Positions 1-64,000 of a stretch of 64,000 nt of DNA are shown piece after piece (position 1 is the stretch's first letter; each line of letters begins with the position of its first letter). Below the pieces are notes generated by a model. That model was not told the DNA's origin. It saw only the letters and a program-made list of their open reading frames with translations, and ran no database searches. Made by a program: the position numbers and the translations under genes. Origin of the DNA: Dendrophyllia cribrosa (Eukaryota; Cnidaria; Anthozoa; Scleractinia; Dendrophylliidae). The DNA lies in contig JAJLRJ010000003.1 of the NCBI GenBank assembly GCA_024195265.1, forward strand, positions 57,233,489 through 57,297,488. Direction: 5' to 3'.

Positions 1-271
1 GCTTTCTGCTTTTCATTGAATTGGTAGCAAGGGCTGTTCCATTTCCTTTAGCGCCCAGCCCGCCTTGAGGCTTTGGCCTTTGTTTGAGCTGCTAACTGAG
101 CTTGAAAGAAAGGAAGAAGTGCAACGCTTTCGCTGAGGAGGGTGGCGTACTGTTGTTTGGCCAGGTTCATTAGGGTGTGCCTCTCCGGTGACCTGGAGCA
201 GGCTTCTAATGACAGATGGCGTTACAGGTCGGACGGCCGTTGAAACACTTTGATGCAGCCCCCGGGAGGTA

Positions 272-387
272 CTAGCCTGCGAGCAAGGCTCTCATTCTTA
301 GGGGTTGGGAGGAAGGGGTTCGGGGGGCCTCCTCCCCTCCCAAACCGCGAACCCGGTCCCGACCCCGAGAGCTTGCTCGCAGGCTAG
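272..387. mobile_element. Short inverted-repeat element (MITE-like)
   Basis: The ends are inverted copies of each other: CTAGCCTGCGAGCAAGGCTC at the left and its complement (GAGCTTGCTCGCAGGCTAG) at the right, about 75 bp apart. There is no coding capacity. It abuts the next inverted-repeat element on its right. Confidence 0.6.
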
Positions 388-1060
388 GGGGGTACTCGGA
401 TATGTCTTGGCTGGGTATGTGCCGCCCGGGTCTCCAAATCAGACCCCGTTTTAGAAAGAATTTGCACTCAAAATGTTACCCCATTCTAAAAATAAGTCAA
501 TTTTTAACACTCTGATTCTAGAAAAATGATACAGAAAATGATATGCGATCTCGGATGGCAGAGCCTCGAAGCTCGCTGGGCTGTCAGCCGCCTATCCCTG
601 ATTGTCCACGGCCTTGTGGACGTTGAAAGTCAGATTCTGGTTAGGAGTACAAATGGGCGTGTAACTAGACAATCCCAAGGTCAACACCACTTCTGGAATA
701 TCCTGCCCAGTATTTAATTTAGATTTCGTAGAAATTGCGTAACTTTCAATAGCCCATTTTTTAAAAAAGTTATTTCTTTGTTTGTTCGACTTATACATCA
801 AAATACGACAATTCTGCTTCCACACAAATCAGCAACATAATTGCTTTGATTTCAAACAGAAGATAAAGACGATAAAGTCACGATCTACAATTTCTTTATT
901 CACCATCTTATGAAGTTTTCGTGCGTTCGAAATATTATACCTCGTTCTAGGAAATGTCTCTAAAATGGATACCCGTTCGTTCTAGACCAGGAGTCCCAAA
1001 ATTACGACCCCGTTAGGCGGCACATACCCGTATAGGTATTTTTGGGAAGTACCCCCTCCC
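387..1060. mobile_element. Inverted-repeat element, about 670 bp
   Basis: The left end reads GGGGGTACTCGG then GGGTATGTGCCGCC. The right end, on the opposite strand, reads GGGGGTACTTCC then GGGTATGTGCCGCC. This two-block terminal inverted repeat marks a non-autonomous DNA element. Short open frames inside show no recognisable protein. Confidence 0.6.
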
Positions 1061-1280
1061 CCACCTCCCCGGGATGCAGCCTTCCTGTGGGTATGAAAAT
1101 ACATTGGATGTTGGACGTTCAGGACTGTTTTCCTTGTCATCGGACGTGGCTGTTGAGACTGTAACTTGCGGTGGAGATGTGACAGAAACAGCTTTAAACC
1201 CACCAGCCGAAAACAGAACTGACAGCCAGCTGTAGCTCACATATGTAATAGTATCACTATTCTCAGATACTTTTGCTTGC

Positions 1281-1320
1281 TTTTGAGACGTCAATATAAA
1301 GTCGTATTGACGTCTCAAAA
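1281..1320. repeat. Near-perfect palindrome
   Basis: TTTTGAGACGTCAATA is followed by an 8-bp loop and then its exact complement. It lies just left of a larger palindrome and may be part of the same foldback element. Confidence 0.8.
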
Positions 1321-1328
1321 ACCTAGAC

Positions 1329-1530
1329 AAAACTAATTTCGATTTTAAGGCGCGCGTTAATACTGCATTATATTGACGGCGTTGGAAGAAAATATATTCC
1401 GTACTGGGCTCCGTCTCCGGGGCTCCGCCGCTTCGCGACTCCGCCCAATACGGAATATATTTTCTCCCAACTAGCCGTCAATATAATGCAGTATTGCAAT
1501 TGACACCTCAAAATCGAAATAAATTAGTTT
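1329..1530. repeat. 200-bp foldback palindrome
   Basis: The outer arms (AAACTAATTTCGATTTTAAG and AAATCGAAATAAATTAGTTT), the middle arms (ACTGCATTATATTGACGGC against GCCGTCAATATAATGCAGT) and the inner arms (AAAATATATTCCGTA against TACGGAATATATTTT) all pair. The loop is GC-rich (CCGTCTCCGGGGCTCCGCC). It is a likely small foldback transposable element. Confidence 0.7.
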
Positions 1531-2815
1531 ATAAGAGCATTGAAAACATAACTTCGTAGCAGAATAAAGGCGGTGTGTTATCGCAAAAGAGCCGGCAAGG
1601 GGCGTAGTGAAAGGGTGACCCCCCCCCCCCATAAATGACTTGTATATTTATCTACCAAATTTACCTGAAAGACGATTTGAACATTAATTAAAATTGTACC
1701 AAAACGAAGGAAACAGACTTTATACATTTATACATTTCCAAAAACGGACGTTACTCCTGTGACTTTTCCACGGCAATTAATGTTCTTTCCTTGACCGATA
1801 CCATAAGCACGCAGCAAATTCCAGTGTGCTACGCGTCACGCAATCTCTTTGCAACACATTGTGGGAAACTTCCGAACTGTCATATAGCGACTGTTGTTTT
1901 AACAAATTTGGAGTAAATAACGCTATGATATGATCTACAAGGCTCAGATATTCCAAACACAGCAATATAATGGATCGGAGTGCAGGATTGTCTTTATTAT
2001 AAACGCAATTCAAGGTTCGGGTCAGTTTAAAGCGGGTAAGTGTTGATCGCTGTTATTTGTAAGGTCGCACAACATGATTGATGTTCGTGTCTCTACTCCG
2101 TATCCCAACAAACTGCTTAAAAGATATCATTTTAAGTTAGCAAAGGATAGATAAAGTTCTTCTGAAGTCTTTACGATTCTGAAAAAGGCTCTATCTCAAA
2201 GGAACTATTTTTAACGATAAACATTTGATGCGTAGTGGCGGCGCTCAGGTTCGTGTCACAAGTTCTCCTGGTGTCAAACTACCCTTCACATTTTGGTCTC
2301 TCGACGGGGCACTTTTAAAGTGCCGCCAGAAATATTTCACCACAGTAAACAACAGAAGTTGTGCTTCAAGACCGTCTTAATTTTGTTTTCAAACTCAACG
2401 TACCAATTGGGTTTCCACGGCGTTGAAATTGGTTCAAATTTGCTAATTTTTAAAATGGAAGAAATCATGTTTCTTCTAACGGCCGAAATATTCTTATTTC
2501 AACTGCTAATCCAAAGTAAATAACAGTAGTGTGAAGAACAAGAGCGTGTTTATGTTGTGGCCACATTTTATTTATGTATGGCATCGCGTTTTTCTGTACG
2601 AGCGAGATGAAAATGTGTAATTTTTCGTCAGTTCCACAACTGAAAGGCCGCCGATTTGCCGTTTTTTAAACTTTGCCCGTTTTCGAAAAAAATAAATCGC
2701 CGTTACAATTTTTTAAGTTATTTTTGAAAATACTTTACTATAGAGATTATTTGGGCAAAATATGAAGAAATCCGAAATTTTGTGAGTGACGCCCGATTTT
2801 CGAAAATTTCAGACA
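1531..2815. other. No supported gene
   Basis: AT-rich sequence with a C-run at about 1,619-1,630 and only short open frames (for example a 78-codon minus-strand frame at 1,777-2,013 without family resemblance or splice support). Nothing else is supported here. Confidence 0.5.
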
Positions 2816-3715
2816 TTGGCTCTTAAGATATAACTTAAGAGAAAATTTAGGAGCTTCCTAAGATATGTCCTAAGTGCTATTCACGAACGATATCTTATGA
2901 CCATCCTAAGGTAAGCGTAGCTTAGCAGTCCCCTTAAGTTTAATGGTCGCGGGCAGTTATCGATTAGTAAAAGTAAACCAATCAGAGACAGTTTATATGG
3001 CGCGATCTTATGAATAATAAGTTATGAAAATTACATGAATGAATATTTTGTATTGTGTAAATTGTTGTTCTAATCACAATGGCGATACAATAATCTTTAT
3101 TTCATCTCGAATTTAAGATAGCAAAACTGTGATAATATCTTCGTTCATGGTCAGTAGCGAAAGCAACAAACAAATCCATCATCATTTTAATAGGGTCTAC
3201 TTCGATATTTCTTGTACAAGGGCTTATTTTCACGAAAAACGGAAAAATAACTCTGCAAAGAGAAAGAAATGTGGAACCCGTTTATGACACGAAGGCCTAT
3301 ATAAAACTAACCGTGTTGTTTGACATCACCAGAAATATTTAATTTTTCTTAGCAATATAATGCTTTAAAATGTTTATCTAATCGGTAACTATTGTGATAC
3401 ACAATAATCACGCTGAAAATCGACGTAAAACTTGTTAACAATCGAATTTAGCCTCCGTCAAGACATGTTTTAATAAGTTAGGAGGTCAATTTTGACCTCC
3501 TAAGTTTAGGAGAAAAATTAAGACATATCTTAAGTTAGGAGGTCTCCGTGAATACCAGTTAAGACATGTCTTAAAAATTTAGGAGGTCCTAAGTTTAGAA
3601 GAAAAAATAAGACATGTCTTAAAATAGGACGTCTTCGTGAATACCAGTTATCTCCTAAGTTATATCTTAGGAGGCTCTTTGGACTTAGGATGCTTTCGTG
3701 AATACGGACCCAGGC
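2816..3715. repeat. CTTAAG/CCTAAG inverted-repeat block
   Basis: Both ends carry clusters of CTTAAGATATAACTTAAG-like and CTCCTAAGTTATATCTTAGG-like palindromes next to TTCACGAA/TTCGTGAA. Near 3,460-3,650 a unit containing TTAGGAGGTC and AAGACATGTCTTAA is repeated at least three times. It looks like one or more foldback elements related to the clearer copy at 31,801-31,952. Confidence 0.45.
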
Positions 3716-4358
3716 TTTCGCTAAAAGAATAGTATAAGAAGAATTGGATCAAAGCAGTGCAAATAAAGCAAAATGAAATAACTTTATTTTCCTGTTTATA
3801 AAGACTGATGTTGTCGATGTTCTATACATTAGCAACGTGAAATAGATTTTTAAAAACCAACAAAAGGCTGGAAAAAAGAGGTTGAAACTTTAATAAAGGA
3901 TTGACTAACAAGTCGTCTGCCATCTTTCCCGTCCACTGTTTTGTTTCGTTTATGATTTTACACTATCATGTGTGGTACAGAACTACAGCTGTTTCCTGTT
4001 CTGTTTGTTTTTCTGCTCTCTGTTCTGTTTGTAAAGAACTCCTACCTACTTGCAATTCCCCTATTGTTTACAGGCTTGAAAAAAAAATATTTGAAAATTA
4101 AAAAAATACTTTTCGAACCTGTAAACATTTTACTTTCATTGAAAAAGAAAATCGGCGATTGGAGCAAACCGAGCGTGGAATTCACTCAACTCCTACTAAA
4201 AAAAAGAGCCTGTTCAGAGGTTAATTTGTTTCGCACTCTGCTTTTACGGACTCTCGCTGTTACGGACATCAAATCATGGACCCGTGAGTGTCCGTCAAAG
4301 GGGAGTTGAAAAAAGAGGGAGGGTACAACTGAGTAAGGATGACCATACCGATCTACAT
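3716..4358. other. No supported gene
   Basis: AT-rich sequence with overlapping short open frames rich in Leu, Phe and Lys. There is no recognisable domain and no splice context. Confidence 0.4.
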
Positions 4359-4366
4359 GTCAAACC

Positions 4367-4624
4367 AGAAACCCATAAGTGGGTTGAAACGTGCAACTGT
4401 CTCTTGCACGCTTCAAAACAAGCTTCCGATTATTCAATTTGCTAAGAAGTTGTTACAGCCATATTTGGAAAATCAGGATAAAAATATTAACCAATCAATT
4501 CGCTTGAACAACTTTCTTCCAATCTCGAGGGACCGAAGGGTTTCCAAATATGGTACTAAGCAAAAATAAATATTCGAAAGCTGTGAATGCGCGTTACACG
4601 TTTCAACCCACTTATGGGTTTCTG
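4367..4624. mobile_element. hAT-like MITE, copy 1
   Basis: The terminal inverted repeats are AGAAACCCATAAGTGGGTTG and its complement at the right end. The element is flanked by GTCAAACC on both sides (4,359-4,366 and 4,625-4,632), an 8-bp target duplication of the kind hAT elements make. A second, nearly identical copy lies in intron 1 of gene C (about 60,913-61,172). Confidence 0.8.
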
Positions 4625-5116
4625 GTCAAACCAAATGATTTTCTGATGAGTTTTGAAGAAGAGTCGTTATCAACTGGAATCACAACTTTATCTCTCATCA
4701 GAAAAATGCAACTTCAAAAGAAGTTATTTTGTTTACACCTTATTACCTTGGCGAAGACAGAACGAAGGGCACTACCAGATTTGTTACATCACAATAATTC
4801 TTTTCGATGCGAACATTAGCTGAAAGGACTTACGTCCGTCCACTGGTCGACGTTCAACTTTCTGACCTGCCAACAGTAATGCAATGGGCAATGCTTGTAC
4901 TTGCAATTGCCAGCCATTGTATAGTTGCCAAGAGGAGCATCGGGCAGATTACTGTTTTTGTATCGTCGTCTGAAATGAAGAAGAAAACAAATAGGAATTT
5001 TAGCATTGACCAACAAACATGTTGATCTTTTACTTGGCCAGCCAGCAGATAGAAGGGTCAGTTTTCTCGGTAAGTTAGTCTCTCTAAATATGCATCCTGC
5101 GCAGCGTTAATTGTAG

Positions 5117-5180
5117 TTACGTGAAAAAGTGTTAAGTTTAACGCTGTAAAAAATGTTAAACTTAACACTTTTTCACGTAA
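5117..5180. repeat. Perfect-arm palindrome
   Basis: TTACGTGAAAAAGTGTTAAG and its exact complement are separated by a short loop. The rest of 4,633-5,644 shows no supported gene. Confidence 0.75.
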
Positions 5181-5644
5181 GTTAGTCTCTCTGTCAGCCT
5201 CTCCTTCGAGCGACCGATAGATGGATCGATGGATTGAATCGAACGAACGAGAGAACGAGCGAATGAACCATCCATGTTAAATTAAACGCCTGACAGTCCG
5301 TTTTCGGCCTAATACCCTAAAAGGTACTGCGATGGCTTAAATGCAGACTTTTAACGGACCAGTAGCTTTTAACCTAGTTTTTAAACTAGTTTTATTATCT
5401 AGATTATATTTTTATCACTATTGTAACTATTTCACTGAAAAGCCTCGTTGGGGAAGTGAAATAAAGTATGTATGTATAATTCTAACGGTAGTCATTTTAG
5501 ATTTTAGTACCTTAAGCAGTACCAATCTACAAATTTTGCCACCTAAAACGATTACCACCATCATTTTTATATAGGATTCCCCCCCTCCCCCGGGTCGGTC
5601 ACTTGTTTTGTTATTCGTTCGGTTGGTTATTTAAGCGTTACTCG

Positions 5645-7542
5645 TTCAGCCCTTACGTGAATTTGTATCTTCATAGGAAAATTAGCTAACTTTTTGTAAT
5701 TTTATTGTACTTTATTGTAATTTTATTGCATTTTTTATCATAATTCAGTTGTAATTTTTATCCTGTTTTTACTGTAATTTAGTAATTAACACCGAAAAGC
5801 CTCTTTGGGGAGTGTTAATAAAATTTGTATTGCATTGCATTGTCCTTCGATCAGTCTACAGCTATCAGTTGGTTAATCGGTCTACAAGAAACGATACTAT
5901 TTACTTTTAATGCAGTCCACGGATCATGTAAATTAATATTTTAACTTCAGAACTTGGCCTTCGATAATCATAGTATGTATATGTATGTATATATCATAGT
6001 TTCCTCTTACTTTAAAATAACTAAAAATGTAAATACAGGCTAAAATGCGGCTTAGAGGTCCCAGGATAGTCAAGAAAAAACACATGGACAACATTTGATG
6101 TGGTATATAAAATTTATATGCCTGTTTATTGCCATTTCTCATTCCCTTACTAAATCAACAATAAAGTGCCATACAAATCCTTGGGATCTCTTCATGAGCC
6201 TAGGTTCCCTGTGGTCTGTCAGACGGTCAGTGCAGGAATCAGTCACTCAGTCAAACAATATCGATCGATTCGTCATCAATTACTTCTCGGTCGCTTGCCA
6301 AACAATATTACTTAGCACTTAGTTTCAAAATAAACATCTTCTGAACGAAAAACGAAGGTTACTTACCGGTTGTCGAGTCATCAGCTGCATTAGGGTGTCT
6401 AGGGTTAGTTTTGCTTTTCAACCGGCTTTCCATTTTTTTGCGCTTATAATGACGCCCAACAGGCATTGCTAAAATGCAAGTTGCAATGATTGCAATTAAT
6501 GTAATTACACCGTATAGAGTAGATTTTCAGTTGTCTCTATTATAAACAAGTTCCGCGATTGGGAATGGTTTTACAAGGAGTTCAGTCCTTACGTGAATTT
6601 TTATCTTCTTACGAAAATTAACTAACTTTTTGTAATTTTATTGTACTTTATTGTAATTTTATTGCATTTTTTATCACAATCCAGTTGTAATTGTTATCAT
6701 GTTTTTACTGTAATTTAGTAATTAACACTGATTAGAGCCTCTGCGGAGTGTTAATAAAATTTGTATTGTATTGTATTGTCCTTTGATCAGTCTACAGCTA
6801 TCAGTTGGTTAATCGGTCTACAAAAAAATACTATTTACTTTTAATGCAGTCCACGGAACACTGATGTAACTACAGAATTTGGCCTTCGATAATCATAGTA
6901 ATGTATTATACATAGTATAGTATATAATCATAGTATGTATATCATAGTTCCCTCTTACTTTAAAATAACTAAAAATGTAAATAGAAGCTAAAATGCGGCT
7001 TACAGGTCCCAGGATAGTCAAGAAAAAACACATGGACAACATTTCATGTGGTATGCAAAATTTTTATGGCTTTTTATTCCCATTTCTCATTCCCTTACTA
7101 AATCAACAATAAAGTACCATACAAATCCTTGGGATCTCTTCATGAGCCTGGGTTCCCTGTGGTCTGTCAGACGGTCAGTGCAGTCACGTTAGGAATCAGT
7201 CACTCAGTCAAACGATATCGATCGATTCATCGTCAATTACATCTCGGTCGCGCTCAGGCAAGCCAAACAATATTACTTAGCACTTAGTTTCAAAATAAAC
7301 ATCTTCTGAACGAAAAATGAAGGTTACTTACCGGTTGTCGAGTCATCAGCTGCATTAGGGTGTCTAGGGTTAGTTTCGCTTTTCAACCGGCTTTCCATTT
7401 CTTTGCGCTTATAATGACGCCAAAGCATTGCTAAAATGCAAGTTGCAATGATTGCAATTAATGCAATTGTACCGTATAGAGTAGATTTCCAGTTTTTCCT
7501 ATTATAAACAAGTTCCGCGATTGGGAATGTTTTTACAAGAAG
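5645..7542. repeat. Tandem duplication, two units of about 0.94 kb
   Basis: Unit 1 (5,645-6,580) and unit 2 (6,581-7,542) align over their whole length. Both start with TTCAG(C/T)CCTTACGTGAATTT, share the TTTTGTAATTTTATTGTACT block and the GATCAGTCTACAGCTATCAG block, and end inside a minus-strand coding exon at TTACAAG(G/A)AG. The duplication copied the 3' end of that exon and its splice donor, giving the partial exon at 6,367-6,580. Confidence 0.85.
6367..6580 (-). pseudogene. Duplicated 3' part of the membrane-protein exon
   Basis: This minus-strand segment repeats the last roughly 70 codons of the exon at 7,332-8,046, including the hydrophobic helix, the basic stretch HYKRK, the RHPNAADDST motif and the same splice donor (CCG|GTAAGT). 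Compared with the parent it has a 3-nt in-frame insertion near the HYKRK codons and a few substitutions (for example Glu to Lys). It lacks the 5' part of the exon, so it is either a relic or an alternative internal exon created by the tandem duplication. Confidence 0.6.
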
Positions 7543-8046
7543 TGTGGTAACTCGAGCGATCCCATTTAGCGCGACGTTGGCATTTCTGTACAGCGATGAA
7601 ATGATGTAAATAGCAACTGAGCTCGACAGTGAAGCCACTACCACCAGAAACCTCGCAAAGGCACAACACACTTCAACTAGAATCTTTGAAATAAAGCAAA
7701 AACTAGACCAACTTACGTTGTAGATCCAGAACGTCCCTCGCCCGATAAATATCAGACACAGTTGTATAAGAGAACTAGATAACCTTATGATCTTCCAGTA
7801 GTAAGGTCTGAAGTGATGGACAAATTCGACTGCAAACATACTTGTCAATAACATGGCCGCTGCCTTGATAGCAATCACCATAGCTTGGCCAGCCGATGAA
7901 TGGCCACTCAGGCGATCGATCCAGTGCATCTTAAATGAACTTTCTACGCTGAAAATAGCCTGTGTGTAGTGGAACAAAGAATTCTTTAATCTTCTCGTGA
8001 GCGATGATGATCTTGCGATATAGCATATTTCAAATCGCTTCGACAA
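7332..8046 (-). CDS. Exon of an unknown multi-pass membrane protein
   Basis: A minus-strand open frame of about 238 codons ends at a strong splice donor (CCG|GTAAGT; exon boundary at 7,332), so it is one exon of a larger gene whose further exons would lie to the left. The frame opens without an ATG at 8,046; the first useful Met is in KMHWIDRLSG about 40 codons in, so the true start is uncertain. Four hydrophobic segments are visible: around AMVIAIKAAAMLLTSMFAVE, LIQLCLIFIGRGTFWIY, FLVVVASLSSSVAIYIISSL and YGTIALIAIIATCILAMLW. A basic stretch (RHYKRKEMESRLK) and a polar tail follow, as expected for a cytosolic juxtamembrane region. I do not recognise the family. The 5' end sits only about 10 bp from the large inverted repeat at 8,056, which may have truncated or moved the gene. 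Confidence 0.5.
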
Positions 8047-8055
8047 TGAAATAAA

Positions 8056-10267
8056 CGGTTTCCTGGAAAGTCAGGATCGAGGATCGAGGATCGAGGATCG
8101 AGGATCAAGGATCGAGGATCAAGGATCGGGGATCGGGGATAAAAAAAAATAAAAAAATAATATAAATAAAAAAATAATATATAAATAAAAAAAGTGATAC
8201 GTATCGTGACTCGCATACAGGACAATTTCACACGCCTGACTCACAATTCCGGATTACGTGTTCATTAACCATTAACGTTAAAAAACTGAATTCAATTTCC
8301 GCCCAAAATAGTCCAGTGTGCGGCGCTAAATGTTGCGTTAATGTTAATTACTTAAATCTACATTTCGACATGGGGATTTAGTACTTGCGGTTTAGTTCTG
8401 TCTACAATATTGATTCCATGTTATGCTCCTTTTTTTATAAGAACGTCTAATTTTGGGAACCGAAACTGAATGTTCTATTTCATGTTTTCAGCCTAAAAAG
8501 TTCTTAGCATGTGGTATAGAATTTAAGAAAACAGATATGAACGTGACCAAGAAATCCAAACAAGAACATTGTCCGGTGTATCATATCAAATTCCTTTGAC
8601 AAGGTCGTGTCTGGCTTCACAAAAACTAACCACCAAGAGAAATGCGGCGCGAAATACAGATCTCTTAGTCTCAACTTCGACGTTCTTATAAAAAGAAAAG
8701 AGTGTTTACTGTTCTTGTTATATTGATAAAAGTTTCAATTTAGTAACAAACATAGCCTTTTAAAATTGTATTAATGTACCGGTAGGATGCCTTCCTCGAA
8801 CAAACGTTTGTAATAAATTTGTAATAAATAAACAACGCAGTTGTTTATTTGAGTAGATAAAAACAAACCATAGCCAGAAGTCTCCTGCCATTGCTAGAAA
8901 TTTTGCTGTTGTGTCATTTTAACAGTAGAAGAATCCCTGATCCTCCGGTCATCCAGTAGTCCCTCCCCTTTAAACCGGATATTTGAAATAATAATTAATA
9001 TCCCCCTCCCCCCACCAAATAAGGGACGAACCATGTTTTTTTGGAGGGGGGACAGGATGGGGGGGGGGGGGGGGGGGGGGGGGGGAATATGAAAAAAGAA
9101 TTCCTGCACAACTTTTGCATAAGACTGAAATATAAATCCTACATAGCAGTACAAAGCAAATAAATATATAGCAAGCTAGTGAAATAAAATTCATACAAAG
9201 CGTTTAGTCATCATCACGAAAATAGAAAATTGCCAGCCAGCACCTCCTAAAATATAATGATCCATCCCTTTGCGGGTTGTATACACCATACATTGTAACA
9301 ACACCGTCAGCACGAGGACGGCTGTCAGAGAAATTATTTTCACGCGAAGTTCATGCTGTCGCTCATTCATTTTAAGTTCAACGGAACACAAACTTTAAAA
9401 CAACAATCTTTATATTGTCCAAACGATGCGTATAGGAAAGCAATTTACATATTTTATTTCCTCGCTGTCACGGTTGCAAAACCGCAATTAAAGAATTGAG
9501 ACACCCGCGGTTTTTGCTGAACAGGTTATAGTCACGTCCGATCCGCTCACTATTGTGATCAGTATCACTGGGATAAAGTGCTTCATTTTCCAACATAAAA
9601 CACAACTGGAAATAATCTGACTAGTCGAAAGAAAAAATATAAAATACCCGGAAAATAAAATTCAGAAGTCAACTTGACGTGGAAAAAACCTAGTCAGACT
9701 ATCTAATGCAAACACAATTTGAACAATAAGACCCTAGTGAGGTTTATTTACACGTATGTGCTACAGCAAACGGAGATGCTTTCCTGAAATTCATCCACAG
9801 TATATGCTCCACATAGTTTTTGGCTGTGATCTACGTTGTATCTTCATTCACGTGATCCAACGTATACCAGAAGTCCCCAGAAGTATACCTGGCGCGGTGC
9901 AAAGCTCGAAATCTCGGCGCGATCTTGCCAAGATCACGCGTATCTCGAAACACGACCTTTTAGCTTGTTATTAGAACTCAAACGCGACATTTAGCGCCGC
10001 ACACCGGACTATTTTGGGCGGAAATTGAATTCAGTTTTTAACGTTAATGGTTAATGAACAAGTAATCCGGAATTGTGAGTCAGGCGTGTGAAATTGTCCT
10101 GTATGCGAGTCACAATACGTATCACTTTTTTTATTTATATATTATTTTTTTTCTTTTTTTTATCCCCGATCCCCGATCCCCGATCCTCGATCCTCAATCC
10201 TCGATCCTCGATCCTCGATCCTCGATCCTCGATCCTCGATCCTCGATCCTGGCTTTCCAGGAAACCG
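8056..10267. mobile_element. Large inverted-repeat element with minisatellite ends
   Basis: The left arm (8,056-8,340) and right arm (9,981-10,267) are inverted copies of about 286 bp. From the outside in, each has CGGTTTCCTGGAAAG, a 7-bp minisatellite (GATCGAG and variants), an A/T-rich block (AAAAAATAATATA-like), GTGATACGTAT, and the block GGCGCTAAATGTTGCGTTAA. The 1.64-kb centre has no transposase-like frame. It is probably a non-autonomous foldback-type DNA element. Confidence 0.6.
8341..9980. other. Spacer of the large inverted repeat, no supported gene
   Basis: It holds a long G-run (about 9,059-9,085), which makes proline-run shadow frames on the minus strand, and a short minus-strand frame (9,191-9,391) with one hydrophobic segment (VKIISLTAVLVLTVLLQCMV). 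That frame has no recognisable family and no splice support. Nothing else can be called. Confidence 0.4.
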
Positions 10268-10936
10268 AAATAAACCGCTTTAACACATTTTCCCCGGTAG
10301 CTCCAAACAGCGGACTTGTAATTCTGCATGGTTGAGTGGTTGAGGTGATATCGCCCAAAATGTAAAGCTTTACATATAAGTTAGAATATCTTAGAAGAAC
10401 CCCTCTCTTCCATTTTTGAAGGCGGAAGTAAAATATGCCAATGAGTTACGATAAGTTGCATATTAATGATCGTACTTCTGAGCCGTGTGAACGAGGCGGA
10501 AGTCACCTGCGTGATGGCGTGACGTGTAATGATTCTAAACGCCAATGATTATTGGATCGCACATCAGATAATCCGGAAGAGGAAATATGAACTGTTACAA
10601 AATCTCTTAAATTCAAAACTCAACTAGTGTTGTTGCTTTCAATCATAAAAGTAAACAATATCTTCTCTCTTGATTTTTCGCATGTGTTTTTTTGTGCATT
10701 TGTACTCATATATCAGCAATAGTGTATTACTGTGTATTTGTAAGTGCATTTCTTTTTCTCTCTAATTAATTAGCCTCCGCCATAACAGTATTATTAATGT
10801 AGGCTTTTAACGAAAATGAAATTGTCCTAGGCATATTTTACTGGTGTAGAATGGGATACACGTAAAAAAACACTCTACCCATATAAATTTGCTATTTGTA
10901 CACAGGCAGCCCAAGCTCAAGCTATCAGGCATTGGA

Positions 10937-11318
10937 ATCGCGGTCATGGCGCAATTATAAGAGTTTGTATGGGGATATTTACAATATGCTTAAGAAAACA
11001 TAAATACTATAAAATTCTTAATAAAAAATACCTTATCTTACTTCCATGGTGTCATATTACTTGCTGTCTGTGCCCAGGTTTTCCACTCTAAGAGCAAAGA
11101 CAACTTGTCCTTTCTCTTAGAGTGGAAAACCGAGAGAGCTAAAACTCACTGATCAGCAAAGTAAGGGCACAGACAGCAAGTAATACACCACGGAAGTAAG
11201 ATAAGGTAATTTTATTAAGAATTTTATAGTATTTATGTTTTCTAAGCATATCGTAAATATCCCAATACAAAGTCTTATATTTTCGCCATGACCGCTATTT
11301 CGCAATATCATCCCCAAT
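10937..11318. mobile_element. Foldback element of about 380 bp
   Basis: The two halves are inverted copies: GGTCATGGCG with CGCCATGACC, AAACATAAATACTATAAAAT with its complement, TACCTTATCTTACTTCC with GGAAGTAAGATAAGGTA, and TTACTTGCTGTCTGTGCCC with its complement. A second small hairpin (TTTTCCACTCTAAGAG and complement) sits at the centre. There is no coding capacity. Confidence 0.75.
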
Positions 11319-11549
11319 GACTCACATCTGGAGCTCCTATATGGTGTTTCTTCTTATTAGAATAATGATTTGATTTTATTTTATTGCAACCCATACCCGG
11401 AACCCATACTTCCTTTTAGGCTTGTCGCTACATTTAAATACTTCGACACATGTATGACAACCTTTCCCGAAATAGCTGTGTAGCTGTATATGAAAGACAA
11501 AAATGACAGCTGTAAGCAATACAGTTAGACTACGAGTAGCCCCTCCTTT

Positions 11550-11645
11550 TCCCTCAGGGATAGTAGAGCGAGCGAAACGCGAGCGCGCGTGAAAATCACC
11601 CCACGCGAGAAAGGCGAGACGCGCGGCGGGGAGAGAGAAAAAAAA
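11550..11645. other. CpG-dense patch
   Basis: A stretch containing GAGCGAAACGCGAGCGCGCG and GAAAGGCGAGACGCGCGGCG stands out from the AT-rich background. It lies inside the A upstream region and is absent from the matching B region, so it is probably part of an insertion rather than a shared promoter element. Confidence 0.4.
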
Positions 11646-12227
11646 GGGACTACAGACAAAGCCCAAGCTTTTGACCTTATGCGTTGCTCTCACAACTCAG
11701 AATTCTGATTGGCTCTTCCATGGCAACCTGTCAACATCTGTCAAAAACGCGCTAGCCGCTATCAACACTCGACATAATTTCAGTTTCTGTCAATGGCTGA
11801 CAAACTTCAGGCATGTCTGGAAAAAATTCCAAACATAACATCGCTGAAACCGGAACAGACTCAAATGTAAAATGGTGGTGGCAGGCCTACACGGACTCTT
11901 ACCTCATGTTTTTAATGCCATTTGCTGCTTCTATATGTTTTCAACGGGTATTCTACATTTAGTTTGTAAAAGAGGATTTTAGTTTAGACTGAGTTTTCAA
12001 ACCTTTAAGAAGCCGCGTGCAACGGACTAGAGGTCAAATGTGTCGGTTGTGGTTTCCCGTGGCGTGTTGCGCTTGTAGATTTTGACCTCATTTTAGCGTC
12101 CGGTTTTTTGCCTGGCGGTTGTTGTGAATGTTTTCTCTATTAATATTGGCATGTACATTTTTATGTGCCTGAAAGGTTTGAATTTCTCTAACTTATCTCT
12201 CTGAAATACCGGACATGACAGGATCTA

Positions 12228-12951
12228 TTAAGGTTACAGTGTACCTTCGGGGGTGTCTCCAGTATAACAGCTGTAGCATCTTAAGATTACACTTAACATA
12301 CCTAAACCCAGATATCAAATTAAAGCTTATAGAGCTGGCTATCTAAATATGGAAACCATTTGGTAATAAAATGAATTGTCGAATTTTTTATGACGTCTAA
12401 ATTCGAACGTCCGAATCGGCTTAAAAACGCTATAACTCAAAGCGATTATTGTATCTGCTAATTTGATTTGTTCTCGGATTTCCGGACACGAAGCGCTAAA
12501 AAACGTGTCGGCGATTTCCCATATTCAATTGCAGTGAAAAGTTACAGAATATTTTCGAAAAAGGGAGAAAAAAATTGGAGTAATCGCACGGAAATGGCTC
12601 TTGACGAAAAAGTTTTCGGAAATAAGAAATTCGCCGATAACTTTTTGTTGATTATGTGTTAGCCTAGCTTCTGTCCAAATTTGAGGAAAATCGAACAAAT
12701 TCCCTTTGAGTTGTAGCTCTTTAAAGTGTCCCCTACAAGCGAAAAATTAACTTTGAGAAAACAGCGCTTAGAAAAACATATCGCTTCATAAACAAACTCC
12801 GCCCACAAAAGTTATACCGTCATTTCTCCGTCAATTTTCACTATTTTTCGATAATTTTTGTTTTGGATGAAAGTTCATTCTGTAAACTTTATTTTGACGC
12901 CAAAAAAAAATTTCAATAAATTTTCGATCTGAAGGTACACTGTAACCTTAA
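12228..12951. mobile_element. TTAA-flanked inverted-repeat element, copy 1
   Basis: The element starts TTAAGGTTACAGTGTACCTT and ends with the exact complement, so the termini are GGTTACAGTGTACCTTC with TTAA at both edges. A TTAA target duplication is typical of piggyBac-type elements. A second copy in opposite orientation lies at 33,725-34,430. The longest internal frame (12,468-12,662) has no family resemblance. Confidence 0.75.
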
Positions 12952-13962
12952 TGTCACGCTGGGTCCAGCTATTTTAGTTTCGTCTTTGCAGGATTTGAAT
13001 TTTCTGGATCCGAGCTTTATAGCAGAGAGAGTTGTAACATAATAAGCTATTCAACTTGTAGAGAGTTGAAGTTTGTCTTAGTCAAGGCTGACAGAAATGA
13101 CAAAAATGACAGCTGCAAGCAATACAGTTTACTAGAATGGACAGCTGAATGGAAACTGAAAGCGCCGAGTTTAGTTGAACTCTGCTTCATATTGGAAGGT
13201 TTTTTTATACTAAATTCACTTCCCGGGTTCGCAGTTTAAGTATTGTGTTATATGTTTTCTGAAAAATGTCACGAACAGTCGCTTACCAACATTGACTTGC
13301 TTTTAATCTTTTGAAGTGTTGTTGACACAAGCAGCCACGTGGTTGGCGTGTGCAGACACAACAATTTTGCATGCATGCATTCATGGATTACACGCCAAAA
13401 TTAATGTCGTTTATTCATGATTAGTTTAACCTTTTTTTCAGGCTAACCTGACATTAAGTGATGCTCCACATAAGAACTACCGTAAACTTCATTGTTCTGC
13501 CGCATTGGCTCTTTCCCACATAGAATATCTTTGATTTTAAGAATAGAGGAGGGGCTGATGGTTCATAATTACATTTCAGTATAAAAATAAAGAAAATCCA
13601 TTTGCGTCAAATAAATTTTGGGAAATGTTTGTGCTTAACCAATCAGAATAGCAGAAGACAATAGCTAATAATTTTGCTTATTTGATGAAGTTCCTCAAAT
13701 ACAATATCTTTTAAAAATTGCATGTTGTGCGATTGGGTCTTAAATTACTTGAAACCTTAAAATAATTAGACAAAATGCACCCTTGAACCTTAACTTTTTA
13801 GCGGTTTTCGAGTCTAGGCCAATCAGATCACTAGTTGTAACAATGAAAAAAGTTGACATTCCATCGTGCATTGCGTTTCAGCACTTTCCTTCTTATGCGA
13901 ATCATTACTTAATAGAAATTTATAGCTTTTTGGGGCACTGATTGTATACAATCAATCAGTGA

Positions 13963-14048
13963 CTAAAACGACAACTTCCCCAGGGTACACCTCTTGGGGT
14001 TAAATGGTCGTTTTCTTGAAATCCACTTAGACAGCGGAAGTTGTCGAC
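13963..14048 (+). promoter_or_regulatory. Conserved inverted-repeat leader of gene A
   Basis: Two nested inverted repeats lie just before the start codon: AAAACGAC...GTCGTTTT with an inner CCCCA...TGGGG, and CGACAACTTCC...GGAAGTTGTCG. The same arrangement precedes gene B (38,206-38,289), against otherwise diverged flanks. The right arm also contains CGGAAGT, an ETS-type core. It could act as DNA (paired factor sites) or as a 5'-UTR hairpin; the sequence alone does not decide. Confidence 0.45.
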
Positions 14049-14087
14049 ATTTTTCTAATTCCATGAAGTCGTGGATCGGCAAGCAAG

Positions 14088-17000
14088 ATGGCGGACGATA
14101 TTTTGGTGGAGAAATTGTTCAATTATATTTGCGGTAGTGGTGGTTTTGTGGAAGTATCTGTTCTTTTAAAACATTCTTCGCCCTTGGGAAGTAGAAAATC
14201 AGAGCTGGAGGCAAGGAATTGGCTGAAGACTCAAACTGGTCGACGTTTTGCAGGTTTTGTCGTAGTGAAAGATTGTAATGGCGAAATCGCAGGTGTTCGA
14301 ATTGATTTGAGAAAGAAAATATGTCGACAGTATCGTGACAAAGGTTTTTGTCGATGGGCACAGGGGGAGTGTAAGTTTTGGCATATTTGTAAAGGCTTCG
14401 TTGAAGGAAACTGCGATGGAAAATGTAGCCGTTCACACAATTTCTATGACGGCGAAAACCACGACAAGACAAGAGAATTGGGATTGGATAAACATCCGAA
14501 CGGGACTGTAAAAAATATCGTTGTATGGAGCCTGCCACAGGTTTGTCAGTTGTATAAGAGAGGGAAATGTGTGTCGGATGAATGTATTTATCTTCACATT
14601 TGTGATCAAGCGGTCCAAGGTTCATCATGTAATTGTTCCTTGTCACACAATCTTACGGATTCTCGCAACAAGAAGATTCTCAAACAATATGATCTGATAC
14701 CGCATCAGTCGATGACAACTGAGTTTGTTCGTTGCAATATTATAGTTCCGAAGGAGCAGCAAGTTTTCGGTAAAAGCAGGTTTTCAAGCGAAGGTAGCAG
14801 TGCTGGTGATACAACATCAAGTCACGGTACTATAGAGTGCCAACACAACACACCAAAACAAGGTTCTTCCAGTAACATTTCGAGTAGTTCTAAACAGAGC
14901 GATTGCGAATGTAATTCGCTGGTGAATACCAGAAGCAAAAAGGAAAATCCCCAACCAAATTGTCAGCAAGATGAGTCAACAAAGACAAAGTCAATCTGTA
15001 AGCAACCTGATCTTGTTAACAATTTGGCAAACAATTCAATTTCGCCTCCTTCTGAGAACAAGCTTGAATTTATGAATATTCAAGCTGGAGAGGATTCTGA
15101 TTCGTCTTCTGACGACAACGAATCGGCAAATGTCAACTTCAAGACCGTTAAATCTATGAACGAAGATGATTTCAATGTTGCTAAGAGAAACCAACAGAAA
15201 TCTAAGATGCCCACGCCAAGCTCAAAGAGTGCGATGATAACGAATGTTGACGGGATTGAAAATGGTCAAAAAGGTGGTCAGTCTTGCAGTATGACACCAC
15301 AGAAAAGAGTTGAGGCGTCATGTGAGACAGAATACATCCAGTCGGCAAAGAAGGTAGAAACGTCATGTGACACAAAGGGTGTCCTGTCAGGAAATAACCT
15401 GAATGGAAATGTCAGGAAGAAAATTCAACAGAAATATATGATGCCTATACCAAGCTCGGACAATACCGTTAAGGCCAACATTAACGAGGTGAAAACAGAT
15501 CCAGAAAACTGTTTGGAGGCATCAGGTGACACGCAGGGCGTCCAGTCAGCAAATAAACTGGACGGAAATGCTGAGAAGAAAAGCCAACAGGCATCTAGGA
15601 TGACCGCGCCTAGCTCGGACAATACCGTTAAGGCGAACGTTAACGAGGTGAAAACAGATCCAATAGGTAGTAAGAAGCGGTTAGAGACGTCATGTGACAC
15701 AAAGCGCATACAATCAGCAAATAAACTGGATGGAAATGCTCAGAAGAAAGGCCAACAGGAATCTAAGATGACCACACCAAGTTTGAATAGTACCGTTAAT
15801 ACAAACGTTAACAAAGTTAAAACAGATACAATAGGTAGTAAGACACCTACACCACAGCAGAAACAGTTAGAAACGTCATTTGACGCAAAGAGCATCCAGC
15901 CAGCATGTGAAAAAATGGACCCACATGACGGGAAGATAGTCGAACAGCAGGAATCAAAGATGGCTACGCCAAGCTCGGATTGGACCATTACATCGAACGT
16001 TGTGAGAGATGAAAAGGATCCAAAGAGTGGCCGAATGCACAGTGCACCACAGCAGAAAGGGTTAGAGGCGTCATGTGACACAAAGGGCATACAATCAGCA
16101 AATAAAATGGATGGAAATGCTCAGAAGAAAGGCCAACAGGAATCTAAGATGACCACACCAAGTTTGAATAGTACCGTTAATACGAACGTTAACAAAGTTA
16201 AAACAGATCCAATTGGTAGTAAGACACGTACACCACAGCAGAAACAGTTAGAATCGTCATTTGACGCAAAGAGCATCCAGCCAGCATGTAAAAAAATGGA
16301 CCCACATGACGGGAAGATAGTCGGACAGCAGGAATCAAAGATGGCCACGCCAAGCTCGGATTGGGCCATTAAATCGAACGTTGTGAGAGATGAAAAGGAT
16401 CTAAAGAGTGGCCGAATGGACAGTGCACCACAGCAGAAAGGGTTAGAGGCGTCATGTGACACAAACGGCAACAAGTCAGCAAATAATCTGGACGGCCATG
16501 TCTCGAAGAAAGGCCAACAGGAATTAAAGGTGACCGCATCAAGCTCGGACAATACCGTTAAAGCGAACGTTAACGAGGTGAAAACAGATCCAATAGATAG
16601 TAAGAAGCGGTTAGAGACGTCATGTGACACAAAGGGCATACAGTCAGCAAATAAACTGGATGAAAAAGTTCAGAAGAAAGGCCAACAGGAATCTAAGATG
16701 ACCACACCAAGTTTAAACAGTACCGTTAAGACGAACGTTAAAAAGGTAAAAACAGATCCAATACGTAGTAAGACACGTACACCACAGCAGAAACTATTAG
16801 AAACGTCATGTGACGCAAAGAGCATCCAGCCAGCATGTAATAAAATGGACCCACATGAGGGGAAGATAGCTGGACAGCAGGAATCAATGATGGCCACGTC
16901 AAACTCGGATTGGGCCATTAAATCGAACGTTGTGAGAGATGAAAAAGATCCAAAGAGTGGCAGAATGCACAGTGCACCACAACAGAAAGGGTTTGAGGCG

Positions 17001-18736
17001 TCATGTGACACAAACGGCAACAAGTCAGCAAATAATCTAGACGGCAATGTCTCGAAGAAAGGCCAACAGGAATCAAAGGTGACCGCACCAAGCTCGGACA
17101 ATACCGTTAAGGCGAAAGTTAAGGAAATGCCAAAAGATGCAAAGTCTGGCCAATCACACAATAGAGCAAAGGAAAACTGTTTGGAGGCATCAAGTGACAC
17201 AAAGGGCGTCCAGTCAGGAAATGCTAAGAAGAAAAGCCAACAGGCATCTAACATGACCACGCCTAGCTCGGACAATACCGTTAAGGCGAACGTTAACGAG
17301 GTGAAAAAAGATCCAATAGGTAGTAAGAAGCGGTTAGAGACGTCATGTGACAAAGGGCATACAATCAGCAAACAAACTGGATGGAAAAGTTCAGAAGAAA
17401 GACCAACAGAAATCTAAGATGACCGCGCCATGTTTGAACAGTACCGTTAAGACGAACGTTAACAAGGTAAAAACAGATCCAATAGGTAGTAAGACACGTA
17501 CACCACAGCAGAAACGGTTAGAAACGTCATATGACGCAAAGAGAATCCAGCCAGCATGTAAAAAAATGGACCCACGTGACGGTAAGAAAGCCGGACGGCA
17601 GGAATCAAAGATAGCCACGCCAAGCTCGGATAGGGCCATTAAATCGAACGTTGTGAGAGATGAAAAGGATCCAAAGAGTGGCCGAATGCACAGTGTACCA
17701 CAACAGAAAGGGTTAGAGGCGTCATGTGACACAAACGGCAACAAGTCAGCAAATAATCTGGACGGCCATGTCTCAAAGAAAGGCCAACAGGAATCAAAGG
17801 TGACCGCAGACAATACCGTTGGGGCGAACGTTAAGAAAATGGAAGAAGATGCAAAGGTTGGCCAGTCACACAATGGAGCAAAGGAAAACTGTTTGGAGGC
17901 ATCAGGTGACATAAAGGGCGTCCAGTCAGCAAATAAACTGGACGGAAATGCTAAGAAGAAAAGCCAACAGGCATCTAAGATGACCGCACCTAGCTCGGAC
18001 AATACCGTTAACGAGGTGAAAACAGATCCAATAGGTAGTAAGAAGCCGTCCGAGTTCAAAGTCTTTGAATGTTTGTGCAAAGATTATGACTGCTCCGCTT
18101 CTTTTCCGGTGATTTGTAAACGAACGGATTTATTTCCTCCTGAATTTAAGAGCGTTGAATCTTGGTTTCGTAAAAAGAAAGGCAGCTTTCTAATCACAGA
18201 AGACGACCAAGGAATGATCTCCCAAGTGGACGCTTATTCTACAAAGGCACGTCTATGTTTGAGTTACAACAACGCTTATCATGGGCAGTGCAAGAGAGAG
18301 AACTGCTCGCATCTGCATGTCTGTAGGGAGTTCATCACTGATTCCTGCAGCAAAGGAGCAACGTGCCCGCGAAATCACCACTTCCAAGATCAGCGAGACA
18401 AAGTTATACTGTCAAAAGATAAACTTGACCAGTTAACAGACGAACAACTCCGCAAGCTTGTGCTTTCATCGACACCTCAAGTCTGTGTAGAGTACAATAA
18501 TGGCATGTGCGATCGGGGTGAATCATGTACTAAAATACACATGTGCAGCGATCATTTGAAAAAGTGCTGTAGAGAGGGGTATGGCTGTAGTCTACTTCAT
18601 GACGCGGCCTTGAATACTGAACACGCTCAAGCAGTTCTTGAACGTTATGAGCTGGGCCGGTTTAATTTAGATATTGTGAAGAGAATTATTCTAGTCTGTT
18701 ACCAGTCCAAGGAGTCCACTGAAAGAAAAGATTTAG
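14088..18736 (+). CDS. Gene A exon 1: module 1, repeat linker, module 3
   Basis: Residues 1 to about 215 form module 1: a winged-helix-like segment (LVEKLFNYICGSGG to GVRIDL) and four CCCH fingers beginning at ICRQY, ICKGF, VCQLY and ICDQA, each ending in a His (FWH, SRSH, YLH, SLSH). A repeat linker follows (about 15,180-18,045), then module 3 (from FKVFECLCKDYDC) with fingers at LCLSY, VCREF, VCVEY and MCSDH. Module 2, present in B and C, is absent. A 2-nt loss (GTGACAAAGGG instead of GTGACACAAAGGG) near 17,350 breaks the frame. The exon ends TTTAG|GCAAGT, a GC donor; the GT four bases on would lead to a stop four codons into the next exon. Confidence 0.8.
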
Positions 18737-21700
18737 GCAAGTGTTATATATATATATATATATATAGACATAAAAAAAGTGTTAACGTATGTAATCATTA
18801 ATAGACGAAATGTATGGTATCTTATATATTATTTTATGATAATGGTCTTAGGAACAAAACAAACAACATATGACAACAATGAAGAGTATGAAGCGTTTAT
18901 ATGTGATTTCCAGTTTTACCCTTTTCTTCTTATCCTTAGGGCTTTTAGTGCCAGTGCATTACGTTATATTCATGTTGTTTACTCTTGTTTCAACAGACCA
19001 CATTCTTAAGGATAAGCCAGATGCACCCATCTGCTCTGATTTTCTTCTTAGCAAATGTAAGAATGGCTCGAAGTGTCCAGGTCATCACTGCTCTTTGCCT
19101 TTCTACTGGCAATACACCGATGAGGGTGGATGGAATAGTTTTTCTAAGGAGGACAACGAGATGCTGGAAAAACAGTATTGTGATGTGAAATTCGAGGAAT
19201 GCTCTGCCACAGGCTTTCAACTTTCATTTGAAAGGCAAGTTATGCCATGTGCATAAACAAATCAATAATCACCCAATTATCCACCCATTCCATTTAGTCA
19301 GTCCTTTACTCCATATAATCTATATAGAATAGTGATCAATCTTAACAGGTCTCTTGTCATTGGAGGTCTCCACTCATGGAAGGTAGAAAATATGTTGTTT
19401 AGCTTCTGAAAATTGTAATATTCAGATGAGTTACGTGACAATTGAAAAAACGTTAAGATTAGTTTAAGAAATCTGACATAAAATCATGTGCAAACCTTCA
19501 TTTCTTTAGCTGATTATTGACCAAGGAAAACCCACAAACTTGAAAAAGAGAATCTATACCAATTTAATCACTGTAATATTAAATAAGACGACGATCCCCA
19601 CAAGTTGTATCCAAAGATGATATCTGTCAACTTTAGAGGTACTATTTGTTTATAAGTAACATAATAATCAATTGGCGAAAAGCTTGGTTGCCTATTGTGT
19701 AATATTGTTGTATTCAAGTAGTTTTGTCCTTAGAGTGCTATATCCTGGATATAAAGAAGGTAGTAAAATATGTCAGTTTTTTTGTAACCCATACCTTACT
19801 AAATAGTAACAATTGACCTAGTCAATCATTTTCTAACTGTTCTGTTCTGTTGGTATATACACATTTCCTGACTTCCTGCCTATGTGAACACAAACGAGAG
19901 ATCTGATCAAACCTATTGTCTTTTTTATAGGTCCCAAAACGCTAACCTGCAAGCTAACAAGCAACAAGGGAAAAATTCAAGAGGTCCGAATGTACCAAGC
20001 CACTGGTCTCCAATGCCATCTTCAACGCAATATAAACGTGTTCCGTTAGCGCCACTATCTGACGAATTTACCGAGGTGGAGGAACTTTTCAGAAAATCGA
20101 TCAGACGAAGCGTGGTGACCATCAGCATTGAACGTGTGCAGAACCCTTTCATGTGGGAGAAGTATCAAAGGTAGTTTATTAATTTAGTTCAATCTTCCCT
20201 AGTATTCTGTGGGCTTCAAATTTGCGAGTAGTTCATTTTGTGTACTCAGTAAATACCATAATTAATTTTCTCTTAAAAAGAGGAAAACATAATGTTTTGT
20301 AAATATGAAATACAACTGTTCGAGTTGGGTTGACTAAAGTAAAGTTCTAGTAACGAGCCTTAGTTGTGTCACATACGAATCACGAAATGTTCGTTTGGAA
20401 CCTAAATCTACAATTATTTTGAACTATCCAGAAGAACTCTCGAATAATATCGAATACAACACAACTACATCTTTTAGGCTATCAACTTAGAACTATTACT
20501 ACTACGGAATCTGAACAATCAATTGGTAAAATTGGCAAAAAATATGTGCCTTTGGCAACTGCTTTTAGTTGTAGCTCAAAGCGCATGCTGCTTGGTCGAA
20601 ACACATCAGCTTGTGAAACTGTTCATCTGTTGTCCGAGACTAACAATATATAGCTATTCTTAACGTGAATAAATTATTATTTTTTTTAAGGAAAAAAGAC
20701 AATATGTCAGTTGCCAAGACTGATAGTACCAAGCGAGCTCATGTCAATGAGATGCGATTGTTTCATGGAACCGACCCTGACATCGTGGAGGCCATCTGCA
20801 AGCAGAATTTTGACTGGCGTTTACATGGGAAGAACGCGACCAAATACGGACAAGGTAGCCACTTCGCTTTAAGTTCCTCTTACATTGACTCTTACGCTAA
20901 GGAAGACTTAAATTCGTCTAAGTTTATGTTCATGGCCAAGGTTCTTGTCGGTTTGTATACTACTGGTCACTCCGGTTATCGAAGGCCACCACCAAAGAAC
21001 CCTTCAGATCCCGCGACCGATCTGTACGACTCGTGTGTAGATGACAGATCATTTCCAACCATTTTCGTCGTCTTTGATACGGATCAGTTCTATCCAGAAT
21101 ACATCATCGAATACTCGACAGTTTTCCAAACAGTTCAAGATGGATATTACAGTGGTCTTCAGCAACCAGCTGTAGCAGCGGCACCTGCTCCAAAGTGGCC
21201 TAGACATTCTCAAGAAGCAGCAGCACTGCCACAAGCTGTTCTAACGCAAAGCAGTAGTTTCACCACACGTCATCACACGCCGACAAGCTCGAGCGTTCTT
21301 GGCACATCAGCTTATTCAAGCGGGTCAAGTGGTACAGGCTATAGCGCAAGTAGCACAAGTAGCACGAGTACACCATACACTGATACGTCAACTGCGTCTT
21401 ATCCTTCTCCTGTCTCAGGTACGTCCGCATTTCCTGGTGTTTTAAGTCGTTATGTTTCCTCGACTTCAAGTACCCCGACTAGCGTACCATACCACAATAC
21501 CGCAAGTACATCCACCACACGTACAGCACTAGCAGCAGCAGCAGCGGTAGCAGTAGTACCGCCACGAACTTTTCAAGATCAGAAAAATAGCACAACCACA
21601 CGTCATCAAACGCCGACAAGCTCGCGTTTTCTTGGCACATCGGCTTATTCAAGCGGGTCTAGTGATACAGGCTATAGCGCAAGTAGCACAAGTAGCACAA

Positions 21701-22446
21701 GTACACCATACACTGGTATGTCAACTGCGTCTTATTCTTCTCCTGTCTCAGGTACGTCCGCATTTTCTGGTGTTTCAAGTCGTTGTGCTTCCTCGACTTC
21801 AAGTACTCCGACTAGCGTACAATACCACAATACCGCAAGTACAACAGTAGCAGCTGCAGCAGCAGCAGCACCGCCACGAGCTTTTCAAACTCAGAGCAGC
21901 AGTTCGATCACAGGTCATCATACGCCGACAAGCTCGAGCGTTCTTGGTACATCGGCTTATTCAAGTGGGTCAAGTGGTACAGGATATAGCGCAAGAAGCA
22001 CAAGTACACCATACACTGGCACGTCAACTGCGTCTTATTCTTCTCCTGTCTCAGGTACGTCCGCATTTCCTGGTGTCTCAAGTCGTTATGCTTCCTCGAA
22101 TTCAAGTACCCCGACTAGCGTACCATACCAAAATACCGCAAGTACATCCACCGCACGTACGTCACTAGCAGCAGCAGCAGCAGTAGTTGCACCGCCACGA
22201 GCTTTTCAAGATCAGAGAAGTAGTACAGCTACACGTCATAACACGCTGACAAGCCCGAGTGTTCTTGGCACATCAGCTTATTCAAGCGGGTCAAGTGGTA
22301 CAGGCGGTTACTCCTCTGCATCCAGTGCACGATACTATAGCACAAGTAGCACAAGTAGCACAAGTAAACCATACACTGGTACGTCAACTGCCTACGAAAC
22401 CAAAACGCCAAAGAGGTCCTCTAAACACAAATGTTTAGTTATGTGA
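14088..22446 (+). CDS. Gene A: ZAP/PARP12-like CCCH-PARP protein, frameshifted
   Basis: Exons are 14,088-18,736, 18,997-19,234, 19,931-20,170 and 20,691-22,446. Order of parts: ZAP-N-like module 1, a long Lys/Ser-rich repeat linker, module 3, a fifth CCCH finger with the first half of WWE1, a connector ending MWEKYQR, a PARP catalytic domain, a Ser/Thr-rich repeat tail and the CaaX box CLVM. All junctions are in frame and the total is a multiple of three if a 2-nt deletion near 17,350 is allowed for (about 2,294 residues). As written, exon 1 stops at 17,417 after 1,109 residues. By family, the fingers bind RNA and the PARP domain transfers single ADP-ribose units, but the catalytic Tyr is His here (triad H-H-I), so activity is doubtful. 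WWE2 is missing. The ATG lies in AAGATGGCGG and aligns with the starts of B and C. It may be a live truncated gene, a pseudogene, or carry an assembly error. Confidence 0.8.
15180..18045 (+). repeat. Coding tandem repeat array in gene A
   Basis: Units of roughly 38-45 codons recur with variations, marked by QQESKMTTPS, TVKANVNEVKTDP, LEASCDTKG, SANKLDGN and KMDPHDGK. The QQ(E/K)SKMT(T/A)P-SLNSTV type of unit recurs at about 15,750, 16,128, 16,676 and 17,399, so longer blocks were also copied. The peptide is hydrophilic and Lys/Ser/Thr/Gln-rich, probably disordered. Gene C has about one such unit (59,025-59,170) between modules 1 and 2. Long antisense open frames in this array are shadows of the repeat. 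Confidence 0.85.
18748..18765. repeat. (TA)n microsatellite in intron 1 of gene A
   Basis: An alternating TA run begins 11 bases after the GC donor. The B copy has only ATATATACAC at the same place. Confidence 0.7.
18997..19234 (+). CDS. Gene A exon 2: fifth CCCH finger and WWE1 first half
   Basis: The acceptor is TTTCAACAG|ACCAC. The exon encodes HILKDKPDAPICSDFLL, a CCCH finger (C-x7-C-x5-C-x2-H) and the LPFYWQY...W segment typical of the ZAP/PARP12 ZnF5-WWE unit. In vertebrate ZAP this unit binds poly(ADP-ribose). It starts in phase 1 and ends in phase 2 at TTTGAAAG|GCAAGT, a second GC donor. Using the nearby GT instead would give a stop in the next exon. Confidence 0.75.
19577..19639 (+). 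pseudogene. Relic of the WWE2 exon in gene A
   Basis: About 63 bp match the 3' end of gene B exon 3 (44,748-44,810): AGACGACGA(T/C)CC, GTTGTAT(C/G)CAAAGATGA and ATCTGTCAACTT are shared. In the B frame the A copy ends in a TAG where B has AAG. The rest of the exon and the preceding WWE exon are gone. The neighbouring exons share phase 2, so A can still splice exon 2 to exon 3 in frame. Confidence 0.75.
19931..20170 (+). CDS. Gene A exon 3: connector before the PARP domain
   Basis: The acceptor is TTTTTTATAG|GTCCC. The exon encodes a polar segment, then PLSDEFTEVEELFRKSI and ISIERVQNPFMWEKYQR, the helix that leads into the catalytic domain in PARP12-type proteins. It is phase 2 at both ends and finishes at TATCAAAG|GTAGTT. 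Gene B exon 4 is its close counterpart. Confidence 0.75.
20691..22446 (+). CDS. Gene A exon 4: PARP domain, Ser/Thr-rich tail, CaaX
   Basis: The acceptor is TTTTTTTAAG|GAAAAAAG. The catalytic domain runs from about NEMRLFHGTD to FYPEYIIEYS. The triad positions are His (CAT, 20,764-20,766), His instead of Tyr (CAC, 20,860-20,862, in GQGSHFA) and Ile (ATT, 21,061-21,063, in TIFVVF). The Ser/Thr/Ala-rich tail is built of four repeats. The last four codons encode CLVM after a basic stretch (PKRSSKHK), a CaaX prenylation signal; a terminal Met favours farnesyl transfer. The stop is TGA at 22,444-22,446. Confidence 0.8.
21255..22400 (+). repeat. Four-copy coding repeat in the gene A tail
   Basis: A unit of about 105-112 codons marked by TPTSSSVLGTSAYSSGSS, STSTPYTGTSTASYSSPVSG, TSAFPGVSSRY and Ala runs begins at about 21,255, 21,590, 21,895 and 22,210 (the last is shortened). 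Gene B has a single copy. The repeats are Ser/Thr/Ala/Gly-rich and probably disordered. Confidence 0.8.
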
Positions 22447-22582
22447 TTACAGAAAGGGATTTTTGTCGTGGGGGTGGGGATTGTGTACTTTTGCACCTAT
22501 TGGGGAGTCTGGGCATGACGTTTGGTGCATGAGAAATAGTTTTATCGTTTGGGGAACGTAGGAATATGAAAAATGGCAGAAA

Positions 22583-22588
22583 AATAAA
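22583..22588 (+). terminator. Polyadenylation signal candidate, gene A
   Basis: AATAAA lies about 137 bases after the stop codon of gene A. No other AATAAA is closer. The assignment rests on position only. Confidence 0.45.
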
Positions 22589-22945
22589 CTAAAACAGCTG
22601 TGAAGTAAACATGTTTTTGAACAGAGGAAGACAAATTAGAAGCTAGCTCCTATGGTTAAACACCAAAGAATCCTTTGTTCCTCAGCAATGACAATGGCTT
22701 CTAGACAAAGGAGCAGAAGCGACATGTTTAGTAGAGATGCACCCGTCGTTGCAGTTCCCTTTCATTTCCGGCATCAAAGATTGCGAAAAGCCTAACTGTT
22801 TCGGAACATAGCATTTCCAATAGACATTATGTATGTTACGTCACCGGCTCAAAATTCACCACCCAGCCTCGTCTGTACGAAATTCTTTGCAAATCTTTGA
22901 CAAGTTCACGTTGTTTTTGAGTCGGTATTCTTTTTAACTTTGCTT

Positions 22946-23141
22946 TTTAGCGTCCGGAAGATACACTAAATGCAACACAAGTGAGTAATTCAACAACATG
23001 TATTTCATTTCACCATCGAAGGGGAAATATTACAGCGACAGAAGTCCACGTGTTCTAACAATTTCGTAGCCTCCCTCTAAGGGAGTTCTATGATGTAATA
23101 TAAATGTCACACAACAAAGCAACAAGTCTAAGAACGCCACA
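22946..23141 (-). repeat. 3' LTR of the gypsy-like element
   Basis: This LTR is 196 bp, ending TGTGGCG... on the minus strand. It is about 93-95% identical by eye to the other LTR, with scattered substitutions such as ATGATGTAATATAAA against ATGGTGTAATCTAAA. Confidence 0.85.
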
Positions 23142-23306
23142 GCACCCCCCTACCAGTCGGTGACACAATCGCGGAGGTAGGCAGGTCGAGTCGTAGTGGC
23201 TGGACTGATTGTAGCTTGAGATGGACCAAGCAGAAGATGATCATCAGAATGTGTACGTGGGGGGGGGGGGGGGGGGGGGGGCGCGGTGAATACGGCGGCG
23301 CAACTG

Positions 23307-23312
23307 CAGGTT

Positions 23313-23346
<34 letters not shown>

Positions 23347-23870
23347 CTTTATTTAAACACGGTAAAAATTCGTCAGCTAAAAATCATTATAATACTAACA
23401 CAAAGCAATAAACTAATATTAAAAAATATCTATATATGAAGAATTTAATAAATAATAAAAAGCTGCTTTCCACGAATGCCGTGCCTTATAGTTCCCCTTT
23501 GAGAAGTCGTTTAAATTGCCCAAGGGACTCAGCTTTCCTTACATTATGAGAAAGGCTGTTCCAGAGCATGGCGCCACTATAACTGAAACTATTTTTATAA
23601 TAGTTTGTGCGCGGCAATGGAACATTAAGTTTATCCTCAGAGTCCCTTAGGTTGTAACTAATTTCTCGCTTCTCAAATTTAGAACTTAGATAGTTTGGAG
23701 CCAACCCGTGTAGAGACCTATAAACCATCGTAGCTCTTTGAATTTGTTGCTGGCAAGCAAGATTTTTCCATCCTAGGAGTTCTAATAGATTACCAGCATC
23801 TACGTCATAGTCTGAATAGGTCAAAACACGGGCTGCTCTGTTTGAAATGCGGTTGGCGTGGATGGGCTGC
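23307..23870 (-). mobile_element. LINE 3' end nested in the gypsy-like element
   Basis: The minus-strand frame encodes the C-terminus usual for cnidarian non-LTR retrotransposons: NRAARVLT, LLELLGWKNL, RATMVYRSLHGLAPNYL, YNLRDSEDKLNVP and MLWNSLSHNVRKA, ending at a stop near 23,486. A short 3' UTR and an (ATCT)n tail follow (GATA repeats at 23,313-23,344 on the plus strand). The 5' side is cut off within the reverse-transcriptase tail, a typical 5'-truncated insertion. It interrupts the region between integrase and the 3' LTR. Confidence 0.75.
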
Positions 23871-24157
23871 TGGCTTGAGGTGTTTGATTGCTCTCCAATT
23901 TAATTTCTTCCGACTTCCCATTGACCTCCAGGATGAAATGTTTGTCTGATCGTCAGAGCACCCGGAAGGGGCCGGTGTAGGGTCGGGGGATGGGCGGCTT
24001 GTGGGCGTCCTGTCGGACGCAGACATGACTTGCAGAGTGCAGGTCAGGGGGAAGATAGGTATTAGATGATCGGTGCCGTTGCGTGGAGACGAACTGTTGA
24101 CACTGCCTGGAGTGACGTAATCTTGAAACGAACGAGGAAGGGTCCTCGAAATCCGGG

Positions 24158-24526
24158 TCAGAGAAGAAGTCTCCTGATAAGCGCCGTAGTTCCATAAACC
24201 AACTCGGCTGAGGTGCATGACATGCCCTCCTTGAGGGTTGCTCTGATACCAAGATGTACAATAGGTAGTTCATCGACCCAGTTACTTCCGACTAGCCTTG
24301 CTTTCAGCCCACCTTTCAAGTGCCTCTGGAACCGTTCCGCAAACTCAAACTGTCGTCCTCGATCGAAGGTGATTGTCGTGTGTACGCCAAAGCGGGAAAC
24401 CCAGCCCGACAACAAAGCAGAAGCGCAGGACTCAGAAGTAGCATCGGTCATCGGAATCGCTTCGGGCCAGCTTGTATACCTATCGATACATGTGAACAGG
24501 TACGTGTAGCCTTTTGAAGGCGGCAA
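24158..24526 (-). pseudogene. Integrase core fragment (gypsy-like)
   Basis: The frame encodes FTCIDRYTSWPEAIPM and TFDRGRQFE, the first two Asp motifs of a DDE integrase core. The region that should carry the catalytic Glu is missing: QFEFAERFQRHLKGGLKA joins directly where about 25 residues are usual. The C-terminal part continues in another frame (23,805-24,218). It is a non-functional remnant. Confidence 0.7.
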
Positions 24527-24583
24527 AGGACCAACAATATGAACATGAACACTGTCAAAACGAGAATCAGGTTCGGAAAAGGC

Positions 24584-25015
24584 CTAGATTGGGGCCTTGA
24601 CATGGCGCTGAATCTTGGATTGTTGGCAGTCGTGACAAGCCCGGGTCCAGTTAGCTATGTCTCGTTTCATATTGGGCCAGACATACCGTTCAGCTACCAG
24701 GTGACGAGATGCCTTGATCCCGGGGTGAGACAATGAATGCAGATTGTTGAAAATGTCACGGCGCATCGTTGACGGAACGTGGTCGTGGACGACCTTGGGA
24801 GACATCGCAAAGAATGGTGTGTTTCGAGTTCGGGATGGAAATCTGTTCCAGTTGTAGTGACGTGGTGGAGAAAGATAATTCTGAAGCTCTTCATCATGGC
24901 TTTGAGCTGCAGCCATAGCTTTAAGGTAGCGGGGTGATTGCTCGATGACAAAAAACGTTGCGCGAAAGTGCGTCCGCAGCACGGTTAGCTTGTCCTTCAA
25001 TATGGCGGATGTCAT
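24584..25015 (-). pseudogene. Integrase zinc-binding region (gypsy-like)
   Basis: The frame carries the H2C2 finger: LHSLSHPGIKASRHLV, RYVWPNMKRDI and ACHDCQQSK. It belongs to the same element as the core fragment to its left. Confidence 0.7.
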
Positions 25016-25022
25016 TCGTAAA

Positions 25023-25437
25023 CTAAGGGTGAAAATTAAAAAAAGAAGACTGCCACTTAACCGTCGAAAATATTGAAGGGGTCTCGGCCGACAACAGTCG
25101 ATCGTGCCCTCTCACTTTCAAATTCGTTCCTACTGGCCTGACAAATACCAGGTGTCGAGCCTGGCGTGGTGAACGCCGCTCAGCACTAGATTGGAGTGCG
25201 AAGGTAAGAGGCTTGTGGTCAGTGTTGATGTGGAAAACTCGACCTTCAACAAAGTATCGAACATGTCGATATGTGTTCAAGCACAGCGCCGACTGCCAGG
25301 TTCGACGCATCTGTCGTGATGCAAGTCGGTGCGTTAGGTTGAGGATGAACTAACATTACAGCCTCTGACAGCGTCTGTTTGGCTTGTTTAAACGCTGTCT
25401 GGCAAGAAGTGGTCCAAGTGAAACACTCAACAAACAT
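25023..25437 (-). pseudogene. RNase H region (gypsy-like), frame broken
   Basis: Two overlapping frames carry halves of the domain: CITTDASNLAVGAVL (25,246-25,437) and FHINTDHKPLTFAL (25,023-25,310). A deletion and a frameshift between them remove the middle. Confidence 0.65.
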
Positions 25438-26479
25438 TTCGCGGGATTAATGACCAGTCCACGGTCTGATAAGCGCTGGAAGAGTGCTCTAAGGTGCTAA
25501 AGGTGTTCCTCCACAGATCGACTGGCCACCAAGATGTCATTAAGACGAAGTATAAACCACGGCAAACATCATCAATGAAACGCTGGAAGGTCTGAGAGGC
25601 GTTTCGCAAGCCGAAGGGCATATGGCGGAATTCGTAAAGACCGAAAGGCGTAATAATGGCGGTCTTGGCAATGTCCTCCTCATTCATCGGAATTTGGTGG
25701 TAGGCGCGCACCAGGTCGATTTTTGAGAAGATGGTCGAACCTGCCAAGTGTGAGGTGAAGTCTTGTGTGAGAATGGGATAACGGTCAGCGGTTGTGATGT
25801 CATTTAGTCTCCTGTAATCTCCACACGGTCGCCATTCGTCATTCCCTTTAGGTACCATATGGAGTGGTGAAGCCCACGTGCTCGATGATGGCTGTATGAT
25901 CCCCATGTGAAGGAGCTTATTGAACTCTGCTTTCGCAACGGTTAGCTTTTCAGGTGACAAGCGGCGTGGTCGGGAAAAGACGGGTCGACCTTCGGTGACG
26001 ATGTGATGAGAAACCCCGTGCTTAACAGGGGTGTCGCTTGTACATGGTGTTGTCAGAGATGGAAATTCGTCCAGGAGCCGTGTGTACGGATCTGCACCTG
26101 AAGGAAGAGTGGAGATGCTGTTAAGACCTAGGGGTGGGTCTGTCGAAGGTTCAGCTGTAATGCGTGTCCCGTTGAGTGTGTCGATTAAGCGCTTCTGGTC
26201 AAGATCTACCAACAATTTGTGTTGTAGGAGGACATCGGCTCCAATGATTGGTTGAGTCACATCAGCTACTAGGAATCGCCAGGTGAGAGGGCGTGGGAGC
26301 CCAAAGTCGAGAGTAAATTGTTTATAACCATAAGTGTTTATGAAGGAATTGTTCGCAGCTCGTAATGTGACGTCACTTTTGTTCCACCGGTCTGGCGTTC
26401 CGGCAGGAAAAACACTAACTTCGGCGCCAGTATCAATGAAAAAATTGCTGTTTAGAGTTTTTATCAAAAAGTCGAACAA
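25427..26479 (-). pseudogene. Protease and reverse transcriptase start (gypsy-like pol)
   Basis: It begins with an aspartic protease ([19 protein letters not shown] motif), then a linker, then RT motifs: [41 protein letters not shown] and [18 protein letters not shown]. The frame shifts just after FIDDVCRGL, where the YxDD active-site motif should follow. It is a dead pol frame. Confidence 0.8.
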
Positions 26480-26740
26480 GACGAGAATTTCCAGTCGAAT
26501 GGGCTGCGTTCATCGACTAACCTTGGAGTTTCTCGACTGCTGTAGAAACTTGCAAAGCTTGCGGCATTTCATAGCTTTCGAACCAAATCGCTCGTGGTAC
26601 CAACATACTTCTGGCGTCGAGCCACGTTGTTGTTCTTCGCGCCCTGGTTTTCGCTGAGACTGTAGTGCTCGCCAGATCTTCTGTAGCTCTGTGTGAATCG
26701 CAGCGATTTCTGGATTTCCACCTTGTTGGATCTCGCTAAC

Positions 26741-27232
26741 CTACCCTTTTTGACCTTGGACTTCGACCATGTTGTCAGCGATTTCGGCTATATCACTGAG
26801 GTTGGTTTCTTTGTGCATCGCCAGAGCTGTGCGAACGGTGAGGGGAAGTTTCTGAAGGAAAAGCTCACGGAAAATCTCATCTTTGTCAGCGTCCGCTGTC
26901 GTACCACCGCGGAGTTTCCCGTCGCCGAGGTCTTCAACATGCAGGGGTTGATGCAATTGCTGGCGTTTTGTCAGGCAAACTCCCTTCTTCGATTCGTTTT
27001 TACTTGCTGTATAAGGGTCTTCCGGGAGACGCAGGATAATGTCACGCACTTCGGAAGCATATTGTGCTGGAAGAACACGAACAACATGACCAATTTTCGT
27101 CTTTTCCTTTGTGATGTGTTGTGCTTCGAACAAAGCCTCGGCTTGAGCGAACCAGAGCTCTGGATCGGACGGCCAGAAGTCCGGTAACTTTAGAGAGACT
27201 ACATTTGTGGTAACGATCGCTTCGTCGGGCAT
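26741..27232 (-). CDS. gag-like frame of the gypsy-like element
   Basis: The ATG at 27,232 lies about 20 bases inside the 5' LTR edge. The 163-residue product starts MPDEAIVTTNVVSLKLPDFW and contains the retrotransposon gag core (DPELWFAQAEALFEAQH, KTKIGHVVRVLP, LPLTVRTALAMHKETNLSD). A zinc knuckle is not seen. Confidence 0.65.
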   Translation of the reverse strand: MPDEAIVTTNVVSLKLPDFWPSDPELWFAQAEALFEAQHITKEKTKIGHVVRVLPAQYASEVRDIILRLPEDPYTASKNESKKGVCLTKRQQLHQPLHVEDLGDGKLRGGTTADADKDEIFRELFLQKLPLTVRTALAMHKETNLSDIAEIADNMVEVQGQKG

Positions 27233-27253
27233 GTTTTGCGTCGGGGTCACCAA

Positions 27254-27449
27254 TTTAGCGTCCAGAAGATACACTAAATGCAACACAAGTGAGTAACTCA
27301 ACAACATGTATTTCATTTCACCATCGAAGGGGAAATATTACAGCGACAGAAGGCCACGTGTTCTAACAATTTCGTAACCCCCCTCTAAGGGAGTTCTATG
27401 GTGTAATCTAAATGTCACACAACAAAGTCACAAGTCTTAGGACGCCACA
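27254..27449 (-). repeat. 5' LTR of the gypsy-like element
   Basis: 196 bp, paired with 22,946-23,141. The adjacent internal sequence TTGGTGACCCCGA (minus strand, 27,241-27,253) is the primer-binding-site candidate. Confidence 0.85.
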
Positions 27450-27453
27450 GCTT

Positions 27454-28318
27454 CTTTAAGAATACATTGATGAGATTGCATGTCACAGGTTTACACTTCG
27501 AAAGCGAGGCTTGGGGGTGAAATTATATTTATATATAGCTTGTCTAACGTAAACATGCATTAGGAATATTGCCTGGCGATCTGCCGATACGTTTTCGTCC
27601 CGACAAACGATCACAGAAATCGTAGCACCCAAAACCAGTGCCCAGACTCACAGTTGTAAATTAGGGAACTTATTGGGGTGGTTAAAGTTTCTCCATTTTA
27701 TATAGAAATGGTAATCAACAAGGATTTATCCCACTGAGAAGATGATACATATGTCAACACATGTGAAGATGTCGATCTTATTTTAACTTTTGAAAAGTGA
27801 TACAGTCAACTCTCCCTTAGCGACCACCCTTCGTGCAGGACATAGGTGGTCGCTTAAGAAGGTGGTCGTTAAGAGAGAGTCGGCTGTACTTATTCTTCAC
27901 GTTAGCTACGACGTTTGCTCCAACTAGATTCTAAACGAATTGAGAGGTATTCTATAATCGACAAACCTTTAGATCTTCCGACGTCAAGAATCTTTTTAAC
28001 ACATGACCAAATTATGAGAATCCCTTGTACTGTATGACTTTCGGACAACGTTTAGACAATTTTCGAACATCCTTGAAATTTTTCGGAAAGTATGATTTCA
28101 TTCACGCACCAGTGTAAATAAATGGTTCTATATTTCAACAAAATTGACTTAAAAAGGTAATTAATTACTTTGTAAATTACTTTAAGGGAGATCAGACTTC
28201 GAGTCGTTGCTAAGAACAGTATTTTGCAGCAAGCTGTTTTGGATCATTTCTTGCCGCTAAAATGGTGAAGAACGTATGTGGAGTAACATCTGATGTAAAA
28301 AAAAAAACAGTCCAATTT
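27454..28318. other. 3' flank of gene A, homologous to the flank of gene B
   Basis: The stretch from 27,590 to about 27,790 matches 48,320-48,510 behind gene B in short blocks (ACAAACGATC/G, CCCA(A)A.C.GTGC/ATGCTCAGA, GTGAAGAT(G/A)T(C/T)GAT). It marks continuing homology past the gypsy insertion. No gene is seen. Confidence 0.5.
27801..27888. mobile_element. Tiny TA-ended MITE
   Basis: TACAGTCAACTCTCCCTTAG and GCGACCACC at the left pair with GGTGGTCG, TTAAGAGAGAGTCGGCTGTA at the right. At 88 bp with TA termini it is a Tc1/mariner-type miniature element. Confidence 0.65.
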
Positions 28319-29832
28319 GAAGGTATTTCTATACAGTTTTCTGGAGAACATACCTACATTTTTCAATCGGTTTTTAAGCGGTCTTTTCCTAGTCAGATCA
28401 ACGTGAAATTTTCACTATTAACTTGTTTTGAATTAAAGTTTGGATAAATATATATTCTGGTAAAATCGATATTACCCTGACGACGATAAACAAGAAACTT
28501 CGAAATCAGTAAAAGTGAAATATTGCGAGTTTAAGATTTCGCATTGAAAATCTCACATAGATATCTTAAAAGTATGGTATATGGCATTTAGCAAATTTCC
28601 GCCAGTTTTCCGTGATGTGGACTCTTATTTACCACGATTTACGTCATCGCATGGTCAAAATGTTGTGGACTCACAACTCACAAATTTTGACCATGTGATG
28701 ACGTAAATCGTGGTAAATAAGAGTCCACACCATGGAAAACCGCTGAAAATCTGTGTTTACCACAATATTTAGAAATTGCGTGATGTTAGCGTCAGTACCG
28801 TTGTCTGCACTCTCATTTATAAATTTCGTTGTGATCTACTGTGCATCTATTATTATCTGTATTCGAGCATGATTGTACCTTATTACTCTCCTTACTACTT
28901 TCCAGATTCCATTTAGTCTCCTTTTACATGTAGGATTACTTTGAGCAATAAATGTATTTTGCGTTTTAAAAACGTTTCTAAAGCAGGCATTTTGAACGCA
29001 AAAGAAAACGGTGCAAAGAAATTTGCATCAACAAGCATGCATTGAAATGTTTCAATCACGGAGGAATGTAGTGCGCATTGATTTGAAATCATTACTGAGC
29101 ATAACTTAAAAATGTGAATTTGTAACGCAAACTTTTTGACCGGTTCGTACGTCGTCTTCATCTTTAAATTTAAAGGCGTTCCAGTGAATCAATGTCAATG
29201 AAACTTTTAGATAATATTTTGCATATCGGTAACTATGCGTGGTGAACGTTTTAAAAAAAATCCATCAAGCCTCTTTTTTTATTTTTTTTTTTCAAAAGCA
29301 ATTAAAATAGAAAATTACCCAAAAAATGCACATGGAGAGATGTTAGGAAAAAAGGTTGTTCTCATGATCGCAAAAGAGAAAGTAAATAAAAATTACATGG
29401 TGTGCAAACATATCATCAATCTACTTTTTGACACTATCTTGAAGTAATTCACAAAACCAGTGTCAATCTCTCGATCAATTTAATACCAGTATACAAATAG
29501 TAAGGTTTGAAATGTTATCGCGATTTATTTGAAATCAAACATACAGATTTTTTATATTCTTGCAAAATAAATATGCCAAATACCATATTTTAAGATGTCT
29601 ATGTGGAATTTTTAATGCGAAATCTTAAACGCGCAATATTTCACTTTTACTGATTTCGAAGTACCTTGTTTATCGTCGTCATGGTAATATCGATTTTACC
29701 AGAATATATATTTAGCCTAACTTTGATTCAAAACAAGTTAATAGTGTTAATCTGACTTGGAAATGACCGCTTAAAAGCTGATTGAAAAATGTAGGTATGG
29801 TCTCCAGAAAAATGTATCGAAACACCTTAAGG
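28319..29832. mobile_element. Inverted-repeat element of 1.5 kb
   Basis: The left arm (about 28,319-28,600) and right arm (about 29,560-29,832) are diverged inverted copies: ACATACCTACATTTTTCAAT, CTTGTTTTGAAT, ATATATTCTGGTAAAATCGA and TTTCGAAATCAGTAAAAGTG all recur as complements. A separate strong palindrome lies at 28,617-28,738. Internal frames show no transposase. Confidence 0.6.
28617..28738. repeat. Strong 120-bp palindrome
   Basis: GTGGACTCTTATTTACCACG, ATTTACGTCATC and CATGGTCAAAAT are followed by their exact complements in reverse order around a short loop. It is probably a separate foldback element nested in the 1.5-kb element. Confidence 0.75.
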
Positions 29833-30810
29833 TGGCTCGACTGGATTTTTTTTGGCGCGATATTCCCTCTAAGTTTAAGCATTAACTACGACGTCATTAA
29901 CAATGCTATGGAAAAACGGTCACCACAGCTGTAATAGATAAAGATGAAAATTTACTAAGACCATAGCAACGTAATGACACCATGACGTTTTTTACTTGCT
30001 GTCGCTTTTCTGGGCACCAGAGTTTTTTTTTTTCGGCAATCGCTTAGGGAGCTTGTACCTCCCATAGCCGCCTCGATTGTGGCAAAGATTGAACAAATTC
30101 TATAAGAGCGTTTTTGAAATTTTTTAGGGAGACGTTTTGGCGATTATAAATACAGTGAAAAACATACTGTCGACATAATGGGCTAATATCTAAAGAAAAC
30201 GATGCGCTTTGGTAATGCGGTTTCATCTCATAGTATTTAGAGAGAGAACCATTGTTAATGCATGATTGCGTTATTAAAGGACGCTGTCCTGCCGAAATAA
30301 CAACATTTTGCATACCTTATGTCCATGTTATACTGCCAAATGTCAGTCAATATACAAAAGATTCTATAGAGCAAAACAGAAGCAGTAGTTTGGAGATAAA
30401 GTGCAGGATTACAAGGATGGAAGTGGATTACGCAGTTCATCAAATTTGATTTCGTGACAGGCGGTAAAGAAATCAAAATTACCACCACACTAAAGAAAGC
30501 CCCAGGCCATAATCATGAAAACACGATATAAAAGCCGGGACAGTGTCCCTTTAAAGACAAATAAGCACAGTTAAACAGAGACTCAAAAATCTATTTTTTT
30601 TCATTTTACAAACGATTATCCCAATTGACTTATTTTTCTTGTTTATTAAAATTCTTTAGTCTAATTTATCTATTATAATATATTTTGTAATATTAATGAC
30701 TTTGTTAATCAATTTAGTCAGCCGTAAACGCATTAGTACAACGTTAAGAATAAATGTAATGAAAAGTCCCTGAGAAGTTTACGTCATTGCCGACTTCAGA
30801 AACTGTGTTG
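29833..30810. other. No supported gene
   Basis: The left edge (TTAAGGTGGCTCGACTGG) resembles the end of an inverted-repeat element, but its partner end was not found. A minus-strand frame at 30,044-30,313 has no recognisable family. Confidence 0.4.
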
Positions 30811-31010
30811 AGGCGCGGTGGTGTAGTAGTTATCACGCTGGACTTCAGATCGCTGGTTTGTGACCTGCAGTGGTCTCAACCGTCGTGTTGTTTCTTTACA
30901 AAAAGAAACTTTATTCCATATTAAATTGTCTCTTTTCACCCAGGTGTACAAAATGCGATAAAATGCTGCCATGGACCGGCATCCCATGGACCATTAGGGG
31001 GAAATAACAA
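30811..31010 (+). mobile_element. tRNA-derived SINE
   Basis: The head has a box A resembling a Val/Asp-type tRNA (GGTGGTGTAGTAGTTATCAC) and a tRNA-like GGACTTCAGATC loop. A body follows with ACCCAGGTGTACAAAATG and CCATGGACCGGCATCCCATG, a pattern seen in tRNA-headed SINEs. There is no poly-A tail. Confidence 0.5.
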
Positions 31011-31691
31011 TACTAATAGGAAGCTTAAGCAACCACGACGCCGACGGCAGCGAGAACGGCACAAAAAAAAATAGGTTTAATGAGCGAAAACAATGCCTCT
31101 GCACGTGCGTTTTACATTTTGTTACATTTCTTTGCCGTACCCTGCAAAACAATAACGTCAAATGATGAAATTATAGGTTTTGTGGAGAACGTAAACACAC
31201 GACGGTCAATTTGAACTGGTAAGCCATTTCTTCAAATTCAGCTCCTAGCCAATCCAGTCACATTAGACAAACTAAACAAATTTAAGCAACTGCAAAGCAG
31301 TTTGAAAAAGCGCAAATCCTTTTTCAAATGACGTTTTCCTTGGCGTTGCCGTCGTCGTTGCTTAAGCTCCCTAATGGTTGCTTCGTGTTACGTCGGTCGA
31401 GTGGGCCTCCTGTGGCTCGTGTGCGACATTAACTCCTTGAGTTACCACTCCAGAAACTAGGGGAGCCAGGGCACAAACAAGAGCCAAACTCACTTGTCTT
31501 ATACTCGTGACTTACAATCTCTTTATGTGTTCTTCCAACATCCCGCGTGATTTATTGAGCCAATAAACCATACAAATGAATGGTCTATTGCTTAAATCAA
31601 CTCCTTATACCTCTGTTATGAGCTTAAATGTAATGATTCCCGCCATATCTTTTCAACGTTGTTCGGAACAAACGTTTATTGAGAAAGATGT
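31011..31691. other. No supported gene
   Basis: Only short frames are present. GGAAGCTTAAGCAACCACGACGCCGACGG (starting 31,020) and GGCGTTGCCGTCGTCGTTGCTTAAGCTCC (ending 31,370) are inverted copies, so about 31,018-31,372 is probably another small inverted-repeat element. Confidence 0.45.
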
Positions 31692-32060
31692 AGGGCCGGT
31701 TATTTAACCGAAGTCTAAATTAGACCGCGGTTTTAAAACAATTAATGGACCTTCACCTCTGTTTATAAATGGGTCATTTTAAGTAGATAAATGTTTTTCC
31801 AGGGCCGGATTCACGAAACCCTCCTAAGTTAAGACGTATCCTAAGTATTGTTTCTTAACAATAGTCCATTGTCATTCCAACAATAGGCTATTGTTAAGAA
31901 ACAATACTTAGGATATGTCTTAACTTAGGAGGGCTTCGTGAATCAGGCTCCTAGTCTGTGCTATATGCCTTCTGACACTGTTTACAGTAAACAACGTTTA
32001 CATATAAGGGTTGGTCAGTTTGAAATTGGTTTAGACCGCAGCTTTGTTAAACACCGGCCC
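31692..32060. mobile_element. Inverted-repeat element with a nested MITE
   Basis: The left end AGGGCCGGTTATTTAACCG and AATTAGACCGCGGTTTT is matched by the inverted right end GGTTTAGACCGCAGCTTTGT and TTAAACACCGGCCC. A second element (31,801-31,952) is inserted inside. The right terminus runs straight into an 11-bp minisatellite made from its own last bases. Confidence 0.6.
31801..31952. mobile_element. MITE with long inverted ends (nested)
   Basis: AGGGCCGGATTCACGAAACC, CTCCTAAGTTAAGAC, ATCCTAAGTATTGTTTCTTA and ACAATAG are followed by their complements. The whole element is a near-perfect 150-bp palindrome. Confidence 0.75.
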
Positions 32061-32150
32061 AGCACCGGCCCAGCACCGGCCCAGCACCGGCCCAGCACCG
32101 GCCCAGCACCGGCCCAGCACCGGCCCATCACCGGCCCAGCACCGGCCCAG
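32052..32150. repeat. Minisatellite, 9 x 11 bp
   Basis: The unit CACCGGCCCAG is repeated nine times with a single change (CCCAT once). The first copy coincides with the terminal inverted repeat of the element to its left. Confidence 0.9.
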
Positions 32151-32940
32151 CATATATATTACTTTTTTGTTGTTGTGCAGAGTAATGGCGGCCGCAAGTA
32201 GATTTGATATAAAAACAGCATGAAATTGCGAATTTACGCATCTTTATTTGTTGCGTAAATATTCGTAAAGAATGAGGCTTTTCTTTACGAAAACATTGCG
32301 CTATGCGTAAAGAAGCGTAAATCCGGACATCGCGTAAAAGTTGCGTAAATGATTAAAGGAGCGTAAATGATAAAGATAATAATAGACGAGATTTACAGTT
32401 TATCATTTACAGAAATACCGTATAAAGTGATACATTATGTCTCAGTGCTCAGTAACGAATTTCCCATCTAATTTCGTTCACTCGCACTGTGAACCTTTAC
32501 GCTTCTTTAACTTTCTTTACGCTTTGTTCTCTACGAACCTTTCCACTTTCTTTACGACAACGTCAGAATTGTTATTGAAAGAAATATGTTACATTTTCAA
32601 TTTTTGTTAACTGATTTAATGAACTATCTATAGTTATCTGATTAGGAACGCTTCGAATTGTTCAGCTAGAAGACATGAATCAAAGAAAAGTCAATTAACA
32701 AAATTTAATTTTGTAGAAAAATCAACTGACCAGATTATAGAGAAAGATCCAAAAGCAACATGGCGGCCACCCAGTTCACACCGCGCGTTACATATACAAA
32801 GAACCTTTGAAATAAAATTTGTCGTGACAGAAGTACAGTTTTTAGCTCTATAAAATGGTCAGCTATTTGGAACAAATGATTAGATTTAAAATTGCCCTCT
32901 AATATCAAAACAGTTCAACAAGGACTAAATCAAGCTTTTA
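32151..32940. other. GCGTAAA-rich stretch, no supported gene
   Basis: Between 32,220 and 32,560 the motif GCGTAAA or CGTAAAG recurs about ten times on the plus strand in the left half, and its complement (TTTACGC, CTTTACG) several times in the right half. It is a degenerate inverted repeat of unknown nature. Confidence 0.4.
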
Positions 32941-33724
32941 AGGTGATGTTACACGAGCCGATTTTTAACGCCGATTTTTAACGCAACATTGTTCCGTTAA
33001 AAATCGATATCGTGTAACATGGCGCACAGGCCGATTTTTAAAGCAACATTCGTCGCGCCAACATGTTGCAGGTTTTTGGAAGCGATTCAAAAACCGGCAA
33101 CATTGTTGCCCGAATTTTGTTGGAGTTGGCGCGTGTAACATCCCCGCCGCTGACTTTTAATGCACCACGGACAACCGAAAAGTGTCACGTTGACACACGT
33201 AAACAGACAAAATGGCGGAGCTTGTTGAAGATGAAGTCGAATTTGTACCTGAAGTTCTCATTATTGTGGCCTGTCTTTCTATATGAACAGCAATGCGCCC
33301 AACCAGATCGTCAAACTTTTTTTTGTCCATACGAAAATATCGTGCGAAGGCAGGTTCATCTTCAAGAGCTAATTCCCTTACTAACTGATGATATACACCT
33401 CTTTCCTCCTTCCTTCTAATCCAACTTCTCGTCCAAATAGTTCGTTCCCGATTCCTTCCTTTTACATCTTCCAAACTGTCCACTAACAACAGAACCCGAA
33501 TGAATTTCAGCCGGTCCGCCATTTTGTTTGTTTACGTGATGTCGACGTGACTTATTTCGATTTGTCGAGCAGGAGCCTGGGCTCAAACGTTGCGGACAAT
33601 GTTAAAAATCGTCTCGTGTAACATACCGTTGCCGACTGTTGCCGCAACAAAGTTGCGTTAAAAGTTGTCTCGTGTAACATGGATTAAAAATCGGCGTTAA
33701 AAATCGGCTCGTGTAACATCACCT
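32941..33724. mobile_element. Harbinger-like non-autonomous DNA transposon
   Basis: The termini AGGTGATGTTACACGAGCCG and complement are perfect inverted repeats, followed by GATTTTTAACGCCGATTTTT. A TTA target duplication lies on each side (32,938-32,940 and 33,725-33,727), as made by PIF/Harbinger elements. It carries a truncated Harbinger-type transposase frame on the minus strand. Confidence 0.8.
33157..33522 (-). pseudogene. Harbinger-type transposase N-terminal remnant
   Basis: The frame starts MADRLKFIRVL and contains WTRSWIRRKEERGVYHQLVR and ELALEDEPAFARYFRMDKKK, then FDDLVGRI. This is the N-terminal region that precedes the DDE domain in Harbinger (HARBI1-like) transposases. The DDE domain is missing, so this is an internally deleted copy. 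Confidence 0.65.
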
Positions 33725-34430
33725 TTAAGGTTACAGTGTACCTTCGGATCGAAAATTTATTGAATTTTTTTTTTGGCGTCAAAATAAAGTTTACAGAATG
33801 AACTTTCATCCAAAAAAAAAATTATCAAAAAATAGTGAAAATTGACGGAGAAATGACGGTATAACGTTTGTGGGCGGAGTTTGTTTATGAAGCGATATGT
33901 TCTTCTTAGCGCTGTTTTCTCAAAGTTAATTTTTCGCTTGTAGGGGACACTTTAAAGAGCTACAACTCAAAGGGAATTTGTTCGATTTTCCTCAAATTTG
34001 GACACAAGCTAGGCTAACATATAATCAACAAAAAACTGTCGGCGAATTTCTTATTTCCGAAAACGTTTTCGTCAAGAGCCATTTCCGTGCGATCGCTCCA
34101 ATTTTTTTTCTCCCTTTTTCGAAAATATTCTGTAACTTTTCGCTGCAATTGAATATGGGAAATCGCCGACGCGTTTTTTTAGCGCTTCGTGTCCGGAAAC
34201 CCGAGAACAAATCAAATTAACAAAATTCAATAATCGCTTTGAGTTATAGCGTTTTAAAGCTGATTCGGACGTTCGAATTTAGACGTCGTAAAAAATTCGA
34301 CAATTTATTTTATTACCAAATGGTTTCCATATTTAGATAGCCAGCTCTATAAGCTTTAATTTGATATCTGGGTTTAGGTATGTAATCTTAAGACGCTAGA
34401 GCTGTTATACTGGAAACACCCCCGAAGGTA
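33725..34430. mobile_element. TTAA-flanked inverted-repeat element, copy 2 (inverted)
   Basis: This is the same element as 12,228-12,951 in reverse orientation. The left end TTAAGGTTACAGTGTACCTT is intact. The right end breaks off inside the terminal repeat (CCCCCGAAGGTAAATTC). The Harbinger element on the left shares the TTA of its TTAA. Confidence 0.7.
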
Positions 34431-34518
34431 AATTCTTACGTTTTATTGATTTTAATCAAAGGAATAAAAACACAGGCAGTATCAACTCAACCATTGCTTG
34501 CATTACCATTGCCACTAA

Positions 34519-35080
34519 TTACAACTGAATTCTCTTGTAACCAGTAGTAACATCTCTGTGGAGTCTTTTTATCCTTTGCAATTGGTTATGAACTGAACTA
34601 CCAGTAATTATGCTTGCTCGGTTTACTCCTCGGCACTCTAGCATCATACGGGCTACTCCTGTGTTCTCAAGGCCATGGTCGCCTCTCCTTGAAGGAAGAC
34701 CATATGATTGACAAGCATTCTGAAACAACTCGAGCACCGTGCTTGTCTTGTTGTTGGCGCAGTAAAGATAGGATATTAATCAAGAATAACCATCAATGGC
34801 AGTGTGGCATCGAATCTCCAACCTATCATCTTGTGATTGCCGTCTATATGCCACAAGGCATTACGATAGCGTACTTCGTCGACAAATGGCTCTTCTCCAT
34901 CGCAGGGCGGAAACCACAGGGTCTAGTTGACGCAAGATCACTCTGACTCTCCAACTTTGTACTCGTTTTCCTCTGCTCTTCAAGGCACCCGATGCGCATT
35001 TGGCCAATTCCGGGCGTGACATTCATTATTTCTTGCATGACTGTTGCCAGTTCTTCATCGGATAGGGAATTCCAGCACTC
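34519..35080 (-). pseudogene. Decayed integrase-like (DDE core) gene fragment
   Basis: Reading on the minus strand, ELATVMQEIM and GIGQMRIGCLEEQ are followed in another frame by ALWHIDGNHKMIGWRFDATL and in a third by [16 protein letters not shown], then [12 protein letters not shown] and [20 protein letters not shown]. These blocks are characteristic of the integrase-core proteins widespread in invertebrate genomes. The frame is broken at least twice. Confidence 0.55.
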
Positions 35081-35922
35081 TCCGTCATTTATTTAAAACT
35101 ATGGACGCCTTCTTTGCAAAGTTTTTGTGGAAATTCCCATCACTTTGCAATTTTCTCCCAAGAAAAGTGGAGTTCTCTGAGAAATTATGTCTTTCCTTTT
35201 GATACGTAAAATCTTGGCTGACCTTTCATTCCCATGCAGAATCTCTCGCCTCTGTGGGTCAAATCATTCACAGAAATAGTGACACTCTAAGTCTGATTAA
35301 GTAAGTTAATAACTCCTTCATGTCACTGTAGAAGTGTTCATTATCAAATTATCGAGACCAACTTCAGTTGCCCTTTCTTTTAAAATAAATACTGTTTCTC
35401 AAGACTCCGCCAACCTCTCGTGCAAACGTTCAATCCTTTCTACATCTTCACTTAGTCGCCTTAGTCTGATCAAAGAAATATTTAACACTATTCTCCGAAC
35501 CTCCAAGGGCACCCAGCGCCGCCATTACGTTCGAGTCAATGGCCCAGAAAGGCCTGGACGTGAGGACAATTGCATATGAGGCGCGCGGTGCATCATACCA
35601 TACGAAATGAAGTTTAGCATGTCAATAAAAGTTTAGCATGTTTATTTGGAGTATGTCATAATGACAAAAAATTAAGTGCACGACATAGCGATTAGAACCT
35701 TGATGTGCAGAATAAAAAGTTTGTCATGTATATTTTTTACGTTTGCTCTAATAATTAGGGGCTTAAATGCACCAAATAAAAAAAAGTTTGGCATGAATAT
35801 TTGGAGTTTGGCATGGTGAAAAGAAACTTATCTTACGGAATAAAAAGTTTGGCATGTACATTTGAAGTTCAGGTATCTAATTGGATTGTTCGCAATAATG
35901 TCCAATACGGCGCCCCATAGAA
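35081..35922. other. Degenerate AAAAGTTTGGCATG repeats, no supported gene
   Basis: From about 35,610 to 35,870 the motif AA(A)AGTTT(A/G)GCATG, often followed by TATTTGGAG or ATATTTT, occurs five to six times at irregular spacing. No gene is supported. Confidence 0.4.
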
Positions 35923-36342
35923 GTCACCTGCGCTATGACGTGACGTGTATTGATTCTCAATGCAAATGATCATTGGATCGCAAATCAGATAATCCGGAAG
36001 AGGAAAAAATAGTATTATTAATTTATAGCTCATGTATTTTATTATACTCATTGAGAATAAATAAAAAAAATGCAATAAAAATAGAAATTTTACTGTGTAG
36101 TTTACCTGGGAAAACAAATCAACCCTATTATCCATGTAGCCTTTTAACGACTATGGAGATTGACGTAGGTAAATTTTACTGGTGTAGAATGGGTTACTCG
36201 TAGAAAACCACTCTACCCAGGTAAATTTGCTATTTGTCTAGATAAAAGTTGACTCTGTAATTACTATCTAATCACACTAAGATGGGGTTCAACAAATTTA
36301 TTGTCAAATGATAAACATGAAACAAACAACTAACCGAAGAGT

Positions 36343-36805
36343 GACCCCCCTCACCATTTAAGGGGAATTCTACCTGAATTTGAAGAAAATTTGAAGAGGT
36401 TTAAAGAAGAGATAGAAGAAACAAAATGATTTTTAAAACACCGACAGACAGTTGATATCCACACAAGAGCACCCCAGGTTGCTAGTGGTGACTAACTTGG
36501 TGCCCGTCTATTAATTATTAACTATAAATTCTAATTAAGTTCACTAAATCTTCAATATTTCTTATTTGCTTATTTGTCTAAATTTTACAAATCCTTTGAG
36601 AAAAATTATTTCCTCCCAAAAATACCCAAAAATCACCCGAAAATTTACAAAACATCCCACAACATATATTCATGAGATGAGTGAAGGCGAAGGGTTTTTG
36701 GATTGCTTGAAACGCGAACGAGATATTTCCATTAAAGCCATGTTTAGTGGCGGAAAAAAATGGCATTCAGGTAGAATTCCGCCTTAAGGGTGGGAGGGTT
36801 GGGTC
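36343..36805. mobile_element. Inverted-repeat element of about 460 bp
   Basis: GACCCCCCTCACCATTTAAG and GGGAATTCTACCTGAAT at the left pair with ATTCAGGTAGAATTCCGCCT and TAAGGGTGGGAGGGTTGGGTC at the right. No transposase is seen. Confidence 0.65.
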
Positions 36806-38205
36806 TGAGTAACCTTCGAGCACACGTACTGATGACGTCACCAATCTGAGCGGCCATGCAATGACTATGTGCCATTAATTACATGCATTAATTAACATAA
36901 ATTAACATCGGCTACTATTTCTAAACTTAATTTCAACAGCATCTTGTTTTTTCTCTGTTTCCTTACATTTGCAACAATCGGTTAAAACGATAAAATAGCC
37001 TTTAAATTCAAACGGACCAGCTCTTTATCCCAGGGAAGCACTTGTATAAACAAGAAGCAAATGTCAACAACAATTTTTTCTACGGGTCCACATACGTTCT
37101 CTATTTTATCATTAGCAATAACATTAAGTGATAGAACCTGTTTTTCGTGACAATTGCCATTGAGCCAAAAGGCGCATGACCTGTCTGAGCATCGATCCTG
37201 TTATTTACTCAGTCTTTGTTGAGCCGATAATCTTTCGGTTGACTGACAACGATGTTTCTAGTCACCGGTTTCGTTGTGTTAATATGGCATTAAAAGGATA
37301 CAGCTATTTCGGGAAAGGTTGTCATATAGAAGCATTAGTTTACGCGACAATATTATATCGGACGCATATGCGTTTTGCAGCTATCTATTGAGTTGAAAAA
37401 GAAATCAAGGGTCACAAAGGATTTTACAGAGTAAAACAAATCTCGGCGAATACACATTGACTACTCGGCTCATACTCTAAATTCGAATTTATTTAAGGTG
37501 TAGTTGTTGTATTGTTTTCAGGCCTGTCGGGTAGAGATCTACACTGTGAAGTGATTTTCGCACGCGAAGAACATGTTTTGCTCCTTTTTAGAATAATGTT
37601 TTGCTTCCTTTTGTCACAAATTTGACATGTTATATTTGCATTTAGGTTTTCAAAATATTTGTCTGACTAAGTTTAAGTTTATTTTGATAAGGTGAATTTT
37701 CCCATTAAAAATAACAAAAACCCTTTTTTTTTCTCACCATTTCTTTCAATGTTTTTATTTATATCATTAGTATTCAACGCGTGGACGTTGACCCAGATAA
37801 TATTTATTTTATTTTATTTTATTTTATTTCAATTACAACCCATACTCTCTTTCAGTCTTGTCACGTACATTTCAATGCTTTGACACCTGTACGACAACCT
37901 TTCCCGAAACAGCTGTATATAAAAGACAAAACTGACAACTGTAAGCAATACAGTTTACTTTTTAATTATGTTTTATAAACAAGCGTCACACATTTTTCAG
38001 CACGCAGGCAAACACGTGGCTGGCGTGTGCAGACACAACAAAACTACTTTGCATGCAATGCAAACATGGATTACACGCCAAAAATATTGTCGCTTATTCA
38101 TGATTGGTTTAAGCTTTTTATTTTTTCACGCTAACCTGACACTAATAGAAATTTTATTTCTAGCTTTTTATAGGCACCGATTATGTACACAAGCGGTCAT
38201 AAGTG

Positions 38206-38289
38206 ACTAAAACGACGACTTCCTCAGCGTACTCCCCTTGGGGTTAAATGGTCGTTTTCCTGGAATCCACTGAGGCAACGGAAGTTGTC
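38206..38289 (+). promoter_or_regulatory. Conserved inverted-repeat leader of gene B
   Basis: It has the same nested arrangement as before gene A: AAAACGAC...GTCGTTTT, CCCCTTGGGG inside, and ACGACTTCC...GGAAGTTGT outside. The right arm contains CGGAAGT (ETS-type core), about 20 bases before the ATG. Confidence 0.45.
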
Positions 38290-38306
38290 ATTTCCAATCG
38301 TCGAAA

Positions 38307-39801
38307 ATGGCGGACAATGCGAATAAGTGTACTCCATCCAAAAAGGCTGTGTTTGACTGTATTGTGAAGGAATATAATGGCACTGTGCCCTTTGATGTCA
38401 TTACAAAACGACATGATTTGTTTCCACGCGGATGTGGGGATATCTGGGATATTGTGAAGTGGTTCAGAGCAAGAAAAGATAGCTTTTTACTCAGAGAAAA
38501 GGAAGGCAAAATTTTGGAGGTTAATGTTTTCTGTCGAAGGGCACGGTTGTGTTTCAATCAGAAGTGCTCGAAAAAGGATTGTCAGTACTTCCACGTGTGT
38601 AGAGAGTATATCGCTGGTTTCTGCAGATTTGGGTACGGTTGTCACAGAAATCACAGTTTTCAATATGATGAAGATCGAAAATTAATCTCCAAACTCAATT
38701 TGGGTGGTCTGTCAGAAGAAAACCTCCGTAAAGTTTTACAGCTCTCAATGCCTCAAGTGTGTTTGGACTATAACGATGGATGCTGTACAAGAGCTATGCC
38801 TTGTACCAAGATACACATTTGCAAGAAGTTTATCAAGAAGCGGTGCGAAGATGAGGAAGATTGTGGACTACAGCATGAAAGCGCGTTTGATAAAACAGAA
38901 ACAGATGTCATACTTCAGAACTATGGTCTGGGAATCAAAGGAGGCAACGTGAATACAGTGCTTAGGACACTTTTGGTTTGTGAGAGCATTTCTAGTGGTT
39001 CGAAAAATTACAAAGGCAATACTATTGTAAGGAACGTGACCAGTAAAGAAAGCAACAAGAATCAGCCCATTCTGTCCAAAGGAGCAGCTGCTGCGAACAG
39101 TCGCGAGCCGTCCGAGTTCAAAGTCTTTGAATGTTTGTGCAAAGATTATGACTGCTCCGCTTCTTTTCCGGTGATTTGTAAACGAACGGATTTATTTTCT
39201 CCTGAATTTAAGAGCGTCGAATCTTGGTTTCGAAAAAAGAAAGGCAGCTTTCTAATCACAGAAGACGACCAAGGAATGATCTCCCAAGTGGACGCTTATT
39301 CTACAAAGGCACGCCTATGTTTGAGTTACAACAACGCTAATTATCATGGGGATTGCAAGAGAGAGAACTGCTCGTATCTGCATGTCTGTAGGGAGTTCAT
39401 CACTGATTCCTGCAGCAAAGGAGCAACGTGCATGCGAAATCACCACTTCCAAGATCAGAGAGACAAAGCTCTACTGTCAAAAGTTAAACTTGACCAGTTA
39501 ACAGACGAACAACTTCGCAAGCTTGTGCTTTCATCGACACCTCAAGTCTGTGTAGAGTACAATAATGGCATGTGCGATCGGGGTGAATCATGTACCAAAA
39601 TACACGTGTGCAGCGATCATTTGAAAAAGTGCTGTAGAGAGGGGTATGGCTGTAGTCTACTTCATGACGCAGCCTTGAACACTGAACACGCTCAAGTAGT
39701 TCTTGAACGTTATGAACTGGGCCGGTTAAATTTAGATATTGTGAAGAGAATTATTCTAGTCTGTTATCAGTCCAAGGAGTCCACTGAAGGAAAAGATTTA
39801 G
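38307..39801 (+). CDS. Gene B exon 1: modules 2 and 3
   Basis: Module 2: a winged-helix-like part (KAVFDCIVKEYNGTVPFDVI to LEVNVFC) then CCCH fingers from LCFNQKC, VCREY, VCLDY and ICKKF. Module 3: FKVFECLCKDYDC then fingers from LCLSY, VCREF, VCVEY and VCSDH. The two modules have the same layout and are ancient duplicates. The exon ends TTTAG|GCAAGT, a GC donor, in phase 1. Confidence 0.85.
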
Positions 39802-42800
39802 GCAAGTGTTATATATACACATTTTATATTGGTTATTAATAATTAATTACTATCACTGCATGGCCAAACACCAGTAGTGTAGTGCCATTGGAATTAACAG
39901 CCTTTTTGAGCAGGAAATGGGCAGGCAGCAATGTTATTTTTAGATGATGTCATGATCAAAATTTACATTAATTTATGGAGAATAAATTATGACCTCAAAA
40001 AAAAATTTTAAAAAGGTTCCCAAAAATGCAATGGGCACCATAAGTATGTGTAACGGCCAGGCCTACTTTCCATGTCTATAGAAATGAGCGTAACTCCAAA
40101 ATTTCAATATGAAATTATGCAGCGCTTGAATGGACCCAGATGTAAACAAAAAAAAAATAATGAGTGAAAAAGATAATTCTTTAAGAAGCTATTCTTTTTG
40201 GAATGGTTTAACGGCTTTAGCTCAACGGGTAGAGCACTCCCCTAGCAAAAAGCAAGAGATAGCAGTTCGAGTCTGTTTCGCTCCATTGTTTTTTTTTCTT
40301 GAGATATTTTTAAACCGCTTCTTATTCGTTTTTACCGCAACATTCTTATAACTGCCAGAAAAAAAAAACAATGGAGAAAAAAACAATTGAGCAAAGCAGA
40401 CTCAACCGCTATCTGCCTTTTTGCAAGGCGAGCTAGTGCTCTACCCTTTCAGTAAACAATTCCAAAAAGAATAGCTTCTTAAAAAATTATCTTTTTCCCC
40501 TCACTTTGTTTTGTTTACATTTGGGTCCATTCAAGTGCTGCATTCAAATTGAATTTTTGGAGTGACTCTCATTTCTATAGACATGGTAAGTAGATAGGGC
40601 GATTATGCCTACTTACAGTGTGTGGTGCCCATTGCAATTTTGGGTGCCATTTTTTAATTTTTTTTGGGGTCATAATTTATTCTCCATAAATTAATGTGAA
40701 TCTTGATTATGACATCATCTAAAAATAACATTGCTGCCTGCCCATTTCCTGCCCAAAAAAGGCTGCTAATTCCAATGGCACTGCACTACTCACGCCCCTA
40801 AAAAGATCATTACAATTAAGGCAAATTTTGCTTTTTTGCACATTTTCTCACCAAACTTTGCACATTCACTTGGGTTGTTGTCCAAATCATTTAAATGGTA
40901 AAAAAAATATCAAAATGTCAAATTCCATTGTCATAATTGGTGACATCATAAAATATGTGGTACAAAGTTTCTAATTTCACACCACCAAATATATTGTTTG
41001 AAAGGGCTTGACTCGGGGACTAATGCTGTGTTCACACTAGGCTGGCAAACATGTTTAGTCTGATCATGAATGAAACATGATTATCTGTGAAAAGTGTTCA
41101 CATCAGGTGGCGAATAGCGCAAATCATGATCGAAACTACCGGTACTTCATCACCGGGAGGTAGTTTCAATCTAAGCCAGATGAAACATGTTAGTGCAAAT
41201 GTTGTCTCCTTGTCAAACATCGCATTGCTCTTCGTTCCCGATGGACTTGAGAAGTGAGATTAAACCCTAAAATATGTCAACAGCAAGTTCGGTTCATGTG
41301 TTATTATAAAGATTTCATGCAAGCTCGTGCCTGCTTGATAAAACAGCATAAATTATAGAACCAGGCTTTAATTTAAACGTGTTTTGAAAATAAACAATTA
41401 ATGTGAACAATGAAATTGCAAACATGTTTACAGGAAACGTGTTTCGTTGAAACATGTTTACTCTGAACATGTTTTGCCCTAGTGTGAACACAGCAATATT
41501 TTTAATATTTGATATATATAGCTATAGGTATAAATTTTAAGAAATTTTAAGATATTTCCATATTTATCCTTATGTTATACTTTCATAGTTCAGTTAACTA
41601 CTCATTGTGTTTAAATTAAGGTTTTACATTACATTACATTATACATTTTTACCTAGGGGACACACTTTTCTGGGCAAAGCAATTTTCAAAATTCACAATG
41701 TCATACTCTCATCTAACATTTGTGATATTGACAGACGGTTTTCAGTTTTTAACTTCTCTAGTTTTCCCTTTTCGAAAACAATAGCAAAAAGTTGAACATT
41801 TAAAACTTTTAATTAAGGGTTTAGCATGACATCATCAACTGTGATGTCATAATTTTATATCTCCTGTCAATTTTGACATCAAAAATAAATAATTTGACGC
41901 ATGTCCTCTATTCACTTGCCCAATTTGGTAATGAAATGCTGAATACATTTATAGTTATGCTAAAGTAACCAAAAATGCCACCATAATGATCCCTAGGAGG
42001 GATGGTTTGCCCCCCCCCCCCCCCCCCCCCAATGATGTAATCATAAATGGACGAAATGTATGGTATCTCATATCTCATGTATTATTTTATGATAATGAAC
42101 TTTGTTAGTACATGTCTTCCAAAATCTCCCTTTAAAACATTTGTATTATTTTGATAACCTGTGTGCCTCACTTCGTATTGATATGTTGAAGAAACACCTG
42201 CTTGATACATGTACTTTTAGCACCGAAATGTTCTCATATAACTTTTTAGAAACAAAACAAACAACATATGACAACAATAAAGAGTCTAAAGCGTTTAAAT
42301 GTGATTTACAGTTTTACACATTTCTTCTTATCCTTAGGAATTTTTGTGCAAGTGCATTATGTTATATGTTGTTTACTCTTGTTTCAACAGGCCACATTCT
42401 TAAGGATAAGCCAGATGCACCCATCTGCTCTGATTTTCTTCTTGGCAAATGCAAGAATGGCTCAAAGTGTTCAGGTCATCATTGCTCTTTGCCTTTTCAC
42501 TGGCAATACACCGATGAGGGTGAATGGAAGAGTTTTGCTGAGGACTACAACGAGAAGCTGGAGAAACGGTATTGTGACGTGAAACTCGAGGAATGCTCTG
42601 CCACAGGCTTTCAAATAAGGCGCCTATCCACAGATTCTTACGTCACTGACCCAGGCAACACAATGGCTACTGAGTGGATATGGTACTGGAAGGACGAAAA
42701 TGAAGTTTGGAGGAAGTATGGGCAAGACACCAATGTAAGTGGAGCAGAGTTAATGAAAGTATTTATGTACTCGAAGTAAAAGAGCTGTGTCTGAAATGAT

Positions 42801-45800
42801 GGAATGTTAAAGAAGTAGAAGTTTGTTGTCCTATTTCAGGGCAGTTTCTTGGTGTTGCAGGTGTTGTGATCACCAAGTATATATATATGTATATGTAAAT
42901 TTAGAGCATTATACAAAGTCTCAATGCTCTTACAATAAACTATATAAAACCTAAAAATCTAAAAACTAAAAATCTAAATCTAAAAATCTAATATAAAACC
43001 TAAAAATCCAACAACAAGATAACTATAACCTGTAATACTGTAAAATACTGCTATAATACAACAATAATATTCAAGAATAATAACATTAAAAATCACAAAT
43101 TAAAAAGACGTAAAACAAAAGATTCAAATGACAATGAACAATACTCACAACACAACACAATAGCTAATGAACAATGGTTTCCATAACACCAAGAAATACC
43201 CCATTTCAGATTGATCATGTGACATTCTCTAGAGAATTAAAGAGAAATAGATTATTGCAGTTATGCAGCAGCTGAAGGAGTTGCAAGTTAAGGCTGAAAA
43301 AAAAATTCAGGCCTCGACGAGATTCCAATCCATGACCTTTGCGTTTCCGATGCAAACGCTCTACCACTGAGCTGCTAGGCCAGTTGGAAGCTTGGCCAAT
43401 TGTGAGTTCTAGAGAATTGTTCCTTTATCTTTCTAAAAAGTAAACATTTACAGCCCAATTCTCTATAGTAACATCACATGATCTTAAATGCGACAACAAA
43501 CAAAGGAATCTCAAATTGTCTATTCATATGGATAGAATACAGATAATAACAGTAAAAACCCGCATATAAGAACCTAAAGATTTAAGAACCTACAGGCTGA
43601 AATTTGGCATTTTAATACTCAATTTTATAAGAACCTGTTCAGCCTGGCGAGAAAAAAGAGGATCTTATACAAAAGATCACTCCAATTTCGATTATCAAAA
43701 TTCTGGATATTAACTGTATGTGAAACCTCTAACAAAAGTCAGCAAGCATTCTGACTGTTATTATTTAGCTAGGCAAGCATATGTTTGTTATTCAAACTAG
43801 TTCTAAACCATTATGTACTAGTAGTGTAATATTTCTGTGAATGGTTATGCTACGGCAGACTCTGAAAAATATAAGAACCTATTAAAAACCTAATCAGCCT
43901 GATTTGTCAAAAAGTACCCTGAAATATATAAGAACCTGTTCAGCCTGATCTCGAAAATTCTAGGTTCGTATATGGGTTTTTTTACTGTATACCTTGCTGT
44001 AGGCTGAATTTACAGGGGCAAACAGCGAACTTCTCACAATCGCCATGTACTTTAATGTACCTTGCAGGCGTTCCACCTGTTCTGATTTCTTCAGTATATG
44101 TTACAGCAATTACAATTCTTGGAATAAGATGCTCATAACAACAACCTAGGCCTTTTATAGATGACTGGAAATCAATAACAATAGAATTGAATGAAAATAA
44201 TACTTCGAATGTTACCCAAAGCTACTGATGGCTCTCCTCGTGGATAACACTAGCAGTATCTATTTAAGATAAGCAGTAGCGCCAACGCTGTCTATGGGTA
44301 TATTAGAACATGAAAAGCGGGAACAAAATTTATGGCGATTGATAGTAATAGCATTATTCCATCCGTGCCTTCTAGACCATGGATAGTAACAACGGTATTC
44401 TTAGCTTTTGTACTCCTGATCATATTGCCAATACTTTTTATGTGTTAACTGTAGAGTATAGCACACGTGTGTTGCCGCCCAATTAAGTTGTTGTGACAAT
44501 GCAATTTGTCGTTTGGCACGAACAAGCCAATCGAAATCCTTGATTCTTACAGCATATTTATTTATATTTATTGAGGAGTAATAACGGATATTTTCCATTC
44601 ATAGGGCAAAGATCTCCAACGTTGTCTAGAGGAAGCCTTCTTAAACAAGAGAAATTACTTCAGGTTTCAGGTTGCAGGCCAGGATTACACATTGACCTTT
44701 GTTCCAGCGAGTGACATGAGCCAAATAAACATGAAGTATGGTACCACAAGAAAAGTAAGACGACGACCCGCGAAAGTTGTATGCAAAGATGACATCTGTC
44801 AACTTAAGAGGTACTGTTTCTTTCTAAGTAACATAATAATCAGTTGGCGAAAAGCTTGGTTGTCTGTTGTGTAATGGTGTTGTATTCAGGCCCTTGTCAC
44901 ACAGACCTAAGATTTTTTCATTTGGTCAGTTCTAGAAGCTTTAAGGTGGCTCCAAGTAGTTTGTTTTTGGGTCACTCTTCCCTTTTTGAATGCGCTTATA
45001 CATAATCTTACTTTAGCTCAATAAATCTGAATTTGATACCAGATGTTAGGCTTGGATGAAAGTTTTGAGTTTCCCTTTTTATGCTAATCGGCGTGTCCAT
45101 AGCAACGGTAAACAAATATGGCGAAAAACAGTTTTTCCTAATTGTCTTTCGATTTTGGGGCTACCTGCAACAAGCGAATAAATGCGCTATAATCTACACA
45201 GTCTAGCACACTAAATGGGAAAATTTCAAACAAATTAAACTGTTCGATTTTGAATAAATCGCTGAAACATTTTTAACACGTGTTTTTTCATGTTTGAAAT
45301 GTAAGAGGTCAAAACATTCCATAGGTCTCACAAATTATCATTAAATTACCACAGAAAGTTTCCTCAGACTTGAATTATTACTCCCTGCAAATAGCTCTGA
45401 CTAACTCCTCGGCAATAAAGAGAACGAGCTTTTCATTCGAATGCAGTTTTGCTTGACGTTTTTACTCAGTTTTTTAAAATGAGCATGAAAAGAGCATCAT
45501 CCAAAACTTTCATCCAAGCCTAACATCTGGTATCAAATTCAGATTTATTGAGCTAAAGTAAGATAATGTATACGCGCATTCAAAAAAGGAAGTGTGACCC
45601 AAAAAAAAACTACTTGAAGCCACCTAAACATAGAAACATTCATTTGTATTAGCTAGCATTACCAAACAAAAAATTAAACGAAAGGCGCGTTTTTGTAGTA
45701 TTAATAATCTCTTTCGATAAACTTGTGCCATAACAGCTGCCCCAATGGTTTATTTTGTTTAATTACGAAGTTTTAAGGTTAAGGCTGTACGAACGTTTCC

Positions 45801-47907
45801 GATCATTTTCCGAAATTTTTCGAACATTTCCGAAGACGTCCGAAGATTTCCGAGGACAAGACACCATCATTTTTTTATGCGTGACCTTACTTAACAGTAG
45901 TAATTGAACTTCTCGATCATTTTCCTACTGTTCGGTTCTGTTGGTTTATAAACATTTCGTGACTTCCTTCCTATGTGAGCACAAACGAGAGTTCTGATTA
46001 AAGTTATTGGGTTTTTTTTTGTAGGTCCCAAAACGCATTTCCTGCTACCAAGCAACACGGGAAAAATTCAAAAAGTCCGAATGTGCCAAGCCACTGGTCT
46101 CCAATGTCATCTGAAACGCAATATAAACGCGTTCTGTTAGCGCCACTATCTGACGAATTTACCGAGGTGGAGGAACTCTTCAGAAAATCGATCAAAGGAA
46201 GTGTGGTGATCATCAGCATTAAACGCGTGCAGAACCCTTTCATGTGGGAGAAGTATCAAAGGTGGTTTATTAATTTAGTTAAATCTTCCGTAATAAACAT
46301 TTTCTTACACACAAGAAAAGTTGTGACTTCAGTATTTTGTGCGCTTCGAATTTGCGAGTATTCCATCTTGTGTACTCAGTAATTACCATGATTAATTTTC
46401 GCTTGAAAGGAGGAAAACGTAACGTTTCAGGTGTAAACACGAAATACAACTGTTTTTGTTACGTCGACTGAAGTGAAGAGTCTTAGACCTGTTGACGATT
46501 TGAGGTCTTTATTGCGATCGACTGACTCAACTCTCAACTTGAACTCAAAATAGACATAGCTTCCGAGCACGAGGTCTATCGCTCGGGGAGAACAAGTAAC
46601 GAGCCTTGGTGTGTCGTATACGAATCGCGGAATGTGCGTTTGGAGCCTAAATCTACACTAAATTCTCTTGAACTATCGGGGAGAACTCTCGAATAATCTC
46701 GAATTCAACACAAAGACATCTAGGTTATCAACTGAGAACTATTACTACTTCGGAATGTTAAAACTCAAATGGTAAACTGGACAAAAGAAAGATGTGCTTT
46801 TGGCTACTTGGTCAAAACACATCAGCTCGTTAAACTGTTCATTTGTTGTCCAAGATTAACTATATATCGCTATTTTTAACGTGACTAAATTATATATTTA
46901 TTTTATTTTTAAGGAAAAAAGACAACATGTCAGTTGCCAAGAGTGGTAGTACCAAGCGAGCTCCTGTGAATGAGATGCGATTGTTTCACGGAACCGACCC
47001 TGACATCGTTGAGGCCATCTGCAAGCAGAATTTTGACTGGCGTTTACATGGAAAGAACGCGACCAAATACGGACAAGGTAGCTACTTCGCTTTGAGTTCC
47101 TCTTACAGCGACTCTTATGCAAAGGAAGACTTCAATTCGTCTAAGTTCATGTTCGTGGCCAAGGTTCTTGTTGGTTTGTATACTACTGGCAACTCCAGTT
47201 ATCGAAGGCCACCATCAAAGAACCCTTCAGATCCCGCGAGCGATCTGTACGACTCGTGTGTAAATGATAGATCACCTCCAACCATTTTTGTCGTCTTTGA
47301 CACTGATCAGTTCTACCCAGAGTACATCATCGAATACTCGTCAGTTTCCCAAACAATTCAAGGTAATTTTCAGCAACCTGCAGTAAGGGTACCTGCTCCA
47401 AAGCCTAGACATTCTCAAGCAGCGGCAGCAACGCCGCCACGAGCTTTTCAAGCTCAAAGCATTACTTCAATTACACGTCATCGCCCGCCGACAAGCTCGA
47501 GCGTTCTTGGCACTTCGGCTTATTCAAGCGGATCACGTGGTACAGGTGGTTACTCCTCTGCATCCAGTGCACGATACAATAGCGCAAGTAGCACAAGTAC
47601 ACCATACACTGGCACGTCAACTGCGTCTTATTCTTCTCCTGTCTCAGGTACGTCCGCATTTTCTGGTGTCTCAAGTCGTCATACTTCCTCGAGGACAAGT
47701 ACTCCGACTAGCGTACCATACCACAGCACCGCAAGTACATCCACATACACTGCATACACTGGTTGGTCAAACGATCATTCTGCCTCAGCATCTACTCCTC
47801 ACAGTTCCAATCCGCGTTCTTCAAGCTCGCCAACCAGAAGTTCTCCTCACAGTGGAACAACGCAAGAGAGATCCTCTAAAAACAAGAGAAAATGCTTAGT
47901 TATGTGA
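38307..47907 (+). CDS. Gene B: ZAP/PARP12-like CCCH-WWE-PARP protein
   Basis: Exons are 38,307-39,801, 42,391-42,734, 44,605-44,810, 46,025-46,261 and 46,914-47,907. They join in one frame to 1,091 residues. Order: module 2 (about 10-225), module 3 (about 268-490), fifth CCCH finger (about 510-530), partial WWE1, WWE2 (about 575-680), connector, PARP domain (about 775-905), Ser/Thr-rich tail, CaaX (C1088-LVM). The triad is H786-Y818-I885, the pattern of mono-ADP-ribosyltransferases of the PARP10/12 group. By family it should bind RNA through the fingers, ADP-ribose through WWE, and modify proteins with single ADP-ribose units, probably on membranes. Module 1 is absent; the start (AAAATGGCGG) lies directly before module 2, behind a promoter like that of gene A. 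Of the three genes it is the only complete and uninterrupted one in the window. Confidence 0.85.
39870..40795. mobile_element. Foldback element with tRNA-like sequence in each arm
   Basis: The left arm (39,870-40,330) and right arm (40,370-40,795) are inverted copies over more than 400 bp: AGTAGTGTAGTGCCATTGGA, ATTAATTTATGGAGAATAAA, TTGTTTACAT and AAGAAGCTATTCTTTTTGGA all recur as complements. Near the centre each arm has a tRNA-like sequence (40,213-40,288 on plus and about 40,386-40,455 on minus). It lies in intron 1 of gene B. Confidence 0.75.
40213..40288 (+). tRNA. tRNA-like sequence in a foldback arm (probably not functional)
   Basis: TTTAGCTCAACGGGTAGAGC matches a tRNA D-arm/box A, and CAGTTCGAGTCTG matches a T-arm/box B. 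The acceptor ends (GGCTTTA and CGCTCC) pair poorly and the anticodon arm is not clear. A T-run follows. A diverged inverted copy is at about 40,386-40,455. Confidence 0.35.
41024..41495. mobile_element. Inverted-repeat element, TGCTGTGTTCACACTAGG ends
   Basis: The left end TGCTGTGTTCACACTAGG is matched by CCTAGTGTGAACACAGCA at the right. Internal AAACATGTTT motifs recur. It lies in intron 1 of gene B. Confidence 0.7.
42391..42734 (+). CDS. Gene B exon 2: fifth CCCH finger, truncated WWE1, WWE2 start
   Basis: The acceptor is TTTCAACAG|GCCAC. The first part matches gene A exon 2 and gene C exon 2 as far as ATGFQ. The sequence then jumps to RRLSTDSYVTDPGNTMATEW, which in gene C belongs to exon 3. 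About 36 residues that complete WWE1 in C are missing. WWE2 then starts (WIWYWKDENEVWRKYGQ). The exon ends in phase 0 at ACCAAT|GTAAGT, a standard donor. Confidence 0.8.
43310..43381 (-). tRNA. tRNA-like gene or SINE head, 72 nt
   Basis: On the minus strand, a nearly paired acceptor stem (GGCCTAG with CGAGGCC), a perfect D-arm (GCTCAGTGGTAGAGC) and a T-arm-like GGATTGGAATCTC are seen, and a T-run follows immediately, as for a Pol III terminator. The anticodon stem (TTTGC/GCAAA) would enclose a 9-base loop with CGG, so the identity is not certain. It may be a tRNA pseudogene or SINE head. Confidence 0.45.
43549..43989. mobile_element. Tc1/mariner-type MITE in gene B intron 2
   Basis: ACAGTAAAAACCCGCATATA and AGAACCTA at the left pair with TAGGTTCGTATATGGGTTTT and TTTACTGT at the right. 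AGAACCT(G/A) recurs inside. No transposase is present. Confidence 0.7.
44605..44810 (+). CDS. Gene B exon 3: second half of WWE2
   Basis: The acceptor is TTCATAG|GGCAAAG, phase 0. It encodes LQRCLEEAFLNKRNYFRFQV, AGQDYTLTF and INMKYGTTRKVRRRP, the second half of a WWE domain with its usual basic end. It ends in phase 2 at CTTAAGAG|GTACTG. Only a 63-bp relic remains in gene A. Confidence 0.8.
44943..45626. mobile_element. Long-TIR element in gene B intron 3
   Basis: The ends AAGGTGGCTCCAAGTAGTTT and AAACTACTTGAAGCCACCT are inverted, and the pairing extends about 130 bp inwards (ACTTTAGCTCAATAAATCTG, CCAGATGTTAGGCTTGGATG). No transposase is seen. Confidence 0.75.
46025..46261 (+). CDS. Gene B exon 4: connector before the PARP domain
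   Basis: The acceptor is TTTTTGTAG|GTCCC. It is the counterpart of gene A exon 3 (PLSDEFTEVEELFRKSI, VQNPFMWEKYQR), one codon shorter. It is phase 2 at both ends, with donor TATCAAAG|GTGGTT. Confidence 0.8.
46914..47907 (+). CDS. Gene B exon 5: PARP domain, tail, CaaX
   Basis: The acceptor is TTTTTAAG|GAAAAAAG. Triad codons: His CAC 46,987-46,989 (RLFHGTD), Tyr TAC 47,083-47,085 (GQGSYFA) and Ile ATT 47,284-47,286 (TIFVVF). A single Ser/Thr-rich tail unit follows. It ends NKRKCLVM, a CaaX box behind a basic stretch. The stop is TGA at 47,905-47,907. An ATTAAA about 160 bases further on is a possible polyadenylation signal. Confidence 0.85.
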
Positions 47908-49774
47908 TTGACCAAGGGATTCCTTTTTCTGGGGAAAGGGGAAAAGAAATTCCTTACTCAAGAGAAAAGCCTATGCGTTAACTGAGATCGAATTTGGCAA
48001 CATGAGGGGTTATGGTATCGTTTGGGGAACGCGAAAATTGAAAGGATTGTGGCAAAAAATGTAAAGTGATTAAAGTTAAGAAGACAAGGCTATCACAAGT
48101 TAATACTGAGAAATACATTGGTCTTCCGATGGCTTCTATGGAGAGGAGCAGAATCGAAATGTTAAGCATATGCGCAGCCCCTTTTTGTAGTTGTCTTTTA
48201 TTTCGTACCAAAGAGAAAAGAGCTCAGATTTTGTTGACCGTTTATACTTTGAAATACGGGAATATCATCGCCTGGAACACAACATTTCCAATGATTTGGC
48301 ATTCTACAGCCATGTTTTTTTCTTACAAACGATGCCAGAAATCATACCGCCCAAAGCTAATGCTCAGATTCACATTGCTTTAGTTGTGGACTGAATAATT
48401 GGATGGGGCGGTTGAAGACCATTTATTCTGTAAACTTTAGTGAATTGGAAGGATTTTTCCCACTGGTATATCATATGTCGTAATGTGTGAAGATATTGAT
48501 TTTACTTTTACTTTCTTAAACCAATTTAAAGATAGTCTATAATCGAAACGCCTTCGGATCTTGCTCGGAAATCTTCAGAAATTTACAACAAATAACGAAA
48601 AACGTTCGTTTGATCTTCGGATAATACCATTTAGAAAATTTTTGGAAATCCTCGGAAATCTATACTATATCTATACTATATCTATCTCTGTTAAAGGTAT
48701 ACGGTATATTCTGTTTCATGATGTTATGTTTTACAGTAATTATAATTTAAAGCGTAGGTTTATAATTTCAAGAGGAACTTCAAACTTTTTTTGAAGATAT
48801 TTGCATAATTTATGCAAATATCTTCACGTACGCTTTGCGTACCTTTGTTTTGAATAGACGCACTTGTACATTAGATCGAAAAAAAAAAATGATTTTACCA
48901 CTCGTTACAAATTTTGAGTCCGAATGTTTTGAGAGCTTGCAAGGAATTAACTACCCTGGCTCCAGAGGTCCGTTCGCTGAATACCAAGAGTGAAATAAGC
49001 CGCATAAACGCTTAGAAGAAGCTCCTCGTCGCGGCTTGGCCGCATGCACGCCGGTTTTCACGAAAAAAAAAAAAATGTAACGTTTGCCATCCAGAGTTTG
49101 CCATCCAAAAAAAAAAAGTGAAAATGAAATACGAAATGCATTTGAAAGCTGGTTTCGAACCCGAGCATCTGACGCAAGAGGGAGAAATCGTTTATTTTTA
49201 TATTTATACTATGGTTGGTTAGGCTACTCAATGTACATTTGCGTCTTTGATTAAAAATGTAACGATACATTCTTGTGATGTGTAACTCTATGTTACTCTC
49301 AAAGACTCTTGTATTAAAGCAGGCAGAAGTGCTGGGCTGCATTTGTGTGATTCGTCCGTTTTGCGTGGCTGTGACTAATTATATTTGTGGGAATGACCAG
49401 TATGGATGAAGAGTGTACTAAATGAGGGATGTCTCGACTTTTAGTTTCGAGACAGCTACCAAATAAACTGAGGCACCTAAAACTCCAAATGTAAACACTC
49501 TAGTATTACGTTTTTGAGCTTTTATTGTGAAGTTTTTTTTCTCATTTTGTTCTTCATCGTCAGAAACAAAAATTCCAGGTTCTTTAGTCCATTTGAGATT
49601 GAAAGGTTAATCTTCCCTATCGCGCCATGAGCCTAACCTTATTGCCTTGGTTTTATAATTGTTTAGTTTCAGGCCTGATAATTCACTGAATTCGTTTACT
49701 ACTGTATTCTTAATCGTAAATATTCTGCCATCTAAAAATACCTTCGCGAGGAGCACGACGTGACAACAACACTT
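47908..49774. other. 3' flank of gene B, no supported gene
   Basis: The first 600 bases match the 3' flank of gene A in blocks interrupted there by the gypsy-like element. A clear palindrome (GAAGATATTTGCATAA and complement) lies at 48,793-48,825. Nothing else is supported. Confidence 0.5.
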
Positions 49775-50019
49775 CAGGGCCGGGTTGTTCAAAGCACGAT
49801 TAAGCAAACCCAGGATTAGCGTCAATTTTGAATCCAGCTAAATGACTCAACAATTGAAAATTTTCCAAAGTTTTCCGCCCTTCAGTTTTGACTTAAACTT
49901 GTCTTCACTACTAGCTACAAATGATCTTTTGAAAACATTTTTTAACAGAGAAATGAAATCCTTGGTTAACTTTTAATCCAGGATTCGCCTTAATCGGCTT
50001 TCGAACAACCGGGCCCTGG
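49775..50019. mobile_element. MITE, GGGCCGGGTTGTTC ends
   Basis: AGGGCCGGGTTGTTCAAAGC and GATTAAGC at the left are matched by GCCTTAATC and GGCTTTCGAACAACCGGGCC at the right. AATCCTGG and CCAGGATT pair further in. No coding capacity. Confidence 0.7.
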
Positions 50020-50157
50020 ATATTTAAGAAATGTCGCGGGAAACTGAATTATCTCATTTGTGAAATGCTCCACATTAAAAAAAGAGACCGAAATTAAACA
50101 CTCCATTGGACTCCAATCGGGCAAAATGTTTAATTAATGAACATTATTTTGTGTACT

Positions 50158-50304
50158 CAGGGACCGCGGAGGGGGAGGGGCTGGTAGGGCCGCGGCCCCA
50201 CCACTTTTTTGCGCCCCCGCCCCCACTTTTTTTCGATTTTCAATATGAAAAAATTATTTTCAATTGTCAGCCCTCCCACTTTTCACCTTGAGCCGCGGTC
50301 CCTG
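50158..50304. mobile_element. Short MITE, CAGGGACCGCGG ends
   Basis: CAGGGACCGCGG at the left and CCGCGGTCCCTG at the right are inverted repeats, about 120 bp apart, around a C-rich centre. Confidence 0.65.
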
Positions 50305-51189
50305 GTACTATTTACCTTAGTCTTACTGTTTTGTATTTTCACATTTTGTTGTCATGTATACAAACGTAACTGTCAAACTACAAAAATTTACATTTGAAAA
50401 CGACGACATGTCGCCGCCGAAACGCCGTGTTATCATCGCCATATTTCCAGATCCTCTGTTATTAGAAATCAGATTTTTGACTGAAGGAAGGCTGTCGTAG
50501 AATGCTGATGTGTCATCGGCAAATTGACTTTTAGACTCTTCCGAAGATTTTAATTCCTTAACATTCTTGTCTTGTCGTATCTTCGTAGCAAGTACTTCTA
50601 TTCCGCAGCAAAGATGAAGAGATGAGGGGATATGGACTGTCTGACTACTCTCGACAACTAAAAATAGATTGTACAACAACCATTATTCAAAACGCCGCTC
50701 TCGGAATTCGTATAGAAGGTAGAGATCCATTGCTTTGTGCCATTTTCAAAGTTAAGGAGCCTTGGCTGTTTTTCTAGTGTTTAATGTTGCGCTGATAATC
50801 TTTGCAATGACAATCATGACTTCCCCCGTGTTTCGCTTTCAGTTGCTTTGATGATATGACATTCATTTAATGTACATCAATGATAGAAATACAGGTTGAG
50901 AACTGAAAGTGTCCAGTTCACTTGACTATTGTTTCGTATTGGTCTGTCTATCACATAAGTCGGTTCCAACATGATAATGAAGGCAGAATTTTTAGCGCTC
51001 TGGTGCTTTTAAAAAATTTCACGAAACCCCACTTGCCGACATTTAGGCCAGAAAAGTACTTCTTCTGCTGGTTTACTTTTAATCTTTTGAAAAGATCTAC
51101 GGTATTTTTCTTTGAACTCTTTATTAGAAACATGCGTTACACATGTTTCAGTATAATATTGATCGATTGATTGATTGATCTCAGCCATG
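50305..51189. other. No supported gene
   Basis: Short overlapping open frames on both strands (for example 50,323-50,679 minus) show no domain and no splice context. Confidence 0.4.
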
Positions 51190-51426
51190 ATGTTGACACA
51201 AAGCATCCACGTGCTTGGTGTGTGAAGTCACAACAACTTTGTATGCATATCAGCTGATCACACTCGTGATAATATATTCTCTCCTTTTCGTGATTAATAT
51301 AGGCTCTTTGATTTTGTCATGAGTTAGTCTAATGGGGAGGAAAAGCAATGCTAACACCAATGCTATAAATTTCTAGTTTCAGGTACGATTGTGTATACAA
51401 GTAAGTAAAAAAACTTCCTTAGGGTA
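51190..51426 (+). promoter_or_regulatory. Separated promoter segment of gene C
   Basis: The block matches the proximal upstream regions of A and B in order: TTGACACAA.CA.CCACGTG, TTGGTGTGTGAAGTCACAAC, TCGTGATTAAT, ATAAATTTCTAG and AACTTCCTTAGGGTA. The match stops at 51,426, exactly at the terminal inverted repeat of a 6.45-kb insertion, and resumes at 57,879. Confidence 0.6.
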
Positions 51427-51705
51427 TCTCAAGCTACTTAAGGCCTGGGTCAAGCAAGAAAACTGGGTTTTTCACAAAATCATGTATATCTTCAACATCA
51501 TACAACAGATAGCCACGAAATTTTCCTGGTATAGAGTTCTCCATATGAACATTTGCCTTAAAGTAATATAAAGGTACATGGTGGTCACGTGACGGGTCAC
51601 GTGATCCACCAAAACATCGTTCAGTCTCTGACCAAGTTGCCGACGAAAACAAAAAATCATAACAAACAAATGGATTAAGCAAACAGCCGATTAAAATTAC
51701 CCACC

Positions 51706-51842
51706 TTTCACGTTTGGAATGAACTTCCTTCGTTTCTCTAAAGAAATATATAAAGGACGAAAGCATCATAATGCAGTTTGCGTAAACATAATGGCGTTTT
51801 GCTCTTTGTGAGTTCAATCGGAAAGTTCATTCCAAACGTGAG
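51706..51842. repeat. Inverted repeat inside the large insertion
   Basis: CACGTTTGGAATGAACTTCC and GGAAAGTTCATTCCAAACGT are inverted copies about 95 bp apart. Confidence 0.6.
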
Positions 51843-54019
51843 TATAAAGGTCTGTCATGGCTATTTCGCATTTGGTTGAAATATTTGATTCTAAATGAAA
51901 ACTCGGCGGCAATTTCAGCATTTTCTGTGCCCTGTTTGACACAAAATAGAGGCGCCATTTTGTTTTCCTCTCGTTTCACAGAGTGGCGCCTGGAGCGGAC
52001 TATTAGACGATTCCGCTGATCAAAAGGGACAGCAACGGGGCTCAAAACAAATATGGCGGACAGAGTAAAACTGCGAAGTACAGACGAGAAAATAGCCAAA
52101 TGAAGTTCTCTGCTAACGTATTTGGCGTCTACTGCTTCGATATCGGATAACCCATGAACAATTTTATAAATCCATGATTATTTTGGTGTATTTTCGTTCG
52201 TTTCTTCTACATCTTTTAAAGACAACAAGCTCAAGTGCTTAGAAATCCTTGTTGAAATATTTAATAAAATGACAGTCTGATAAAGTGATAAAAATTAAGC
52301 ACCTGCAACATATCATTTGGGGATAAGTTTCAACAGTTCATATCTGTTTAGATTGCTTGCTTATTGAATGATTCTCATTCAACCTCACTCTTCTGCTGAT
52401 CGATCTTGGTATGGAATTATCAATGAAGAACCACTGCACACGAGGGGAGGGCTGGGGAGGTTGATCTGATTTCACATCTCCAGACAGAACAGAGTCAAAC
52501 ACGACCAGTAGTTTCCCATAGAGAGGGATATAAAATGCTCAAGGAGGGCGGTAGTTTTGGCTATATTTTGTGTCCTGGGGAAGGATTTTTTTTGAAATGT
52601 ATTTCAAAAATATTATAAGCACCATAATCTACCTCCCTCCCTCCCTCTCCCTAACTAACCTCTCCAGTTTTCACTTGGGCAGGGTGGGTGGGGATAATTA
52701 CCCATAAAGCATAAAACATTTTTTTCAGTGCTAAAAAAATGTAACCTTAAACTAGCTGAATGAAAATGGGAATTGACTGTGGATTTGCTTGAGATGATGA
52801 AATGTAAAAATCATACAAGAGTCGCCTCCTCAGTGAATGGCATAGGATATACATGGAGACTTTCAAAGATACCCACGCAAGCATGTCAGCAAACGTAAGC
52901 AATAATTTTTTACAATAACTTTCAATGGCTTCTGTGAGTTTTTAAACTTACAGGTAACAAACAAATAACATTAATTAAAAACAAACTTTTTATTGGTAGG
53001 TCTATTCCTGAAGAAATACAAAAATTTTGACAGGAAGTTTGCAAAGTGGGCACCGCCCACTAAAAACAAAGTGTACTTGGGAGCATTCTCTTCAACCAAG
53101 TGGTAAAAAACAGCTGAGGGCAGGAAAACCTTACACATTACAAACAACTGCAAATGTTGTACAGTTATGCACCCCATTGAGGGCGGTCTTTTTGAGAAGA
53201 AGAGAAGTTGTGTGCCACCGAATCGTGAACCATTTACTACAATCCGGCAACAAGCACAGGCGATGACAAAGCCACTCCCAAAACCGTCCCAAAGTGAGGT
53301 GAAAACCATTGGGACAACAATTTACAAGGAGTTTGTTGCAAGGGGAGGTTGGGAAAGTCTTTCAGTGAAGTCCTGACACTCGTTCTAGAGGCTGGTTTAC
53401 AGCACAAAGTGACACCTGCTGAAACAAAGAAAAAAATCAAAATCAAAAAAGAAAATAAAAAAAGCGTAGAAAATTCCTGGAAAAAAAAAAGATGTACAGC
53501 TCATTGATCACCCAGTTGATTTAGCGAGTGCGATTTTTATCTTAAGTTTGGGTTAATAATTTAACATGGATCTTTCATGTGAAACTACATGCTTTGATCC
53601 AAGCAGCCAACAATAAAATGGGCTGCCATTTTAATACAAGGTAAATCATGTATAGCTTAGTGATGAGAGAAATCTTTCCTTGCCATTTTTAAATGGACCA
53701 TCACAACACCATTGAGTCCAAAATGAAACTTAGTCCATGGCCAGCAAACGGAGGTAAACATAATATCGCTTTTAGGGTTACATGCATATTATACATTGCT
53801 CACCTTGTCAAGTTGTGGCGAACTCGGTATCAATGAAGAGAGAGATGAGCTGTTCCAGTCAAACTACATACACATGTATGTACAATATACATGTATATGT
53901 AATGTAGATTGAAATCCTGGGAAGGAATTTTAGAAAAATGTAACTACATGTACCATGACTTATTGATATAAACTTACAATTATTGTTTGTGATAACATTA
54001 CCAAAGAGCTAACAAGATT
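51843..54019. other. Interior of the insertion, no supported gene
   Basis: A short plus-strand stretch (53,030-53,380) has overlapping frames with a weakly patterned peptide, but there is a stop in the middle and no secure family. AT-rich and simple sequence otherwise. Confidence 0.35.
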
Positions 54020-54545
54020 GCTTCAGTTTTAATAATAATAACAATAATAATAGTATTTAATATTTCTATAGTGCAAATTAACATATTCATATGATCAAAT
54101 GGGCTTAACAATCATAAAAACTAGCTTAATAAATAAAATTAAAATCCACTAAATAAACATATTTATCCTTATATATCCTTGGCTAATAAAAATAGATTAC
54201 AAAAACATCATTCTTAAAAAACTTAACCTACATTAAAAGCTAACCGAAATAAATACGTCTTTAAACGAGATTTAAAATTGGCTAAAGTGCACACATTTCT
54301 GATATTCAAAGGCAACTTATTCCAAAGTCTATAGGGGCAGCGGATGTAAAAGATCTGTCCCCTAAAATTTTCTTCAGTCTGGCACTCGGTTATTTAAGAA
54401 TTATGCCAGCATTCGATCGCACACTTTATCTACCCATTTCCCTAACACTTATCAAATTACTTAAATACTCAGGTGCAGCGCCATAAATTGCCTTAAAAGT
54501 AATAATAAGTACTTTGAAACTGACGCGATGTTATTAGGCTGTAAA
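54020..54545 (-). mobile_element. LINE 3' fragment (CR1/L2-like tail)
   Basis: On the minus strand, in two frames, LLLLLKAIYGAAPEYLSNLI is followed by GDRSFTSAAP and RLWNKLPLNIRNVCTLANF, KSRLKTYLFRLAF. This is the usual C-terminus of CR1/L2-like reverse transcriptase proteins. The 3' end is an imperfect (TTATTA)n tail. At least one frameshift is present. Confidence 0.65.
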
Positions 54546-54766
54546 TCTCACATACATGCAAGGTATCAACATACATTGTACTTGGGTAACACAACAGTCA
54601 CAATATGTGCAGTACCCAAGTGTTTAAGATTACTCCTTTTTCTTACATATTGTAAAGTACAAAACTAATATTGTAACTCTTCACTAAAGCAGATATTAAC
54701 TTTTTAAAACAGAATTAACCCTTTGAATGCCCCACCACATGCTACAATAACATTCAGTTAAACAGG

Positions 54767-54941
54767 GTATATATGTTGTAGGTTAAAATTATTTTTGGTC
54801 AAAATTATTTCAAACTAGGTTCATTTTTATTTTCCTTTGTCTGAGATTATGTTAATGAATCTGGGACAAAATAAAAATAAAAATTAACCTTGTTTGAAAT
54901 AATTTTAACCTTAAATAATTTTAACCTACAACATATATATA
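54767..54941. repeat. Palindrome of 175 bp
   Basis: GTATATATGTTGTAGGTTAA and complement form the ends, and AAAATTATTTCAAACTAGGT pairs with its counterpart further in. Confidence 0.65.
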
Positions 54942-55178
54942 CATGTACCATCAAGCTCTTTTGAGTCTCAATTTTTGACTTTGTTCTCACATCAGGGATT
55001 GTGATTGTGATGCTTGTTTACAGTAATAATGGGCCTGGCAATTGTTAGGGGTGGAAAATGGTCTATCAAAAACAACAAGTGTTAACAAATTTGAGCCAAG
55101 TCTTGACTTGCCAGAATTGAGGGTCTCGGAGCCTCAAATTTTGAAGATTTGGAGTCTCGCTAAATTCTCAGAGTCTAA

Positions 55179-55427
55179 TGCCCCATTCACACCAACGGTT
55201 AAATGTGTTTAAAATGTTGTTTAGTTTAACTAGGTTTTTAGCCTCTATCTTGAAAAGTTTTAAATGTATATGACTCAAACTACCTGGAATGGTTATAAAG
55301 TCAAAAAAGTTTCTTTTAGTAAAGATTTCACTCCAAATATTACCGGAGGTTATATGAGATATTTTTCTAAACCTGTTTTAAACTAAACAACATTTAAACA
55401 TGTTTAAGCGTTGGTGTGAATGGGGTA
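55179..55427. mobile_element. MITE, TGCCCCATTCACACCAACG ends
   Basis: The left end TGCCCCATTCACACCAACG is matched by CGTTGGTGTGAATGGGGTA at the right, and AACATTTTAAACA pairs inside. The ends recall the element at 41,024-41,495 in style (a motif with TTCACAC) but differ in sequence. Confidence 0.7.
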
Positions 55428-55464
55428 TAAGAATGCATGCCTGAATTCTGTGGAAAGCTTTCAA

Positions 55465-56898
55465 TAGGTTATTCCAGAAAAAATCCACACATCCCTGATG
55501 GATGGCATGCTGGAAATTTTCATAGGGGTGGAGTAGAGGGCTCTGGAAATCCGGGCGGGAGGGGGGTCTGGACCTAAAAGCCCTTCCACAGGGGTCGATT
55601 TTTTGAAAATGATTTAGAAGAGAACACTTTGTTTTCAAAATAATTAGTTAAGGTTTAACTTCGTTGGTTCCATGATATCCATGGAGAATAAACTGGATGA
55701 AAGGGAGAAAATACAACTCAAATAGGGAGAAAGTCAGTGGTTAACGTACCGAAGCATGGTTCTGTGCCTAATTCCAACAAAGCTCTTGTCCGAGTTCTTG
55801 CCAGCTACAAATTGTCAGGGAAAGGTTAAAAAGTATCAGCCGATTTTAAAAAAAGATAAAAGATTTTTGACAGAAAAAAATTATAATATCCAAACTTTTA
55901 TGCCGCTCTTCCTAGTGTACTGTTTAGTTGATGCGTTAAACCTTGAAGGAAATATCTTATAATATTTAGAAGCTTCCAATTTAATACTTAAAGGCAAATT
56001 GCGATCAAACATGAAGCCAATAATCACGATAAAGGTGCACTAGTAAATACATATATAATTATATTAAATAGCGCTTTCTGAACTTGTTTGCTTTCAAGAT
56101 TTTTTGATTCGCGAAAACATGCGAATCATCTTTATGGATATGAATGGCATTCTATATACACAGGAAAAGTCGGAAATTTTAGAAAACACTAGATATAATA
56201 AAAATAGGTTGCTCGATTTAAATAATATTTTGTGATGTTTACAATATTTCGCAGACGCAAGCACTCGGCGCTGCAATTAGGATAAATAAATCACCAAGCC
56301 TTCCGGAAGCAGAAAATCACTGAATTCTGATAAGTGTTTAAATCTTTTATTCAAGGGAAGACATTTTCATTCAAGGAAATATGAGTTTCATTCAAAAGTT
56401 TTGACCTTTAGAAAAAATATTTTGAATTCATGATCATGAAAAAACAGTGCTCGATCACATTTACATTTCACATGAAATGTGCATGAAACAAAATAATTGT
56501 GTATTGGTGACAACACTTTGAAGAAACTGTGAAGCCTGTTATTTAAGGAACTAGATTTACAGAAACATTTCATTCGATTTGGTCTTGTAATCACAGGGGT
56601 TTTTTGTGTCACAAAATATTTATCTAAAAAATGTTTCACCAATTTATAGCACCAATCACCACAGTTTAGAAAAATATAAAAACAGGATCTCCTAAATGCG
56701 ATTACATGTATTTTTTTTCATTATCTGTAAATTTAGGGCTTCCAAAAATTTTGTGGAAATCTGGGCAGGAGGGGGGTCTCTGGGCTTGGAAATCCAGGTG
56801 GGAAGGGGGTCTCGCAGGCCAGGAAATCCGGGGAGAGGGAGGGGTCAAAAAATCTTGCCATCCGTCGGGGGTGTGTGAATTTTTTCTGGAATAACCCA
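55465..56898. mobile_element. Inverted-repeat element of 1.43 kb
   Basis: The left end TAGGTTATTCCAGAAAAAAT and TCCACACATCC is matched by the inverted right end (GTGTGTGAATTTTTTCTGGA, ATAACCCA). G-rich GGGCGGGAGGGGGGTCT-like blocks lie next to each end. No transposase is seen. Confidence 0.6.
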
Positions 56899-57854
56899 AT
56901 AATAATGATCTAGTATTTCACCCACAAGCTTAATAAGTTTAAGCTCAGCACGATGTTGTAAATGACGGTAGCTTTTTTGTTTAAATCAGTACTCTTTGAT
57001 TTTCATTAAACTCAGGCTTGGATTTTTGGAGCGCTAATTGTAGTCTCTGGCTCGGATTTTGCAAACAAATTCAAGTCTTGGGTTTGGATTTTTAAATTAG
57101 GGTATCGGCATCTCGGCACAAATTTTACCATTTGCTACCCCTAATTATTTTTTAACCAGGCAATGAATGGTACAAAGTACAGTGTATAATGTAAAATATA
57201 CACATTAAATTGATGATACATGTTGATGTAATCAAGTTACCAACAGTGTACTTATAGAAGTTTTCCTTCAAAATGTGACTGTATACAGTTCAGTCTAAGC
57301 ATCCTCCTTCTCTAAGTCAGGTTAACATGACTTGAATTCAAATTTCAGGGAGCAACGAATAAAGCCTAGCTTTTGGACATTTAAATCCCTCTTTAAATAG
57401 CGTAAATGCAATAAAACTCGCACAAATCGACCGAAAGTACCTATAAATGAGAGGAATCTTTCATAACACTTCTGATCATATTGAAAACACAAGAACAGCG
57501 ACAAGGATGCGTTTGGTTTGAATCGTGAGAGTGCTAGCATGCATGCTCGCGTCATATCAAAGAGCGAGCAAAACAATTCACAGTGAAAAAACACAAAAAA
57601 ACAACTCACCTTTGATGCAGCAACCATACATTTTACGAAAAAAGTGTCATCCAAAAAATCCTTGCTTTAGAAATCGATTTCGTCTTTCTCTATTCCTAAA
57701 AGTTCAAGCTAACGTTTCAAATATGCCACGAAGTTCGTCCGCCATCTTGTTTCGATTCGATTGCACGCGCACGTCCTGACGAGGGAGACGACTGGGGACC
57801 AGTCAGTTCGATGGCGACCTTGCCGCGATGCTGGGGGTCTCAAACCAAGGTCAA
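56899..57854. other. Interior of the insertion near its right end
   Basis: On the minus strand an AACAAGATGGCGGACGAAC start context and an ATCAAAG|GTGAGT donor-like site occur (57,600-57,760), but the frame from that ATG stops after 13 codons. No gene is supported. Confidence 0.35.
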
Positions 57855-57929
57855 ACCCAGGCCTTAAGTAGCTTGAGATACTCCTCTTGCGGTAAAATAC
57901 CATTTTCTCTGAATCAAACACAGCACAAA

Positions 57930-60819
57930 ATGACGGACAATGTTTTGGTTGAGAATGTCTTTAACTATCTCTGCGGCAGTGGCGGTTTTGCCGAAGTGTC
58001 AGTTCTTTTAAAACATCCTTCGCCCTTGGCAAGCAGAAAATCAGAGTTGGAAGTAAAGAATTGGCTGAAGACTCAAGTTAATCGGCGTTTTGTCGTAGTA
58101 AAAGATGGCAATGACGAAATAGCAGGTGTGCGAATTGATTTGAAAAAGAAAATATGTCGGCAGTACTATGACAAAAGTTCTCACATGTGTTCTTGTCGAC
58201 TGGCACAGGGGAAGTGTAAGTTTTGGCATATTTGTAAAGACTTCATTGAAGACAACTGCACTGGGAAATGTGGCCGTTCACACGATTTCTTTGACGATGA
58301 AAACCACGACAAGACAAGAGAATTGGGTCTGGATAAATATTCAAACGCGACTATAAAAACTATTGTTGTCTGGAGCTTGCCACAGGTTTGTCAGTTGTAC
58401 ATGAGAGGCGAATGTTTGTCAGCAGATAAATGTTTATATCTTCACGTTTGTGCTCGAGCCGTCCAAGGTTCATCATGTAATTGTTCCTTGTCGCACAATC
58501 TTCTTACGGATTCACACAACAAGAGGATTCTCAATCAATATGACCTGGTGCCACCAGTTCACCAGTCAGTAACAACTGAGTTTGTCCGTTGCAACATTAT
58601 AGTTTCGAAGGCGCAGCAAATTTTCGATAAAAGAAAATTTTCAACCGAAAGTATAAATACTGCTTCAGATGGAGCGCTGGGTATCACATCAGACAGCGAA
58701 GGAACATCAGCACAACCAAGTCACCGTAACATAACACAACAAGATTCTTTCAACAACATTTCTATTTTTTCCAAACAGAGCAAACCCGAATGCAATTCGC
58801 AGGTGGACACAAGAAACGAAACGAAAAAGTACCAGCCGAATGGGCCGCAAGATAAGACAACAAAGCCAGAGCCAAACTGTAGGCAACCTGATCTTGTTAA
58901 CAATTTGGCAAACAATTCAATTTCTTCTCCTTTTGAGAACATTCTTGAATTTATGAATATTCAAGCTGGCGAGGATTCTGATTCGTCTTCTGACGAAAAC
59001 AAATCTTCAAATGCTACGGAGAAAAGCCAACAGGGATCTAGATTGACCGCACCAAACTCGGAGAGTGCCGTCACGATTAAAGCAAACGTTAACGAGGTAG
59101 GAAAAGATTCAAAGGTTGGCCATACGCAGACGCAACTGCAGAAACGGTTAGAGGCGTCATCTGATACTGTGAAAACGCCAGTATCGTCCAGTGATTTACC
59201 CAGCGACTCTGCCAGTAAAGATGTGATGGACAGTGACTTTTCTAATAAGGACTCCTCAAGCTGCAAAGAGTCGCACAGGTTGCCAGCGTCACAAGGTGTA
59301 GAAGTGGGTCGCCAAAGAAAGTTATCCGTTCACAGTTCTTGTTGTTCGCTTCAAGAGCTGGATATATGTATTCCTTCCAAAAAGGCTGTGTTTGACTGCA
59401 TTGTGAAGGAATATAATGGCACTGTGCCCTTTGATGTCATTGTAAAACGACATGATTTGTTTCCTCGCGGATGTGGGGATATTGCGAAGTGGTTCAGAGC
59501 CAAAAAAGATAGCTTTTTACTCAGGGAAAAGGGGGGCAAAATTTTGGAGGTTAATGTTTTCTGTCGAAGGGCACGGTTTTGTTTCAATCAGAAGTGCTCG
59601 AAAAAGGATTGTATGTACTTCCATGTGTGCAGGGAGTATATCTCTGGTTTCTGCAGATTTGGGTACGGTTGTTACAGAAATCACAGTTTTCAATATGATG
59701 AAGATCGAAAGTTAATCTCCAAACTCAATTTGGGTGGTCTGTCAGAAGAAAACCTCCGTAAAGTTTTACAGCTCTCATTGCCTCAAGTGTGTTTGGACTA
59801 CAATGACGGATGCTGTACAAGAGCTCTGTCTTGTACCAAGATACACGTTTGCAAGAATTTTATCAAGAAGAGGTGTCAAGACGAAGAAGATTGTGGACTG
59901 CAGCATGAAAGCGCATTTGCCGAAACTCAAACAAATGCCATACTTCAGAACTATGGTATGAAAATCAAAGACAACAACGTAAATCACGTTCTTAGAACAC
60001 TGTTGGTTTGTGAGAGCATTTCTAGTGGTTTGAAAGACAACACTGCTGCAAAGAACGTGACCAGTAAAGAAACCAACCACGACCAGCCCATTCCGTCTAA
60101 AGGAGCAGCTGCTGTGAGCAGTCGTGAGCCGACTGAGGTAGAAGTCTTTGAATGCCTGTGCAAAGATTACGACTGCTCTGCTTCTTTTCTGGCGATTTCC
60201 AAACGAACAGATATATTTCCTCCTGAACTTACGAACGTTGAATCTTGGTTTCGAAAAAAGAAAGGTAGTTTTCTTATCACAGAAGACGACCAAGGAATGA
60301 TCTCCCAAGTAGACGCGTATTCCACAAAGGCACGTCTGTGTTTGAGTTACAACAACGCTTATTATGGGGAGTGCAAGAGGGAGAACTGCTCGTATCTGCA
60401 TGTCTGTAGGGAGTTCATCACCGATTCCTGCAACAGCGGAGCAACGTGCCCGCGGAATCACCACTTCCAAAATCAGAGGGACAAAGCTCTACTGTCAAGC
60501 GTTAAACTTGACCAGTTAACAGACGAACAACTCCGCAAGCTGGTGCTTTCATCGACACCTCAAATCTGTGTAGAGTACAACAATGGCGTGTGCAATCGGG
60601 GTGATTCATGTACTAAAATACACATGTGCAGCGATCATTTAAAAAAGTGCTATAGCGAGGGGTATGCCTGTAGGTTACTTCATGAAGCAGCCATGAATAC
60701 TGAACACACCCAGGCAGTTCTTGAACGTTATGAGCTGGGCCGGGTAAAATTAGATCATTTGAAAAGAATTATTCTGGTTTGTGACCAGTACAAGGAATCG
60801 TCTAAAGGAAAAACCACAG
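57930..60819 (+). CDS. Gene C exon 1: ZAP-N-like modules 1, 2 and 3
   Basis: Module 1 starts VENVFNYLCGSGG, with fingers at ICRQYY, ICKDF, VCQLY and VCARA. A Ser/Gln-rich linker contains one unit like those amplified in gene A (QQGSRLTAPN, IKANVNEVGKDSK). Module 2 starts KKAVFDCIVKEYNG; module 3 starts VEVFECLCKDYDC. The exon ends AACCACAG|GCAAGT, a GC donor in phase 1, as in A and B. Confidence 0.85.
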
Positions 60820-63800
60820 GCAAGTGTTTTATAAATATCTTTTATGATAAAAATATGTCAATGAACGGTAGTTGTATTATCTCAACAAATATTTTGGAAC
60901 ATAATCTAAGGGCAAAAACCCATAAGTGGGTTGAAACGTGCAACTGTCTCTTGTGCGCTTCAAAACAAGCTTCCGATTATTCAATTTGCTAACAAGTTGT
61001 TACAGCCATATTTGGAAAATCAAGATAAAAATATTAACCAATCAATTCGCTAGAACAACTTGCTGCCAATCTCCCTGGACTGAGGGGTTTCCAAATATGG
61101 TACGAAGCAAAAGATGAATATTCGGAAGCTTTGAATGCGCGTTACACGTTTCAACCCACATATGGGTTTCTGATAAGGGTTATAGTTTGATCTTTGTGAA
61201 GTTAAGCTTAAAGGCAGTGTGTGCTCCATAAACTAATTGAGCATGTTACACTTACTAATCTGTGTAAATATCAGTCTGATATGTTGAATATTCTCGGAGA
61301 AATCAGCTTCAAAACCTATGAAATGTACAGAGAATGTTTGGCTGGATGGCAAGACTTTTTACGGTTCATTTCTCGAAAGTTAGTTAACATATGAAGTTTA
61401 AATTTCTTAAAACAGTGGCAGATCCAGGGGGAGGGTCAGGGGGATCCGGCCCCCCTATCAATCCTGTGTTTTTTGTTTTTATTTTATTTATTTATTTATT
61501 TATTTATTTTTTACTACTTGCTTGACACTGAAATTCTTGCATATCACTATTCAAAGGTCGATATTGTTTAAAGTGCCCCTATGATCAAATTTTTGATTTT
61601 GATTTTTTTACATTTTCGTGTTCTATTAGACTTTTTTACTCATCTTGTCAAATTTTAATCCATTACGAACATCAGAAGTCATTTTATTTTAACATTTATT
61701 TCCGAGAATTTACGGCCGCCATTAATCAACCTTGTTCCAAGGCTTGGTTGCGAATGGGAGAAAGTGACGTCAAAGACTCAAACATACCTCACGGGTTGAA
61801 ATTATAAAAACAATCAGCATAGAAAATTGCACGAAGAACAAGTTCAAAGTTTTTGTTGCTTTTCGTGTGATTTTCAATACTTATTGTTATTATAATTTCA
61901 ACCCGCAATCTGTGTCGACAGATCACATTCTTGTGGATAAGCCAGATGCACCCATCTGTTCAAGTTTCCTTCATGGCAAATGTAAGAATGGCTCAAAGCT
62001 TAAGTGTTCAGGTCATCACTGCCCTTTGCCTTTCCACTGGCAATACAACGATGAGGGTGAATGGAAGAGTTTTACCGAGGAGGACAACGAGAAGCTTGAA
62101 AAACTGCATTGCGACGTGATGCTGGAGGAATGCTCTGCAACGGGCTTTCAAATTTCATTTGAAAGGCAAGTTATACTAAGTGCATAAGATATCAATATAA
62201 TTACTCATTCTTTCTACTGTCAGTCTACAGTAGTGATCATACTTAAGGTCAAATCTATTTTTATAGATAGAAAAACGATAGAAGAAAAGACATTGTAGAT
62301 ACCGGTATCATCGTTCCTTTTTCCATGTTTTTAACCCGTGAATACGCGCATGCGTAATGAACGGGTTATCGGTAACGGTGACAGATATGCAAATGAGCAC
62401 TCACTCGCTCCTTACATCAGCTGTAAACTTTTCATTATTATTATTATTATTTTTATTGCTGTATTACACTACTCATTACATGTTTTAGCTATAAACACTA
62501 ATACAATTCTTACGATACGCTTACATGTCACGCTTCTAACATAGATACACTTATTAACACTACACTTACTTATTAATTAATTAGACTACACCTACTTATT
62601 AATACTACACTTAAGTATTAATTACTAACAATAAAATTAAAATTAATAACGTTCACAGACACGCATACACACACGTTAAATACATTCATTAGTTATGACA
62701 CCTTATAAAGGATATTTTACAGTTTTCTTTCAAACTATATATCATATGTATTATATTGTCCATTTTAAAAAAGTTTGTAGCTAATAGAAACACCAAAATT
62801 ATAACGGAGACAGTAACGGAGACAGATATGCAAATGAGCGATAACAATAACTAAATTGTTGTTAACGAATATAAACAACAATTGAAGCTTAGATGTTTCG
62901 CATTTGGAGTCTTTCATGCAACATTAAAATCGATCTAAAAGGATTTTTCAACCGAGACACGGGTTTTGATGCGTATCTACCTTGAAGTAATTGAATTTAT
63001 CCAGTTTTAAGTCAGTGATCCCGGTGGCCGAGTGGTTTAAGGCATGGAATGACAACCGAAAGACCCGAGGTTTAATTCTCGCTCGGGACCTCCCCTTTTT
63101 TTCTCTTTTTTTTTCTTTCTTCTTCGGACTGAACATTATAAAAGCGATGTATTGCATTTTTCTTTTTGCGTTTGTCAAAAATCCTATTTACGTTAAATTT
63201 AAAAAAAATTTTGAACCGTGTCAGTGTGAAAACATAAGCTTACCGCAATATTGCGTTACGGGTTAGCATTTCTTATTCACGGATTGGCTCTTAGGAGCCT
63301 TTGATTTAAAATTCAAATGAGTTGTTTGACAAAAACGTGACCACTTACAGTGTGTGGTATATGTTTGTTTACAAAGTACAACAAATCTGACGTTTGAAAT
63401 TAGAATAACTCCAAACATATATATATTTTTGTTCAGTTATTCCAGATGCCATAAAGAATAACGGAACAAATGACAAGAGTACCTTGGAAAGGAAAACACG
63501 AAGTTGGCCACATAACGTTTCTCCAAAAATAAAACAAATGTATAACATAAAATTAGAATATTGAGCAATTGAAAATTGAAAACTGGAAATTACTGTCCTG
63601 TTTACATGGCTAAAAGGTGTCTGCATATTAACCTCAGACCGATGCGATGTAAACTCATGTAATAACGCTCATTTTGTCGTTAATAAATTGACCAAAAAAC
63701 ATTTGAAAGAAAAAATCTATTTCAAGTTACTCACAATATTCACACTGAATTTAAGAGTCCTTTGACGAAAATAAACCATGGGGGAAAATCACTTAAAATG

Positions 63801-64000
63801 TATACAGTATATATCTGGTATTTTCTTATAATATTTTAGTGATAGATTTCTGCTCCTTGACGAGAGGTATGACGTTAATATTCTGCTGGACAATAAGCTA
63901 ATGATTATACAGAAAGATTTCGACGTCCTGGCCCAATTAAGGCGCCTCTCCACAGATTCTTACGTCACTGACCCAGGCAACACGATGGCTACTGAGTGGA
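57930..64000 (+). CDS. Gene C: three-module ZAP/PARP12-like protein (cut by window end)
   Basis: Exons are 57,930-60,819, 61,922-62,165 and 63,840 to beyond 64,000. The ATG at 57,930 aligns with the starts of A (MADDILVEK against MTDNVLVEN); the frame is open 34 codons further up, but that lies in the inserted element. Exon 1 encodes 963 residues with modules 1 (about 1-225), 2 (about 480-700) and 3 (about 733-955), so twelve CCCH fingers. Exon 2 gives the fifth-type finger and WWE1 start; exon 3 completes WWE1 and enters WWE2. The PARP domain and tail lie beyond the window. It looks intact and may represent the ancestral layout from which A lost module 2 and B lost module 1. Confidence 0.85.
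60913..61172. mobile_element. hAT-like MITE, copy 2 (gene C intron 1)
   Basis: It is nearly identical to 4,367-4,624 and in the same orientation (AAACCCATAAGTGGGTTGAA at the left; TTTCAACCCACATATGGGTT at the right). TAAGGG lies on both sides (60,907-60,912 and 61,174-61,179). Confidence 0.8.
61173..61921. other. Rest of intron 1 of gene C
   Basis: It contains CAGTGGCAGATCCAGGGGGA (from about 61,414), which resembles the end of an inverted-repeat element whose partner was not found, and an (ATTT)n microsatellite (about 61,480-61,510). Confidence 0.4.
61922..62165 (+). CDS. Gene C exon 2: fifth CCCH finger and WWE1 first half
   Basis: The acceptor is TGTGTCGACAG|ATCAC. It encodes HILVDKPDAPICSSFLHGKC, a finger with two extra residues before its third Cys (KLKC), and LPFHWQYNDEGEWKSF. 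It ends TTTGAAAG|GCAAGT (GC donor, phase 2), as in gene A. Confidence 0.8.
62166..63839. other. Intron 2 of gene C
   Basis: It holds a direct repeat (GTAACGG(T/A)GACAGATATGCA, at about 62,371 and 62,811) and a tRNA-like sequence at 63,016-63,090. Nothing else is supported. Confidence 0.5.
63016..63090 (+). tRNA. tRNA-like sequence, degenerate
   Basis: GATCCCGGTGGCCGAGTGGT contains a good Leu/Ser-type box A, GAGGTTTAATTCTC resembles a T-arm, and the acceptor ends (GATCCCG, CGGGACC) pair at six of seven positions. The anticodon arm does not fold and the long variable arm of Leu/Ser tRNAs is missing. A T-run follows. Probably a tRNA-derived SINE head or pseudogene. Confidence 0.35.
63840..64000 (+). 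CDS. Gene C exon 3: end of WWE1, start of WWE2 (partial)
   Basis: The acceptor is TATTTTAG|TGATAG. In phase 2 the frame reads DRFLLLDERYDVNILLDN, KLMIIQKDFDVLAQL, then RRLSTDSYVTDPGNTMATEW, where the window ends. The first part is the segment that gene B lost and the second matches gene B exon 2. Confidence 0.75.

Follow-up and report, generated by a model that had tools for sequence, protein, structure and literature searches.

Three tandem genes of the ZAP/PARP12 type, designated A, B and C and all located on the forward strand, were identified in the coral Dendrophyllia cribrosa, and each carries more than one ZAP-like N-terminal module. The window, meaning the whole stretch of DNA analysed, comprises 64,000 nt (assembly GCA_024195265.1, contig JAJLRJ010000003.1, positions 57,233,489-57,297,488 of the forward strand); cluster coordinates outside the window numbering are given with the contig label C16. 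We consider it likely that these genes belong to a tandem cluster whose ancestral local form held modules 1-2-3, that A and B arose by deletion with later exchange of segments, and that the cluster encodes membrane-tethered multivalent effectors. The products are probably membrane-tethered, multivalent RNA-binding mono-ADP-ribosyltransferases, for which the family suggests an antiviral role.

Gene anatomy and homology to ZAP

The layout of the family is present in the cluster: an N-terminal winged helix with four CCCH fingers, a middle region with ZnF5 and WWE domains, and a C-terminal PARP domain. The single N-terminal four-finger module of the vertebrate form is not matched, as A, B and C have two to three and the neighbouring gene Z has four. 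The modules that an earlier note on this DNA had placed in A, B and C were confirmed by tblastn and gene models.

In gene C all three modules lie in one exon (57930..60819, GC-AG donor; zf-CCCH_PARP12, 6.5e-8), with module 1 at 57930..58625, module 2 at 59370..60023 (tblastn to B module 2, 88% aa) and module 3 at 60126..60800. This exon is followed by one encoding ZnF5 and the first half of WWE1 (61922..62165, GC-AG donor; Pfam WWE) and by one encoding the second half of WWE1 and the start of WWE2, which is cut by the window end (63840..64000). Gene C continues past the window to C16:57301344, its PARP exon is homologous to those of A and B, and the spliced protein of 1602 aa has no internal stops.

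Exon 1 of gene B (38307..39801, GC-AG donor; zf-CCCH_PARP12, 1.5e-6) contains module 2 (38334..38993) and module 3 (39105..39782; tblastn to C module 3, 83% aa). The remaining exons encode ZnF5 together with one half of WWE1 that runs in frame into the first half of WWE2 (42391..42734; Pfam WWE, 8.8e-5), the second half of WWE2 (44605..44810), the first part of the PARP domain (46025..46261), and the PARP catalytic region with its Tyr kept, the tail and the CaaX end (46914..47907; Pfam PARP, PF00644, 7.5e-21). The whole model gives a protein of 1091 aa with no internal stops.

Membership of the ZAP/PARP12 family and the identity of the modules with the ZAP N-terminal domain, both proposed earlier, are borne out by sequence, by profiles and by the predicted fold of module 3. 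Searched against PDB sequences, A module 1 (which also matches C module 1 by tblastn) and B exon 1 through module 2 both matched ZAP chains best (phmmer to human ZAP, 6uei, 1.6e-5 and 9e-11, respectively). A 12-sequence profile of module 1 spans the winged helix and all four fingers of ZAP (5.8e-14). In the PDB sequence search C module 3 as a lone query did not find ZAP, and a 10-sequence profile of module 3 did (1.2e-8). Structure matches to the predicted fold were led by ZAP entries; this fold evidence covers module 3 alone, for which one of five models was confident (76.0 vs 42.7-50.5). As the earlier note had held, modules of the same number are closer between A, B and C (85-97% nucleotide identity) than different modules are within C (24-39% protein identity in best local alignments).

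The long isoform of ZAP/PARP13 (ZC3HAV1) likewise has a winged helix and four CCCH fingers, ZnF5, two WWE domains, a PARP domain and a CaaX end, but it has one N-terminal module against two to four here, and its PARP domain is inactive with an altered triad. Vertebrate PARP12 shares the domain order and the PARP family, and among the matches listed B residues 495-870 match proteins named PARP12 at 34-40% identity. PARP12 also has one module, and in the coral proteins the PARP domain is followed by a long tail rich in Ser/Thr. The triad His and Tyr are kept in B, C, D (a gene upstream of the window) and Z; the motifs in B, C and D are LFHGT, GSYFA and YPEYIIEY, while A has GSHFA. An H-Y-I triad is characteristic of PARP12-type mono-ADP-ribosyltransferases, and B, C and D fit this pattern. 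The C-terminal end is CLVM in A, B, C and D and CLIM in Z.

Probable loss of modules in genes A and B

Gene D encodes 2257 aa with three modules and no internal stop, and A and B are collinear with it in alignment outside the deleted parts. The junction in B can be followed closely. Its upstream region (38002..38306) is common to A up to 38289, with 80-82% identity to A 13325-13457 and 13910-14045. The first 13 bases of exon 1, a short stretch, agree at 11-12 positions with the opening bases of module 1, after which B continues with the sequence that precedes module 2 in D. Both WWE regions are whole in C and D and truncated in A and B. Other corals also have 1-2-3 proteins, the order being found in both stony-coral suborders, and in a module tree across coral species the modules group by number and not by gene. 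Because D is three-module and collinear, and because of the B junction and the 1-2-3 proteins of other corals, we conclude that A and B lost modules, as the earlier note had argued from the window. The alternative that A and B each arose on their own from genes with one module was rejected on the strength of gene D, the deletions and the tree of coral modules.

The ancestral local form would then have comprised modules 1-2-3, ZnF5-WWE1-WWE2, an H-Y-I type PARP domain, a Ser/Thr-rich tail and a CaaX end. C and D would retain the three modules of this form, whereas deletions would have removed module 2 and the greater part of the WWE region from A, and module 1 and part of WWE1 from B. Later exchange between copies would have mixed segments. 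In a rival view modules were gained: genes with one or two modules would have come first, and fusion or unequal crossing-over between A-like and B-like genes would have produced C. The mosaic segments indicate that exchange between genes does happen, since B module 2 is nearer to C (91.4%) than to D (87.0%) and A module 3 is nearer to B (96.6%) than to D (92.3%). However, a gain of modules is very improbable given the three-module D without internal stops, a three-module locus on C3 found in the genome-wide module search, and the shared order and module-wise grouping across corals. Furthermore, fusion would not explain the module-1-like start and A-like upstream region that stand before module 2 in B.

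In gene A, module 1 (14088..14768), which is 96.7% identical in nucleotides to D module 1, is followed by a linker with repeat units of about 168-192 bp (14769..18042), and module 3 (18043..18717; tblastn) is joined straight to this linker with module 2 absent, position 18044 of A aligning to D 57186126. Module 3 lies in another frame than module 1: a 2-bp deletion in a linker repeat unit near 17347-17356 shifts the frame, and the 5' frame stops at 17417, unlike the related linker of D, which is open throughout. Downstream are an exon with ZnF5 and the first half of WWE1 (18997..19234, GC-AG donor; Pfam WWE, 7.2e-6; splice sites), a remnant of the last WWE2 exon that contains a stop (19586..19748, aligned to D 57197114-57197284), a first PARP-domain exon phase-compatible with the exon at 18997-19234 (19931..20170), and an exon with the PARP catalytic region, Ser/Thr-rich repeat tail and CaaX end (20691..22446; PF00644, 5e-17). 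About 7.7 kb of D is missing in A before the WWE2 remnant, the rest of WWE1/WWE2 being deleted.

The earlier note had taken A for a 1+3 gene. Both modules are present, but a working 1+3 protein was not borne out. We lean towards regarding A as a decaying pseudogene or a truncated decoy consisting of module 1 and repeats. In addition to the frameshift and the WWE deletion with its stop, the catalytic Tyr is replaced by His (GQGSHFA) in A, the only one of the eight PARP exons read in this neighbourhood (those of A, B, C, D and Z plus three PARP-only ones) with this change, and the A-D dN/dS values of 0.55 for module 1 and 0.44 for the PARP exon are the highest of their tables. Our leaning is tempered by the modelled exons of A, which are open apart from the frameshift and have fitting phases, a retained CaaX end and dN/dS below 1; moreover, the 2-bp indel may reflect an allelic difference or an error in the assembly, or splicing may remove it.

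Extent of the cluster, selection and RNA recognition

A, B and C are real, but the set described in the earlier note is larger than three genes. A module 3 search of the genome gave 27 matches grouped into 11 loci, with 8 of the 11 within C16:57.07-57.44 Mb. Loci genome-wide carry one to four modules and relatives up to five, so the 'one to three' first given was too low. The cluster thus holds a natural deletion series of 1+3, 2+3 and 1+2+3, plus the four-module form, Z. Some copies may be assembly duplications in the form of uncollapsed haplotypes, which would make the cluster smaller than it appears: B and B' are 99.3% identical over 1852 bp, and a reverse-strand pair is 99.7-100% identical over two blocks of 7.66 kb and 98.8% over a further 1.3 kb. 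This is a possibility to be taken seriously, yet not the reading we favour. No nearly identical duplicate of A, C, D or Z turned up in the module searches, and the module sequences of A, B, C and D are 3-16% apart. When the sequence before B' (ending 8.8 kb short) is compared with that before B, alignment is confined to two segments of 300-459 bases with 93-95% identity.

The set had also been called young and diversifying. This description fits the tandem copies only; the modules themselves are old, being common to Porites, Montipora, Acropora, Stylophora and Oculina, and dN/dS was 0.05-0.55 in all 45 pairs compared for the modules and the PARP exon. The idea that hypervariable fingers point to an arms race was rejected, with no clear entropy excess in fingers 1-2: mean column entropy in modules 1, 2 and 3 (63-67 rows per module) was 0.83, 1.00 and 1.06 in fingers 1-2; 1.01, 1.00 and 0.97 in the winged-helix part; and 1.04, 1.20 and 1.18 in the remainder (fingers 3-4 and linkers). 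Low dN/dS and even variability show no arms race.

Passages of PMC8102003 give the CpG contacts of ZAP as K89, Y98, K107 and Y108. Of these, the modules in the window retain just the basic character of position 89 (K or R); Y98, K107 and Y108 are all missing from them, and in a set of 62 coral modules Y98 occurs in 3, K107 in 4 and Y108 in none. Human PARP12 also lacks the CpG contacts, according to passages of PMC8568172. Furthermore, CpG is not depleted in the window (0.93). CpG sensing of the ZAP kind was therefore rejected, and judged from these residues CpG recognition of that kind by the coral proteins is unlikely. With contacts mostly absent and CpG not depleted, the self/non-self logic of ZAP is not simply transferable.

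We propose instead that each module would grip a stretch of single-stranded RNA and that several modules on flexible linkers would bind with avidity to RNA that is long or offers multiple sites. Prenylation of the CaaX cysteine would anchor the protein at the endomembranes that serve translation or copying of viral RNA, and the enzyme domain would then mono-ADP-ribosylate nearby proteins or recruit effectors. ZAP (PARP13) proper has antiviral activity with TRIM25/KHNYN cofactors. The antiviral activity of ZAP requires the CaaX cysteine, as stated in part of PMC8568172.

Purifying selection, even variability and the absence of CpG contacts, which parallels that reported for PARP12, would also suit housekeeping regulators of RNA or stress of the PARP12 kind that have no antiviral role. 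We find this rather unlikely, because the recent tandem copies (B/B' and the reverse-strand pair) and repeated module loss look more immune-like, and all of A, B, C, D and Z retain the Cys-a-a-X end. A separate observation counts against an antiviral reading of the coral proteins: one study, in passages of PMC8568172, reports no activity of human PARP12 against HIV-1.

Relatives and the age of module stacking

Stacked modules also occur in other corals. Three modules, WWE, PARP and a Cys four residues from the end are found in P0013 of Porites lutea (1630 aa, CLVM) and in Montipora P0050 and P0051 (1388 and 1395 aa, CSVM and CSIM), and together with P0030 of Oculina these proteins have three or four modules, WWE, PARP and a Cys-a-a-X end. 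All four are deposited predictions, P0013 as 'uncharacterized' and P0050/P0051 as 'zinc finger CCCH-type antiviral protein 1-like'. Anemones, octocorals and molluscs did not appear among the 120 of 854 matches listed for B residues 495-870, which does not imply their absence.

The statement that vertebrates have one such domain agrees with 88 of 111 proteins in a set drawn almost entirely from vertebrates (P0098-P0208). In lancelet PARP12, however, two modules lie side by side. A protein search from lancelet PARP12 gave 3 matches. The lancelet proteins (Branchiostoma belcheri and B. lanceolatum; P0109/P0110) resemble those of corals in having more than one adjacent ZAP-type module, before WWE-WWE-PARP in P0109, and differ in having two modules and no CaaX end. 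Five fish proteins (P0099, P0100, P0101, P0104 and P0108) also contain two full modules, 652-747 aa apart start to start; they were not counted as stacked because this spacing is about that of a whole PARP12, and they are probably fused tandem genes.

Topology tests rejected neither a clade joining coral module 1 to vertebrates (p 0.098) nor a single clade of the coral modules (p 0.063), and the latter would place the origin of coral stacking within cnidarians. The lancelet modules as one clade were rejected (p 0.028; 0.0225 without vertebrates), although the lancelet grouping had been seen in the tree before the test. The join of lancelet module 1 with coral module 1 comes from the tree alone and was flagged by the tree program as a meeting of long branches. 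In profile comparisons lancelet module 2 scores higher with coral modules 2/3 (167-179 vs 101 bits), but lancelet module 1 shows no preference for coral module 1 (103 vs 110-114 for module 2). We tentatively put at a little under an even chance the view that stacking is ancestral, with at least two distinct module types, winged helix and CaaX present in a single PARP12-like gene before the cnidarian/bilaterian split, vertebrate ZAP/PARP12 reduced, and corals using a non-CpG multivalent form.

Within the open-licence literature searched, including the portions of PMC8102003, PMC8568172 and PMC12204182 covered, nothing was found that describes module stacking in corals or lancelets. The winged helix and CaaX membrane tether of ZAP are presented as late gains, in tetrapods, in passages of a 2025 study (PMC12204182); if stacking is ancestral, both would have been inherited, contrary to a gain in tetrapods. 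ZAP, a well-known antiviral RNA sensor, is described with one four-finger domain, while corals have two to five in series per protein. It may be that the single domain of ZAP is what remains of an older form with several domains. These proteins raise two questions: what do ZAP-like domains recognise if CpG is no mark of the 'foreign', and what is gained by stacking them?

Gene models and probable module loss in the window

The genome searched spans 627 Mb in 22 contigs, with the window at C16:57233489-57297488. Genes A, B and C, all on the forward strand, were modelled through open reading frames, splice phases and mutual homology, and they confirm the earlier note's observation of tandem genes with stacked ZAP N-terminal modules. 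Gene B comprises five exons encoding 1091 aa, open from end to end, running from modules 2+3 and ZnF5 through a half-WWE1 that is fused to WWE2 and the PARP domain to a Ser/Thr-rich tail ending in CLVM. One exon of gene C carries modules 1+2+3; the gene extends beyond the window end and, completed with the genome, encodes 1602 aa with no internal stops and a CLVM end. In gene A, a repeat linker separates module 1 from module 3, which is followed by ZnF5 plus half of WWE1, PARP and CLVM. The first intron of A, B, C and the neighboring gene D starts with a GC donor, and GC-AG introns occupy equivalent sites in the tandem copies, at A 18736, B 39801 and C 60819 and additionally at A 19234 and C 62165. 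The coding tail of A contains a 333-bp tandem repeat (21262-22305, 3.2 copies), to which the tail of B aligns about once per unit.

Two further elements lie in the window on the reverse strand. Between A and B, a broken retroelement of the LTR type (24161-27337) has separate ORFs for an integrase core (PF00665), an H2C2 zinc-binding domain (PF17921), a reverse transcriptase (PF00078) and DUF7041. A 248-aa ORF (7324-8070) with several hydrophobic stretches had no match at 0.01 in a Pfam search.

The proposal that A and B derive from a three-module form is well supported by gene D (C16:57182705-57223231), to which both align apart from deletions, and by the junction at the start of B. The six exons of gene D encode 2257 aa uninterrupted by stops, with modules 1-2-3, the two WWE regions, PARP and a CLVM end. 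A and D are 93.7% identical across module 1 and the adjoining linker, after which the alignment runs through repeats and resumes at A 18044 and D 57186126; thus A is without the linker end and module 2. Likewise, A 19586 picks up at D 57197114, so that A is without about 7.7 kb that includes the WWE1b/WWE2a exon as well as most of the exon after it. B aligns to D from just 5' of module 2 (B 38320, D 57185364), and upstream of that start B has a region common to A at 80-82%. The first coding bases of B, ATGGCGGACAATG, match the module 1 starts of A, D and C in 11/13, 12/13 and 12/13 places, and are followed by CGAATAAGTG, which also precedes module 2 in D. We read the start of B as a probable deletion junction; thirteen bases alone would be weak, but the upstream region common to A adds support. 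B is also without about 0.5 kb of D (57189082-57189587), whereby two half WWE domains are fused in frame.

Nucleotide identities differ by segment: A-D 96.7% in module 1, B-C 91.4% versus B-D 87.0% in module 2, A-B 96.6% versus A-D 92.3% in module 3, and B-D 94.2% in the PARP exon. These mosaic segments point to exchange between gene copies, and therefore no single branching order is given for the whole genes.

The intact 1+3 protein previously expected from A is not supported, given a frameshift, the WWE loss and a catalytic Tyr to His change. A 2-bp deletion in one linker repeat unit (~17347-17356), which reads GACAAAGGGC where sister units read GACACAAAGGGC, breaks the frame between module 1 and module 3. 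The catalytic residue is Tyr in B, C, D, gene Z and three PARP-only neighbors. The three changes suggest that A is a decaying gene or pseudo-enzyme. The frameshift, as it stands in the assembly, could also be an allele, an assembly error or spliced out.

The wider cluster

Genome searches returned 28 matches for module 1 and 27 for module 3, the latter grouped by us into 11 loci, eight of which fall inside C16:57.07-57.44 Mb. Within this interval the sequence was read at 57.060-57.316 Mb (12.5 kb of it N) and in single pieces further on. Module counts are four in Z, three in D and C, and two in A, B and B'; the remaining loci are two on the reverse strand and one on contig C3, with three modules each, and two with one module each. 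B and B' are 99.3% identical across 1852 bp, and the pair of reverse-strand loci reaches 98.8-100% identity in three aligned blocks. These two nearly identical copies (C16:57360865-57363813 and 57434088-57436838, outside the window) form a second subfamily with two module-1-like domains and one module-2/3-like domain; the open reading frame of the second copy does not include the start of its first module.

Gene Z (C16:57067584-57094759) has four modules (1, a fourth type, 2, 3) and is similar to coral proteins with four modules, among them Oculina P0030, whose end, CVIS, has the same letters as human ZAP-L in PMC8568172. Outside the window, the reverse strand carries three PARP exons that belong to a related type (C16:57100333-57099965, 57162972-57162616 and 57228927-57228517); they score 56-60% to B, end soon past the domain and have neither tail nor CaaX. 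WWE-like fragments occur on the same strand at C16 57062611, 57175947 and 57231437.

Age of the stacked form and its domains

Residues 1-960 of C retrieved 93 proteins, whose named members come from Porites, Montipora, Acropora, Stylophora and Oculina. Typed by window-derived profiles, which label the fourth module type 'M3', 61 of the 93 had all three types, 50 of them in plain 1-2-3 order; with near-full-length calls only, the counts were 53 and 44. P0023 and P0025 have five modules. A 73-module tree (LG+C20, 230 columns; 14 of 70 inner branches weak) clusters module 1, module 2, module 3 and the fourth type each across species. Because of this grouping and the 1-2-3 order in both suborders, Refertina and Vacatina, represented by Porites lutea and Stylophora pistillata, the three-module form is probably older than the split of these corals. 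Pairwise dN/dS (Nei-Gojobori) ranged from 0.05 to 0.55 across 45 values (10 for module 1, 10 for module 2, 15 for module 3 and 10 for the PARP exon); the description of these genes as 'young, diversifying' is not supported.

PARP12 of two lancelet species has two adjacent modules, the second of which is closer by profile to coral modules 2/3. A single clade for the lancelet modules was rejected (p 0.02-0.03), and one for the coral modules was not (p 0.063). An ancestral two-module gene is possible, and the placements of lancelet module 1 and the vertebrate module are uncertain.

CLVM ends A, B, C and D, and CLIM ends Z. Among 122 proteins (120 among the matches listed plus P0064 and P0088), 56 have a strict CaaX; they include sequences from corals, ray-finned fish, lungfish and a bird. 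A further 11 carry Cys at position -4 (Montipora, Acropora, Oculina and Acanthaster among them), and the other 55 show neither feature. PMC12204182 describes CAAX and the HTH domain as gained in tetrapod ZAP. That account concerns the ZAP lineage; we argue, from the winged helix in coral module 3 and the CaaX ends in corals and fish, that both features are older within the family.

RNA specificity and function

According to PMC8102003, ZAP makes its key CpG contacts through K89, Y98, K107 and Y108. In a MAFFT alignment numbered to place these four on the human residues, the seven modules of the window retain a basic residue at 89 (K/R), whereas Y98, K107 and Y108 are absent (G/F/K/S, S/G/H/Y/P/M and R, respectively). 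CpG observed/expected is 0.93 across the window and 0.79 in the B coding sequence. Given these contact residues and ratios, these proteins are unlikely to follow a CpG rule like that of mammals. RNA binding by the modules is possible given their basic residues, and from the family, the CaaX ends and the cluster expansion we infer an antiviral function.
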